Source: Myrmaecium sp. VS I D KN 1
Lineage: Eukaryota > Ascomycota > Dothideomycetes > Valsariales > Valsariaceae
Reading direction: 5' to 3'
Length of the DNA: 64,000 nt
Assembly: GCA_019775845.1 (NCBI GenBank)
Contig: JADQAV010000059.1
Span: 62,001 to 126,000 of the forward strand
Shown here: piece by piece, positions 1 to 64,000 of the stretch
Layout: the number at the start of each line of letters is the position of its first letter
Position numbering within the stretch: position 1 is the first letter of the stretch
The notes under the pieces: generated by a model
Database searches by the model: none
What the model saw: the letters and a program-made list of their open reading frames with translations, nothing else
Told to the model about the DNA's origin: nothing
Translations under genes and position numbers: made by a program

Positions 1-1644
1 ACGTGTTACCTGCGTTATTTATACCTCTGCACAGAAAGAAATCACAGCCCAGCACCGGCACCGGCATAGCCTTCCTCTCCTTTCTCTTTCACGGCGTGGA
101 CTTTCCGCTCCTTTCGCTTTTCAACATGACAGTTGGCGTTGGTAGAAGATATTTCGGAAAGATATCCAACTGCAGGTGATGTTCCTCTCGTCATCTCCAT
201 GCCCCAGCTCGGTACCGCACGTAGTAGGTACTAGTCCGTCATCTGTATGGAAAGAATACTTCTCCCTAGTAGTAGATAGGCATGTGCCGCATCATACTAT
301 GCAATCTATATTTATATACTTCGGGACGGGCATGGACGACGAACCTACCCCCTGATATATACACCAAGTGATCGTACTCCACCATACTTAAGCCCCTACT
401 ACTACTACTACACCCCGCCCCCACCGTGATTAGCACCCCCACCGCACCCCGCAATTCAGCATCCCACCCCCACTGCATGACACAGCACCCCACCGCACCC
501 CCCTTCCCCACCCAGCACCGCACCCCACACTAGGTACCCCCACCGCACAAGACCCCCTACCACGCCCCCACCATACCTACCTCCATGAAATAATCCTCCA
601 GACCTCCAAACCTCCAGACCTCGGAGCTCTCCGCGAAAGTCCCACCTCACCCAGCCCACCCTACACAGCGTACCTATGGACATCTCTATACAAAGAAGAC
701 AGAGGACAGAAAAGCGTGCACATGCCGATGCGACGTGAACGGCGACGGAATGGCAAGGTCGAAGGGGGGCAGGGTGAGAAAAGAAAAAAAAGGGGGAAGA
801 AAAGGGAAGAAAAGGGGGAAGAAAAGCAAAAGATCAGAGGGAGCTCAGAAGATGAGTAAGTACCTTTCCTATCCTATTCTCATCATGTGATAGGATGGAT
901 TCTTGATGTACGATGCGATGGATTTTCCGCCTCCTATCCACGGGAACCATATATCCCCTTCTCTTCCCTCCCCTCTCCGCTCATTGAATTCAATGCCAAG
1001 GGATGCTCATACTCCTACTTCACCCCTCACACAAACGAACACAAAAGCAAGTAAGCAAACAGGTAAGCAGGGAGGAGAGGAGGAGGCAAAAGCCACCGTT
1101 CACCGTCCAGCAAATAACGCGATCACACACGAGTGAAAGTAAGTATAAAGAACGAAGTTAATTTGACTTGCTTTTCGTACTGCTATTCCCACCTCGATCC
1201 CGTGGGAGATCAGAATCAGTCAGAATCAGTGTTCTCGCACGAGGAGACGAGCGGAGCTGAGCGAAAGAAAGAGAGGGAGTTGTAGCGGGAGAGGGAGGAA
1301 ACGAACGGCAAGATGAAATAAAAACAAAAGAACAGCGAGCGTGCTAAAAAGACGGAGAGCAAGCGGGATAACGAGAGAATAAAAAGAAGAAGAGGAAGAA
1401 ACACAAGAGGAATAGAGGAGGGGTATTCATCTTCCAGCCAAACCGATAAAAAAAAGAGAGAGAAAAAAAAAGGAAAGACAAGTAAAAGAGAGGAGGGGGC
1501 TAGCAAAAACCAACCAATAAACAGGAACGAAAAACAAAAATAAGAAGATGTCGTATCTCATAACCCATCTGCCAAAAAACCAAGAACAAAAAGAAAAAAG
1601 AAGAAACAACCCAACCCAACCCAGCACAGCACCGCTCATCTCAT
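1..1644. other. intergenic / 3' flank of mdm34
   Basis: No credible gene is seen. The segment has C-rich stretches near 410-660 and purine-rich, A-rich low-complexity DNA near 770-840 and 1260-1620. Open frames here are short and compositionally simple. It probably holds the 3' untranslated region of mdm34 and the flank of a gene to the left of the window. Confidence 0.5.
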
Positions 1645-3546
1645 CTACGCCACATAAGCCGGCGGCGCCTCACCCACCCCCTCCTCCCCATCCTCCTCCA
1701 GCGGGCGTCCCCAGAACCCAGCATTCGCATTCGCATTTGGCTGGGACTCCGACCGGTCCGCCGCGTGCCTCCCCTTCCCTTTCTCATCCTTAACCCGACG
1801 CTCGACCTCCTTGGCAATCTTGTTGATCCAAGCCTGCTCGAGGATGCCGCCGGACATGCCCATGCTGTCGCCGAACGGCTGCAGCGGAGTGGGGTAATGA
1901 TGATAGTGATGTTGATGGTGCGGTGGTTGTTGGTGTTGGGATTGTTGCTGCTGTTGCTGTTGTTGCTGCTGTTGGTGCAGCTTCTCGAAGCTGTAGGAGC
2001 GGAGCATGGGGTTTGCGGTCGAGGGGGGTTGGGAGTGGTAGTGGTGTCGGGGTGGGGCGGGGCGGATGGGGATGTTCTTTTCGGATGAGGGTGGGAGGGA
2101 GGATGGGGAGGAGGAGTGAGGAGGTGAGGCGGCGGAGACGGGCTTGTCGCTGGAGGAGAGAGAGGCGGACGAGTGGATGGTGGTGCCTTCGGCTGGGAGG
2201 TCGGGCCGTAGGCTGGGACGCCGCGAGCTGTTGAAACGGACGGCTTTGGCGGAAGAGTTGGCGGTGGGAGGGAGGGGTGAGTGCGGACGAGTGGGGAGTT
2301 CGGCTTCGACTTCTCCTCGGTCAATGGTGGAGTAGGCAACGGAGGACGATTCGGACGCGGTGACGCTGGGGTCGGGTGTCGCATCGGTGGTGACGCTGCC
2401 TGAGTCGCTGGCGGACTTGTCGCGCCGGAGGTTGACGATGCGGCGCTTCTTCGTGCGGTTCTGTTGTTGGCGGGTCCGTGCCGCGCTGATTCCGAGGCCT
2501 TGGTATGTGGCGGAGTTGAAGCTGTAGAGAGTGGGACGGGAGGAGTTGGAGCCGGTCTCGCTGTTGGACAGGCTGTGGGTCGAAGCGGTGCTGCTCATGT
2601 TCGATTGTACGCGGGAGAGACTGGACAGTGTGAGCGCAGGGGTGTTGAAGCCGGAGCTGTCAGCCCGTTCCGCAACGCCTGCCCAAGCACGGAAGACGGT
2701 GTCGCGAATCGATGGGGTGAAGAGCGAGAGCGTGCGTTGGGATTCGGTAAGAGCGGCCAGGCGCAACAGATTTTTCTGCGAAAACGATGCGTGGTGTTCG
2801 GTCGGCGGATCCAATGAGAACTCCGATATTTGACTGTCCTCCCCAAACAGATTGACAGGCTCGAGCGGAGGACTGGCGAGCGGATCTATCGGTTGCTCGT
2901 CCTTGTCCTGCGCTGCCTCTGCCGCAGCCATCTCCTTGTCCAGCTCCTGGTATTCCGGCGACCATAACCTAAGCGACAGACGATGGAGGATCGCCGGCAG
3001 GTCTTCCATGAACAGCACGCGCAACTGTCCCTCAATTTCCTTCTGTAGATAATCTCGAACGAACGGAATCGAATCGAAGGTGGAGGAGACTTTGAGCGAT
3101 TCTAGCGGATCGTTCCTGAACACCAGCGTCAAGCCTTTTTGCCGAGAGAAGACCAAGATGACGAAGCCGGAAAGGCGGATGTCGGACAGGGTGATCTGGA
3201 GGGGGATCGTCAGTCCAGACGCAGCGGCCAGCGGTTGCGGCGATGCGAAGGTCGGTTTCGTGGAGAGGTATGTGTTCAGCGGGTTCGCCTGCACTCTTGT
3301 TTTTAATGTAAGGAAGGCATCGCCAGTGTACGACATCTTGAAGATTCCTCGAAAGCGGTCTTCGGCAAGGTCGCCAATCTCCAGGATCTCCAGCTCCGGC
3401 GGCACGGAGCCCAGGTTGAGCTCGGTGACGATGATGTCGTCAACAATGATGGGCGGCTTGGGCGACTTGTTCAGGGCGGTGGTGAGCATGTCCCTCGCCC
3501 GGGAGGTGTCGGCAATGAGCGGCGACCAGTTGAAGTTGAACGCCAT
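1645..3546 (-). CDS. mdm34: Mdm34, ERMES outer-membrane subunit
   Basis: Single-exon gene for a 633-residue protein. It opens with [10 protein letters not shown], the conserved Mdm34 N-terminus, followed by the SMP lipid-transfer fold (about residues 1-200). Mdm34 is the mitochondrial outer-membrane part of the ER-mitochondria encounter structure and works with Mdm10, Mdm12 and Mmm1 in phospholipid transfer and mitochondrial morphology. The middle is Ser/Thr-rich and low complexity. A glutamine run followed by a His/Gln-rich stretch (CAG-type tract near 1930-1985) precedes the conserved C-terminal GGILEQAW segment. The protein ends in EAPPAYVA, which contains a PPxY motif; in yeast, Mdm34 is ubiquitinated by Rsp5. 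The ATG at 3546 was chosen because it begins the family motif; the frame stays open upstream but that extension is unlike the family. Confidence 0.95.
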
Positions 3547-6478
3547 TGCTGCTGCTGCGACGACGCGACGCGAGCAAGGAGATTCGGGGGGGGGGAGGTG
3601 AAGGACGCCCAGTGGGAGACGGGAGGCGGTTATGCGGATGATGAAGAGGCAGAGGCAGAGATTGTTGCGGGTGTCGCGTGCCGGTGGTCGCCTCGTGAAC
3701 GGGGTCCGGCCATGGAAGGAAGGGAAACAACGGCCGAGGAAGGCAGAGATGGAACGGGATGGCAGTCTGGGGTAGGTAAGGTAACTACTATGTAAGGTAA
3801 CCGGATCGATGCGGGATAGCGGGCACCTTGAAGTAAGCAACGCAAAGTGAAGGACAGTGACCGTGTAGGGTGAGATGTGACAATGGAAGGAAGGGGGGGG
3901 AACGAAGTGAAGTCGGGAGAGAGAGGTTGGTTCTTCGGGTCAGAGAGATGAAAAAGCAGCACGAGACGAGAAGTGCAGCAGCAAAAGCAAGTCTTCGCAC
4001 GTCTCCCCTCCGCACCGCGCACAGCAAAAGCCTTTTTTTCGTCCGCCCGTCGCCCCGTGCCCCCGCCGAGGCCGCAGAAAAATCGTCATGCTGGGGCCAA
4101 ACCCGCAACCCGCTCGCCAATCACCGCTCGCCCTTTCACCCGCCCTCTCTAGCCCCTTGCTTGGTTTCCCTGAGTCCTCCACCACCACAAATACAAGCCT
4201 CCTACCTCCCTCTCCTGTTTAATTTGCGATCCTGGGGAAAACAAAAAAGTCTGGAGCACACGAGCTCTCTCGAGCTCGTTTCCACGGATGCCAGGCTTGT
4301 TTCGCTGCAGCCTATCATCTTCTTCCTTATCGTGAGGAAATCAAACGGCGTGAATTTCCGTACCAGAGAACCATAAGTAGGTAGCTGCCATCAGCCACCC
4401 CGCTTGTTCATGCTCGCCAAACGCCCCGAACAATTCGCTGGCGCAAGGAAAAGAAAAAATAAAGGGAGAAGAGCTCTAGATGCACATACATACGCTTCAG
4501 CTTGCCATTGTTCAATCACAGTCGCATCCGTGTCGCCAGCCATGTTGGCAACTCCATCCATACAGAGGTATAGCAGCGCTTTAGTATATGTCGCTAAAGC
4601 AGCACTCCTTCGACACCTTCGAATCAAAAGAATAGGGCAGTGTTTCTAAAGCTGCCATGCTCCACCGAGGAGCTGCAGAGCTGAAACCGACCAGCAAGCA
4701 AGCCCTGGCATGCTATCGTTATGCGACGGCCTCTCGGTCTCTTGATTTACAGCGAATCTCTTCTTAAACGCCTATAGGTGGTTTAGCCTCTGGGACCCGG
4801 TTGGATGCGCTGTCGCCAATGACACCACCACCGTCGAAAGGGACAGTCGTTTCTTGTCTGTCTGTAGATCAGCAAAGACCGTCATACAACGTAAGTACCT
4901 GCTATGTACATGTCTGAATGGTAGACTCACGTTGCGTTGCGTGACATCTTGCGGTGTGACATGTAGCGAGGCAACTGCGTATATCACTGTGGTACATACC
5001 TACAGCGGCGGCTCTGGTCGCAGGCGTTCCATCGACCTGCGTGAGCTCCCAAGGCGACCCGATTTCGCTTTGGTAAAGTACGGAGTTCTGTCTTCTATTC
5101 CATGATAAACAGGAACAAATTGCATCCCCGCGTTTCCCACTGTGGAGGGTATGGCATGTAAATCGACTCAAAAGTACCATGCATCATCATGCTTTATCGT
5201 ATAAGGTAGATTATAAACCGTCAAAGTCATCATGTAGTAGTTCACGGAGATCTTCTCCACCACCACGTCACGCCTATCGCCCTTCCTCATATAGCTCGAC
5301 TCAAGCTGGACAGCGTCGCACGACGAGCAACACCTTCTCAAAGTTGCAGCGGCTAAGCAGCGTTCATGGATCGCATTCTTGGATCGCATCGCATCGCATC
5401 GTTCAGCCTCGACTGTTTCGTTTCATTTCGTTTCATCCCAGCTCATCCACAGCAGAGAACGACAGGGTCAGTGATTTATCTGTAAAAGCTACAGGATCTC
5501 GAACCTCAAACTTTACTCCTACCTTCACCTCATATTCCTACGGTAGTACGTAAGAGAGCACAAGCGATGCGCTTGCTCGCGGTGCGAAGTAGAGGTATGG
5601 AGTAGGCCTGCGAGCCTGACAATGCCGTTATACATTAGGTACTAGGCACCGCGGAGTGCTGACATCGGTAGGTATTGTAGCAGAGAGGCAGAAAAGCATC
5701 TTCTCTCCTGTCTCAGTCCTACGGTCTCCCTCCGAACTCTCTCCTGACAGAAACCCCGATGGCGCCAAGCGGAATTCCTTAACCGAAGCAAAAGTGGGAT
5801 GCGCGCCTTCAGCCGGCGGCGACGGGAGACCTGGGACCCCCCGCGCGAAGAACCGGCCCAAACAGGAAAAAAGATGCATCCGGCAGTCTGGCGCAACCTG
5901 GCACCTCTCCCCATCGTCCTACATACATACAAGCAAACGCACCCGAAACGCAGCAAGATGTCGTTTCCCTCAGATGAACGTCGTGCATGAGGGGTCGCTC
6001 GTGCTCATGCTCGTTACCTCGGATGGATACACCGTCATCGGCTGACGAAAGCCTAACTAGCCTTCTCGTTGGACAGTAGTGAGTGTGTGACAAAGGGGGG
6101 ACGTACGTCTAGAAGGCAAGGTTGGATAAGCGAAAACCGCACCCCCGCTTGCGGACGGGATCTACTTTGTACGATGTGCGCGCGAGCGAGCGCAGTAGTC
6201 GAATCATCATCGTGGGAAAGGTGATTAGTACAATTCCAGGGCGCCCGAAGTGACCCCGCATCGTTGGAGCTTAAGGTAGAGTTCCCTGCGACCCTGCGCG
6301 GTGGATTATATATCAGCTCGCGCCCATTGCTCCGCGGTTCTGGTCGTCTTGATCGCTCCTGCGTTTTCTTGGGTGAGCTTCCGGGAAACGGTCGTAGGGT
6401 TTTCAGCTGTTCTCCTTCCGTTCTCGTCTTTTACCTTCAGTGATACCCCAGGAGAAGCTTTGCCGGCCTACTACCCCA
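3547..6478. other. divergent promoter region, mdm34 / catalase
   Basis: This 2.9-kb spacer separates divergently transcribed mdm34 and the catalase gene. All open frames are short and none resembles a known family. An inverted repeat with 8-bp arms ACGAGCTC/GAGCTCGT and a 4-nt loop lies at 4260-4279. The last part carries the catalase core promoter. Nothing else recognisable is seen. Confidence 0.5.
6306..6313 (+). promoter_or_regulatory. TATA box of the catalase gene
   Basis: TTATATAT lies about 170 bp upstream of the catalase ATG in otherwise GC-rich DNA. This spacing is reasonable for a fungal TATA element of an inducible gene. I assign it by position and sequence only. Confidence 0.45.
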
Positions 6479-8182
6479 ATGGCGGCGACTCAACATACTG
6501 CGGACGGTCAGAAGACCGGTGATCTCTATAGGAACTACATCGACGACCGCAATGCGACCTCCCAGGACACCCTCTACACCACCAGCAACGGCGTTCCGTA
6601 CCCTCACCCATACGAGACCCAGCGTGTGGGAGAGAACGGTCCTCTGCTCCTCCAGGACTTTCATCTGGTCGACCTCCTGTCTCACTTCGACCGTGAGAGG
6701 ATCCCGGAGCGCGTCGTCCATGCCAAGGGCAGCGGCGCCCACGGGTACTACAAGACCACCGATCCGATTCCCGACCTCTGTCTCGCCGACCTCTTCTCGC
6801 AAGCCGGCAAGACCTGTCCCATCACCGTCCGGTTCTCGACCGTGGGCGGGGAGTCCGGATCGCACGACTGCGCGCGCGACCCGCGCGGCTTCGCCGTCAA
6901 GTTCCGCACCGACGAAGGTAACTGGGACCTGGTCGCCAACAACACGCCCGTCTTCTTCCTGCGGGACCCGGCCAAGTTCCCGCACTTCATCCACACGCAG
7001 AAGCGGCATCCGGCCACGCACCTGAGCGGCGCGGACGACTCGACCATGTTCTGGGACTACCTCTCGCAGAACCCGGAGTCCATCCATCAGGTCATGATCC
7101 TCATGGGCGACCGGGGCATCCCGGACGGGTACCGGTTCATGCATGGGTACAGCGGCCACACGATGAAGCTCGTCAACAAGCAGGGCGAGTGGGTGTACGT
7201 CCAGTTCCACTTCAAGTCCAAGCAAGGGACCCGGTTCTTGACGCAGCAGGAGGCCGCGACCAAGTCCCCGGACCACAGCCAGAAGGACCTCTACTACGCC
7301 ATCGAGCGGGGCGAGTACCCGGGCTGGGACGTGGCCATCCAGACCATGACGCCGACGCAGGCCGAGGAGCTCTGGGAGAAGGAGAAGATCAACGTCTTCG
7401 ACCTGACGCACGTCTGGCCGCAGGCGCAATTCCCGCTCCGCAAGGTCGGCGAGTTCTACCTGAACGAGAACGCGAAGAACTACTTCGCCGAGGTCGAGCA
7501 GGCCACGTTTAACCCCGCCCACATGATCCCCGGCATCGAGCCGTCCGCCGACCCCGTCCTCCAATCCCGGCTGTTCTCCTACCCGGACACGCACCGGCAC
7601 CGCGTTGGCGTCAACTACCAGCAGCTCCCCGTCAACGCGCCGCGGACGCCGTACCGGCTCGCCAACTTCCAGCGCGACGGCAGCATGGCCTTCTACAACC
7701 AAGGCGCCCGACCCCCCTACCTCTCCTCCATCGAGCCCATCTCCTTCCGCCACCGGACCGTCGACCTGAGCAAGACGCACGGCCACTTCACCGGCAACGC
7801 CATCACCTTCCTCTCCGAGATCCGGCCGGAGGACTTCCGGTTCCCGCGCGCGCTCTGGGAGCGCGTCTTCGACGCCGGCGCGCGCGACCGCTTCGTCGCC
7901 AACGTCGCCGGCCACATGGCCAACTGCTTTGACCCCGAGATCATCCGCCGGCAGATCGCCATCTTCCGCGAGGTCTCGGAGGAGCTGGCGGCGCGGTTGG
8001 AGAAGGCGACCGGCGTCAAGGGATATCCGGGGATTGCGGGCTTGCGCTTTAATGGCACGCATAATGGGATGGCAAGGGAGCCGGGCTTGCGCGCGGCGAA
8101 TGGGCAGCGGGCGATGGTGCCGTTGAGTGTGACGGAGAATAATGGGGCGCCGACGGCGGGGACGCATAGGGGGTTGGCGTAG
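6479..8182 (+). CDS. monofunctional heme catalase
   Basis: Intronless gene for a 567-residue catalase, which converts H2O2 to water and oxygen. The distal signature RVVHAKGSGAHG carries the active-site His (about residue 81). The catalytic Asn is in VANNTPVFF (about 154). The heme-ligand signature RLFSYPDTHRHR carries the proximal Tyr (about 368). Length and the absence of a flavodoxin-like C-terminal domain place it with small-subunit catalases, though it is some 60 residues longer than the usual 500. There is no secretion signal. The C-terminus GTHRGLA does not match the peroxisomal SKL-type PTS1, so a cytosolic location is inferred. The ATG at 6479 (MAATQ) is used; upstream in-frame extension lacks an ATG. 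The long reverse open frame over this gene is a composition effect. Confidence 0.95.
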   Translation: MAATQHTADGQKTGDLYRNYIDDRNATSQDTLYTTSNGVPYPHPYETQRVGENGPLLLQDFHLVDLLSHFDRERIPERVVHAKGSGAHGYYKTTDPIPDLCLADLFSQAGKTCPITVRFSTVGGESGSHDCARDPRGFAVKFRTDEGNWDLVANNTPVFFLRDPAKFPHFIHTQKRHPATHLSGADDSTMFWDYLSQNPESIHQVMILMGDRGIPDGYRFMHGYSGHTMKLVNKQGEWVYVQFHFKSKQGTRFLTQQEAATKSPDHSQKDLYYAIERGEYPGWDVAIQTMTPTQAEELWEKEKINVFDLTHVWPQAQFPLRKVGEFYLNENAKNYFAEVEQATFNPAHMIPGIEPSADPVLQSRLFSYPDTHRHRVGVNYQQLPVNAPRTPYRLANFQRDGSMAFYNQGARPPYLSSIEPISFRHRTVDLSKTHGHFTGNAITFLSEIRPEDFRFPRALWERVFDAGARDRFVANVAGHMANCFDPEIIRRQIAIFREVSEELAARLEKATGVKGYPGIAGLRFNGTHNGMAREPGLRAANGQRAMVPLSVTENNGAPTAGTHRGLA

Positions 8183-9342
8183 GAGGTAGGTAGGTAGGTG
8201 GTATGTTGCGAGGTAACTGGCGGATGTGGTGGGAGGGTGAATGGGACGGACGGGGTTAAGGAGGAGTTAAGGACCGACGGTGATGAAACATGGTTGAGGC
8301 GTGCCCGGAATGGCTTCCTTCTTTCAGCTTCGTGGGATCAATTGTACTGTATATGCACATCAATTAGCATCTGAGATACCGATTTAATCTGAAAACGTGA
8401 ACAGTAATGACCTATTCATAAGCCAACATTACATTGCGAAAGTGAATAGGTGCTTAGTACATCGCAGCAGTGAACGTGCAGTGCAAGAACCCCTCATTTC
8501 TGCCGACACCCTCGAAGCGGGAAATGGTTTTCCTTGGACGACGGACGGCCGCACGTGATGACGCTCACCTCACTCGCGATAAGCGGGCGGCCATGAACGC
8601 AGACGAGCGCACCTATCGCAATCCTGCCGGGCATTGGCACCCCATGGCCATTCAACACCCGCGTGAGTGTGCGGAGGTGCATCGTCGCAGTCCACGACCC
8701 ACGATGGATGCATTTCCGACATCATGTCAGGATAGATTCTCCTCCGCCGCCACCGCTGCTTCTGACATTTCCCATCGTCGGCGGAAAACTATGGTCGGCA
8801 AACCCGGCCGTAGGAGTACCTGAGGCTACACACGCTCCGGCGCGCTCAGGCCGCTGTGTCGGCAGCCGTCGAAAGCGGCTTAGCGCGGTCGAATCAGCGC
8901 TCTCATCCATGCCTGCCGTCAATTGAGAAGCATCCCACTCACTTTCCCCCAACCGTCCTGCTGCTCTGCTCACATTTGCATTGCACTTCCTTCTCGTCCC
9001 ACTCGCTCGAGTATCGCGGCCGCCGTCTGCGAGACCAATGCCCGCTGACCCCCTCGTGCTTCCACTTTCCCCCCTCCAGTTTCGCAACCCACCTTCGTCT
9101 GTTGAGAGCTCTCTCTCTCTCTCTCTCTCACCGAAGCTTTTCCTGGTGGCTGCCTTTCTCCGCACCGCCCCGGCTGATCGTCGTCGTCGTCGTCGTCGCT
9201 GCTGAACGATCCTACCGTGACTTACCTAGGTGACCTTCGCACGACGACCGCTTCTCTTCGCCGGCCTCGGGCAACATCGTGATCATCACCACCGATCAAC
9301 CTCTGCCGACACCCCTCCCACCGTCCATCCTTTTCCGTCACA
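8183..9342. other. intergenic, catalase / cti6
   Basis: Contains the catalase 3' region, then a C/T-rich leader upstream of cti6. A CACGTGAT element lies near 8553-8560. A (CT)n run at 9109-9129 and a (TCG)n run at 9178-9198 lie in the probable cti6 5' untranslated region. No gene is supported. Confidence 0.5.
9109..9198. repeat. (CT)n and (TCG)n microsatellites
   Basis: About ten CT units (9109-9129) and, about 50 bp further on, about seven TCG units (9178-9198). Both lie within 235 bp upstream of the cti6 start codon, so they are probably in its promoter or 5' leader. Confidence 0.85.
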
Positions 9343-11705
9343 ATGTCGTCCCAGCGCCGCTCTGCGCGCGCTCGAACGACCCAGCCACCCTCCGCCGTCG
9401 GCCCAGCGCCCAGCGTCTCCTCGTCCTCCACCTCATCGCACCGTGCCGAACGAAGCACGCGCTCGCACGGCAAGCAGCAATCGCCGCGAAAGTCGTCCAC
9501 GCCGCGGTCGCTGTCCTCCGAAGACGTCGACGAGTCCGGGCCCACCGCCCGCGGCGGCGCACCCGAGCCGCCGCTCACGCGACGACGCACCCGCGAACAA
9601 GACCACGACGGCGGTGGAGGCGGTGACGACGCCGCCGCCGCCGCCCACCGGGCCGACGATGACCTCGACGATGACATTCCCGACGAGGAGGAGGAGATCA
9701 CACGATGTGTCTGTGGCCACCAGGAGTACCCGGGGCCACCGTCGGAGGGCAAGTCGAAGGACGGCCCATCCGCATCATTGGCAGGCACTGACATCCCGAC
9801 TGACGAAGCAGGCGGCCTGTTCATCCAATGCGACGTCTGCAAGGTCTGGCAACACGGCGGCTGCGTCGGCATCATGGAGGAAGCCGCCAGCCCGGACGAG
9901 TACTTCTGCGAGGAGTGCCGGAAGGATCTCCACAAGCTCATGACGAGTTCGAAAGGGTGAGTTGTTCGTCGGAAGCTTTTCTTCATCGCATGGGTTGGAT
10001 GACGACGTGGTTTGGCTACCGTCTTCGTCGTTGACTGCCACCTCGCTACGGCTTGTTGGATGGCCACGGTGTCAAACGCAAGCTGTTTGCGTCTTTCCCA
10101 CGCTCATTCAATTGTCGATCCTCATTGCTGACGGCATTCTTACTACAGGCAAAAATACTCTCGCTACCTCCCGGTCTACGAAGAGCAGCCGGCTCATAAA
10201 CATCCCACCCGCAAAGCTTCTCCGAAGGAGAGCGACCACAAACAGTCGAGAGAGAAGGAAAGAGAGAGGAGCTCGCGTGGGAGTATCGATGCTACCAAGC
10301 GTCGCTCTACCATGAACAGCCGAGCTGCCTACGACGAGGACGAGGTGCTCCGAAAGGTGCTGGAAGAGAGCAAAACTGAGGGCGAGCACGGAGGTGCGGA
10401 TAATGATAGCAGGAAGAAGAAGCGCAGTCGCGATGAGAGTGAAGAGTATGTCATCCTGCTGCGACATCCTGACGATTGATGACTGACGCGTCTGGCGTGA
10501 ACAGCAGCAAGCAAGAGCTGAAGAGACAACGGACGGGCTCTCGATCGCCTGCGTCGACCCCATCTCCCGGCCCGGATGGCGAGATGCCGCGTAAGAACTC
10601 GCTTACGAATGGCAAGGCAAAACCGCGCGGAGCCGCTCTTCAGAGTCAACGTGAGAAGGAGCTTCGCGAGCGCGAGAAACAGCGCGAGCAGGAGAAGAAG
10701 GCCGCGGCCGACCGACGGAAGGAGCGGGCCGGTCGGCGACATGCAGATGGTAAGCATTGCAATACACACGATGCACGTTGCAAACTGACGCATGTAGATG
10801 AGGAACACACGGAGACACCGAATGAGAATACGAGCGATTCCCCCAACCCCGCGACCGAAACGCCGGTGGAAATCGAGACGAATACTCCTACGGAGACGAC
10901 CAAGGTTGAGACCGCTGCCCCCGTTCAACCACCAGAGCCAGTTCTTCCTCCTCCCTCGCCCGTGCCCACGCCGCAACCGGCTGCTTCCTCACATCGCAAG
11001 TCGGGTCGACCGTCCGCGAGCCACAAGCGCGGCGCCGGTCGCAAGGCCGCGCAAACACGCGACACAGAGTCACCGCATCGCGGGCGCGGGGCCATTCCCA
11101 ACGACAACCCACCCCAATCGCCCATCACGAACGGACACGCGAACGGCGTCGGGCACGACAGCGATGGCTCGCACGCCCAGCACCAAACCCAGGGGCGGGG
11201 GGCCCACCACCACAAGGGCAAGCATCATCATTCGGGCGAGAAGGACAAGTCGTCGAAGCTGCACCGGCTGGAGAAGACGAGCTGGAACGAGATCCGTCGG
11301 CCGGCCGGGCTGATGCAGCACTACATCGCGCAGAAGCAGATCGAGATGGCGGGTCAATTCGAGGATAACGGCGGCGGTGGCGGCGGCGGGTCCGGGGGAG
11401 CGGGCAGCCCGATGAACGGCCTGGCGGTCAAGGTCAACACGGTTGCGGCGCAGGCGACGATCGCGGCGGTGAAGGTGTTGCAGGTGGCCAGCGCGGCGGC
11501 CAGCGAGGGTGACGGGGAAGGCGGAGGCGGAGGCGGTGGCGGAGCGGTCCAGCCGCCGCCGCATGCCCCCCGCGCGGCTGCGGCACCGGAGACGGAGACG
11601 GAGGAGGATGAGCTGGAGGGCTTTCGCAGGCTGAGCACGGTCGAGATGATGGATCGGCTCAGTCGGGATCTGGTGCTGTGGCAGAAGATGCATGGGGCTG
11701 GGTGA
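9343..11705 (+). CDS. cti6: PHD-finger protein Cti6-like (Rpd3L complex)
   Basis: Four exons: 9343-9956, 10149-10445, 10505-10749, 10798-11705, giving 687 residues. Exon 1 holds a Ser/Arg-rich N-terminus, an acidic stretch (DDDLDDDIPDEEEE) and a PHD finger: CVCG, then C-x2-C in FIQCDVCKVWQHGGCVG, ending YFCEEC (about residues 120-195). It is followed by SRYLPVYEE, typical of fungal Cti6. The rest is low complexity: charged KEREKQREQEKK repeats, Pro-rich, His/Lys-rich and Gly-rich runs, then a conserved C-terminal helix (STVEMMDRLSRDLVLWQKM). In yeast, Cti6 belongs to the Rpd3L histone deacetylase complex and its PHD finger reads histone H3 lysine-4 methylation. Junction phases agree at all three introns. 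Function is assigned from domain order, not shown here. Confidence 0.85.
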
Positions 11706-11796
11706 GGGGGTGAGGGGTGGTCGGGATGGGGTGGTTTCTTTTGCCCGTTTTTTTCTTTTTTTTTCCCCCCTTTTTTCCTTTTTCTTTCTTTTTTTC

Positions 11797-11816
11797 TTGA
11801 TTGATTGATTGATTGA
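11797..11816. repeat. (TTGA)n microsatellite
   Basis: Five tandem TTGA units about 90 bp past the cti6 stop codon. A similar run overlaps the stop codon of the polymerase iota gene near 58968-58987. Confidence 0.8.
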
Positions 11817-12547
11817 TGCCTCCGCTCTCGCCGGCGAACTACTGGTGTTTATGTACATCTCCCACCTCCTTTCCCACCTCTTCTTCTTCTTCCACCACTT
11901 CACATACCCGGGCGAACCTCGTTGTCGCGCTTTGCCGCTTTGCCGCCCTAGTTCTTCTTCCTCTTTTTTCACTTCTTTGGTTTTCTTTTTAATTTCCTTC
12001 ATGAGGTTAAGGCGCGTTTTAGGGTGTAGAGTCTTACCTATCTCTTAGTTTCCTTTCTTTAGGAATGGTTGCACCTCCTCTCTCTCCTCCTCTTCTTTTC
12101 TCTGCTTCTTTTTTTTTTTTTTTTTTTCGGACTCCTTTTGCGTAATTCTCTGTCGGTTACCTTAGCTCTCGGCATGGTTCTCGGTTCTGTACCATCCTGT
12201 TCTTTTTTCTTTTCTGCTTTTCGGGCGTTGCCGCGGCTGGCTGTTACCCATCGCACCATGGACGAGCTCGTCAGTTTGGGAGAGGGTGGGAAAAGGGAAA
12301 AAGTAGTAGTGGTAGTAGTAGTAGGAGTAGTAGTTCTCGGGATCGGGGGTGAAAATATGATTTATTGACTTAATTGTATGCGTTTGTCTCTTCCGTCACC
12401 GTTGCTATTGTCGCTCACGCTTCTTTGTGATCTTTTAATGTACGTGCTTCCTTTTCACCTCAGAAGCTGCCAGTGTCAGTGCCAGAAGAACTATATTTTC
12501 CAGTGGCCCTTGCAAGGACTGGGGCAGAGCGAGAGCGAGATTTTCAG

Positions 12548-12549
12548 TA

Positions 12550-12588
<39 letters not shown>
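12548..12588. repeat. (GTGTAT)n microsatellite
   Basis: About six to seven tandem copies of the hexamer GTATGT in non-coding DNA between convergent genes. Confidence 0.85.
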
Positions 12589-13007
12589 ATCCGCGCCGAC
12601 GATCCATTGACAAAGCGCACATCGGTCGCAGGATCCTACTAGTATATATATAGATCTCGACATATCGAATCCATTTGCCTATCCTCCTCTCTATATATCC
12701 TATATCTATTCCTATGATCTTCCCCTTTTTCCCCTTCTCGCCCTGCTCTCGCTCCATACGGCTCCTATATACACTTCTTCACCACCCCCACTCCTTTTTC
12801 TAAAGCCCAAGATCAAAAAGAAAGGAAGAGAACGAAACAAACGCCGTCGCTATGCTCCTGCCCCTGTTCCTGCCCCAACCCAATTCCCCAAACGAAGAAA
12901 AATATATTAAAAGACAAGGATAATCAAATATGCTTTCGATGCCATAACGCCCGTTTGCAGATGCCTTCTCTTTTTGCTTTTTTGCAGATGTCGGAAATGC
13001 TTTGCGC

Positions 13008-14177
13008 TCAAATCAACCCCCCGCCCACCACCGCCGCCAGCGCAACCGCAGCACCCACTCCCCATCCCCCACCCACCCGCAAACCCCCCGCCGCCGCCGC
13101 CGCCGCCCCACTCGACGCCGCCGTAACATGAATGCCCCCCACAATCTCCGTCGTCACATTCAACCTCCCGGTAACCGTCTCCGCAACCCCATTCACCGCA
13201 TCCACCGCCTGAATCGCCGGACCGACATTAAAGAAATCCACGAGGACGAAATTCGGTTTCTTCGCGTACGTGGCGGCACACGCGGCCAGACGCGCCGCAA
13301 TGCTCGAGGAGATGGTGGGGTCGGGGGAGTTGGTGGTGGCGACGTTGGCCACGTCCGGGGTTTCGATGCCGAAGGCTTGGAGCTCGTCGAGGAAGTGGTT
13401 CATGAGGAACAGACGGCCGCTGACGAGGGCGGCTTCGGGGCTTCCCGCCAGGGAGGCGGGGCGGTCGGGGAGGCAGCTGAGATTCGCGGCGGAGGTGACG
13501 TCGTAGGCGTTTTCGAAGACGTGGTCGAATTCATTGAGCAGGTAAGGGGCGCCGGTGTTGTTGGCGAGGCTGGCGACGAAGGTGACGAGCCGGGTGTTGG
13601 CGGCGATCATGTCGGACAGGTTGGGCCATTGGAGGGTGGCGCTTTTGGCGGTGCCGTTGGCGTCTTCGACGCCGACGTCTTCGGCGGCCGTCGGGCTGAA
13701 GACGTAGGTGGTGATGCCGGAGATTTCGTATTCGCTGGCGAAGTCGGCGGCGGTGAGGTCGTCGCTGTTGACCAGCACGACCGTGACCACGTCGGACGGG
13801 TTCGCGTCCAGCCACTGCTTGATCTCGGCGAGCCAGGAGCTGAGGGTGCCGGCGTCGAGGAGGGCGCAGGAGGAGTGGCAGAGGTGCCACTCCGTCGTCC
13901 CTTCGTCCGTTTCGTAGGCGTGCACCTGCGCGGTCAGCAGCCGGACCCCGGCGTCGAGCTGGACGGTCGTGTTGAAGAACTGGTTGCCCGAGGTGGTGTA
14001 GTCGTTGCTGGCCGTGCGGAGGAAGGGCGAGTCGTGCGCGCCCAGGTAGGTGATGTTGTGGTAGTGCCGCGCGCAGAGCTCGGGCGAGTTGTTGCACGCC
14101 TGGGCCGTGACGGCAGGGAGCAGGGAGAGGAGGGGGAGGGCGACGGCATGGAGGATGGTGGGGATCGAGAGGCGCAT
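13008..14177 (-). CDS. secreted GPI-anchored PLC-like phosphodiesterase
   Basis: Intronless, 389 residues. A signal peptide (about 1-25, MRLSIPTIL.. ending AVTAQA) is followed by a PI-PLC X-type TIM-barrel fold. YLGAHDSPF gives the first catalytic-type His and HLCHSSC a second His/Cys segment typical of the fungal family. The chain has seven or more N-glycosylation sequons (for example NIT, NTT, NGT, NLS, NVT). The C-terminus has small residues, then a hydrophobic tail (GAAVALAAVVGGGLI), the pattern of a GPI-attachment signal. I infer a cell-wall or plasma-membrane protein of the PLC-like phosphodiesterase superfamily. There is no Y domain or calcium-binding module, so it is not a eukaryotic signalling PLC. 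The substrate is unknown. Confidence 0.85.
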   Translation of the reverse strand: MRLSIPTILHAVALPLLSLLPAVTAQACNNSPELCARHYHNITYLGAHDSPFLRTASNDYTTSGNQFFNTTVQLDAGVRLLTAQVHAYETDEGTTEWHLCHSSCALLDAGTLSSWLAEIKQWLDANPSDVVTVVLVNSDDLTAADFASEYEISGITTYVFSPTAAEDVGVEDANGTAKSATLQWPNLSDMIAANTRLVTFVASLANNTGAPYLLNEFDHVFENAYDVTSAANLSCLPDRPASLAGSPEAALVSGRLFLMNHFLDELQAFGIETPDVANVATTNSPDPTISSSIAARLAACAATYAKKPNFVLVDFFNVGPAIQAVDAVNGVAETVTGRLNVTTEIVGGIHVTAASSGAAAAAAGGLRVGGGWGVGAAVALAAVVGGGLI

Positions 14178-16003
14178 GCTTCAGTGTGTGTCCGGCTGGG
14201 AGATGGAGATCTTCGGAGGGGAGGGTCGAAGGGATGTAGGAGGGCCAGTATGCGTATGTAATCGGTAAGACGTGTGAACAGGGAACAGTCGGGTAGGGGG
14301 AAGTGAGTGATCAGCCAGGTCCTGAGGCGATGACGTTCCCTCGCGAGTCGGATCGTTGCCCGTCTAGGTAGGTGGAGGGTGTGTGTGCGAGGATGGTGAC
14401 AGCGGAGGGTGTGGAGGGGATGGATACGCGTGGAGGTGTGAAGTGGTTGATTGATAGCGTGCTATGATGTATGTACACCTCAGTCACCGTACGGTATGGA
14501 CAGAGGGGGGCACTGGGCAGCACCGGACCAGCATGCAAGGATGAACGAGTGAATGGATGGGCGGCCGGACGAAGAAAAGGGCCGGAAAAGAGAGGAGAGA
14601 AGAGAAGAAGAGAAAGAGAGGCAGCACAGCTGACGCGGACGCGGGAGGCGAAAAGACTTTGTAGTAAGCTTAACCGAGAAAATCGGGGAGGTGGATGAGT
14701 GTGAATGAGAGGCAGTAGGGATGATGAGGATGAGGATGATGATGAAAGGAGGCGGAGTGAGGGAAAGGGGAGAAGACAATAGGAAAGAGAGTGAGAGAGA
14801 CAGAGCATTGATGTCGGGGAGGTCTGTGGAGGTGGAAGGGGAGGTGGAAGGGGAGGTGGAAGGGGAGAGTGGTCCAGATGCACAGATGCACAGATGCACC
14901 AATGCACAGCCTCTCCATCGCGGGGAAATCCCTCTGCTGGTGGTCCGCTGGTCGTTTCAGCAAATCGTCCGCCCACCCGATCCGCCCTCATCCGGGCCTG
15001 GTGAAACGGCGTTGAGACCCACTTGGAGCCAGTCGGAGCCAGTCAAGCCAGTTAAGGAGTGACTTTGGATGCCTGATGTCTCGGGATCTCGGAATCTCGG
15101 AGGACTGGAGGTGCCTGAGGTGCTCCAACCCCCTCGCCGTGCCTGCCAAGCCTCGACGCCCTTCCCGCCGACTAAACCCGTTCGAGTTATGGGCTGTCAG
15201 CCACAGCCCCAGCCTCTTTTATCAATATGCTCCGATGATCACCTCAGGCATTCCTTCTTCCTTCTTCTCCACCTCACTCGCATCCCAGCAACAGCACAAG
15301 ATGACAGTGAAAAGAGGGGTGACGATGACTGCGTTGACAATAACGAAGACAATGGTGTGTGGAAGATCGGTTTTTTTTCTCGAGGCAGTCATTTGGTGAC
15401 AGAATTCTTTCCAGTCTGCCGCGTTGTCACATGGCGAGGTGAAGTTTACTACGAGTATTTCCGCGCCAGATGAACTGGTGCAAACGGGAGTTTCTATCTA
15501 CAATGTTGGACTGTCACCGCTCACGTTACTCTTGTTGCCTTTCTCTCTGCCTCCTTCTTGGTCCTTCTTCGTCCGTTCCCACTGTCATTAACGCAACCGG
15601 AATTCGCACGGCAACAACTTTCCGTGAATGGTCATACCTCGTCACGTTGCCTCGAGTTCATGTTAACATTGTATCTCCCTCGCCTCTATCCATCCATTGG
15701 TAACCCATCGACGATAACGGCGAGTACAGCACAAGCACGAGCGGAGTACCCAAACGGAATGCCTTCCCACGAGCACATTGTTAACGTCTATCATCACTCA
15801 ACCATTCCATCATACCAAGCCTGCATTTATATCTATCGCTGCGGACGACAATTTCTAATCCAACACTCGCTGTTCTCCAGAGCTACGTGCTTTTCACACG
15901 CTTTCGCCGTCGTGACCAGAAAAAGCCTTCCCACGTCGCCGACATCGCAAAGAGCCCAACAGCTCGTGACAGAATCCACGTGCACATCGACAATATCTTC
16001 TTC
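14178..16003. other. divergent intergenic region
   Basis: Spacer between the PLC-like gene (-) and an unrecognised gene (+). It contains two short tandem-repeat blocks at 14828-14906. Open frames of 75-226 codons here are simple-sequence or unlike any known family and are not called. Confidence 0.5.
14828..14906. repeat. two adjacent short tandem repeats
   Basis: Three and a fraction copies of the 12-mer GGAGGTGGAAGG (14828-14866), then, after 8 bp, four copies of the 8-mer CAGATGCA with the last diverged (14875-14906). Confidence 0.85.
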
Positions 16004-16846
16004 ATGGATCCTCATCACCCGCCTCACGAGAACGCGGCCGGGCTGCATCTGTCCACTCCGCAGTCACTCTCCCAGCTTCCCGCTCAACCGCACGGCCTGT
16101 CGCCTCTCGAAGAGCTAGCTCACCAAGCAAGCCAACTTCCTCACTTGCCCGCCAACATCGACATTGACATCGACATGGCCTACACCGACATGCCAGACGC
16201 CGTAACCTCCCACAACCCTTCCGGTACCGAGGGAACCACCGCTGCCGGCACCGACTCGGGAACAGACTGCGACCACCAAACCAGCACCGAGGACACCGAC
16301 GTCAGGGACGATCCCACCTCCGACAGCGACAGCGACACCGACGCCAACGAAGCCGACACTTTCACCGACGCCATCGACAACCTCGCCGGCGCCACCGCCC
16401 AATGGGCACACACCATACCCCCCACCCTCACGCTAATGCAGCAGCTGAAAACGCGCGGCAGCACCGCCGCCGCCGCCACCAAGGCCAAGGCCCTACACGC
16501 CGAGTGGACCGCAACCTGCCTCCCGCTCCTCAAAACCCACCACCTCAACTGCGTGGCCGGCGCGATCGAGACGAACCTCACGCTGTGCGAGCGCGGCGGG
16601 GCACTCTGCGGGCGGGTCGCGGAGGCGTTTGGCGTCGTCGCGGCGGAGGCGCAGGAGAAGCGGGCGTGGGCGGCGGAGTTGGTGCTGCGGTGGCGGGAGA
16701 TGGTGCTGCGTAGGGAGGCGTGCGGGAATGAGGGGTTGCATCCGCTGTGGGGACGACTGCAGCGCCGGCCGCCGTGTTGTGCTGGGTTGGTGTATCCGCG
16801 CTCGACGGCGGAGGGGGATGTGTGGGCTTGGTTGTTTGATGAGTGA
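16004..16846 (+). CDS. unrecognised intronless protein, 280 aa
   Basis: I do not recognise this protein. The ATG at 16004 (MDPHHPPHENAAG) is the first in a frame open to 16846. Residues 1-85 are Pro/His/Leu-rich, about 85-130 are acidic with Asp/Ser/Thr repeats (DSDSDTDANEADTF), and 145-280 are Ala/Leu/Glu-rich and probably helical, ending in a Trp-containing tail (VWAWLFDE). There is no signal peptide or membrane segment. Third positions are C-rich in the first two thirds and abruptly G-rich in the last 250 nt, as in neighbouring real genes, which supports coding status. It is probably a lineage-restricted protein; intron-free structure and lack of a domain leave some doubt. Confidence 0.55.
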   Translation: MDPHHPPHENAAGLHLSTPQSLSQLPAQPHGLSPLEELAHQASQLPHLPANIDIDIDMAYTDMPDAVTSHNPSGTEGTTAAGTDSGTDCDHQTSTEDTDVRDDPTSDSDSDTDANEADTFTDAIDNLAGATAQWAHTIPPTLTLMQQLKTRGSTAAAATKAKALHAEWTATCLPLLKTHHLNCVAGAIETNLTLCERGGALCGRVAEAFGVVAAEAQEKRAWAAELVLRWREMVLRREACGNEGLHPLWGRLQRRPPCCAGLVYPRSTAEGDVWAWLFDE

Positions 16847-17635
16847 GTGAGTGAGGGGGGCGGGGAGGTGTGAGGGTGGTCGTATTCTGCTTCTTACAGT
16901 ATCCTTCTTCTTGCTGATTGCGGAGAAGCACTTCGAGCGGTCTTGTCTCTATCCACTACCCTCTTTCACTCTCTTTGGATCCAACAGTCTTTCCACCCAC
17001 AAGCACATCTTCCTTTCCCACCAAAGCATCCCAGATATCCTCCAGAGCATAGCATGAGGAGAAAGGCGGTTGTCTGATTGATAACTCAAAGGCTTTTTGA
17101 TTTCTTCTCCTTCCCTCTTTCCTTCAAAGACAGACGCCGGATGTAACCGAGAATCCGGTATACAAAATCATACGATGCTGTAGAGAAGAGTGCGATGTAT
17201 ATCCCAGCGTATTCTCTCCCCCGCCGATATCACACCATAACCCATGTCGCATCCCTATGTAAGCACCGTGACTTCCAATTGCGAACTTACCCTACAGCAG
17301 AATATAGTATCCAAAAGTAAATACTAAAGCCCTCCTTCGTCCCCTCACCCACCCACCCCTAAACGACCTCTCGTCGTAAGTAGCAGTCAAACTTCCCAAT
17401 TAGGCAACGTCCGAAAGCGGTTTAGTCCGATAAGCTCTGACCAATCACCGGGCTTCAAAATCCGAATGAGGTAGGCTCGCGAGGCTGATCGTTGAACGTG
17501 TTGGAGGGGGGAGGCCGGGTTGCGGGTTATGCGGTTTGGGTCACTCACTGGGTGAGGTACTAGGTGGACGACCTTTATGGGGGGTGGAGGCGGCGCCGTA
17601 CGAGTATAGTGTTGTCTATTATCTATGATCGATCA

Positions 17636-17905
17636 TCCATTGCTTGTCCAGTCTATCGTCTATCATTCATCCATCGTTTATCCACTCCATCATCTATCAT
17701 TTATCTATCATTCATCATTCATTTACTCCACCATCCATCCACACCATCCATTGTCCATCATCCATCCACTCCATCCATCATCCATCCACTCCATCCACCA
17801 TCCATCCACACCATCCATTGTCCATCATCCATCCACTCCATCCATCATCCATCCACTCCATCCATCATCCATCATCCATCGACCCACTCCATCCATTGTC
17901 CACCC
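17636..17905. repeat. CATCCATCCACTC-type minisatellite
   Basis: About 270 bp built from ATCC, ATCA and CTCC words arranged in imperfect higher-order units (CCATCCACTCCATC and variants). Several units are nearly identical over 20 bp or more, for example in 17755-17870. All three forward frames are open across it because the words contain no stop codon, so open frames of 97-146 codons here are repeat artefacts. Confidence 0.9.
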
Positions 17906-18186
17906 ACTGTGCTGCTGCTGTACATACCCAGAGATAAGGAAGCCAGCATGCTCAGCGGGTGTCCTAGTTACCTGAAGACGGAAGGTCAGATCGGTACGAG
18001 GTAGGCAGAAAAGCGGTGGATATCTGTATAGGGCGGGGCGTAGTGGTTCATCGTTGATCTATCGAGTTAGTGTGAACTGATACATAGGTATGAACGGGGC
18101 CGTGGCGGCACGGAAGAAGGGGGCGCGTAAGGTAGGTACTAGTCAAGTAATGGATCGGTGCCAGTGCACATATTTACCCGAACCCG

Positions 18187-18210
18187 CTCTTGTCCTGATC
18201 AGGACAAGAG
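18187..18210. repeat. 24-bp perfect palindrome
   Basis: The half-site CTCTTGTCCTGA is followed with no spacer by its exact reverse complement, centred on TGATCA. The flanking bases (G before, A after) do not extend it. It lies in non-coding DNA. It could be a dimeric protein-binding site, a cruciform-forming element or the junction of a small inverted duplication; the sequence does not decide. Confidence 0.9.
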
Positions 18211-19040
18211 AAATGTGTATAAGCAAATCATCGCTGTAGGTCACGGTGTTTCTGACCTGCGAATACAACAATGTTCCGATCATGGCGGCTGCGCGCAAGT
18301 GCTGAAAGATGAGATGGAGCTATTTATGGCTTAGACCGACTCACCGTAAGCCGTCGGTGGCCTGATGAAGCACAGGTAGCTCCTCCCGCCGAGTACCGTA
18401 GCTTCATGAGCCGTCGCGTTCAGGCAAGAGATCATTTGCGGTTGCGATTTGGAAGTGAAGTTTTGTTGGCCCTGGAGCGATACGGATAGCAGTACCTATC
18501 AGATTCGTTTCAGAGTATAAGATGGAATTCACATCAACTCTTAGCACGCGGACGAGTATCAGTTACACTCCCTGAGGCAGGTAATTTCTAAGAAGTAGCG
18601 GTGATAGGCGCCATATAATAGATGAGCGATGTTACAGCCCTGGCGACTGAACAGTACAGTAACAATGTACACCACATCTAGCAAAGTGAGGTGCGAAGTC
18701 ACAGCCTTATCGGGCCGATAACACAACACTCCACATCACTTGAAGTTCAGTTGTTCACCTTCATCAGCATTCACGTATAGTGGGTACTTCCTCATTGTTA
18801 AGCACTCACCGAGCACCTCAGAGATGTTAGACTGTGACAATGCAGTCCAACACTGATTGACTTCCTAAATAAATACACCGTCTCCCAGCATGTACGCTCA
18901 TCCATCCTCACACAATCCCACACCGCTACTACAAGATCCTCCAAACACACCAATTCAATCCCCAACTTCTCCCATCAGAAACTCCACCTTCGAAAAGTAC
19001 ACACACACACCCTCCACCAACAACCAACCACCCAACAACC

Positions 19041-19934
19041 ATGAAAGACGACCACGCCACCCTCGCCCAGCGCAACCACATCCGCAACCTCATCCACTAC
19101 TCCGACCAGCTCGCCACCCACACCCAGGAGCTCCGCGCCCTGCTCTCCACCAACCTCTCCCACCAATCCATCCTGCACAAGCTCGGCACCGCCCAGTACC
19201 GGAAGTTCATCGAGCTGTGCGTGCAGCGGGAGCGGCTGCAGCGCGCCATCGCCCGCGACCCCGCCGTCGCCCGCCTCGCCCGCCACTGCCCCATCATCCG
19301 CGCCGTCGCCGGCTTCACGATGCCGGCGCCGCCTCCGGCTGCGCGCGAGACGGCCGGTGACCGACAGATCCCATACGCCCCGGCTGCGGCGGCGGCGGCG
19401 CCCACCGCGGAACCAAGTCTGACGGACATTTGGCTCGCGCGTGAGCTCGCGGAGCAGCACGCCAACGACGACAACGCCGGCGGAGCACCGGCCCCCGTCG
19501 CCACCGAACGCAAGACCAGCGCGTCACTCTTCGACATGGACTCCCCCCCACTCTCCGCCCGTCTGCCCGTCGAACAGGCGCAGCCGCAGTCACAGCAGCA
19601 GCAGGAGCAGGAGCAGGAGCAGCACCCCACCAACCTCCCAACCGCCGCCGACTACCAAACCACCGTCCCCATCGTCACCGTGAGCAGCCAGGCCTACCTG
19701 GCCTACCTGCAGATGCGGCGGCTGTACCACCGGCTGCGCGCCCGGGTGAACGAGATCCACCTGTACCAGGCGCGCGCCCAGCGGCTGGATCGGGGGGCCC
19801 GCTTGCTCCGCTGGGACCTGGAGGATGTGGAGTGCCAGCGCGCCGCGGTGGATCGCACGATTCGGCGGTTGCAGCATGAGAGTATGGACCCGGAGGGCGC
19901 GGAGGCGTATCAGGAGGAGGATTTGTATGCGTGA
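19041..19934 (+). CDS. unrecognised coiled-coil, Gln-rich protein, 297 aa
   Basis: Intronless; I do not recognise the family. The ATG follows a C/A-rich leader typical of fungal 5' ends. Residues 1-95 form a charged, probably helical region (MKDDHATLAQRNHIRNLIHY..). A Pro/Ala-rich linker follows, then a helix with DIWLARELAEQHAN (about 127-140), a Gln/Glu-rich run (about 177-195), and a C-terminal stretch with heptad-like Leu/Arg spacing (about 214-288) that suggests a coiled coil. There is no signal peptide or membrane segment. The C-rich to G-rich switch at about 19700 matches the neighbouring genes. A structural or scaffold role is only a guess. Confidence 0.6.
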   Translation: MKDDHATLAQRNHIRNLIHYSDQLATHTQELRALLSTNLSHQSILHKLGTAQYRKFIELCVQRERLQRAIARDPAVARLARHCPIIRAVAGFTMPAPPPAARETAGDRQIPYAPAAAAAAPTAEPSLTDIWLARELAEQHANDDNAGGAPAPVATERKTSASLFDMDSPPLSARLPVEQAQPQSQQQQEQEQEQHPTNLPTAADYQTTVPIVTVSSQAYLAYLQMRRLYHRLRARVNEIHLYQARAQRLDRGARLLRWDLEDVECQRAAVDRTIRRLQHESMDPEGAEAYQEEDLYA

Positions 19935-22900
19935 GCTTTCCTGGGGGAGGGTCTTGGGGGAGAGAGACTTTGGATTTGGGGATGAGGTGCTGTGGGGGAT
20001 GGGCAGCTTGAAAGATGTTCCTTGTCTTTGGAGATGATAGAAGTTTGAACCTTCTGAGGTGAACCCGCCTGTTCTAAACGGCGGCCAGGAAAACAGCGAG
20101 AGAACTTGGATGAGAGGCTGTTCGAGGGCGGAAAAGATACCCCGTCACGAAAGACGAATGATTGAAACACTGCTGCCTTCTATCCTTCCCAGAGCGAGAA
20201 TTTGGCGAACGGATTTCCTTGAAGATGAGATAAGGGATGGAATGACACGACATGTACTAGACGAAGAACAAGAAAATGAAGCATGGGACATTGAGATGAG
20301 AAAGATGTAGCGACTTTAGGAATGACGATAATAATACCACATACAAACAGACAGAAACGTAGAGAAAAGCTATGTGATATAGATGAAAGAGTATGTATGC
20401 AGTACACAAGTACTTGTCTCCAGGAGCGAAAGCCGGGACGACGTCCGACGCTACTGATTTTTTTCCTTATACAGGGTCACCTTTTCGTTCTGTTTACTGC
20501 ATGAATGCATGCGGCGGTGATAAGGTGATAGTACACCTTGTTTGATGATATGATGTGGGGTGGTGGGCTTCGTGTAGTAGTCGGAGATGTCGGAGCGGAT
20601 AGATGCTAGGCACTTACCATTCGGATGCATGGGTGTGGGGTGAGAAGCTAAGCTGACTGAGTGTACCCTTTCTCTTCTATTCCGCTCTGTGCCGAGCAGC
20701 GGATGCGATGCGGAAAAGGTGGGTGATGGCTGGTAGAGTGGGCAATTTCGGGGGCGGGGAGTGGGGTGGAGGAGCGGATGATCCTGTCCGGTAATAGGAT
20801 GAAGAAGTGTAGCTTCGGTTTTGGGGGAGAGAGAAAAATAAAGGACCGTCTGATCATTCACTCACCCAGCTTTTGCAACGCCAATATTACGTCGCCCCCT
20901 TTCCGGCTTCCCTCTCTTGTGGCGATACGATGACTACGTCTTGCTCGGCGCGCTCGAGATCGCCATTCGACGATATGGGGCGGTTCAGCGAGGAAAAAAG
21001 TGAACAGCACATCTTGGGTCGTGAGCGGTACGAGGAAGCAATGTCGAACAGGACCTGCTGCGCGTTGTACCTAACGAATAAGGATGTTCATGGGCTGGAA
21101 TGGAAAGCTTGCCGTCGGACAGTCGGAAAAGGCTCCGTGGGAGCGTAAGCCGATATCAAGCCAGGATGGGATCTAGCGGGTACCCGAAAAATGGTGGTCG
21201 ATATGATCGGTGGGCCGAAGGCAAGGGCTTGAAGCCGGCGGCTTTGTTGAGTTGAAAATGTGACTGCTCAACTGATGGGAGAAACGACAAAGATCGTCGT
21301 GACAAAAATAGAAGGAGGTGAAGGGAGACGGGAATAAGTGTGGTGCGAGGATCCCCAGCATGGCGGGGAATCCCGTGCCTCACAAGTACATGGATCTGTG
21401 GAAGGATGGAGTGGCTGGGAACGAGCTGTATAGGAGATTTCTCGTGCGATCTTCAATCGAGAGTGCTCAGGATGAGGCGGGGAGGGTCGAAAGTAATACT
21501 TGAGGCGGACGAGGTATAGCGCGGAAAGCCGCAGTTGAATCCCGGAGGCATGCTGACTGGCATGAGCCCCCCAGGACGAATGTACTATGCTTAGTGCAAA
21601 GTCCAAGAACCCCGGATACATCGTGGCGTGCTGGAGATGTGGATGACCGCATCGAGCGGGCTGCATCATGAGCTTGTTGCGGAAGCAAGATCCCGTACCA
21701 ACCGGCTGGAACGATCGCAATGGATTTCCGACGAGACGGTCTTCGGCTCTGTATCTCTGAAGGAATGGATCCGTGAATCTCTGTGTCGACCCGCGGCTTC
21801 GGGCCCCTGCTTGGCGGGTTAGGAGATGGTGAGGCGTTGTTCGCGCCTTGGTATCCATGTATCACCGTGGTGATGTTGTCAGCCAGCATGGGTTTGGTAG
21901 GGAAGGAGGCGTGAGTCAGGTGAGTCCAATTGCATCTTGTGGAGTTATCGACAGCAATTTTTCCGCGGCAAGCGGATGACGCGCATGTTAAACGCAGAAA
22001 GGACGTCTACGCACAGGATCCAGGATCGGCAAGACAATCTAACCGTAGATACCGCGGGTCGCATCCGGGGAAGCCACCATCTCCTTTCGAGCGGACCTTC
22101 AGCTCGGCGTGGCAGCGCCGAACATGAGTGCTCAGCGCGCGAAAGCACACCCGAGGCCGTGATGGTGGGAGAGGCGTGCATAGCAATTCGACCGCTTACA
22201 TGCATGCCGCAACCCAGCTACCGGTTTTAGGGCTCAAGTCGGCGAACTGGACATGAGGCATGCCTCCAGCGAGTCACCATTGCTTGAACGCTCAGACGAG
22301 GCGTCTTTTTGCGCAACCGTGAGGAAGACTTGGCCGAATGCCCGCCACCGAGCGCCGAAGGCTGCGGACATCTTCGGACAGCCAACCGGACACAGGGCGA
22401 AATCGTTCCTGGTGACGGTCATATTTGAGGCACAGGTCAGCAACAGGGGAAAGAACCACGGGTTGCAAAGAGCACGGTTCGACGAGCGGGCGGGTGCAGC
22501 GATGAAGTCTGGTTGCTGGGGTCTGTCTTGCACGAAGGCCGTCCGTGTCATACCTTGGGCTGTCTCACGGGAGAAGCGCTGGGTGCGGCGAGGCAGGGGT
22601 CGTGCGTCCGATCTTCAGGAGCTGGTAACGGTGGTGACGATATCGTGTGCGAGGCGAGGGAGGATTGAACGGGGGAGGAGGCGCAACGAAGAGGATGGGG
22701 GATGGGGGGACGAGGGACGAGGGACGGGGATGAGGTGCAGCTCGGGCGCACGCCAGGACGCGGTAGAGAGTTGTGGAAGAGAGAGAGAAGAGAGGAGGAG
22801 GGCGAATGGGAGAGGATGATTGGGGGAGGAGATGAGGTCGATGGTGGTGGGCATCTGAGGCAGCTCAGGCTCCTCGCTTGTTCGACCGATCGGATCTGCG

Positions 22901-25032
22901 CCATCGGGTCTTGGGGAGCATCGGATCTTGCAGGTTCCGCCTCCTTGGGTCCTTTTGGACTTCTGGGGCCTCTGGCACCTCTGACTCTCCCTCGTGAAGC
23001 CTCAAGCCTCAAGCCTCGCCATCGCCATCGCCGTCCGCGGCCGGCTATGCTGCGAACAAGGTCTCCATGTCGGCCTTCGCGCTTTCAGCCATCGTTGCCC
23101 GCCTCATCCAGCGCCGGCAAGCGGACCGGTCGTCCATGAGACGAGTCGTCGCCAGTGTCAAGCCGCCAACCCTAGCAGGATCCAAGTGAGGCCATGGGAC
23201 AAAAGGAAATTCCAATAGTGTCATCAATGGTCCACATCTCAGCAGCTATGATGCACCTGCCTCCTCTTGAGGAAGGTTGAGAGAAGCAGAGGTCCGGTGC
23301 TTCGAGGTCAGGAAGGGTATATAACGCTGTCCACGCCTCCGGCGGAAGACTTTGCCCAGCAGCAATCATCTCATCGCCATCTGTTCTATCAAGAAAATCT
23401 CTTGAAGAACATCCTCATCGGTAGCAGTCCAGTGCTCCAGTTCATACGTGGAAAGCCGACTTGCTCCCCTCCCTACGACCGTCTTTACAGCCTCCTCTGA
23501 CGCCTGCTGGCTCACCATTGGACCAGAGGTATGTTGATGGAATCCACGTTTACCCGCCCTCCTTCTCCAGATCTCCCCATCGACCTGCGTCAGAAAGTCT
23601 CTGTTCCGCGAGACCGGTAATGGTGCAGGGAGATGCCTGGGAGGGATTGCTTTTTTCTCATTTCTGTCAAACGACGCGGAGGAATTGGAAAGCCAACCAC
23701 TGACGGCACGTCCTCAGGCCCTAGCAATTGCAACCACAATATCTGGAGGTGTGAACAAGGTGCATATCACGGCGCCGCGGAGGAATAGACTCCGACGCCA
23801 GCAGCAGACCTAACCTTCGGGTTGGGACCTACATAGTACTTTGCTGACTTGGGAGCAGGCTCTTGAGACGGCGTCAATCCTTCGACATCGTGTTCTGCAG
23901 CTGAAGATTCCACCCCCCGGACCGACGAGGTGATTGGCCGAGCGGAGGAAAAGAAAAGGCGACGCGCGAAGGTAAGAAGAGCTTCCAGTTTGGCTTTTCA
24001 ATATTCATTCCATCTGCGCTGCTCCGCCCCTTCAGCCTGGGTCTGCCCGCGCACGCTCCCCCTCCTCCCGGCGGCCCCAACCGCCGGTTCCCCTGTTCCC
24101 ACATGGCCGCAAAGGGCATCACTGCTCAGTGCCACCCCTGCCCTGCATCCTCGTCAATCTTCCTCATCCTCGGCCCCCTTCGCACGTTCATGTCCGCTGC
24201 CCTCCCTTTTCTCCCTTTTTCTCCCTCCGCTCCTTCATTCACCTGGCACCCCCGGTCCCCACCCCCGATTACCAATTGCTTGCTCAGCAACCGCACCACC
24301 CCCTCCCTTCCTTCCTTCCTCCCTCCTCCCCATACTTCACACGTTCCCCTGCACTGGCATCCCCGCGGCCCTCCCGGATGGCATGCACTCGACCACCCTC
24401 GACGCTCCCCGGTGCTGCTTCAAGAAGCGCCCGAGGCTGTGGGCATTGGCTGCCCTATCGGCTGGCCGTTGAAACCCGCTAGGGAGGATCTCCGCGTCGC
24501 AAGTCGTGCGACTCGAGTGTGCAATCTCGGCAACACGAGTCCTGCTGGATGTCAGCCGTGTGTGTATAAAACCCGGTGAAATTAAAGGGCGTGCACACCA
24601 CCGCAACATCCAACGGTGATCTCCACCCTCTCTGTCGTCCGCTCCTCTATCTTCATCACATTGTGCGTCAGGCTCGCCCTGCCCGTGCGGCGCGGAACGC
24701 TCGTTCCAATGACTCGTCGCCTCGCCTCATCCCATCAATGAAAGGATGTGATGGCCCAACGACCCGGAACTTCTTCATCACACCTCCCGCTGATTTGCAT
24801 CGCTCGCGTTATATCTTCGTCATCTCCGCTATGTCTTCATGTCTTCCGTCCCCTCTTCTCTCTTCTTCACCTTTGCTTTTTGTCACTCATTTCCTTAATC
24901 TTCTTTCGGTCCTTACCTATACGCTCTTTTTACCCTTCTTTCTTTTTCTCTTCTCTCGGGCCCCGAGCCCACCTTTTTTCTTTTCTTTTCTCGAGCCGCC
25001 GCTTATAACTTTCCAGGTTCTTCCTTCGTCAG
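19935..25032. other. 5.1-kb gene-poor interval
   Basis: The longest stretch without a supported gene. Open frames reach about 196 codons (21268-21858, reverse) but are Ser/Pro/Arg-rich, overlap each other on both strands and match no family. I found no terminal repeats, transposase or reverse-transcriptase motifs, and no tRNA-like B box. The last 300 bp or so (24800-25020) are C/T-rich and probably form the leader of the next gene. A spliced gene with small exons or a non-coding RNA could be missed here. Confidence 0.45.
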
Positions 25033-25797
25033 ATGCAAAGGGGCCGCGGTCAAGGAAGACAATCCAACCGTACCCAAGAGACCCCCAGGAGCATTCGATC
25101 TCGTAGTCGTGGACGCGCATCTCTCGTCGGAGCCAACAACAGTCAACCTCTGAGAAGATCCAGTCGCATCGCTCAAGCAGCTGCGAACAATCTCGCCGCT
25201 TCCCATCAAGAAGACGGAGAAATGACCGACATCGCCCATCGTATGGCACCCAGAGCTGTTCAGCGCTCCTCCCGGAGCGGCCAACCGCCCTCCAGCACCG
25301 CCGGCCGCAGGCAGCGGACATCCAGTGCCGTCAATGGCACGAGCGAAGGCTTCGTCCTCGACGTCATGTCCCCACCGCCTGCCGTCGGCCGGCCGGGCCA
25401 CGTGCTCGCCAACCCGTTCACCGTGCGTGTGCGTGCCATGCACGCCGATGCCGCCGAAGACGGCGACACCGCGCTCTTCGCCAACCTGCTCGCCGTCGTC
25501 TCGCTCATCAACGAGAATGGCGCCGAAGTCGCCGACGTGAACGCGCTGGCCGGCCGGCGCTTCGACTCCATCCGCCTCTTCGACGAAGACCCGAACGCCC
25601 GGTGCCCCACTAACGGCGCTCGTCGTCCCGCCAGCGGCTACGTCATGTTCTCCGACCTGGTCATCAGGCAGGAAGGGGTCTTCCGGCTGCGCGTCACGCT
25701 CATCCGCACCTCGGCCGCTGCGCAGGGTGGTACGAGCATCGTGGCGCTGGAAAGCAGCTCGATCCGCGTCGGCAACTCGCGATCCGTCGCGCATTAG
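25033..25797 (+). CDS. velvet-like domain protein
   Basis: Intronless, 254 residues. The first 105 are basic and Ser/Arg/Gln-rich (RRSSRIAQAA, RGRGQGRQ), a possible nuclear-localisation region. From about 107 the pattern resembles the fungal velvet fold: a first strand (FVLDVMSPPPAVGRPG), a mid-domain strand (LLAVVSLINENG) and the signature-like GYVMFSDLVIRQEGVFRLRVTLIR (about 203-226). Velvet proteins (VeA, VelB, VosA, VelC) are NF-kB-like DNA-binding regulators of development and secondary metabolism. The classic DKDRRPI..PPP segment is absent and the domain ends soon after the RLRVTLIR strand, so this is a short, divergent member rather than one of the four named types. No intron that would extend the C-terminus was found. 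Confidence 0.6.
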   Translation: MQRGRGQGRQSNRTQETPRSIRSRSRGRASLVGANNSQPLRRSSRIAQAAANNLAASHQEDGEMTDIAHRMAPRAVQRSSRSGQPPSSTAGRRQRTSSAVNGTSEGFVLDVMSPPPAVGRPGHVLANPFTVRVRAMHADAAEDGDTALFANLLAVVSLINENGAEVADVNALAGRRFDSIRLFDEDPNARCPTNGARRPASGYVMFSDLVIRQEGVFRLRVTLIRTSAAAQGGTSIVALESSSIRVGNSRSVAH

Positions 25798-26875
25798 ACG
25801 AACAGACCAACGCCGGCCCTCATGAAAGGAATAACGTATGCTCGTGCGCGGAACCCACTTACTCAGCATTCATCCGGCGTCCCGGTGTATGAAAAGACCT
25901 GTGCCATGATGCTGAAGGAAACTTCGATTTCGTTCTTCTTCCGTTCGTTTTCCTCCCCCATCCTTGGGTCGACCTCTTGACAATCCTCTTTTTTTTTATT
26001 CTGGCGTTTTTTCTTTTAACCCTGCCGGTGCTCGACGGCGTAATGATGGCTTTTCATCGGAACAGCCTTCCTCTCGTTTCACAAACGCACTATGTCTTTC
26101 CTTTATCTCCACACTCGTTTCCAACATTCCCGACTGTTGCCGAAAGCGCAAGAAGGGTCACATGAAGAAAGGGATGAGAGATGGCGAAAGACCATGGACA
26201 ATGTCTCATTGATTTTGCTCCCTCTCTCTCCTTCGGCTTGCCCCATTCCCCGCTGCTGCATGGTCTTTTCATACGTGTACACTTAGATGTTTAGATTCGG
26301 GAGCTGTTAGGCACCTGTCATTGGGTTTACTTTTAGAAGAAAGCAAGGCATGGATATGGGATTCGGAGGCTTTGAGGTCTTTTGACTAAGTAGCAGGTGG
26401 GGGCGGCGGGTTTTTCCTTTTGTTTCCCCTTCGTTTTTGTTTATATTATTATTCCCAGAGAAAGAGGCGACTTGTATCGTATCCTCAGATAAATTAGGTG
26501 ATACTAATCGTTTTGCGCTTTTTGCATATACCTACATACAGTTACATGGGGATGTGCTGTCGATCGGTCAACATGTCGTCAGCCGTGAGGCGGGATATAA
26601 TGAATCGTGCAACCGTTCCAGGTCCGTCACACACATGCAGCCTGATTGGTGAGGCTGCACAGCGGCTGGGCACGTCCGCCTCATGGCTTGGCATTGCTGG
26701 GCTCAGGTCTAGCCAGCCTCTCCACCGCGCTCCAGCATCATCTCCAACACGACCTCTCTGGATTATCCTGCACCGGCCCGTTCAACAGCAGTGCGACAAT
26801 CCCTTCGCATCTATCACCCTCACTCTACACGCTTACCAGTCTTCGATTACTACCACTATCACTGTAACTGCAGCC
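25798..26875. other. intergenic, velvet-like gene / yra1
   Basis: Contains the T-rich 3' region of the velvet-like gene, then the yra1 promoter and leader. No gene is supported. Confidence 0.5.
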
Positions 26876-28415
26876 ATGGATCGCGCCCTGGACGAAGTCA
26901 TTGCCGAAAGGGAGCAACGCCGCCCCGTAAGTCAGCTGTAGTTTCCGCCGGCCGCGAATTTCGGAACTGATGATAATGCCAGCAGCGAGGGAACGGCCGT
27001 GGTCCCCGAGACCGTCGCAACAACTATCCCCGTGACGGTGTTAGAAAGGTATGTACTTCCATCTGCCCTAGCGGTCACACGGCACCTCAGCTAACATCGG
27101 GATCGAACCAGGTTCTTTCTCCTTCCTCCTTCCTCCTCCTCCTCCATCCTCAGTGAAGCATTCGGGCGTTTCCACCGGGCAACCCTGTGCAGCTGCTTTT
27201 CTCCACTCATACTCTCTTCGATGCGCAATCCGATCGGGTGTTCTTTTTCAGGCCGACATTGCTGGTAAATATACAGAGACAATCCGCTGACTCAGGTTTC
27301 TCCCTCTTCGATAACAGTTTACGAGGGATGAGTCCAGGGACCTTGACCGGTACGCTACACTCGGGCTCAACAGGGGGCGGTGATCTTGGGGAACACGACC
27401 AACTGACTGTCTACAGCGATTGGGTCCATGACAAGTACGAAGATGACGACAGTGCGTTAATCGGCAGCAAGGCCTAGCCACCACCTCTACTCACCTCTGC
27501 TTTCAGCCCGTCGCCCAACCCGCCGCAGCCGTCCCGAACGCGAATTGTTCCCTCGCGACGATGAGCCGTGAGTGCAAGGAAAGCCAGTGACCACCAACTC
27601 GACCTGACTTGCCCCCCTGCAGAGCCGACGCCGGTGCCCGTCTCCGCGTGGACAACCTCCATTACGACCTCACAGAAGACGATATTCGCGAGCTTTTCAG
27701 CCGCATCAGCCACGTCCAGAGCGTGCAGCTGCTCTATGACCGCCAGGACCGCAGCAAGGGCACCGCTTTCGTGACATACTCGCGCATCGGCGATGCCCGT
27801 CGCGCCATCCGCGAATTCGACGGGGCCAACGCCTATGGGCAGCCCATCCATCTGACCTTGGTCCAGTCGCGACCCTCGCGAAACCCCTTCGACAGCGCCG
27901 TCCCCCCCTCCCGCAGCCTCTTCGACCGCATCGAGCGCGACCGCAGCGCCAGCCCGCGCGGGGATCGCGATCGCATCCGCCACAGCGACGTTTCCCGACC
28001 GGCCCCCGAGCACATCGACCGTTACGTCCCCGACGACCGTTCCACCAGCCGGCGTCGTTCCCCCGCTCCGCGCCGCGCCGGAGGTCGCGACAGCGGTCGT
28101 CGACCGGGTCAGCGCCGTGAGGGCGGCCGTCGGAATGCCAGCAAAGACGGGGATGGCCGCCCGCTCGCCCAAGGCCGGCCGCGCAAGACCCAAGAAGAGC
28201 TCGACGCGGAGATGGAGGACTACTGGCGGAGCAACGCCGGGGCCGGGAACGACGCGGCGGCCGCCGCCGCTCAACCCGCTCAACCTGCCCAGATCGCCAC
28301 CGAGCATTCGGGTATGGTCAACGGACAGGGCGAGACGAACGGCGCGCATGCGAACTTCAACGCCGGCACGACGGCGCCGGCGATCGCGGATGATGATATC
28401 GACATGATTGAGTAA
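26876..28415 (+). CDS. yra1: Yra1/ALY-REF mRNA export adaptor
   Basis: Six exons: 26876-26926, 26983-27048, 27318-27349, 27417-27451, 27507-27567, 27623-28415, giving 345 residues. The N-terminus MDRALDEVIAERE matches the UAP56/Sub2-binding motif of ALY proteins, followed by an RG-rich basic stretch and SDWVHDKYEDD-like sequence (here R-DWVHDKYEDDD). The RRM spans about 88-160 with RNP2 LRVDNL and RNP1 KGTAFVTY. After an Arg/Ser-rich region, GRPRKTQEELDAEMEDYW (about 265-282) is the C-terminal Sub2-binding box. Yra1 acts in TREX and hands mRNA to the Mex67 export receptor. Two internal exons are only 32 and 35 nt; their phases (0 to 2, 2 to 1) join exactly. Exon 2 could start 3 nt later, losing one Gln. 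Confidence 0.88.
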
Positions 28416-29574
28416 AGAACCGGGCAGCGACTGGGGGCTGATCAGAAGATGAATAGGCGAAGAGTCCGGTACGGATGGAGATGGAGATGGAGAAGGGTTT
28501 TGTTTGGATGACAAAATGGGAAATGGGACAGGCTTTTTCCTTGCTTGGTCGATTTCGAAGCTGAGGGACTTCCTCCCAGTTTCTGTCCGGGGTGCGGCGG
28601 GAGAACGTGAATACAATCTCATCACGCCATGCTACATTACTTTACACCACACGCAATCTATTTTCTCCTGTTCTTTTTTCCCCTCCAGAAACCAAGGACC
28701 ATATCTGTTTTTACTTCTTCTGCGTCAGGGCGGTTGTTGTCGGGGGAGGGTGAAAGTATGGGCGGGTGGACGGCTGGATGGTGGTTTGATGTTGTTTTCA
28801 TCACCAAGAAAAAGGGAAAGAGAGACATCCAGATTTGCGAGGAGAGGAGAGGAGAGGAGAATGTTGGATGGCTTCTTGGAGGAGCTTGAGCGTTTTCCCC
28901 TCCGTTCTCTTGTCTTTTGGTGTTACCTGCGGGTATCGGATCTAGGGGGATATATATACTATGGAGTATGTATAAACGGAAGCGCATTTGGCTCTTCTAC
29001 TCCCGCTGCGGCTGTCGAAGGACATGACGGCTGCATTGCCTCTGTCCTTCGTCCTCGTTAATTTAATCGAGCAGGTCATCCCATCACATCCCATCACATA
29101 CCAACACCCGAAAAAAGGGGGGAAGCGAATCGAAGAGAAGAAAAGAGAAGACCTGTACACATGTCCGATATTCTACATATACATACATGTTTCTTCCTTC
29201 CCGCTTTTCCTTCTCACGCCTACACTCCACCGGAGACGCGTTTTTTCATGTGACGGCGGGGAGGGAACGAAAAGAGAAGAAGAAATGAAAAAGAAGAAAA
29301 TTAACTGGGTATTCACTGTCCATGCTCCGCCGGTCCCTGTCTGCCTTCATCTAACATGCCCTCCCTCCCATTTGATGCAGTTCGTACTGCGGTCCCAAAA
29401 AGCGCGGCTAAATGATTCAGCAGCAGGATGCCTTCTGGCGAAGGCACGGTTCCATTTGTGCTCTGACCGGCGTCTTGTAACCCCGACATTTCGGAACTCA
29501 AAGAGGCCTCGATAGCCCGGCATTGATGGTTCCTCCGTCGTCGCCTCGAACAGACACTGCTCGTCCCACCCATC
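28416..29574. other. 3' flanks of yra1 and STRAP gene (convergent)
   Basis: AT-richer sequence between convergent genes, mostly 3' untranslated regions. The 185-codon forward frame at 28504-29061 has no family resemblance and is not called. Confidence 0.5.
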
Positions 29575-30823
29575 TCATCTCCAAAGCCCATAGGGACCCG
29601 TGGTGAACTTCCACAGCTTGATCGTGCCGTCCTCGCTGCCAGTCGCATAGAGCTTGCCATCTGGGGAGAAGCTTGCGCTCCAAATAGGGCCGTGATGTCC
29701 CTTGCCCATTTCTACAGTGATCACGTTAGCACCCTACAGAATCCCTAGAATCTAGAACGCAGGAGTAAATTCGCTTACCAATTTCCTTCTCGTCATCAAA
29801 GTTCCACACCCTCACCCACGTATCGCCGGCACCGCCAGTCACAAACTTCCGCTGCTGGCTGTGCAGCGACACGCTTGCGATATCATACGGCGTCTTGATG
29901 GCCTTGATCAGCGCTCCGGGAGCTGCGCCGTCAAAGAAATACACGCTCTTTCCCGCGGCAACGCTGAGCACCGGTTCCGCTCCAGCAATGCTGTCCAGCT
30001 CACACGTGCCCACCACGCCGTCGACCGCGAACTCGGCGATGGTGTTGCGCGTGCGAAGATCCCACCATCGGATCATCTTGTCCTCGGCGGCGGTGATAAG
30101 AATGTTGGCGTCAGATCCCCAAACAATGCTCTTGATGGTTCCGCCGTGAGTTCCGGGCCCGATCTCGTAGCTCGGAGTCGCGCCACCGCCATTGGCTTCA
30201 TTCTGTGGAGAGGAGCTGGTACTCCGGCTGAGGTCGAAGATACGGAGCTTCTTCTCGGCGCCACCGGTCGCAAGGACCTGCGGGTTGTTCTGGTAGGGGA
30301 AGGCGACAGAGCGCACGATGTGGTTGTGCTGGAGCGTATGCAGCGCTTCACCGGTATACGTGTCCCAGACTTTGGCGCTGAAATCTGCCGAACCGGTCGC
30401 CGCGAGAGATGCATCAGCGGAGAGGCGCGATTGCCACACTGCGCCTTTGTGGCCGATGAAGGTGCCAATCCTAGTAAGGCCGGATGTTAGCAGTCAGGCT
30501 TCCAAGCACAGGAGGGCAAATCATGTACCAATCCCCAGTTATTCCATCCCGAAGCATAGGGTTATTGTCTAAGAGTTATGTAAGTATGGCGCTATAGCTC
30601 GATCGCGGGAGGCGCGCCTACCTTTGCAGGCGGAAATGAGATAGTACTGGTCATCGTCGACAACCGGCGAGAAACTAAGGTGAGGAACCGGTCTCGAGTG
30701 GCCATGGCACGTCAAAGGCACGACCTTGGTAGTCTCTGTATGATCCCTGCATCAGCAAACAGGTACTTCAATCTCCGCTAGGCTCCAGGTTCCAGAGAAC
30801 CTACCGGTGGTGGTGGTGCTCAT
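29575..30823 (-). CDS. STRAP-type WD40 protein
   Basis: Five exons in transcription order: 30823-30805, 30735-30622, 30568-30529, 30470-29779, 29711-29575, giving 333 residues. The whole chain is a WD40 propeller. Key stretches match animal STRAP (serine/threonine kinase receptor-associated protein, unrip): [79 protein letters not shown] and [13 protein letters not shown] with the terminal GPYGLW. In animals STRAP binds TGF-beta receptors and the SMN complex. Fungi lack that pathway, so a role in RNP assembly or translation scaffolding is more likely, by inference. All four junctions keep frame; exon 1 codes for only six full residues. Confidence 0.85.
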
Positions 30824-31502
30824 CTTGTCCAGAGGTGGGAGTTGCAGGTGATATCGATATTGGTGCAGATCCGTTTCCAGGGGAAACTGATGTAAATCGA
30901 ATTGAAGCAGGGATGGAACAGAACAATGGAGAATCACGCTCGTAGGTGTCTATCTCTTATGCCACCGCTGTGTACACTGAGTAGGTTGGCGAACTCCTGA
31001 AATATGCCGTGCGTGGCTTGCCGTCGTAAGGGATGGTGTTTACAGATTCGTTAGGTAGTCGTAAGGTCGTAAGGGGCATAAACAGGAGACGCGGTTTCAA
31101 TCCAGCAGGGCCTCGAGGATAGAAGAAGCGTGTGAAAAGGAGAGGACCACAGTGCCGCCGTCGATGTTCTTCCTGCTGCTGTGCTCAGGTATAGTACCTT
31201 TTGGTCCGACAGGCACGAAGGAAGTCGAGGGTCTCGGCGCAATTCACGGCCCGTGTAGATCGCGCGCGGGGATCGCTTGCCTTCAAGGTTACCCCTTAAT
31301 GCTGCCTAAGGCATTCAGAGCCTTCCCATATTTCCGCAAGGCTGGATCGAGACTTCAGCATCAGCACGTCACAGTCAAAAAATACGCCGCGGCCCCAGTT
31401 CACAGTAAAATTCATTTGCCATACATGCATTAACTATAGTCATACAGACTAGAACATAGCATTGGCCGCGAACCCTTTCCCATAAAATAGTCGGAAAGAA
31501 CC
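30824..31502. other. promoter of STRAP gene / 3' flank of cupin gene
   Basis: Spacer between two genes on the reverse strand. Only short open frames are present and no element is recognised. Confidence 0.5.
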
Positions 31503-32263
31503 TCACTCATTATCATACTTCCCACTCAACTTCACCAGCCCCGCATCCTCATTCTCCTTCTTACTCCGCCGACTCCAATCCGGCGCCTCGTCCTTCCCCT
31601 CTTCCTCCTCCTTATCCCCTTCCTCCTTCGTCTGATGCACCGTCCGCGGGTCGTGCTCCGCCGGCGCATAGATGGTGATCAACTCCAACGGCTTGTCGCC
31701 CGTGTTGATGAACTGATGCTGCGTCCCGGCCGGCACGATCACCACGTCCGAGGCCTTGATGTCCTGGTCCTTCCCGGCGACCGTCGCCTTGCCGACGCCC
31801 GAGGTGAAGATGAGGGTCTGGTCGACGGTGTGTACCTGCGGAAGGGGGGAGCACCCGGTCAGCAAATGATCTCAACCTTTTCGTTTAGTCGAAGCACACT
31901 CACCTCATCCCCGATTTCCCCTCCTACTGGTACCTCCATGGCCACCAGTTGGCTGTACAGCCCGGTGTGCAAAACCTTCCGGAACAGCCCGAACTCCCGC
32001 TTCTTGCTCACCAAGTCCGGGAAGTACACCATCTGATGCTTAGGCGGTCCAGCCGACATCTTCGGATCCTTCGCGTGTAGCGGCGACGAGCTGTGGAGGT
32101 GACTTGTCTGCTGACCGTTGTTGTGAATCGAGGTCAAGGGCGTGAGCACGCTGGTATCAACCCAATGCGCTCGGTGCGACGGGCGCGGACGGCAGTGCGG
32201 AGCGTGGATGTGCGAGGCGAGGCTGGCGCTGCGGTAGCTGCGGAAAGTTGCCGTGCGAAGCAT
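31503..32263 (-). CDS. cupin-domain protein with mitochondrial-type leader
   Basis: Two exons: 32263-31904 and 31835-31503, giving 230 residues. The N-terminus MLRTATFRSYRSASLASH is rich in Arg and Ser and lacks acidic residues, as in mitochondrial presequences. A second ATG (MSAGPPKHQMVYFPDL, residue 69) could begin a cytosolic form. The single cupin_2 barrel has VPVGGEIGDEVHTVDQTLIF as motif 1 region and VPAGTQHQFINTG as motif 2, with the metal-type His residues present. The tail is Glu/Lys-rich (KEEGDKEEEEGKDE). Bacterial and fungal relatives are small cupins of unknown substrate, so I give no reaction. The junction at GDE/VHTVDQ is phase 0 and restores motif 1. Confidence 0.82.
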
Positions 32264-33144
32264 GGGGGAGTGGTCGCAATATATGTGCTCGTCGGTTTCT
32301 GACAAGCCAACGAGTCTGGTAGTGGATAGCGATTCGTGAGGGAGAGGTTCCTGTCCTGGAGCAACCTTAATATCTCGCTGTATCTGTGGGCCGGGGACGA
32401 TCATGGTGACGCTGGAGCTCGTCGCGCTCATGATTGGCTGATGACGTCAGGGATCCTCTTTGATTATGTGAGGATGGACGAGGCTGGACTCCCGAGGAGG
32501 TCTGGTCGGGAGGAACACCAACACTTTTCAGGAGAGAACTCGGAGAAAAGGGCGAAAGAAGTGAACAGCTTAACAGGTTCAAAACGAGGACGATAATTCT
32601 TATAATGTCCATTGTACCTATAGGAACATGTTGGCCCTTCCATGGCCACCGTCAGTCGATGTGAACAATCCGTACCCTGTGAATTGCAGCAGGAGCGCTC
32701 TGTTCCATCCTCCGCCTCCTCGGTGTTACGAGGCTCAGGAAACGGGTGGTGTATAGATGGCCTGATCGGACAGGAATCCGCCTAAACGACTGCCCTACTC
32801 CAAACCCCAACAGAAAAGCTTCAGAGGATGCGCAGATAATCTCGCCTCATGGTTCGGTCAATGCAATGCTTGTCTTAAACGAATATATCTACGAGAACGG
32901 AAAGGAAGAACTAGTCGCCGTCCCGGTTTCTACCGAACCGCGGCCGCCTGATCTATTTGTACATGTACAACCGGATGAATGCTGCCGCCGCATCTCAACC
33001 CTTGCTTCCTTTCTCCCGAGAAGACAAGAGAACGGTTGCCTCGCCTCTTCCGTTCAACCACCCAGTATACCCACATGCTTGCCTGCAACCCGGATCCGAA
33101 GCACAGACGTTCGATTTTCTCATGATGTCGCGCAATTGCCTTCT
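32264..33144. other. cupin promoter / mdl1 3' flank
   Basis: Apart from the CRE/CCAAT pair, nothing recognisable is seen. The 164-codon forward frame at 32746-33240 overlaps the 3' end of mdl1 and has no family resemblance. Confidence 0.5.
32433..32449. promoter_or_regulatory. CCAAT box and CRE-like site of the cupin gene
   Basis: An inverted CCAAT box (ATTGG near 32434-32438) lies next to a perfect CRE palindrome TGACGTCA (32442-32449), about 175-185 bp upstream of the cupin ATG on the reverse strand. TGACGTCA is the binding site of ATF/CREB-type bZIP factors such as fungal AtfA. Confidence 0.5.
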
Positions 33145-35605
33145 CTAAGGCCTTTTGGTAGCCTTCTCGAACACGCCTCCCTTCTCCGATCTCTCCTCCT
33201 CAATCGGCTCCCCGTTTTCTGCCTCATCGCCCTCTTCTAGCTCGGTCTCGATCTCCTCGGACTCCGTGGGAGCTGGATTCGTGTGCCGACCGGTCTTGGA
33301 AGGCTGTACAGAGTCCCCGCCGCTGAGCTGCCACTCCATCAGCTTAGTAAATGCACCATCCGGATTGGCAGCCAGCTCAGCGTAGGTGCCTTCTTCAGCA
33401 ACCTGGCCGTCAGAGCCGATGCAAATGATGCGGTCTGAGCGCTTGATTGTTGAAAGACGGTGAGCAATGCTGATGGTGGTGTTGTGGCCCTTGAGCAGGG
33501 TAGCGAGAGCCTGGTTCACGAGGGTTTCCGACTCGGCATCCAACGCACTTGTGGCTTCGTCCAAAATGAGAATGTCAGGATCCTTGATCAACGCTCGTGC
33601 AATCGCAATGCGTTGCTTCTGGCCACCAGACAGTTGGGTGCCCCGAGCGCCGACGTGGGTTTCAAGGCCATCAGGCTATGTGCTGTTAGCAGTGAATCAA
33701 AGGTCCTAAAAGTGAAGCAAGACTTACAAAATCGCCAATGAACTGGCAGTTCGCCTTACGGGCCGCAGCGATGATCTCCGCCCGGGTAGCATGAGGCACA
33801 CCATACGCGATGTTCTCTGCGATGGTTCCGGAGAACAAAACGGGTTCCTGTCCGACGAAGCCAATCTTCCTTCTCAACTGCTTGGCGTTCAGCTTGGTGA
33901 TATCCTGGCCATTGATAGTGATCGTCCCGCTGGTAGGGTTATAGAAGCGGAGTAGCAGGCTTGCAACGGTAGATTTTCCAGCGCCACTGGGCGCGACGAT
34001 CGCGACGTTAGTGCCCTGCTCAATCTTGAAATTGAGGTCCTTGAAAATAGTAACAGCCGGCCTCGTTGGGTAGCTGAAGGAAACATGGTGGAATTCGATT
34101 GGGCCGCGCGCGGTCTTGACAGGTTCTCCTCTTGTAGCCGAGATAGTTGGGCTGCGGTCCTGCAGCTCGAAAAGACGGCTTGCAGCACCGACGCCTTTCA
34201 TCAATTCAGCCCAGAACCCAGAAAGCCCAACCATACTAGACCCAGCGTAAGCAGTGTACATGAGGAAAGATGAGAGTTCACCGATTGTGATCGTGCCGCT
34301 TTTGACCATACCGCCACCGACCCAAAGGACAGCGATAATAGTGAGATTACCCATCAAGCCAGTACTACCGTAGAACGTCGCGGCGACAGTTGCCTCCCTC
34401 TTGCCCAGCTCGAATATCCGCTTGATCTGGCGATTGTAGCGGGACACTTCTTGAATCTCGCCGGTGAACGCTTGGCTGGTCCGAACATTGCTTAGGCGCT
34501 CCTCGGCAATCTTGGTCAAAGTACCCAGATTCTTTTGGATCTTCTTGCTGATGGTACGCATGGTTCTACCGAAGAAGAAGGCTGACGTAGCAACAAAGGG
34601 TCCGATAAGCAGTAGAACACCAGTGAGCTTTAGGCTGACCCATCCCATCATGCAGAAGCCTGCCAGACCGCTGATCCCTGCACGAAGACCATCAGACAGA
34701 TTTTGAGTGATACTCTTGCCAACGATGATTGTGTCAGATCCAAGACGCGAGATGAGGTCGCCGACACGGTTCGCATCGAAGAACTCGGCGTTCTGAACGA
34801 AAGTCTTCCGGTATAGCTTGGATCGCAGACGTGCAACGATTCTCTCGCCGACAATCCGAAGGATAATGATTCGCCCGTAGTTCGCAGCTGCACCAGTAGC
34901 CAGGACTACCGCTAGTGTCATGTAGAAAGTCTTGATGTCCATACCCAAGAGCGTCTCTTTGCTGCCCTCCGCCTGCGTCGCAATGTCCAAGATTTTACCG
35001 ATGGAGAAGGGAACCGACATGGATACCGCAGAAGAAACCAACAGGAACAGAAAGGCCCACCCGAGGGACTTTGTCTCCGGCCTCGCGATCTTCACCAGCC
35101 GCCATATCTCCTTCATAGACCCTCCCTGAGCGTTCGCACTCCCCTCCTTGCTAAGTTTCGCACTCAGGTTGAGCTTTGCCGCTGCTGATGCCTTTTCTGA
35201 CTTTATGAAGCCCTGGTCCTTATCCCCCTCTTGAGGATCATGCTCCTCTCGGTTCGGTATGCCCTTGTTGCGCAGTTCATCCTGATATGACTGTTGCCGG
35301 TCATTACGCCCGAGGATCGTGGATCGGTTCTCTTGCGCGAGGTTTCGGGTCGCTGAGAAGCATCGGGAAGTTATGCGGCCGGTTCGTTCGAAAGAGGATA
35401 GGAGGCCACATCCTATCGATGAAGGATGGCGGTGCAATAGCGTAGCGGGTTCTCGAGCGGCCGGATGGCCGTTGATGTGCACATGTCTCCGCGATTGGAG
35501 AGACGAAGAGGGCCGGGCAGCGCGCTCTAGGCACGTCTTGGTGAGGAATGAGCCGTTTACACAGCCCCTCCAGGTCTGCTGCGCGAGGACGTGCGAGCCG
35601 CGCAT
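33145..35605 (-). CDS. mdl1: Mdl1-type mitochondrial ABC half-transporter
   Basis: Two exons: 35605-33728 and 33675-33145, giving 802 residues. The Arg/Ser/His-rich, acid-poor N-terminus ([16 protein letters not shown].. to RCFSATRN) is a mitochondrial presequence. One six-helix ABC transmembrane domain (about 175-470) is followed by one nucleotide-binding domain. Visible motifs are Walker [10 protein letters not shown] (about 540), Q-loop [11 protein letters not shown], signature [15 protein letters not shown], Walker [14 protein letters not shown] and H-loop SIAHRLST. The tail is acidic. The half-size architecture and inner-membrane leader fit yeast Mdl1 / human ABCB10, which in yeast exports peptides from the matrix. 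The ATG at 35605 was chosen as the first in frame; an upstream exon is possible. The intron lies between the Q-loop and signature and is phase 0. Confidence 0.9.
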
Positions 35606-38463
35606 GGCTCTTGGTGCGCGGAAGGGTAAAGCAGTGCCGGTAGGGTACAGACGCTCTGCGAGTGGACAAGCTCTACGACGTCGGAGCAATTGAGCACATC
35701 ACGGAAGGAATGCCCAATGATGTTGTGTCGGCCGCCGGGGATGCAGAGTGCTAGGTATGGGTGTTGTCGAAAAGTTACTCTGCTCTCCGCCATTCGGAGA
35801 TGACGACAAGATCCGAACGGGGATGGCCATTCCTATTCGCCGGCCTCAATGCGCGGGTACACCCGCAAAGCCACATCGGGGAGGGGAAGGAACATTAGCA
35901 ACCTAGACAAACCTTGATGTAATAACTTATAGAAGGTTTACTTCAGTAATAGCTTATAGGGCTACGGCCGACCTGATTGAAAAGACGCAAAAAGGCTTTC
36001 CCGACTTGCAAGAACAGATTCCGCCAATCAAATTATGATCTGAACTCGAGAGTTGCTCCATCCGGTTCCCAGCAAAGCTCCGGAAATCTGTCGCTAGGGC
36101 TATACGTATCGCAAGCTTGAGCAGTACTTTCTGTATTAGTGCCAGCTGGATTTGTTATATCTAGATGACGAATCTCTAATGCGAGCATCCACGCCTGGAA
36201 GAGTTGCATGAGGTTGAGGACAAATATTCAAAATGATCTATAATATTCTCAAGGTCTAAAGGTATCATTCCGAGGAAATGAAGCGCTCCGATTAGACAGA
36301 TGATCTTCGATAGCATAGCACTTGGGACACACTACATACATTCCTCAGGGCCAACCCTCGGGCAGGGCAAAACTATGGAGTAGCTGTCTGTTTTACTGTG
36401 GAGATTCTGCCCATAGCAATTCGAGGAGCAGAGAGTTTCAGGTTGAAGAAGTCATCGGCATCGAACGCCATACTTGTTCGAGCGGGGTAGCTGCATCAAT
36501 GCGACAATCTCAAAGTGGGCTATCGTCGCCATCGTGTGTGGGCGTGTATGTGCTGGCTCCTATACTCTACTATCTTCCACTCTTCGCGTGCGCACGTCGG
36601 TAGCTAACTCATGCACAACCGGCGCCGGCCCGAGGGACAAAAGGATCAAGCATGCATCTCCGTTAAGCTATCGTCAAACTCCCGAGATAGGCGTCTTTTC
36701 CTGTGTAAGATCTTCGGCAAGGCCAACAAGCCCAGCTTTTACGCTGGGCGGAGACGGTTGAAGGTTGAACCAGAAGCTGACATGTTGAAGGTTAGGACAG
36801 ATCACACGCGCAAGCAGCCGGACGCGAAAGCAGCCTGCCGCGTCGTCACGCCGAGAGGTTTCGCGAGCACCAAGAAAAAAAGACCTATCGGCTACCGCCG
36901 AACCGACCAATGCAAGTGTTGCATGGCGACGTCACGCGGCTATATGCCGTAATTTCATTTTGTGAACAGCGGTCAAATGGCTCTGATCGGTGTACATCGA
37001 TGGACTGTCAGTGATGGTAAAAGGTGTAGCTGTACAACCGTCAGCCTAATGCTTCAGCCATTAGTGACCGGCGCTGCGGAGGATATCCTAATACAGGGGC
37101 TTGTTTGGGCCGCTTCTGCTGAGTAGACAAGAAGACGAATGGAATCTCCGACGTTTAGGAGAGCCGTAAGCGAAACTGACACTTCCCAGGAGAGTCAGGA
37201 GCATATGCATCAGCTCAAACAAAGATGACGAATGTAGATGCTCCAAGCGTCCAGGGAGCATGCCAAGCGGTTCCAGGTACCGGTACACGTATCAGCATCC
37301 GGGGTGCAATCTGGAAGCGTAAGGAATCTCCATTCGGGTGACACTCCCTACAGGCTGTCACAAGCCAAGCTCCAGTTTCAGGGAGAGTTGCTGACCTTGA
37401 AAGCGCCTCAGATATGGATGGCGGCGAGATGGCATTGGAGCTGACGGATGCCGTTGTCCAGTCAGATGAGCTTCAGGTCAGCCTCTGCAAGGAGGTACGC
37501 AAAGTCTACCGCCATTCTCAGGAGGCATGAGTCGCTCAGAGCACTGATGAATCGAAGATCATCCCAGCCAGCAGCCTTGTTTCCCGAGAGAGTGGTTCTC
37601 GCCTGGGGAAGAAGAAGAAAGTGGACTGAAACGCCGAGTTCGGAGGGATTAGCCAGTAGCTGCATGGAGGAAGCGACGGCCATACCGAAGACGGCTGAGT
37701 GGAATCAACCCGGCTTCACCGCGCGGTCCAGCCTGGGGCTCCGGCAATGCCTCCACGCAACCTTGAAGGAGAAGCGAGGCAAGAGGTGAGGTTAGGTGAG
37801 GCTTTCCAGGAGATTATCAGATTGATTGATGAGCCATTTTTATCAGATCGATGGAACCTTTCGAAGTTTGTGGTCGGAGTGACAGATACCCGAAAATAGG
37901 GGAACCGCCCGGAAGGGGCAGGATCGCCCACTAGTTCATGACCTGGGATTTTTGTTTCAATAAATACCCGTACTAAATAACATGCTTACGTCCGACGGTA
38001 CAAGAGACTCCAGGATAGGGATGGGGCAATCACGGATACTCCCAAGAACCAGTACTTCCCGGTTCTAGGTCCGATCTGCTACCACAACCGGCGGGTATGT
38101 GTGTGTGTTGTACATGTGGAGGCAAAAGCGGCACTTTCACACATCAGCATCCGTCTCGTCTGGGCCCGAATACGTCGCGGCGTGTGATTGGTATACGGGT
38201 ACGAGAGGTGCGGGCATGAGAGAGATTGTGACCGTCCTGGAGCACATTTTCGTGGCTACGATCTTGGGCGTCGAGGAGAGGGAAGGGCCTTGCAGGGTTA
38301 GCGCTTGGTTACATAGGTACTGTACCGAGTACCGAAGGGTTGAGTGTAACAATACGTTACCGCTGTGTGGCCCGAGGAGTTGTTCCTAGGGCGATTCGTT
38401 CATCAGCCGACGGGAACAAGCTGCTTCAGCCCATTTCCTCAACACTTCATCGGTGTGTCCTCA
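35606..38463. other. divergent intergenic region, mdl1 / reductase
   Basis: A 2.9-kb spacer. The part 35900-36300 is noticeably richer in A+T and holds an imperfect direct repeat (GTAATAACTTATAG and GTAATAGCTTATAG at 35919-35932 and 35946-35959). A small inverted repeat with arms CCCAGC/GCTGGG lies at 36731-36748. Open frames are short and unrecognised. It could hold decayed repeats, but no element family is identifiable. Confidence 0.45.
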
Positions 38464-40973
38464 ATGAGCTCCTATCTTCTGCGCCTGCCGCCCCCATTTA
38501 ACCCTGCCCCCGGCTGCACCTCTTCGTCCTGGCCATTGCCTCGCGTCCGCTCCTTCCATCGCTCCAAGCACCTCGCCGTGCTCCCGAACCGTTTCGTGTC
38601 GCCGGCTCGCTTGAAGAAAGCTCAGCCACCGACACACTTCGATCTGATAAAAGGTATCGCCCTTCCACGCTCATCTCCGCATCGCGGGGCATCCGAATCC
38701 GAATCCTGTCTCTCCATTGTCACCCAATATGTCCCACGCAGAACCGGGACCGCTCAGAAGACGCGTCGCTGACAGTCATGCTTGCTCATCAGGAATCTCT
38801 ACTCTTGCTGCCCCTTCCCGTACAACTTTCGCCACTAGATCATCGCAACCTCACACCTCCACCATGACTACGTCAATCCAATTCCGTCATCAGCATATTC
38901 CTTCCACCTCGACCTCCCACCCCGACGATCCAATCCCTCACGAACCTAGAAATGTGCCGCGATCCACGAAAACCTCAAAGCGCAGCCAGGCCTCCAGCGG
39001 GTCTCCACGGTCATCAGGAGAGTCGCTGGTTTGGTCTGACTCCTCTGACTTGGACGAGTCTCCCTCGACTCCTTCCACCGATCCTCACGTCGACGATCTG
39101 GCCGACAAGCTCAAAACCCTCTCACCTGCTACTACCGACTTCACACCAAAGAAAACTGAACGACGTGCTTCAACGACTCTCATATCGGAAGATCCCGACC
39201 GGATCAAAAGCATACTCGGTGATGGAGAGACTGCTACGCAGTTGATCTCCAAGTGCTGCGGAGGCGGTTGCTGTATGGTGAAGACAGACGTACCGACCAG
39301 CGCACTCTCAACGGACTATGTGCCAATTGTCCTGCCAGACAACAGGGCATTCCGTTGTCTCAACCTGAAGTTGGGGCCGCTCAGCTTGGATACCCCGCTC
39401 ACGAACCTTGCGCCTCTTCCTCCCCAGACGGTTTCTTTCGACTCACTCCCAGCCGATAAAAAGGAAGAACAGGAGGAGCATGTCAGCTTGGTTCACAAGC
39501 AGCCGCCTTCGTTTGTGCAACCGCATCCTCCATACAATGTGTTCCCAGCACCCCTGTTCCATGCTAGGGAGCTGACGAAGCCGGGCGCCGAAAAACGAAC
39601 TTTCCACTACGATATTGACGTCACCGATTATCCTGATGAGGGAGGTGTCGATTTCAAGGTCGGTGGTGCTATCGGTATCTGTCCTCCAAACGATATGTCT
39701 CTGGTTGACGACACGTTTGACCAGCTCTGCATTCCGAGGTCACTTAGGGACAAGCCAGTACTTATGAGGACCACGGGAGGTCGCTGGCCTACAATCTGGG
39801 GCCCTGACCAGCCCAGGGAGCTCGTTACTACTCGACGTGAGCTTCTCACCTGGTGTTCCGACATCCAGAGCAGTCCTCCCACGAAGCCGCTTCTCCGTCT
39901 GTTGGCTGAGCATGCCTCGGCAGCAAACGAGAAGAAGATCCTGTTGTACCTAGCCTCTGCTGAAGGTCAAGGTGCATTCTGTGACCTTCGTACGAGCGTC
40001 CACGTCACGATCCCCCAGTTGCTGCATGCTTTCCCCTCCTCTAAGCCTCCGCTAGCTCATCTTCTGTCCAGCCTCAACCAGCTGATGCCTCGTTTCTACT
40101 CCTTGTCTAACGATCCTCACATCAGTAGCGATCGCACCCACAACAGGAGGCTGATCGAGGTAGCTGTGACTGTGCACGAAACACCTGACTGGCATGCCGA
40201 AGGTGCTAAGCGCACCGGTGTTGGCAGCGGTTTCATGGAGCGCTTGGCTCTGAAGTATATTGAGGCTCAGGAGAGCGGTATCGACCCACAACTTCTGGAT
40301 CTTCGCATCCCAATGTTTCGTGGCTTGATGGCCAACCCGCTTTCTCGCAAGTTTGGCGGAGACGGTCCTATGGTTCTGATCGGTGCTGGTGTCGGCATGG
40401 CTCCTTTCCGTGGATTCATCCTCAACCGGCTCAAGAACGCCAACTGCGCGAACAAGATCTGGCTTATTCAGGGCGTCCGTGATTCCATGCTCGACGAACT
40501 GTACTCCGGTGAACTGGGTGACCACGAGCGGGAGATCAAGAAGGTTGTGCAGAGCCGCAAGGTTGATCCCAACAAGAAGACCACTAAGTACGTTCAAGAC
40601 GAAGTCCGCCAGCAGGCAGACATCGTATGGTTCGTCATCAACGCACTTGATGGTCGCATCTTCGTGTGCGGCAGCACCAAAGGTATGGGCGAGGGAGTCG
40701 AGCGAGCGCTCATGGATGTCGCAATGGACAAGGGCAATATGAACGAAGAACAAGCGAAAGAGTTCTGGGAGACCAAGAGAGAAGAGGGTCAATATATCGC
40801 TGTAAGTCCGATGGGTTCCCCACATCCCCCTTTTCTGGTTGTCGCGTTTGCTGTGTCCGGTGTTGGGGCTTAGCCTCGGCCGAAGATTGCGAACGCCGCT
40901 CCCGTCTCCGCTCCGCCCCCAACTCCCGCGGGCTTTCGACCAATGCTAACGTTTGCATTAGGAAACCTGGTGA
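38464..40973 (+). CDS. FAD/NADP(H) reductase without flavodoxin domain
   Basis: Preferred model has three exons: 38464-38653, 38742-40801, 40962-40973, giving 753 residues. Exon 1 encodes an Arg/Ser/Pro-rich leader and splices in frame to EPGPLRRRVAD; an alternative is translation from 38729 (MSHAEPGPL) without exon 1. Residues to about 230 are Ser/Thr-rich. CCGGGCC (about 235-241) follows. From about 330 the fold is that of cytochrome P450 reductase and sulfite reductase alpha: FAD motif PRFYSLSND (about 513-521), GVGSGFM, NADP motif GAGVGMAPFRGF (about 612-623), CGSTKGMGEGVERAL, and the C-terminal aromatic ETW supplied by the 12-nt last exon. A GCTAAC branch site lies 12 nt before that exon. 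No FMN-binding flavodoxin domain is present, so electrons must pass to another acceptor. Substrate unknown. Confidence 0.8.
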
Positions 40974-43441
40974 ACGCCTCCAACAGTGTGCATAATGCTG
41001 CAGCATTGGCCTTCATTGGTCCCTACTTCATCATCGCATTCCCAGAACCCCGCCGCCGCCCGCATGTCTTACGCTCACTCAGCCAAACCCCTCTATCCAA
41101 ACGGATGCTTCGTTGTAACGCTCGACATCCGATCCTCTGCAAAGAAAGGCCGATAGCCGGGTCCTATGATTTCCCTTATTTTTTGCCTTGATTTCTGCTT
41201 TCAAGCTAAAGAATGGCTCCCCTATATTTTCAATTGGTAACTGTCGTTTCCAACCACGGGTTACCTTGCGATAAGCCCCTTTAAGCATGGCGTAAATGGC
41301 GTTTCGGGTCACCAATGGTATTTGCAAACTGGGAGAGGGCGTCTGGTGCCAGATGGCGGACCTATACATCCAGTCTGCTCGCTTTCCTGTCAAGGCGGAT
41401 GGGAGGTCTATACTTTTCTTTTTCTTCTCTATCCCAACAATCTGTCCCTATTAGATGGCCTTCAGTACGCTTTGAGTCTGGCCATACACGCAGACAGACC
41501 CATTGCATTTTTTAATTGGATCTTGGGCACTACGACGGATGGGAAATGACGGGTCGGTGACACCGACTGGCGGGTAGGATCAAAAATACTGGTGGAGAGG
41601 GACACTCGGGCTTGAAAGGGGTATTTAGCGACAGCGGACCGTCTCTATGTGTATTAGTAGTTAGCTTCCCCTTACGGGTATTCATGATAGGTAGGGGCTC
41701 CAAGCTCGAAGCGTCGAATTAACCAAAAAGTTCCATAAGTATTGCTTTCCTCATGTGGGCGTGTCCATGCTTCATTTGTACATTCTCGCATACCCCTTCG
41801 TTCAATTGCGGCGGACACACTCCACCTTATCTTCTCCTACGCGTCGCTCCTCCTGACGACGCTGTAGAGCGCGGTTGATGGTGATGGAGTAGGACCGAGA
41901 GCAGATGAACTTACCCAGGAAAGAGAGCTGATCGTCGTTTATAACAGTCTACTACCGCATGTCACGGCCGCATCTACTACTCTCAAGAGAGAGCATATGC
42001 CTGCGCGACCCACGGTAGGCAGACGTGGCAAGCTTGCTGTGGACCGCCAGCGCTGCGTGAGGGGGAGGTAGGGGTGGGGGTGAGGGTATGGAAGTCGTTG
42101 ACCACGCCGACGACGACGACGACGACGACAACGAGGTAGAGGAGGGCGCGTAGCTTGTGCTGGCTGCACCAAGGCCACTCGGTCTTTCCGTAAGAGCTTC
42201 TTACATCGAGATCTGCTGGAGCGGAAGAGGCCGAAGGGTGGGAGGTTGGGGGATGAGGTGTAGGATGTTGTTGTTGTCGCCTTTGGGCGTTCTTAGCCTC
42301 TGTGCGGGCTTGGAGGGGGGTGTTCTGGTTGTTTGGGACCCTTCAAGGTTTTCGAGTTTCTAGTTATAACAGAGAAAGCCATGGGTTGGGGGGCTTTGTG
42401 CGCCTGCCTGTCCGTTGACTGTTGGTAGAAGAATAGGTCCTTCCGAAGGGGAAAGGTGGACCGGGGGGTTGGGAAAGGGCCGACCATCACCACTTTGCCC
42501 AGGGATAAGCTCGATTTGTGCTGAAGGCGTAATTATGATTGTACGGAAGGGGACGCAGTTTTACCTCCCTTTTCGAAGGGTGAACGTTGAGGACGACAAC
42601 AGAGTATAAGAAAAGGCTTGTGGACGATCCATAGGAGAAAGAAGGGCCGCGTTCAGGCAGCGCGACAAGCACTGGCAATGCCATCACTAAACATCCTCGT
42701 AGAGCGCAGAGCGCGGTAGGTGACCAGATTTTCTGAGGAATGGCCGAACTGAAGATATGGGAAAGAAAGAAGCGATTTGCGAAGCTGTATGGCGTAGACG
42801 TAATTTGTTGTGCAAACGCAAAAAAAGGGATGCTTTGGTGAGATAATAAAGCCATCGTTCCTTCGTATAAAGAAATGATGGTAAACTAGTTGCGGAGTAG
42901 TAAGAGCATATTGGAAACGCGCGCGAGAACAGGAAGATATATCCAAAAAAAAGAAACAAAGTCAGTAAAATAATAATCTGAGAGAAATGAAAAGAACAAC
43001 CATGACACGCACACGCGATATGAACATGAGGTAGCTTCCCAGGAACGAATAACAACGCCCGCCCAATATGTGAAGCAGAAAAAGCCCCGAGATATTGGAC
43101 AGAAAAGGCTTTCCCCTTACTCTTCCCCTTGTGCAAACCAATAGACAAAAACAAAACGGACGCGTCGCAGGTATATTTTTCTCTTTTCTCTCCCTCCCAA
43201 GATGAAAAGACCCAGCCAGACCAACGCACTTGATAGATCGGACTACTCGTACCCAAGAACTCCAAGAGAGAGAGATAGCAGAAACACCACGATGTTGAGG
43301 GAAAACAGTCCAACACCCATTGTCCACCGCTGATCAGGAGAGCGAAGTAAACTCGACAAGCCCCTAATGTTTAGAGCATAAAATGCACAAGTTAAAACGT
43401 GAATCGACCAGCAACCGAGCTCAGGAAGTAGTGAGGCGCTC
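40974..43441. other. convergent 3' flanks, reductase / ptaB
   Basis: About 2.5 kb between convergent genes. It contains a (GAC)n run at 42109-42130 and T/A-richer sequence near 42600-43380. The 209-codon reverse frame at 42687-43316 is rich in Phe/Ser/Leu from pyrimidine-rich sequence and resembles no family. No gene is supported. Confidence 0.5.
42109..42130. repeat. (GAC)n microsatellite
   Basis: About seven tandem GAC units in non-coding DNA. Confidence 0.85.
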
Positions 43442-45348
43442 TCACGGATTCTGCTTGATCCTCTTATTGCCACCAACACGAGGACTTTGTTTTACTTTCG
43501 GTTGGGCGTTGCCAGCACCGCCAGCGCCATTAACTTCCCCGGTTGCGCCTCCGTCATTATCCTCCATCTTTACCGCGCTCTGACGTCGTCGCTTGTTGCT
43601 CACGTTGGGACTCGTGTTTGCGCTCGCCCCAGCAGAGCTGGTATTTCCTTGCTGTGAACGCTGCGCAACCATCTGGTGCGCCTGCGCCGGAGACGGCGTG
43701 TGCGTCTGCAGGAGGTGAGGCGAGCCGTTTGCAGCGTTCGGTAGACCTAGATTAGCCATTGCCGGGGACATGAATTGCTGATTAGGATGCTGCATCCCCG
43801 GGGGCATTGGTCCGCCGGCATTGGAGGGCGTCCTGGCGCCAGGCGGTAGTTGCTGGGCTTGGTGAGCCTGCTGCTGCTGGAGCATCTGGGCGGGGTTCGG
43901 CGGGAAATTCATTGCCGGATTGCCTTGAGGATGAGACTGTTGTTGCTGGGAAGCGATGTTCTGCAGTAGGGTTCGCATGGCTTCTGAGGGAGTTAGATTG
44001 GGATTTTGGTTGTAGTACAACATAAGGTCCGACATGCTGCCCATCGTCTCTCCAATCTATGACACGTTAGTCTGGTAATTTCGCAGAAGCATGGCGCGGG
44101 ATATCTTTACCTCAAGGAAGCTGAGAACCTTGTTTGTCACTCCTAGGGCGTTGGTGGGGCATTCGGGCAGATCTGATAAGAGGATATACGGCTCGCTGGG
44201 CTCTTGTTTACGTTGTTGCTTTTGCGCCGCATTCTTCTTGGTCATTTTAGGTGATTGCTTCAACACCGGAGAAACTGTCTGCAGCTTTTGCTGTAGTAAG
44301 GCCCTCGGCAAATATTGAGAATGCTCTTGAGTTTCAAAGGCGAAACAGTCCATTTTGTCACTTCCCGAATATGTCGCAGAGAGCTTCCCAGACGCAACCA
44401 GCTGCACTATGTCAGCCCACATCTAATATTGTGAGGTGGAAATCGGCTTACCTGAGTGCCATTGGTAAACCAGTAGATCACCTTCGCGCGTTGGCATTCC
44501 ACATAGTGGAAATTGTTCACTAGGTCCCTCTCGGTTGCTCCGTCTACCGTTATTTGGATATTGTCGACCCCGCTGGCGAAGTGAGACCAGAAGTACCGAG
44601 CTATTGCCGGATAAGAGATCTCAAACTGCTTGGTGGTGCTTTTCTCAGAATCCCACACCGTATGTCGGAAGAATCCATCCTCGCTGAAGAACCGCATAGT
44701 GAATTGCCTCCAGTAATTGATGTCATTCCCTTGCTTCGATGTCTAAACCAAGTCAGTGTTGGGAGAACTTCAGAAAACCGGTTCAGACATACCGAAAATC
44801 GTCCAAGTTGTTCCACAAAATGCAGCAATTTGAGAACTACCATACCCGACGCCACTCTCCCTTGTTGCTGCCGCGCCACCATCGCATGCTGTTGAGCCTG
44901 TTGCGCCATCAACGAGGCTTGTTGCATTTGATGCGCAGCTTGCTGCTGGTGTTGCTGGTGCGGATTCTGCACCTGTTGGTTTGGTGGGTGTGGTTTCGGT
45001 CCAGGTTGCGCCTGTTGTTGCTGTTGGTTCTGTGTTTGCGCCTGCGGCCCCTGTTGGGATTGTTGCTGGGGCTGGGATTGAGCCTGCTGAGATTGCTGTT
45101 GCGGAGTGGGAGGCTGTTGTGGCTGAGGTTGTGGGGTAGGCTGCTGTGCCGGCTGCTGTGCAGGGGATGCTTGAGCATCGTGTGGCACACTCATGCGGGA
45201 TGGAGGCCTCATCGGGCCCTGCTGGCCTTGTTGCGATTGGGGTCCTTGGGGGCCTTGCGGCCCAGGCTGACCCTGATTGCTTGATTGCGAAGCAGCATGT
45301 TGCATCGCTAGATGTTGTTGCATCTGGTGAGCTTGCTGCTGTTGTTGT

Positions 45349-45380
<32 letters not shown>

Positions 45381-46002
45381 CTGGGCATGGTGCACGGCCA
45401 TTTGCTGTTGCATTATCTGTTGTCGAAGGTGCGGAGGGAGGTTGGGGAGCACACCGGGCGTGGCGTTTTGCATAGCGGCGATTTGTTGCACGGAGATATT
45501 GGGGCTGGGTCCGTTCGGAAAGCCCATGGGCATGCCATTCTGTTGCTGTTGCAGGATTTGCTGTTGTCTCAATAACTGTCTATGCTGCTGCTGCTGCTGT
45601 TGCTGCATCAACATAGCAGGAGTGTTTCCACCCACTTTAAGGCAGCTGTCAGCTATTTCTCTATCGCTAGAAGTTGGCACCATGGCTTGTCTGTTTGAAC
45701 TTACTGGCTTGCATTTGATGTTGCGGAAACATGTGGGCTTGCGGGGTTAGATGAGACAAAGCATGCTGGCTAGGCCCTCCCGGCATCGGCCCACTCATAC
45801 CTGGATGCATACCGATCATCGGGCCTGCCTGGCTCACATGGGGACCATTTGGCCCCGAGACACCTGGGTGCATCTGCATCGGTTGGCCCATCGGCTGTCC
45901 TGGATTGGGTCCGGGGCCTGGGCCCATCGGCTGTCCGTGGGGGATTCCATGTTGAAGTACGCCCGGGTGATGAGGGTAGGTGCTCGCCATCATCTGCGAC
46001 AT
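43442..46002 (-). CDS. ptaB: PtaB-type LIM-domain-binding co-regulator
   Basis: Five exons in transcription order: 46002-45705, 45634-44793, 44742-44452, 44401-44111, 44056-43442, giving 778 residues. The N-terminus is Pro/Gly/Met/His-rich. About 105-360 is dominated by glutamine runs. The LIM-binding (LDB1-like) domain spans about 381-590 and includes NYWRQFTMRFFSEDGFFRHTVWD, YFWSHFASGVDNIQ, YVECQRAKVIYWFTNGTQ and SDLPECPTNALGVTNKVLSFLE. The tail is Asn/Gln/Pro-rich and ends in a basic segment (KRRRQ, GGNKRIKQNP). Aspergillus PtaB and yeast Mfg1 partner the Som1/Flo8-type regulator in adhesion and filamentous growth. The exon 2 acceptor is AAAG/T, weaker than the usual YAG, but is the only choice found that keeps frame; the other junctions are standard. 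Confidence 0.88.
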
Positions 46003-48217
46003 CCTATGCCCGCAGTTCACGCCGGCCTATTCCTCCGCGCGATCCTCCGCACTGGATGCACACCACCAGCAACGCTGAACAAGTCCGCGGATGTCACACC
46101 GGCGTGATTTACAGGCCTGAGAAGAAGTGTTTCGAGGACTGCGCGCGAGTTAGGGTATCAGTGGACAGCTGTAGATCATGAATCTGGAATTGCAGGTCAC
46201 GGCGATCCGGTTATGCAGAGGGTGCGGGACCAACTGTTCGGAATTGTTCTGTCAGTCTCAACCGTCTCCATACGCGTAGCAAGCAAGAATGAGTGTTTTC
46301 CGGGAGCCACGGCTGGATGGAGCTGCGGAAGCCCATCGGAGGTTGTCTGCAGCGGAGGATGAGTGGCTCGACTTACAGTCACGGGAGGTTCCGGAAGTCC
46401 TCCAGGCGCGACCGACAGGATGTCTGTATGATCGGTCGAAAGGCGCGAACCAGGAAACCACAAAGGGGAATGCGATAGAGCGCGGTCTTGACAGTCTGAA
46501 TGGTCGATGTGAGTGCAGGCGTGGCGCATTCGTCTGATCGTGGCAGGGTCGGGTAGTTAGGCGACGTAAACGAGTGTTCAGGACTAATCGCGATGGGATG
46601 GAAGGACGTTTACAAAGTGGTTGTCGAGAAAGCGACGGCCATAATCGCGAAGAACTCTGCAATCGTGGGCGTCGGTCCGTGGAACGATAGCGATGTCGCG
46701 AAGGATGCTCAGGGTGGTTGGTAGTTGCGGGCGGGATCTGCTGTGCTGGAGAGAGCCAAGCAAGGAATCGGGTGGGTTCCAGTCGGATGCTACCTAGGGC
46801 TGCCCAAAACAGAAAGGCTTAGTCATCCGGATAGTATATCAAGCTCGCCAACTTTTTTTTTCTTCACGTTCTTAGATCTTCTCACACACAAGCAACCCAC
46901 AACAGTTGTGGTTGATACGAACGTGCACTGCACTGCACAGTACCAGAGAATGGGATGATGGTGCCTTGTGCATCCTTCTCCGTGAAGGTGTCTTCCTCCA
47001 TGTTGCAACTAACATAAAGCTTCAATGCCCTGATCCTTTTGCGCAAGCCGGATCATTGATCGATCCTGTACAGGCCTCATTACTAGGTAAGTCTCTCCAG
47101 CATTTTGCGCACCGATGTCTTCCCGAGAGTCGCTTTGGGATGATGAAAATCACCTTCTTCTTTCATGTCTGAGTCGCCCTTGAAGAGAACGTTTCGGGTC
47201 ACTTTCGCAGGTGACCTGCTACTTGCCAGTACATTTTGTCTGACCTCCCTTACACAATCAACCTTGTCACGGAGCATTTCTTCTGCTTTTGACGGCATAT
47301 ACTAATAACTCAAAAGTCTTCGTAGATTCCCCCAATCATCGCAGCGGCATGTCGAGTTCTGGTAGTAGGCTGTCCCTATTACTCCGACCCCTCCGCACTG
47401 CCGATGATGGATCTCGTTCGAGTACAGTTTCATGGTGGACAGGGCCAAGTGGTTGCATAGCTTCGGTATCATCCGGCATAAGGAGATGCGGAGACTGCGG
47501 CATGTGTTCTGTCCACGCTTTTGCGCCATGTGCTACAAGTGTAAGTTGCACATTTTTCTTTTCAGCATGTCATATTCCATGATGAAAACCTTTCCACATT
47601 CGCAGTTTCCACGCTAGTCATCGCCTAGAACCCATTCTAGATGACGCTGAGCGGCAATTCTTCCTTGGATGTCTGAACTTTATACACAGCACTGCTTCAT
47701 CTCATCACCCGATCGAAATGAACCTTCGCTAACTTTTATGCCCAATAGGATTTCCCGCGGGATCATTGTAGTTTCATATGCACTTTAGATAGCTTTGCAA
47801 CATAGTGAATATATACTATCCTATCAGTTGACCAATTTTTCGTGTTACCTATCTGTGCCACAAGCTTGCAATAACATGTACTTTGTTTCGTAAAAGTATA
47901 TCATTATACCAGTATACGATTCGATCTTATTGAAATATGTAGGTTTCTATGATGCTGTCTCATTGGGCTGCAACATCGTCAAGAGGCTGTCTTACGAAGA
48001 CTGGTTTTCCGCGCGTTATCGATGCGTGCACGTGATCGGAGCTCCGACCCGCGGACGTCACCCCTCCCACCTAACCCAAGCTCCCTTGTCCATCATCCAG
48101 AGTGCTGTGCTACGACCACGGCCACAACCTTCGTCCTCGTGTTATATCTTGACATCACCACCTCGCCAACGGCAACCTCTACCTCCCTCATTTCTCGCGC
48201 CCACATCCGCTTCAACG
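46003..48217. other. divergent promoter region, ptaB / vma2
   Basis: A 2.2-kb spacer between divergent genes, probably including a long ptaB 5' leader. The part 47700-47930 is A+T-rich. Only short open frames occur and none is recognised. Confidence 0.5.
48029..48060 (+). promoter_or_regulatory. E-box and CRE-like elements upstream of vma2
   Basis: CACGTG (48029-48034) and GACGTCA (48054-48060) lie 160-190 bp upstream of the vma2 start codon. They match bHLH and bZIP factor sites respectively. Assignment rests on sequence and position only. Confidence 0.35.
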
Positions 48218-50164
<1,947 letters not shown>

Positions 50165-50919
50165 GAAGTCGGTGTCGGTGACGGTGACGGTGATGACGGC
50201 GGATGGGAGGGGAGGTACTAGGACGAATGGATGGATGTATCTACGTAACATCGCATGTCTTTTTCAACGCGAATATAAGGGAGCGCCGCATGAGGCTGTC
50301 TGTCCCTTGGAGAAATGGAAGATGATGTCTTTTTGTGTTTATTTGTTGGCTTCCTCTTTTTTTTCTGGCGGTGCATTTTGCGCTTTGACACGATATATAT
50401 ATAGAGTTGTGTCTGTGTAAGTGGGGGGGCAAGAATGTGATCCCTTTCCCTTGTTCTGTTGTGAGTTGTGTATGTATCATGTGTCAAGTTTTCTCGTGGA
50501 TTGAAAAGCAATGAGATGAGGATGGAAACCCAGAAGTAAAATAGTGAGAGGGAAAAAAAAAACCATGAAGGGGAGGAATGAGAAAAAAAGGGAAGAGAGG
50601 GGAATGAAAGGGAAGAGTTATAGTTTCGCTGTCTCCCCCTCCTTTTTCCTTTTATTATGATTTTCCTTTTCTTTTTTCTTTATTGATGGCGTCAAGACGG
50701 GCTCTGCTCTGCACGGAGGTACCTAGGAGTAGGTAATCAGAAGCCAGTGCTGTTTACCCTTATAAACCAACATAAGAGGAGCTGGATATATGCTTTGAAT
50801 ACATATACAGTATCCGCTTTGATACAGCGGAGATCAACGGAAAAGTTTCTTTTCGTTTTCCTGAAGAAACCCACTCCACCATCCTTAATCATGCCGCCCC
50901 TCCCATGCTCTTCCAACGC
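50165..50919. other. convergent 3' flanks, vma2 / methyltransferase
   Basis: A/T-rich 3' untranslated sequence with purine-rich runs (50540-50620). No gene is seen. Confidence 0.6.
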
Positions 50920-52380
50920 TTAAACATCCTTCCTCTTCTCCTCCTTCTCCTTCTCATGCTCCTTCCCCTCCATCTCCCTCTCCCCCTCCCCAACCCTCCA
51001 CCCAACAACCCAATTCATCCACCCCAGCGGCCACGAATGACACCGCCTCCCGCCCTCCAAAACCCAGTCCCCCACCCGCACGCGTCGGACCACCGTCCCA
51101 TCAGGCGCGTACCTGCGCTGTTCGGGCGGCACCTGCGCGGGCGCAAGGCCCTGGGCGCGGGCCACCATGTCGCGGACCTCAGGCCACTCGTACGTGCGCA
51201 GGCAGCTGACGAGGCCATCCCAGACGAGGGTGAGGGGCAGGATGGGGATGGCGTAGGTGAAGAGGAGGGTGAGTGGGTCGCGCCAGAACCAGAGGGGCGT
51301 GACGAGCAGGAGGAGGGGCAGGTCGGCGAGGAGGAGGAGGATGGAGGCGAGGCGGCGGTCTTGCAGCTCCACCAGGGCGAGGGCGGAGGCGGTGGCGGTG
51401 CTGCTGTGCAGGAGGGCGGAGGCGGGACCCGGGGAGAAGTGGTGGAAGGAGAGGGCGAGGTGGTGGAGGGAGGGTCCGGGGAGGGCGAGGAGGGTGGGTG
51501 GGGGCGAGGTTGCGTCGACGGGGTGCCCGAGGTAGGTGATGTGGGGGTTGTGGGCGGCGTGGTGGCGCCATTGGGGGAGGTGGGGTTGGAGGTCGGTGAG
51601 GACGAAGGGGAGGGGCGGTTGGTGCTGGGCGGCGCGTCGGGCGTTGAGGGTGGCGCAGATGTGAGGGGTCGGTCCTGGAAGAGAGATGCGAGGTCAGGTT
51701 AGTGGTTGCGGAAAGGGGAGCGGGATGGCTTACCGCCGCCGCCGGAGCAGAAGTCGATGACGCGGATCGGCCGGCTGGCGGGCGGGATCTGCTCCAGGGT
51801 GTCGTGGATGAGCTGGGCGGCGAGCTCGGCGGGAGCTTGCTTCTGCACCAGCGGGAGCCGGTGCGTCCACTGGGCCGTGAGCATGGCCTGGCAGCGGCGG
51901 CGGAGGAAAGCCGGGTACCTGCCATCTCTGCCGTTAGCTGCATCACTGGAGATAGACGGCTCAACAGGGGATTGATCACTCACCACTCCTGATCACACAG
52001 CTCAAAGAGATGCAGCCGCCTCGGCGTCACAGGCACGTTGATCGCACGGCCAACGCGATTACACCAGTCGACGAACCGTCTCCACGCCGACCGGCTGCTG
52101 GTGGTCGCGGGTGCCATGCTCGCTGCCTCTCCTGGCTGGCTCTGTTGGTGAGGCTCGGCGGACGCTGGTAGGTCATCAATCAGCTTCCAATTCAACTCCG
52201 GCTTAGCTTCCGCGTCAACGTACCTGTACTTTCGTTCACCTTCGTCCCGCCAATCGGTGGACCGGCGGAGTACGATCGCAACGTGACAAGTGGTCTGGAT
52301 GAAGGAGGAAGTAGTAGTAGTAGAGACCGAAGAGATGGCGCAGGTCGTCTCCGGAACGACGTCGCGGCACGGAAGCTCAT
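50920..52380 (-). CDS. SAM methyltransferase with mitochondrial leader and hydrophobic C-terminus
   Basis: Four exons: 52380-52224, 52164-51984, 51918-51734, 51674-50920, giving 425 residues. Exon 1 encodes an Arg/Ser/Leu-rich leader (MSFRAATSFRRRPAPSLRS.. ending LRSYSAG) typical of a mitochondrial presequence; it joins exon 2 in frame across a 59-nt intron. If exon 1 is not used, translation could begin at 52117 (MAPATTSS). Motif I of class I methyltransferases reads IRVIDFCSGGGPTP, assembled across the exon 3/4 junction. LTDLQPHLPQW is the likely acidic motif II region. Two hydrophobic stretches near residues 283-305 and 310-335 suggest membrane attachment, and the extreme C-terminus is Glu/Lys-rich. 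Substrate unknown; a lipid or quinone substrate would suit a membrane enzyme, but that is inference. Confidence 0.78.
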
Positions 52381-53619
52381 GCCCAGGTCGAGGTGGGGAA
52401 GCGCTTAAAAGGGCCCAGGACCGCGAAAGGGCGCGAGCGCAGTGGGAAAGATGGAGAGACGTCGATAATAGTAGAGGTATACCGTTCGAAGGAAAAAAAG
52501 AGGAGAAGGATAGGTAAAGACGAGGAAGGAAGCAGCACTGTCTGTATATACGGTACAGTCCTGGAGTAGCTATTAGTTCTCCACGTTATGTGAGGAATAC
52601 TACAACGTGAGATGGAATTTGTCAAACGCGCAAAGCTAAGGTAGCAGAAAAGCACTGATGGATCGAGTACTGGCGATGAGGAAGAGGATGATGGTGATGG
52701 GTAAAGTAAGCTCGATCACCAGCATCGAGGGTGGTGGTGGTAAGTATTCCAGTAATATAATAGGAGCCTGAGGTCAACAGCGATAAGATACAGTGAGCTA
52801 AAAGAGCAAACCCTATCTAATAACTATGGAAATACAGGAAAAACCGACAAACCAATAAAAACCAAACATGTTTCCGTGTAATATTCATAATATACATATG
52901 TAGTTCTACGTGGATATATATGAAATTAGATTCCCAATCCAAAGTCAACTAGATAAATAAACAGATAGCTAGATGGAAAAAACCATCGATCGATCGATCC
53001 ATAGATTCGTAGAAATATATAGTCAGATATCATACTCATATCCCAGTACTAGCAGTAGCAGCATCCATCCAATCTCCCACACCACCCGTCCACATCCGCC
53101 CTCTGATATAATTCTCTGCAAGACACCCTTTTCAAGGACGAAAAGGGTGAAGAGGAAGAAAAAAAACATGTCGAAAAGAACAACGTTGGAAACCAGGCCC
53201 CCAAGAGGAATCTGCATTCCTTTCTCTCCGCTGTTTCCCTCTGTCTGCGAACCCCGTGTCCCTGTAACATTGACCGGCACTCTCTTCACCTCCCGATCCT
53301 CCGCAGGTGTGCGTCTCCATCGTCACCCCATTCTTCCTTCTGATGCTTGTCTTCATCATACATCATCGCTCATCAGTCATCGATGTGCATTCCTCGTGTG
53401 AGGACCAAAACTGTCCGCACCAGCGGGCACGGCCGAGGTGATTGTTCGATGGAGGGAGACAGGTAGGTTCATCAGTCCATGGGGAAATGTGACCACGGAA
53501 AAAGAGAATTGTCGCTCGTCCGTGGAAGGATGTCTGCGGTAACCCAATCTGCCCTTCTCCACAAATTCCAAAGGGGCGGGAACGAAAAAAGTTATCCCCA
53601 TGAAAGGAGGTAACACCCC
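52381..53619. other. methyltransferase promoter / 3' flank of Ser-rich gene
   Basis: A+T-rich in 52740-53000, with a short ATCG repeat near 52984-52998. No gene is supported; open frames are short. Confidence 0.5.
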
Positions 53620-54768
53620 TCAACTCCCCCCCGCGCCCCCGGCGCCGGTGCCGCTACCCCCCAAACTCCTCTCCTCCATCCCCGATGCAGCGGAAGCAGT
53701 AGCCACCGACGAAGCACAGTCCCTCCCAATCGGACCGAGCGTCCAGACCCACTGCCTCCGCCGTTTCCGCCGGCCGGCGACGGGCGTTTGCGGACAGCCG
53801 CCGGCAGCAGAAGAGGAGGAGGAACCCGAGTCGGAGTCGGAGTCGCTGTCTGTTTCGGGCTCTGAGGAGTCGGAGTCGCGTTTCTCGCCTGCGCGGGGCG
53901 AGTGGGTTGTGCTTGTGCTCGTGTTTGTGTTTGTGCTTGGTGGTTTGGTGGAGGAGGTGGGGTGGTGGGGGGAAGATGAGGATGAGGAGGGGGTGGAGGT
54001 GCGGATGGAGTGGGATTCGGTGGGGTGTTCGGAGTGGGTTGGTGACTGTGTCTTTGAGGATGATGAGGAGGAGGTGTCGGTGGAGACGGAGGAGACGGAG
54101 GAGATGGAGGAGGAGAGGTCCGAGTGCGCCAGGATGTACTTGGTCGTTTTGATCTCCTCGTCTAGTGGGGTGCGGAAGGACACCCGCTTTTGCACGGGGA
54201 ACATGGGCCGGGTCGAGGACGTCATCTTGCGTTGCCGGACGGATGGCAGAGGGCTGTTGGTGAGGATGGAGAGCTGGTTGCGGGGGAGCTGGTACGGGAC
54301 TTTGATCGTTCCGGACTCAGAAGAGGAGGATGGGGATGAAGTGGTAGCAGATCCTCGGGTCGAGGCAGATGTCGGGGTGGTGGTGATGGAGAAGTGAGCA
54401 GTGGATCCCTGGCTGGCCGAGCTGTCGATGGATAATCGCGGTTTGGATGGTTTCTCTGTTGCTGGCGCGGATGAAATCGGTGGCTCATAGGCGTTGCTGA
54501 AGGTGTTTCTGACCGTCGGGGAGACGGCGGAGAGGGTGTCTAGTCGCAAGCTCGCTGCTCTGCCAAACACTCTGGTCTGGTCGGTGTCCAGGGTCAACTT
54601 GGGCCGTCGAGAGTGAGGTACGGGCGCGGAGGAAGGAAGGGAGCGCCGCTGCAGCGGCGGGGGAGGTAATATGGCCAGCGAGGCGGTCATGGTGGAGGGT
54701 GCGAAGTGTTCATGGGACTGCTGGGCAAAGGTGGACTGTGACATAGGGTACGGGATGGCGAGCATCAT
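53620..54768 (-). CDS. Ser-rich protein with PP1-docking (RVxF) motif
   Basis: Intronless, 382 residues from the first ATG in frame (MMLAIPYPM). The protein is dominated by Ser, Thr and Pro. Two ordered-looking blocks stand out: MFPVQKRVSFRTPLDEEIKTTKYILAHSDL split over residues 189-218, and a basic-aromatic C-terminal block GRRKRRRQWVWTLGPIG (about 332-348). KRVSF (194-198) is a canonical RVxF docking motif for the catalytic subunit of protein phosphatase 1, and it is followed by a conserved-looking acidic/Lys segment. I infer a PP1 regulatory or targeting subunit, possibly nuclear because of RRKRRR. No enzyme domain is visible, and I cannot name the family. Confidence 0.7.
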   Translation of the reverse strand: MMLAIPYPMSQSTFAQQSHEHFAPSTMTASLAILPPPPLQRRSLPSSAPVPHSRRPKLTLDTDQTRVFGRAASLRLDTLSAVSPTVRNTFSNAYEPPISSAPATEKPSKPRLSIDSSASQGSTAHFSITTTPTSASTRGSATTSSPSSSSESGTIKVPYQLPRNQLSILTNSPLPSVRQRKMTSSTRPMFPVQKRVSFRTPLDEEIKTTKYILAHSDLSSSISSVSSVSTDTSSSSSSKTQSPTHSEHPTESHSIRTSTPSSSSSSPHHPTSSTKPPSTNTNTSTSTTHSPRAGEKRDSDSSEPETDSDSDSDSGSSSSSAAGGCPQTPVAGRRKRRRQWVWTLGPIGRDCASSVATASAASGMEERSLGGSGTGAGGAGGS

Positions 54769-56243
54769 GTGCGATCCGGTCCGGTTAAAGACGAAGGTGG
54801 ACAGGGCCGAGAGTGAGTAAAGTCCGCGCAAGCCGAGCGCTGAGGGAGGTTTCTTTCCTTGATGGGTAGAGAGAGGCGTGGGCGGCGGTGGTGGGTGTGG
54901 TCTCGTATTCCGCACCGGGGCGCAGGCACCGTCGTCAGCAGGGCCGTCCCAAGGTGGTCTTGGAGGGGTGGCAGGTGACGGGGACGGTGGTGGAGTGGAT
55001 CAGCGATATATATGAGGAGCAAGACACGCCGGCACCGGGACGAGGCAGGAGGCAGACGGCGGAATCCGTGAGACAAGGCTGTTCCAAGCTAAGGAGAGCG
55101 TTGCAGTAGTCGAGGAGAGAGGAGGATGATGATGGTGGTGATGAGGAAGAGAAGAAGGAGGTGATGATGGAAGAGGAGGGTCAAGGTGGGAGGAGAGGAG
55201 AGCAGCGGGAGGTTCCCGTCTCGAATGCATGGCGGTTGCGGGGTGCTTTTGAGCGATGGACGGAGGGGAATTGCCCGGGGGCGATGATGGGCGCGATGGG
55301 CGCAATGGGCGATGGTGATGGGGAACGGCGGGCGGGAAGGCAAGGGAAGGGGCGCTCTGGCGCTACCAAAAACGCTTCCAACGCCAGGCCGGGCCAACGC
55401 CAGACGCTACTGGGCCCTGAGGGGAAACGAAGACCCTGGGCGCACGCGGCTTTCTGCGCTTTCTGCACGCCCAACCCGGCTGATCGAGCTTGCTGCTTTG
55501 CTATTCTTAGATTTCCACCCGTTCCTCTTCCTCCACTCCACCTCTCCATTCCTCCACTCCCGGCCATCTCCACGCCGCCTTTCTGGCTCGTTCCGCTACT
55601 TCCCTTCGCGCCCGCACGCCCTCACTATTTGTACAATATACCGCCGCTCTATTTACCGCCCTCACCTGGCTCTCTTTCTCTTCGTTACGTTCCAGGGGCG
55701 GTGGCAACGCGCCAGAAGTAGAAGCAGAAGTCCCTTCCGTACGATATCAATAACCTATCGTACGGACGGCCTCACCACACATCTCTGCCTTCTTGGCTTT
55801 CTTTCATCGTGAGTCAGGATCTTACCTTACCTCCCTTACCTTCGCACTTGGCGGCGTGCGCGTCGATATTTGGTATACATATGCGCTGTACTTTATCGTA
55901 CATACCATCGACGTCGAGGAAAGCGTAGGCGGCCACCAGCTCTGCCCGAATCACTGTGGCGGTACCAAGTAGAGTACATGAACACCCTCCAGCTGCAAAC
56001 CATCACCACCATCACCACAACCACCAGCATCATCACTATCTAAATACCACAACCGCCTCTCCCACCCTCCCTTGTCTCAGGTGTTCGGTTCAAAGAACGC
56101 TCTTTGGCTCCCCTCCTTCAACCCCCCCTCCTCACCCCTCCCCTCCCCTCCGCTTGCTTGCCGCCCGCGTGCCAACCGCACCCTGAAGAAGCCCCAGGCC
56201 GGCGAACTCCACCCCAGACACCTCAATCCCTAATGCGGGCGAC
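54769..56243. other. divergent promoter region, Ser-rich gene / polymerase iota
   Basis: GC-rich 1.5-kb spacer. Overlapping open frames on both strands (up to 186 codons) are simple Arg/Ser/Pro or Gly/Arg sequence and not credible. No defined element is assigned. Confidence 0.5.
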
Positions 56244-58975
56244 ATGGACGGCCAGCTGCAAAGGAAAGCGCTGCAGGCCAGAATCATCTTGCACTTTGTC
56301 AGTACCATCCATCCACCCTTGACTTGCACCTGTCCCCTGTCCCCTGCACCTGCTCCCTGTATGTACCTTCACCTGCCCGTATCCAGCCAGTCACTTCGCT
56401 TCCCTCGTCAGTCCCCTTGTTTTTCTCTCCAAGTCCCACCGTCCCGTCCCACTCCCGCCGTCTTGCGGCATACCGGTGACAGCCGAAGTGGGGCCGGAGC
56501 GGGTCATCGGATGGGAATGGAATGAAACCCTCTCGCGCATCTGCTTTGCCTGCCTGCCTGATGGTTGTTGTCTTTTTTCCTATTCCTGCAAACAGCATGT
56601 CGTACCGCTTGACGGCTGCCGTGCAGTGGACTCGCTTCTGACAGATTCATCTTGCCCTTTCAGGATTACGTACGTTCGGTCCACGACCAATCTTTCGGTT
56701 TGGGGGATCTCAGCTGAATCAGCCCGGTGTTAATAACCCGCGGCTCGTGTTCAGGATTGCTTCTATGCCTCCGTCTTCGAGGCCGAGACGCCGGCCCTCC
56801 GTGCGCTGCCGCTCGCCGTCCAGCAGAAACAAATCGTCGTAACATGTAACTACGTCGCGAGAGAGCGGGTAAGTACGAAGAAGTTGAAACCCTCGGATCG
56901 GCTGTCGGGCCCTCCACCGCAGCTCATCCTCCCACATACGAAATGACCCACTCCTGTTTCCCCTCCGATCACGTCGTGTTGCAACTGCTGACCGTCCCGA
57001 CACTCACGACTGCTGCGGCAGGGCTTGCGCAAACTGCAGCTGATCCAGCACGCGAAGCAGATCTGCCCGGACCTCGTCATCGTCCTCGGCGAAGACCTCA
57101 CCCGCTTTCGCAACGCCTCCAAGCAGCTCTACAACTTCATCCGGTCCTTCTCGTGGAGCGGTCGGGTCGAGCGACTCGGTTTGGATGAGGTATGTGTTAT
57201 ACAATAGGTGGTATGTGCATGTCAGCACGTACGAGGCCCTCACAGCCTCCCCGCCGATGATCCAACAACGATCTTCGCCCTTCCCCCATGACTCGTCATC
57301 GCTCCCGGACCACCGCCTGCCTGTTCCTAACCGCAACCTCCAACAGGTCTTTCTGGACGTAACCGACCTCGTCGACTACAACCTCGAGCTGCTAAATCGG
57401 GATGATCTGCCACACTCCTTCTTCTGCCTCTCCAAAACCGACCCCACCGTCGGGTTCAGCTACGATGCCTCCGCCGTCACCGGCAACACGTATCCTCCTC
57501 GCCACGAGCGCCCCGACCCCCATCTCACGGATCGCCGCGCAACCACCGCCCCGGAAACCGAAGCCACCGCTCTCATTCACGATCCTCTCGCGCTCCGCCT
57601 CACCCTCGCCTCCCACCTCGCCCAGCACATCCGCCATGCGCTGGAGGAGCAGAAAGGCTACACGGCCACCGTGGGCGTGTCGACCTCGAAGCTGCTCGCG
57701 AAGCTCGTCGGCAACGTGAAGAAGCCCCGGAGCCAAACGACCCTGCTGCCCCCCTACGCCCTCCCCACCGATTCCGACGCCGACTCCGACTCCCTCCCGC
57801 ACCCGCCCAGCAACTTGACCGCCTTCCTCGACGCCCACGAGATCGGCAAGATCCCGGGGATCGGCGTCACGATCGCGCGGAAGCTGCGCGCCTACGTCCT
57901 CGACCACGGACCAACGGGCGGAGTCGTCCGCTCCGCGGTCCTGCTCCGCTCCTCCGCCCGAGACGCCCAGGATGGGCAGACGGAGCCGGAGGAGGCGGAG
58001 CAGGAGCATCAGCAGACAGAACAGTACGACCACCCCCCAGTTCTGGTCCGCGACGTGCGCACGCACCCCTCCCTCTCCCCCTCCATCCTTGAAACCCTCC
58101 TCGCCGGGCCGGGCGCGGCACGCGGCATCGGCCGACGCATTTGGCACCTCCTCCACGGCCTCGACGCCGCCGACGTCCAACCCACCCGCGCCTTCCCCCG
58201 CCAGATCAGCGTCGAGGACTCGTACCGCGGCCTCACCAGCCTGCGGGATGTCGACGCCGCACTTACCGCCTTGAGTCGGAGTCTGCTGCGGCGGATGGAG
58301 GATGAGCTGCTCGATGACGACGAGCCGGAAGTCGGGCAGCAGCGGCGTTGGCTCGCGACCCCGCGCTCGCTGCGCTTGAGCACCCGGCCTCGGCGGCCCC
58401 CGCCCTCCGGGCCAGAGCGAAACGAGCGTACCTACGCCCCCTCGCGCCGCACCTCCCGCTCCATCCCTTGTCCCGCGTGGCTCTTCCACCTGCACGTCCC
58501 GATTGAGGCCCGCGCCGAGCGCATGGTGCGGGAGTGCTTGGTGCCGTTGTTTCGTCGGTTGCATCCTCCGTCGGGCGGGTGGGAGCTGAGTTTGCTTAAT
58601 GTGGCGGTGATGGGGATGGGTGAGGGTGCTGTGGTGACTGGGAGGGGGTTGGGGGGGTGGTTGGGTGGTGGGGGGCTGCATTCGCGGGGTGATGAGGATG
58701 ATCATCTGCACCAGTCGCTTTCGCGGAACGGTGGCGGTGGTGGTGACGGTGACGGTGAGGTCGTCGCTGCTGCTGCTGAGGTGGTCAATGGAGGAGGGGA
58801 GGATATGTGGATTGAAGAAGAAAATGAGGAGTTAGAGCTAGATGACGAGGTCGACGCGGATGAAGAGGAGGAAGAGGAGGAGCACTCCCCCCTCACCCGC
58901 TGCCCCCGCTGCGGCGCCCGGATGCCGGATTTCGCCAGGGCGGCGCACGAGAGGTTCCACGCGTTTGGGGATTGA
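56244..58975 (+). CDS. DNA polymerase iota (Y-family) with C-terminal UBZ finger
   Basis: Five exons: 56244-56297, 56664-56669, 56755-56868, 57022-57189, 57347-58975, giving 656 residues. The N-terminus reads IILHF-DY-DCFYASVFE, the Y-family motif I. PLAVQQKQIVVTCNYVARERGLRKLQLI and VIVLGEDLTRFR match polymerase iota rather than eta or kappa, and VERLGLDEVFLDVTD supplies the second acidic motif. The little-finger region follows (VGVSTSKLLAKLVGN, helix-hairpin-helix IPGIGVTIARKL). After low-complexity Gly- and Glu/Asp-rich segments, the tail has C-x2-C-x11-H-x3-H (CPRC..HERFH), a ubiquitin-binding UBZ-type finger. It is an error-prone translesion polymerase acting at stalled forks. Exon 2 is a 6-nt micro-exon (DY). 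The first donor is GTCAGT, a weak form. Confidence 0.88.
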
Positions 58976-59022
58976 TTGATTGATTGATGAATGGATGGGT
59001 TGCGGTGGGGGGAAGAAGAGAA

Positions 59023-59069
<47 letters not shown>

Positions 59070-59070
59070 A
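58968..59070. repeat. (GATT)n over the stop codon, then (CT)n
   Basis: Four GATT units (58968-58987) overlap the polymerase iota stop codon. About 40 bp later, a (CT)n run of some 45 bp with one interruption spans 59025-59069. Confidence 0.85.
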
Positions 59071-60061
59071 CATCTGTTTAGTGATCTCTATCCCCATCAC
59101 AATGATTGACGAAGAAGAGAAAAAGAGGGAAGGATGCGAGGGTCCTCCCCTCACTTGTAAGCAAGAAGCAGCAGCAGCAGCAGCAGGGCTCTGCCTGCTT
59201 TACCTACGTTACTATTGTGTCCATATATATCCAATGCGATGCATCCCATCCCCTTCCTCCATTCCCCGGTACCGGATCTCCGATCCGCTTGTTCTCCGTC
59301 GGATACTTTTTCTCTTCTTTTTCCTTTCCCGCTCCTTCTTCTCATTTGATGGGGGCGTTCTTTGGTTCGGTTCTTTTGGGGGGGAGGGGGGGGGGCGCAA
59401 GGATGGAAGGGGAGATGGGATGGTTACGGCTACTGTTGCTGCTGCTGTTTCGGTAAATTTTGTTTTTATTTTTTTTCTCTCTTCTTCCGTTTGACCACGT
59501 CGGGTTCACCATATTAACGATGGGTGAGATGGGGAAAAGGATGGGGGGGTAAGGGATCTTCTCAAGGCCCCGCGACAGCGGCCATGGCGCCGTGTCCTGA
59601 AGCTTGGGGATAGATGAACAGAGCGATATGATTTGGTATGGGGATGAAGCGCGGAAATGAGAGAGCAGGATGGGGAGCACGGGGGAGGAAGAAGGGGTTT
59701 TTGGTATTGACTAGGGTGGAGAGGGTGAACTCGGAAGATATAAAGAGGAAGGAAAAGGAGGGTGGACGTGGCGTGTATGATATCTACTCTGTAAGGCGGC
59801 TTCGGTTGTGTTTTCTCCCACTTCTTCTTCATTTTCATGATGTTGCATCACTGAGGAACACCGTCATCCCCTAACGAGATGAGAGAAAGGAGAACTCTGG
59901 TCTGACCGTTCATGGATACAAATCCCGATGGAAGAGGGGAAAAAAGACGGAGACGGATCCTTCAATTGGAACAGCCATCCTTCCCTGAACCACCGTCCGC
60001 CACACCAGCCCGCCCAAAGACAAGCAACCCAACATGCAACAAGACATCATCCGTCGCCGGC
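59071..60061. other. convergent 3' flanks, polymerase iota / clc1
   Basis: Low-complexity T- and G-rich 3' untranslated sequence, including a short (AGC)n run near 59167-59186. No gene is supported. Confidence 0.55.
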
Positions 60062-60952
60062 TTAATAACCCGTCGCACCAGGGGCCTTCTCATCCTTCCG
60101 CAAGCTCAGCAGCAGCTCCCGGAAGCGCGCCTTCTCGGAGCCGGAGCCGCCGCCGCGGGCGCCCTTGCCGCTCAGGTCGACGAGCTTGGCGATGCGCTCC
60201 CAGCTGGTGCCGCCGGCGGTGGTGTCGTCGCGGCTGTTCAGGAACTCCTCGGCCTCGCGGCGCGTCTGCGCCATCTGCTTCTCGCGCTTGGCGTTGTAGT
60301 TCTCGTAGAAGGCGTCGATGTTCTGCTGGGCCTCCTGGATCGTCTGGGCCTTCTTCTCCGCGGCGCGCTCCTCCCGGTGCTGGATCTGGAGGTCGCGGCG
60401 CTCGCGCCATTCGCGGATCACTTCGGGCTCGTCTTCTTCTTCTGCCTGGGCGTGCGGCTGCGGTGTAAAGGAGGAGATGGGGGCGCCGGGCAGGTAGGGC
60501 AGTGTGCTGCCGGTGATGGTGCCGCCGGGTGCCATGTGCTATGTGGGCTGGATCAGCTGGGTGCTCGGTAATGGAGCGCGTATCAGGTTATACGGACCTC
60601 GTTTGTGGTGTCGATCGCCGGGAAGGAGCTCTGGAATTCCGACTCGTCAGCGGTGCCGCTGGCACCGAAGTCACCACCTCCACCTAGCAAGTCGTTGTCT
60701 CCGGCGTCCTCCACCGTTGCGGCGAGGTTGTCGGCGTCGGTTGCGAATTGGTTGGCGTCATCGCCCAGCAGAGCCCGTTCGCGGGAGAGGAAGTCATCGG
60801 CGTCGGCGGCCTCGCCGACGAGATCGAGGTTCGCTTCGCCGCGCGGTTCTGTATTTCCTATGGGGTTGTGCGTGAGATTCCTGCTGTACGGATGAGCTGT
60901 GGATGTACGTACCCGCATCGATCTCCTCTAAGGAGGGAAATCTGTCGGCCAT
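60062..60952 (-). CDS. clc1: clathrin light chain
   Basis: Three exons: 60952-60913, 60857-60598, 60538-60062, giving 258 residues. It begins MADRFPSLEEID and is acidic to about residue 100 (DDFLSRERALLGDD). After VAPGGTITG-like sequence (here HMAPGGTITGSTLPYLPG) comes the heavy-chain-binding helix: EVIREWRERRDLQIQHREERAAEKK, DAFYENYNAKREKQ and SWERIAKLVDLS, the hallmark order of fungal clathrin light chains. The protein regulates clathrin triskelion assembly on Golgi, endosome and plasma-membrane coats. The second donor is GTCCGT, atypical, but the phase-0 join to CACATG keeps the family sequence. It is head-to-head with rtt103, 377 bp apart. Confidence 0.93.
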
Positions 60953-61329
60953 GTTGGAGATGTGAGGTTGGTGGGTGAGCGGTTGTGACAGGCTGTGAGT
61001 TCAACCAAGGTATGTAGAATAAGGACGCCGAGAGTTCGGAACTTCAAAGGGTTAGAGTAGTGGGCGTGCGGTGTGCGGCGTGCGGCGTGGATTGTTTGTG
61101 TAGATGAGGTACTTAGGTGTCCAGGAGTCCAAGAAGCATGGACGATGCGACTCCGGGGAATCGTCAGCTCCGACCGGGAACTTCCGTGGGAGCTTCAGGT
61201 TGGCCTTGAGACCTGAGCTGCAACAACAACACGCACACTTCCGGGGCCTTCACTCGAGACAATTCTTGAGCCCAGGAATATTGCCCAACGTCGAAGCACG
61301 CCCCGCTAGTAGCTCGGCGCAGGTTCATC
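60953..61329. promoter_or_regulatory. bidirectional promoter, clc1 / rtt103
   Basis: The 377 bp between two divergent start codons must hold the promoters and 5' leaders of both genes. It contains a GTGTGCGGC-type short repeat near 61068-61085. No TATA box is evident. Confidence 0.5.
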
Positions 61330-62854
61330 ATGGCGTACACGGATGACGCCGTTCAAGCTAAGCTCTCTGCGCTCAATGAGACGCAAGAAGCTATCGTCAC
61401 TGTAGCTCAATGGATCATGTTCCACAGGTATATAATCTCGACACAGTCACTTCCGCATTGGACTGCAGCTGATACCTCTACCAAACCAGGCGACATGCTG
61501 AGAGGACGGCTCAGATCTGGATCGGTCGTCTCAAGGATGGAAGTCCTCCGAAGAAACTCAACCTGATCTACCTTGCCAATGGTACGTTTGAGAAGATAGC
61601 AAAAGTTCAGCGACCACGACTGACTGTTATGCAGAAGTAGTGCAGCAATCCAAAGCCCGCAAGAAGACCGAGTTCGTGAACGCGTTCTCTCCGGTAAGTC
61701 ATGTCACCAGACGCATCCTACCTCGACTGGCGCAATTGACAATGTACAGTTGATTGTCGAGGCCGCCGGGCTGGCCTACAAAGGTTCGCCCTACGAGATT
61801 CAGCAGAAGATACGCCGCGTGATTGAAGTCTGGCGCCAGCGACAGATATTCGATCCTCCTATACAAGATGCGATCGAAGCGAAGGTTGACGGTATGCGCA
61901 TGCCAACCTTGGACAATCGTACGAGACGGGCGGCTAACTTTCTACACATCAGATTTAGACAAGACTCGCAACACAAAGAAGCCCGCTTTGGGCGGATCGT
62001 TATTCTCGAGCTCAGCACCGTCTGCGCCCGCCGAGCTTCAGCCGCTCATTCCTCTACAAAATAATCTCTCGAAGGCCGAGGTCGCATCGCGTCCACTAGT
62101 GAAAGCGTCCACTGAAGAATACGAGAAGCTCACCAACCCTGCGAACCCCGTTCCGACCCCTCCGCTGCACGCTGCACGTCTCAGCTCTCTCCTCAAGACG
62201 CTTGCGAACGCGGAAGGTGCTGTAGCCGAAAGCATCAAAGCTCGTCGCGCACTTATTGACGGGCTTGAGAAGATGCTGGGTGCTAATAAGACGGCTCTCG
62301 CCCAGGAGGAGACCCAGCACTTTGAGCTCATGACCCGCAAGTCAGCTATTGAAGCGAAGAAGCGGGAAGTCGAGGATGGAATCATGCGCGGGTTGTCCGC
62401 AGACCAGACCAACCCTGCCTATGCGGATGATGATGGCCTTGCGCGCCCTGACATGGAAGAGCTTACTCCTCCGCCCGTCGAGGCCTTGACTCCCGTGGGT
62501 TCACCCGCTAGAGCTCCGTCTTACACCACCACCACCGGCGCGGACGTGATCGAGGAGCAGCCGGTCAATCGCAACGAACCACCGCCGGACCCAGCCTTCT
62601 TGACCCAGGGAACGATGTATCTAAACAACGAACCGCACCCCGGCACGGACCTCCTCTCAAGTCTTCATCGCCCTGCAATCCCTCAGCGCGAGCGTAGCGA
62701 AGACGGCGTGAACGGCGGTCTTGACCATGCTGGAAAGAGAAGGAGGATCGGCAGTGGAAATCAGGCCGATGAGTTGGCCGAGTTTGCCAAGGAGGATGCG
62801 ATGGCCGGCTTGGATGCGGACGTTGCAGAGATGCTAGCTGCTGAGGGGAAGTAG
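61330..62854 (+). CDS. rtt103: Rtt103-like CTD-interacting protein (CID)
   Basis: Five exons: 61330-61427, 61490-61581, 61635-61693, 61750-61891, 61953-62854, giving 430 residues. The CID domain occupies about 1-135: KLSALNETQEAIVTVAQWIMFHRRHAE, AQIWIGRLKDGSPPKKLNLIYLANEVVQQSKARKK, EFVNAFSP and IRRVIEVWRQRQIF. This fold binds Ser2-phosphorylated repeats of the RNA polymerase II C-terminal domain. In yeast, Rtt103 recruits the Rat1 exonuclease for transcription termination; the animal counterparts are RPRD1A/B. A helical coiled-coil region follows (about 195-280), then a Pro-rich tail with a basic patch (GKRRRIGS) and an acidic C-terminus. All four junctions keep frame and domain continuity. 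Confidence 0.9.
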
Positions 62855-63419
62855 CGTTTGCCGGTCCATGATCATCTGGCTGTTGTCGCGATTTGAGCGG
62901 GATAAAACTTTCGTATGGTCTGAAGCGTGGTTTGTTCGGGGAAATCCCAGAAGAGATAGCTAGCTGTCATGTTGGCGGTCCGGATGAAGTCGGAATGGTA
63001 TATCACTTCGGCAATGATACAAGAGTGCTTAATGATGGCTCTATACTAGAGTCCGCGTACAATTACGGTGAATCATCACTATTTGGAAGGTTTGGTGGCC
63101 TTGGGCATCTCGCAAGCCTGGGCACGTTTGCAAGCAAACCGCCCGCGGGCCGCTTCATCGTGATGTGGTCCAAGCTCTTCCAGCTCGAGAACCTTCGACT
63201 GCAACAGCAACCAACTCAAACACATACCCGTCATCGTTGAGTCCTCTTGTGCTGTACAAAGCTGTCTTTGAACCAATATTCTCACTCTACTGAACTCCCC
63301 GATACGACTGAGGTCTACCGGGCAAAAGAAATCGTCACGGAAGGCTAGAGTTGCTTGTACCCCGCCATACGACACAACCCCGCGGTCATCCTTTCAAGCT
63401 TCCGCCTAGGTCTCGCGTC
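62855..63419. other. intergenic, rtt103 / cdc37
   Basis: Holds the rtt103 3' region and the cdc37 promoter. A GAA-nn-TTC pair at 63189-63196 is too short to call a heat-shock element. No gene is supported. Confidence 0.5.
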
Positions 63420-64000
63420 ATGCCAGTCGACTACAGCAAATGGGTAAGTGCTGCTGCGTGGTTTGGCATGGTCAACAAGACCAAACTAATCCGTTGCCAG
63501 GACGCGCTGGAGCTCAGCGACGACTCCGACATCGAAGTCCACCCCAACGTCGACAAGCGGTCCTTCATCCGCGCGAAGCAAGCGCAGATCCACCAGGAGC
63601 GCGAGCGCCGACGACACCAGATCAAGACCCTCAAGTACGAGCGCATCATCAACGATGGCCTCATCGACCGCATCGACCGGCTGCTCACCGCGCTGAAGTC
63701 CCACAAGGGCAGCTCGCAAACCGCGGATGAGCTGGTGTTGCAGTCGCTGATCGAATCGTCGGGCGACCCGGCGGCGGACTCTCCGCCGCCTCCGCCGGAA
63801 GGCGTGCACGAGCATGTGAAGGACAAGCCGACGTACTCTCGGATGATGGCGTCGTTGGTGGACGACCTGAAGAAGAAGGTGGATGAGTCGAAGGCGGAGA
63901 ACAGGTATGAGAAGTTCATTGAGGAGATCACGGCGGAGAAGAAGAAGGTGGAGGATCTGCAGAAGCAGTTGCTGGCGAAGCTGGAGGAGCTGGAGAAGGA
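63420..64000 (+). CDS. cdc37: Cdc37 Hsp90 co-chaperone (5' part)
   Basis: Exon 1 (63420-63443) encodes MPVDYSKW and exon 2 starts at 63501 with DALELSDDSDIEVHPNVDKRSFIRAKQ; the reading frame runs off the window end. VDYSKWD-LE-SDDSD-EVHPNVD is the highly conserved Cdc37 N-terminus, whose Ser in LSDDSD is the casein kinase 2 site needed for kinase-client binding. A long charged coiled coil follows (IHQERERRRHQIKTLKYE; KYEKF-IEEITAEKKK-type). Cdc37 delivers protein kinases to Hsp90. Only about the first 174 residues are visible. The intron after codon 8 is phase 0. Confidence 0.93.
   Translation, partial: MPVDYSKWVSAAAWFGMVNKTKLIRCQDALELSDDSDIEVHPNVDKRSFIRAKQAQIHQERERRRHQIKTLKYERIINDGLIDRIDRLLTALKSHKGSSQTADELVLQSLIESSGDPAADSPPPPPEGVHEHVKDKPTYSRMMASLVDDLKKKVDESKAENRYEKFIEEITAEKKKVEDLQKQLLAKLEELEK

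What the first reader, a model, noticed from the sequence alone, without database searches (positions are those of the whole stretch)
1645..60538. C-rich to G-rich strand switch near the 3' end of most genes
Read on the sense strand, many genes are C-richer for most of their length, then flip sharply to G-rich in the last 100-450 nt. My counts in 60-nt blocks: catalase 7741-7800 G14/C27 against 8101-8160 G30/C11; polymerase iota 57541-57600 G10/C29 against 58621-58680 G38/C4; the gene at 16004 has 16021-16080 G14/C26 against 16681-16740 G33/C8; the PLC-like gene (sense) C28/G12 at 13380-13321 against G39/C8 at 13080-13021. By eye the same flip occurs in mdm34, cti6, the gene at 19041, yra1, vma2, the methyltransferase, the Ser-rich gene and clc1, on both strands. 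Because it follows gene orientation it is not a replication effect. Possible causes are transcription-coupled mutation bias, R-loops, or G-rich RNA needed for 3' end formation.
Basis: seen in the sequence. Interest (0 to 1): 0.72.

Follow-up and report, generated by a model that had tools for sequence, protein, structure and literature searches.

The report
Fungal genes switch C-rich to G-rich
Many genes of this fungus use C-ending codons for most of their length and then change to G- and T-ending codons around the stop codon; this is a real, strand-locked feature of a kind already described in many fungi, whose cause is still open.

Summary
All 8 counts given are exact. With gene models blind to C-versus-G choice, third-position GC skew changes sign about 240 nt before the stop in 82 genes from 304 kb; 59 of 82 shift upward, p 4e-7. 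It recurs at homology-anchored 3' ends across the genome: 35 of 40, p 1e-7; 42 of 48 after 8 more.

It is already known: McLean and Tirosh (2011, PMC3315797) describe it, and their fourth group (C-biased gene, small G-biased 3' region) matches.

Beyond the parts of that paper I read: the strongest genes' domain spans about -250 to +100 nt around the stop; T3 rises with G3; neighbour orientation does not matter; P450 genes switch fully, chaperones only partly; amplitude rises with GC3 and differs between regions; G-quadruplex motifs are not in excess. Codon-level, protein-tail and downstream-promoter explanations fit poorly.

My preferred, unproven cause is strand-specific cytosine mutation on an exposed sense strand at 3' ends, opposed by codon selection. 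No substitution direction was observed, because no related genome was available. An intron association in predicted models did not replicate.

The parts
1645..1812 (-). G-rich 3' domain of the mdm34-like gene (1645-3546); change point 165 nt before the stop, G/(G+C) at third positions 0.36 to 0.85
7976..8182 (+). G-rich 3' domain of the catalase gene (6479-8182); change point 204 nt before the stop, 0.36 to 0.85
   Evidence: (Catalase, E 8.5e-178)
11574..11705 (+). G-rich 3' domain of the gene at 10312-11705; change point 129 nt before the stop, 0.56 to 0.85, p 0.03
   Evidence: no Pfam match
13008..13220 (-). G-rich 3' domain of the PLC-like gene (13008-14177); change point 210 nt before the stop, 0.23 to 0.94
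16640..16846 (+). G-rich 3' domain of the gene at 16004-16846; change point 204 nt before the stop, 0.27 to 0.95
   Evidence: no Pfam match
19317..19934 (+). less C-rich 3' part of the gene at 19041-19934; change point 615 nt before the stop, 0.22 to 0.53
   Evidence: no Pfam match
28104..28415 (+). less C-rich 3' part of the yra1-like gene (27328-28415); change point 309 nt before the stop, 0.23 to 0.46
   Evidence: RRM_1 and FoP_duplication
31503..31649 (-). G-rich 3' domain of the gene at 31503-32431; change point 144 nt before the stop, 0.48 to 0.97
   Evidence: no Pfam match for the other exon
33145..33378 (-). 3' domain of the ABC-transporter-like gene (33145-35605); change point 231 nt before the stop, 0.43 to 0.67, p 0.045; last-60-codon test not significant (p 0.20)
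   Evidence: ABC_membrane, ABC_tran
49679..50164 (+). less C-rich 3' part of the vma2-like gene (48725-50164); change point 483 nt before the stop, 0.30 to 0.51
   Evidence: V- and A-type ATP synthase C-terminal domain
50920..51138 (-). G-rich 3' domain of the gene at 50920-52117; change point 216 nt before the stop, 0.27 to 0.88
   Evidence: no Pfam match
53771..54616 (+). G-rich later part of the gene at 53600-54616 (two exons); change point 693 coding nt before the stop, that is near its 5' end, 0.28 to 0.75; no shift in the last-60-codon test (-0.04)
   Evidence: no Pfam match
58271..58975 (+). G-richer 3' part of the pol-iota-like gene (57257-58975); change point 702 nt before the stop, 0.29 to 0.62; the last-60-codon test alone is not significant (p 0.22)
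   Evidence: (IMS, E 1.5e-5)
60062..60136 (-). short G-rich tip of the clathrin-light-chain gene (60062-60918); change point 72 nt before the stop, 0.33 to 0.79, p 0.02; last-60-codon test not significant (p 0.25)
   Evidence: Clathrin_lg_ch E 1e-57

Best explanation
This is the fungal intragenic GC-skew pattern of McLean and Tirosh (their fourth group), in strong form. Shown here: in many genes a domain running from about 250 nt before the stop codon to about 100 nt after it, in which the sense strand loses C and gains G and some T, following a gene body and 5' region that are C-rich. Inferred: the 3' domain mainly reflects strand-specific mutation while the sense (non-template) strand is exposed near the end of transcription units. 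Cytosine damage there would be fixed as C-to-G and C-to-T; in strongly expressed genes, selection for C-ending codons would hold the change back. Gly/Glu/Val/Arg-rich C-termini and G-quadruplex motifs would be by-products.
For: Sign change about 240 nt before the stop in 82 genes. It recurs in Pfam-supported genes: 36 of 46 up, p 4e-6; in homology-anchored 3' ends: 35 of 40; and in the last 50 codons inside the domain match: 33 of 40. All 8 four-fold boxes lose C, without a strong neighbour-base preference. The first 50 nt after the stop follow the skew of the last 60 codons (rho 0.46, p 1e-5), fading by +150, so codon choice alone is not the level of action. Predicted introns within 350 nt of the stop are less C-skewed than earlier ones (22 against 70, p 0.04), and intron skew follows flanking exon skew (rho 0.33, p 0.001). 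The third-position AT skew moves with the GC skew: per-gene rho -0.55, p 9e-8 (82 genes, unselected); near -0.48 against far -0.16 in 40 anchored ends, p 0.006. In the 34 strongest genes, which were chosen by end skew, four-fold C falls 0.56 to 0.14, G rises 0.31 to 0.64, T 0.06 to 0.15, A stays 0.07. C-to-T plus C-to-G is what bypass of abasic sites left by cytosine deamination in single-stranded DNA gives in yeast (PMC6765108, passages). P450 genes switch (mean near skew 0.43) while HSP70/TCP1 genes reach only about zero on average (-0.01), p 0.007, as expected if codon selection opposes the process. No G-quadruplex excess: 19 seen, 17.7 +/- 2.1 in synonymous shuffles.
Against: No substitution has been polarised; composition alone does not show mutation. 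Transitions cannot explain the purine rise at four-fold sites (0.37 to 0.71 in the selected set, 0.38 to 0.53 in all 82), so transversions are required, and G gains far more than T. A transcription-linked process should be stronger in highly expressed genes; the trend is the reverse. The C-rich body is not explained by the same process, and 5' and 3' skews are uncorrelated between genes (rho -0.03). The skew of the 22 introns nearest the stop does not follow their gene's end skew (rho 0.01, p 0.97). Blocks C1 and C5 have mean shifts near zero, which a general transcription effect does not predict. 10 of 82 genes have a significant step the other way. The 3' UTR beyond +100 is barely skewed, although it too is transcribed. 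The yeast transcription-associated abasic sites reported in PMC6063437 (abstract) come from uracil put in place of thymine, not from cytosine damage.
Confidence: 0.45

Rival explanations
1. Selection on the transcript: a C-poor, G/U-rich stretch around the stop is favoured, for example for Pol II speed (the C-avoidance idea of McLean and Tirosh), open mRNA at the stop codon, or 3'-end formation.
For: The domain lies around the stop codon and reaches into the start of the 3' UTR. It is confined rather than gradual: a step is preferred to a whole-gene gradient in 38 of 44 genes with a significant upward step, 6.7 expected.
Against: Weaker, not stronger, in chaperone genes than in P450 genes. Mean shift near zero in two 50-kb blocks where 17 of 25 genes have Pfam support. 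No excess of G-quadruplex motifs. No dependence on the downstream gap.
Confidence: 0.22
2. Mirror-image process at the 3' nucleosome-free region: antisense transcription, or strand breaks with end resection, makes the antisense strand C-rich at its own 5' end, so the sense strand ends G-rich.
For: The pattern reads C-to-G on both strands, and G plus T at the end would mirror C plus A at the start. It is independent of neighbour orientation: convergent 0.357, tandem 0.359, p 0.98. In the 34 strongest genes A slightly exceeds T in the first 100 codons (0.121 against 0.103).
Against: Not a true mirror: C-skew extends 200 nt and more upstream of the ATG, whereas G-skew is 0.06 by 50-100 nt after the stop. 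In all 82 genes third-position A does not exceed T near the start (AT skew -0.16 to 0.03 over the first 600 nt). 5' and 3' skews are uncorrelated.
Confidence: 0.15
3. Divergent or promoter activity of the downstream gene causes it.
For: None found here.
Against: Convergent and tandem genes do not differ (37 and 39 genes, p 0.98). Gap length has no effect overall (rho 0.04 with end skew, 76 genes); weak opposite tendencies within convergent (rho -0.23, p 0.17) and tandem (0.28, p 0.08) genes are not significant.
Confidence: 0.02
4. Codon-level (translation) selection or amino-acid composition of protein C-termini.
For: Gly, Trp, Glu, Val and Arg are enriched in the last 60 codons of the 34 strongest genes (set chosen by skew), and first and second codon positions shift too.
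Against: Synonymous sites switch in all 8 four-fold boxes; conserved domains switch (33 of 40); the start of the 3' UTR follows.
Confidence: 0.04
5. Artefact: wrong strand, wrong gene models, or overlap with an antisense gene.
For: Long antisense ORFs overlap the named genes, and the pattern looks alike on both strands.
Against: The gene finder ignores C/G choice at degenerate third positions. Pfam matches fix the strand of 46 complete genes, 36 of which shift up; homology-anchored ends agree.
Confidence: 0.02

Closest known systems
Opposite GC skews at the 5' and 3' ends of fungal genes, fourth group (McLean and Tirosh 2011, PMC3315797; abstract and parts 1-3 of 4 of the main text read)
   Same: [quoted passage not shown] they find only very weak correlation with expression.
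   Different: They report AT skew as flat along genes and positively correlated with GC skew, over all codon positions, and use that against C-to-T deamination. Here, at third positions, T rises with G. They note that GC skew falls with GC content; here the end-minus-body shift rises with GC3. Neighbour orientation, regional differences and per-gene change points are not in the parts I read.
C-skew near transcription starts in plants and some fungi (Fujimori et al. 2005, PMC555766; abstract and section list)
   Same: C-rich sense strand upstream of the start codon; here -0.31 in the 50 nt before the ATG.
   Different: By its abstract it concerns 5' ends.
G-skew and R-loops at human gene 3' ends (recalled, that paper not read; RNA:DNA hybrids at human terminators: PMC7414224 abstract)
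   Same: G-rich sense strand at the gene end; exposed non-template strand.
   Different: In the human work, as I recall it, the skew lies at or past the poly(A) site and depends on close neighbours; here it peaks before the stop and ignores neighbours. No hybrid data here.

Membership tests
[quoted passage not shown]
   third-position skew -0.11 to -0.28 in bins 240-840 nt before the stop, 82 genes at most; weaker further upstream, -0.20 to +0.07 beyond 840 nt with fewer genes
[quoted passage not shown]
   0.35 in the last 60 nt, zero crossing at about 240 nt; 35 of 40 anchored ends shift upward
Fungal opposite GC skew pattern, fourth group (McLean and Tirosh 2011) | Extends into the 3' UTR and is seen at four-fold sites | tested here: met
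   +0 to +50 nt skew 0.245, correlated with end skew; four-fold sites switch
Fungal opposite GC skew pattern, fourth group (McLean and Tirosh 2011) | AT skew flat along the gene (reported by them, not used to define the groups) | tested here: not met
   third-position AT skew shifts by -0.26 on average, p 4e-6. Their measure was over all codon positions; on that measure the 34 strongest genes here go from 0.04-0.17 upstream to about 0.01.
R-loop / G-skew terminator class (human) | RNA:DNA hybrids at the G-rich segment | not testable with these tools
   no hybrid-mapping or RNA data
R-loop / G-skew terminator class (human) | Dependence on a close or convergent neighbour (recalled) | tested here: not met
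   convergent against tandem p 0.98; gap length no overall effect
Functional G-quadruplex elements | Motifs in excess of composition | tested here: not met
   19 observed in the last 300 coding nt of 34 strong genes; synonymous shuffle 17.7 +/- 2.1, base shuffle 21.7 +/- 3.5, codon-order shuffle 12.0 +/- 3.0

The most novel reading that the evidence does not exclude
Gene 3' ends in this fungus carry the scar of a localised, strand-specific mutator. The sense strand is single-stranded within about 250 nt of the stop, and its cytosines are converted to G and T (cytosine damage, uracil removal, Rev1/Pol zeta bypass), strongly enough to swap most C-ending for G-ending codons in some genes. The activity is set by chromosomal region, and selection on codons resists it in core genes.
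Probability: 0.2. Interest if true: 0.65.

Novelty: already known. Interest (0 to 1): 0.36.

Why it matters
The pattern shapes codon usage and C-terminal amino acids in many fungi (PMC3315797), and that paper left its cause open. If the joint rise of G and T at third positions holds in related genomes, an argument made there against cytosine deamination weakens and the mutational account becomes directly testable. Anyone using codon bias, antisense ORFs or GC skew to annotate such genomes should expect the switch.

Tried and rejected
Downstream-promoter effect: rejected, convergent and tandem genes alike. Gap length: no overall effect. G-quadruplex selection: no excess over synonymous or base shuffles, though above a codon-order shuffle (19 against 12.0 +/- 3.0). 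Protein-tail and codon-level causes: disfavoured. Intron protection: predicted genes with a last exon under 350 nt lack the switch (end skew -0.06, 25 genes, p 2.6e-4), but homology-anchored ends whose last open frame is under 450 nt do not differ (6 against 33, p 0.95; 1 of the 40 fell in neither class), so I treat it as a gene-model artefact or an underpowered lead. Strict step against short ramp: unresolved. A step beats a plateau-plus-ramp in 36 of 44, but simulated ramps give 62%; by more than 2 log units it is 14 of 44 against 16% in simulation. Only a whole-gene gradient is rejected. Mixed-organism assembly as the reason for regional differences: unlikely, because by my reading of the hits one set of TCP1/HSP60-type genes is spread over the contigs, C1 and C5 included. 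Regional weakness on C1 and C5: repeated in anchored ends (5 against 35, one-sided p 0.005; 8 against 40, p 0.006), but one of the C1 ends added (L066) switches, so it is not contig-wide; for L066 no stop was reached in the fetched stretch. GC3 dependence: not significant within the 20 mitochondrial carriers alone (rho 0.26, p 0.26). Literature: the rows listed (lists capped at 8 to 20 rows) held no later paper on this 3' pattern in fungal nuclear genes that I recognised; only open-licence papers are held.

Limits: 304 kb of about 25.7 Mb was modelled; gene models are my own HMM without RNA evidence; species unidentified; no related fungal genome was available. The finder gave 147 genes, of which 63 under 150 aa were dropped, and 2 of the remaining 84 were incomplete and dropped. 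The 34 'strong' genes were chosen by end skew, so their composition is inflated. Pfam was run on 73 of the 84 genes (longest exon, or the whole ORF); the other 11, with longest exons of 69-179 aa, were not run and count as unsupported. Some upstream hits used for the 'far' skew contain in-frame stops (probably introns) and were counted as they are.
Full report
What was checked. Codon-position profiles of six of the named genes show that the change lies at third positions, and in several genes at first positions as well. The window is contig C49:62001-126000 of a 25.66-Mb genome in 66 contigs.

How genes were defined. I wrote a two-strand HMM gene finder with introns, whose codon model averages C and G (and A and T) at third positions within synonymous boxes, so that third-position skew cannot choose strand or reading frame. 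It was run on 304 kb: the window, 50-kb blocks of C1, C5, C9 and C13, and 20-kb blocks of C17 and C21. It gave 147 genes, 84 of at least 150 aa, 82 of these complete.

Result on predicted genes. Third-position skew is -0.25 to -0.28 at 540-780 nt before the stop, crosses zero at about 240 nt and reaches +0.35 in the last 60 nt; four-fold sites do much the same. Further upstream than 840 nt the mean is weaker (-0.20 to +0.07, fewer genes). The shift between the last 60 codons and the rest is positive in 59 of 82 genes (Wilcoxon p 4e-7); 38 of 82 are significant against synonymous shuffling and 6 of 82 are significant the other way. In genes whose strand is fixed by a Pfam match, 36 of 46 are positive, p 4e-6; in the other 36, 23 are positive, p 0.002.

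Independent result on anchored 3' ends. Using coordinates of Pfam hits in the whole genome, I fetched 40 gene ends: 20 mitochondrial carriers, 10 P450, 3 HSP70 and 7 TCP1-type. Skew within 180 nt of the stop exceeds that more than 300 nt upstream in 35 of 40, p 1e-7. In the last 50 codons inside the domain match, 33 of 40 exceed the upstream value, p 6e-7, so the effect is not confined to variable protein tails. Eight more ends bring this to 42 of 48; one of these, L066, reached no stop codon, so 41 of 47 are stop-anchored.

Shape. In 44 genes with a significant upward change, a step beats a whole-gene gradient in 38, against 6.7 expected if the gradient were true. A step is not clearly better than a plateau followed by a short ramp. 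Ten of 82 genes have a significant downward change. The median upward change point is 250 nt before the stop (quartiles 188 and 557) and does not scale with gene length (rho 0.03). In the 34 strongest genes the skew is 0.39 over the 50 nt after the stop, 0.14 over the next 50 and near zero by +200. Upstream of the ATG the sense strand is C-rich: -0.31 in the first 50 nt, still -0.22 at 150-200 nt.

Which bases change. At four-fold sites of the 34 strongest genes (chosen by end skew), C falls from 0.56 to 0.14 while G rises from 0.31 to 0.64, T from 0.06 to 0.15, and A stays at 0.07. In all 82 genes the purine share of four-fold sites goes from 0.38 to 0.53 and the G+T share from 0.42 to 0.61. 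Across all 82 genes, the GC-skew shift and the AT-skew shift at third positions are correlated at -0.55, p 9e-8, and the 40 anchored ends show the AT shift too, p 0.006. Every four-fold box takes part, and no neighbouring base stands out strongly. C-to-G plus C-to-T is the spectrum that bypass of abasic sites gives in yeast single-stranded DNA (PMC6765108, passages). In yeast, transcription-associated mutations include those from abasic sites, but there the uracil is said to replace thymine (PMC6063437, abstract), so that work is only a loose parallel. That cytosine damage acts here is inference: no substitution was observed.

Introns. Predicted introns follow the skew of their flanking exons (rho 0.33, p 0.001), and those within 350 nt of the stop are less C-skewed than the rest (-0.03 against -0.16, 22 against 70, p 0.04). 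Against this, the skew of those 22 does not follow their gene's end skew (rho 0.01, p 0.97).

What it depends on. Convergent and tandem downstream neighbours give the same shift: 0.357 and 0.359, p 0.98. Gap length does not matter overall. The shift rises with GC3: rho 0.55 in predicted genes and 0.40 in 48 anchored ends, though not significantly among the 20 carriers alone. It differs between blocks: C9 mean 0.73 with 15 of 15 positive, window 0.46, C13 0.46, C21 0.40 (4 genes), C17 0.13 (5 genes), C1 -0.03, C5 0.00 (Kruskal-Wallis p 3e-4; after removing GC3, p 0.07). Anchored ends on C1 and C5 are again weaker, with one exception on C1. P450 genes switch (mean near 0.43, 9 of 10 up) while HSP70 and TCP1 genes rise in 10 of 10 but only to about zero on average (-0.01), p 0.007; I take these as low- and high-expression groups from general knowledge, without expression data. 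Skew at the 5' and 3' ends is uncorrelated between genes.

What it does not depend on. Motifs able to form G-quadruplexes lie on the sense strand of the strong ends (19 sense, 0 antisense; in all 82 genes 20 and 4) but are no commoner than synonymous or base shuffles give. An apparent absence of the switch in predicted genes with a 3'-proximal intron did not recur in the few anchored ends that could test it.

Comparison with print. McLean and Tirosh (PMC3315797; abstract and parts 1-3 of 4 of the main text read) describe C-bias at 5' ends and G-bias at 3' ends in most unicellular fungi. [quoted passage not shown] The present finding is that pattern. They argue against C-to-T deamination because AT skew is uniform along genes and correlates positively with GC skew over all codon positions; at third positions here the AT skew falls as the GC skew rises. 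C-skew near starts in plants and some fungi was reported earlier (PMC555766, abstract).

Verdict. The remaining interest lies in its strength, the joint G and T gain, the regional differences and the weaker switch in chaperone genes, which together make a mutational origin opposed by codon selection my best guess, at modest confidence.

Noticed in passing
C1 and C5, 100001-150000 each (loci L002-L006, L007-L011), against C9 (L012-L016): The mean 3' shift is near zero in two 50-kb blocks and positive in 15 of 15 genes of another, within one genome; GC3 accounts for part of this.
   Followed up: partly
window 39275-40973 (+): Gene with FAD_binding_1 and NAD_binding_1 domains shows a shift in the opposite direction (one-sided p 0.988).
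   Followed up: no
L012:3039-7601 (-): Open frame of 1520 aa without a Pfam match and with a strong reversed pattern (G-rich then C-rich); possibly a spurious ORF or two genes.
   Followed up: no
G000:C13:649285-650388 (+): P450 domain inside an open frame of 1062 aa; perhaps a P450-reductase fusion of the CYP505 type (recalled, not tested).
   Followed up: no
predicted genes with last exon under 350 nt (25 of 82): These predicted genes show no 3' switch on average; not reproduced in 6 anchored ends with a short last open frame.
   Followed up: partly
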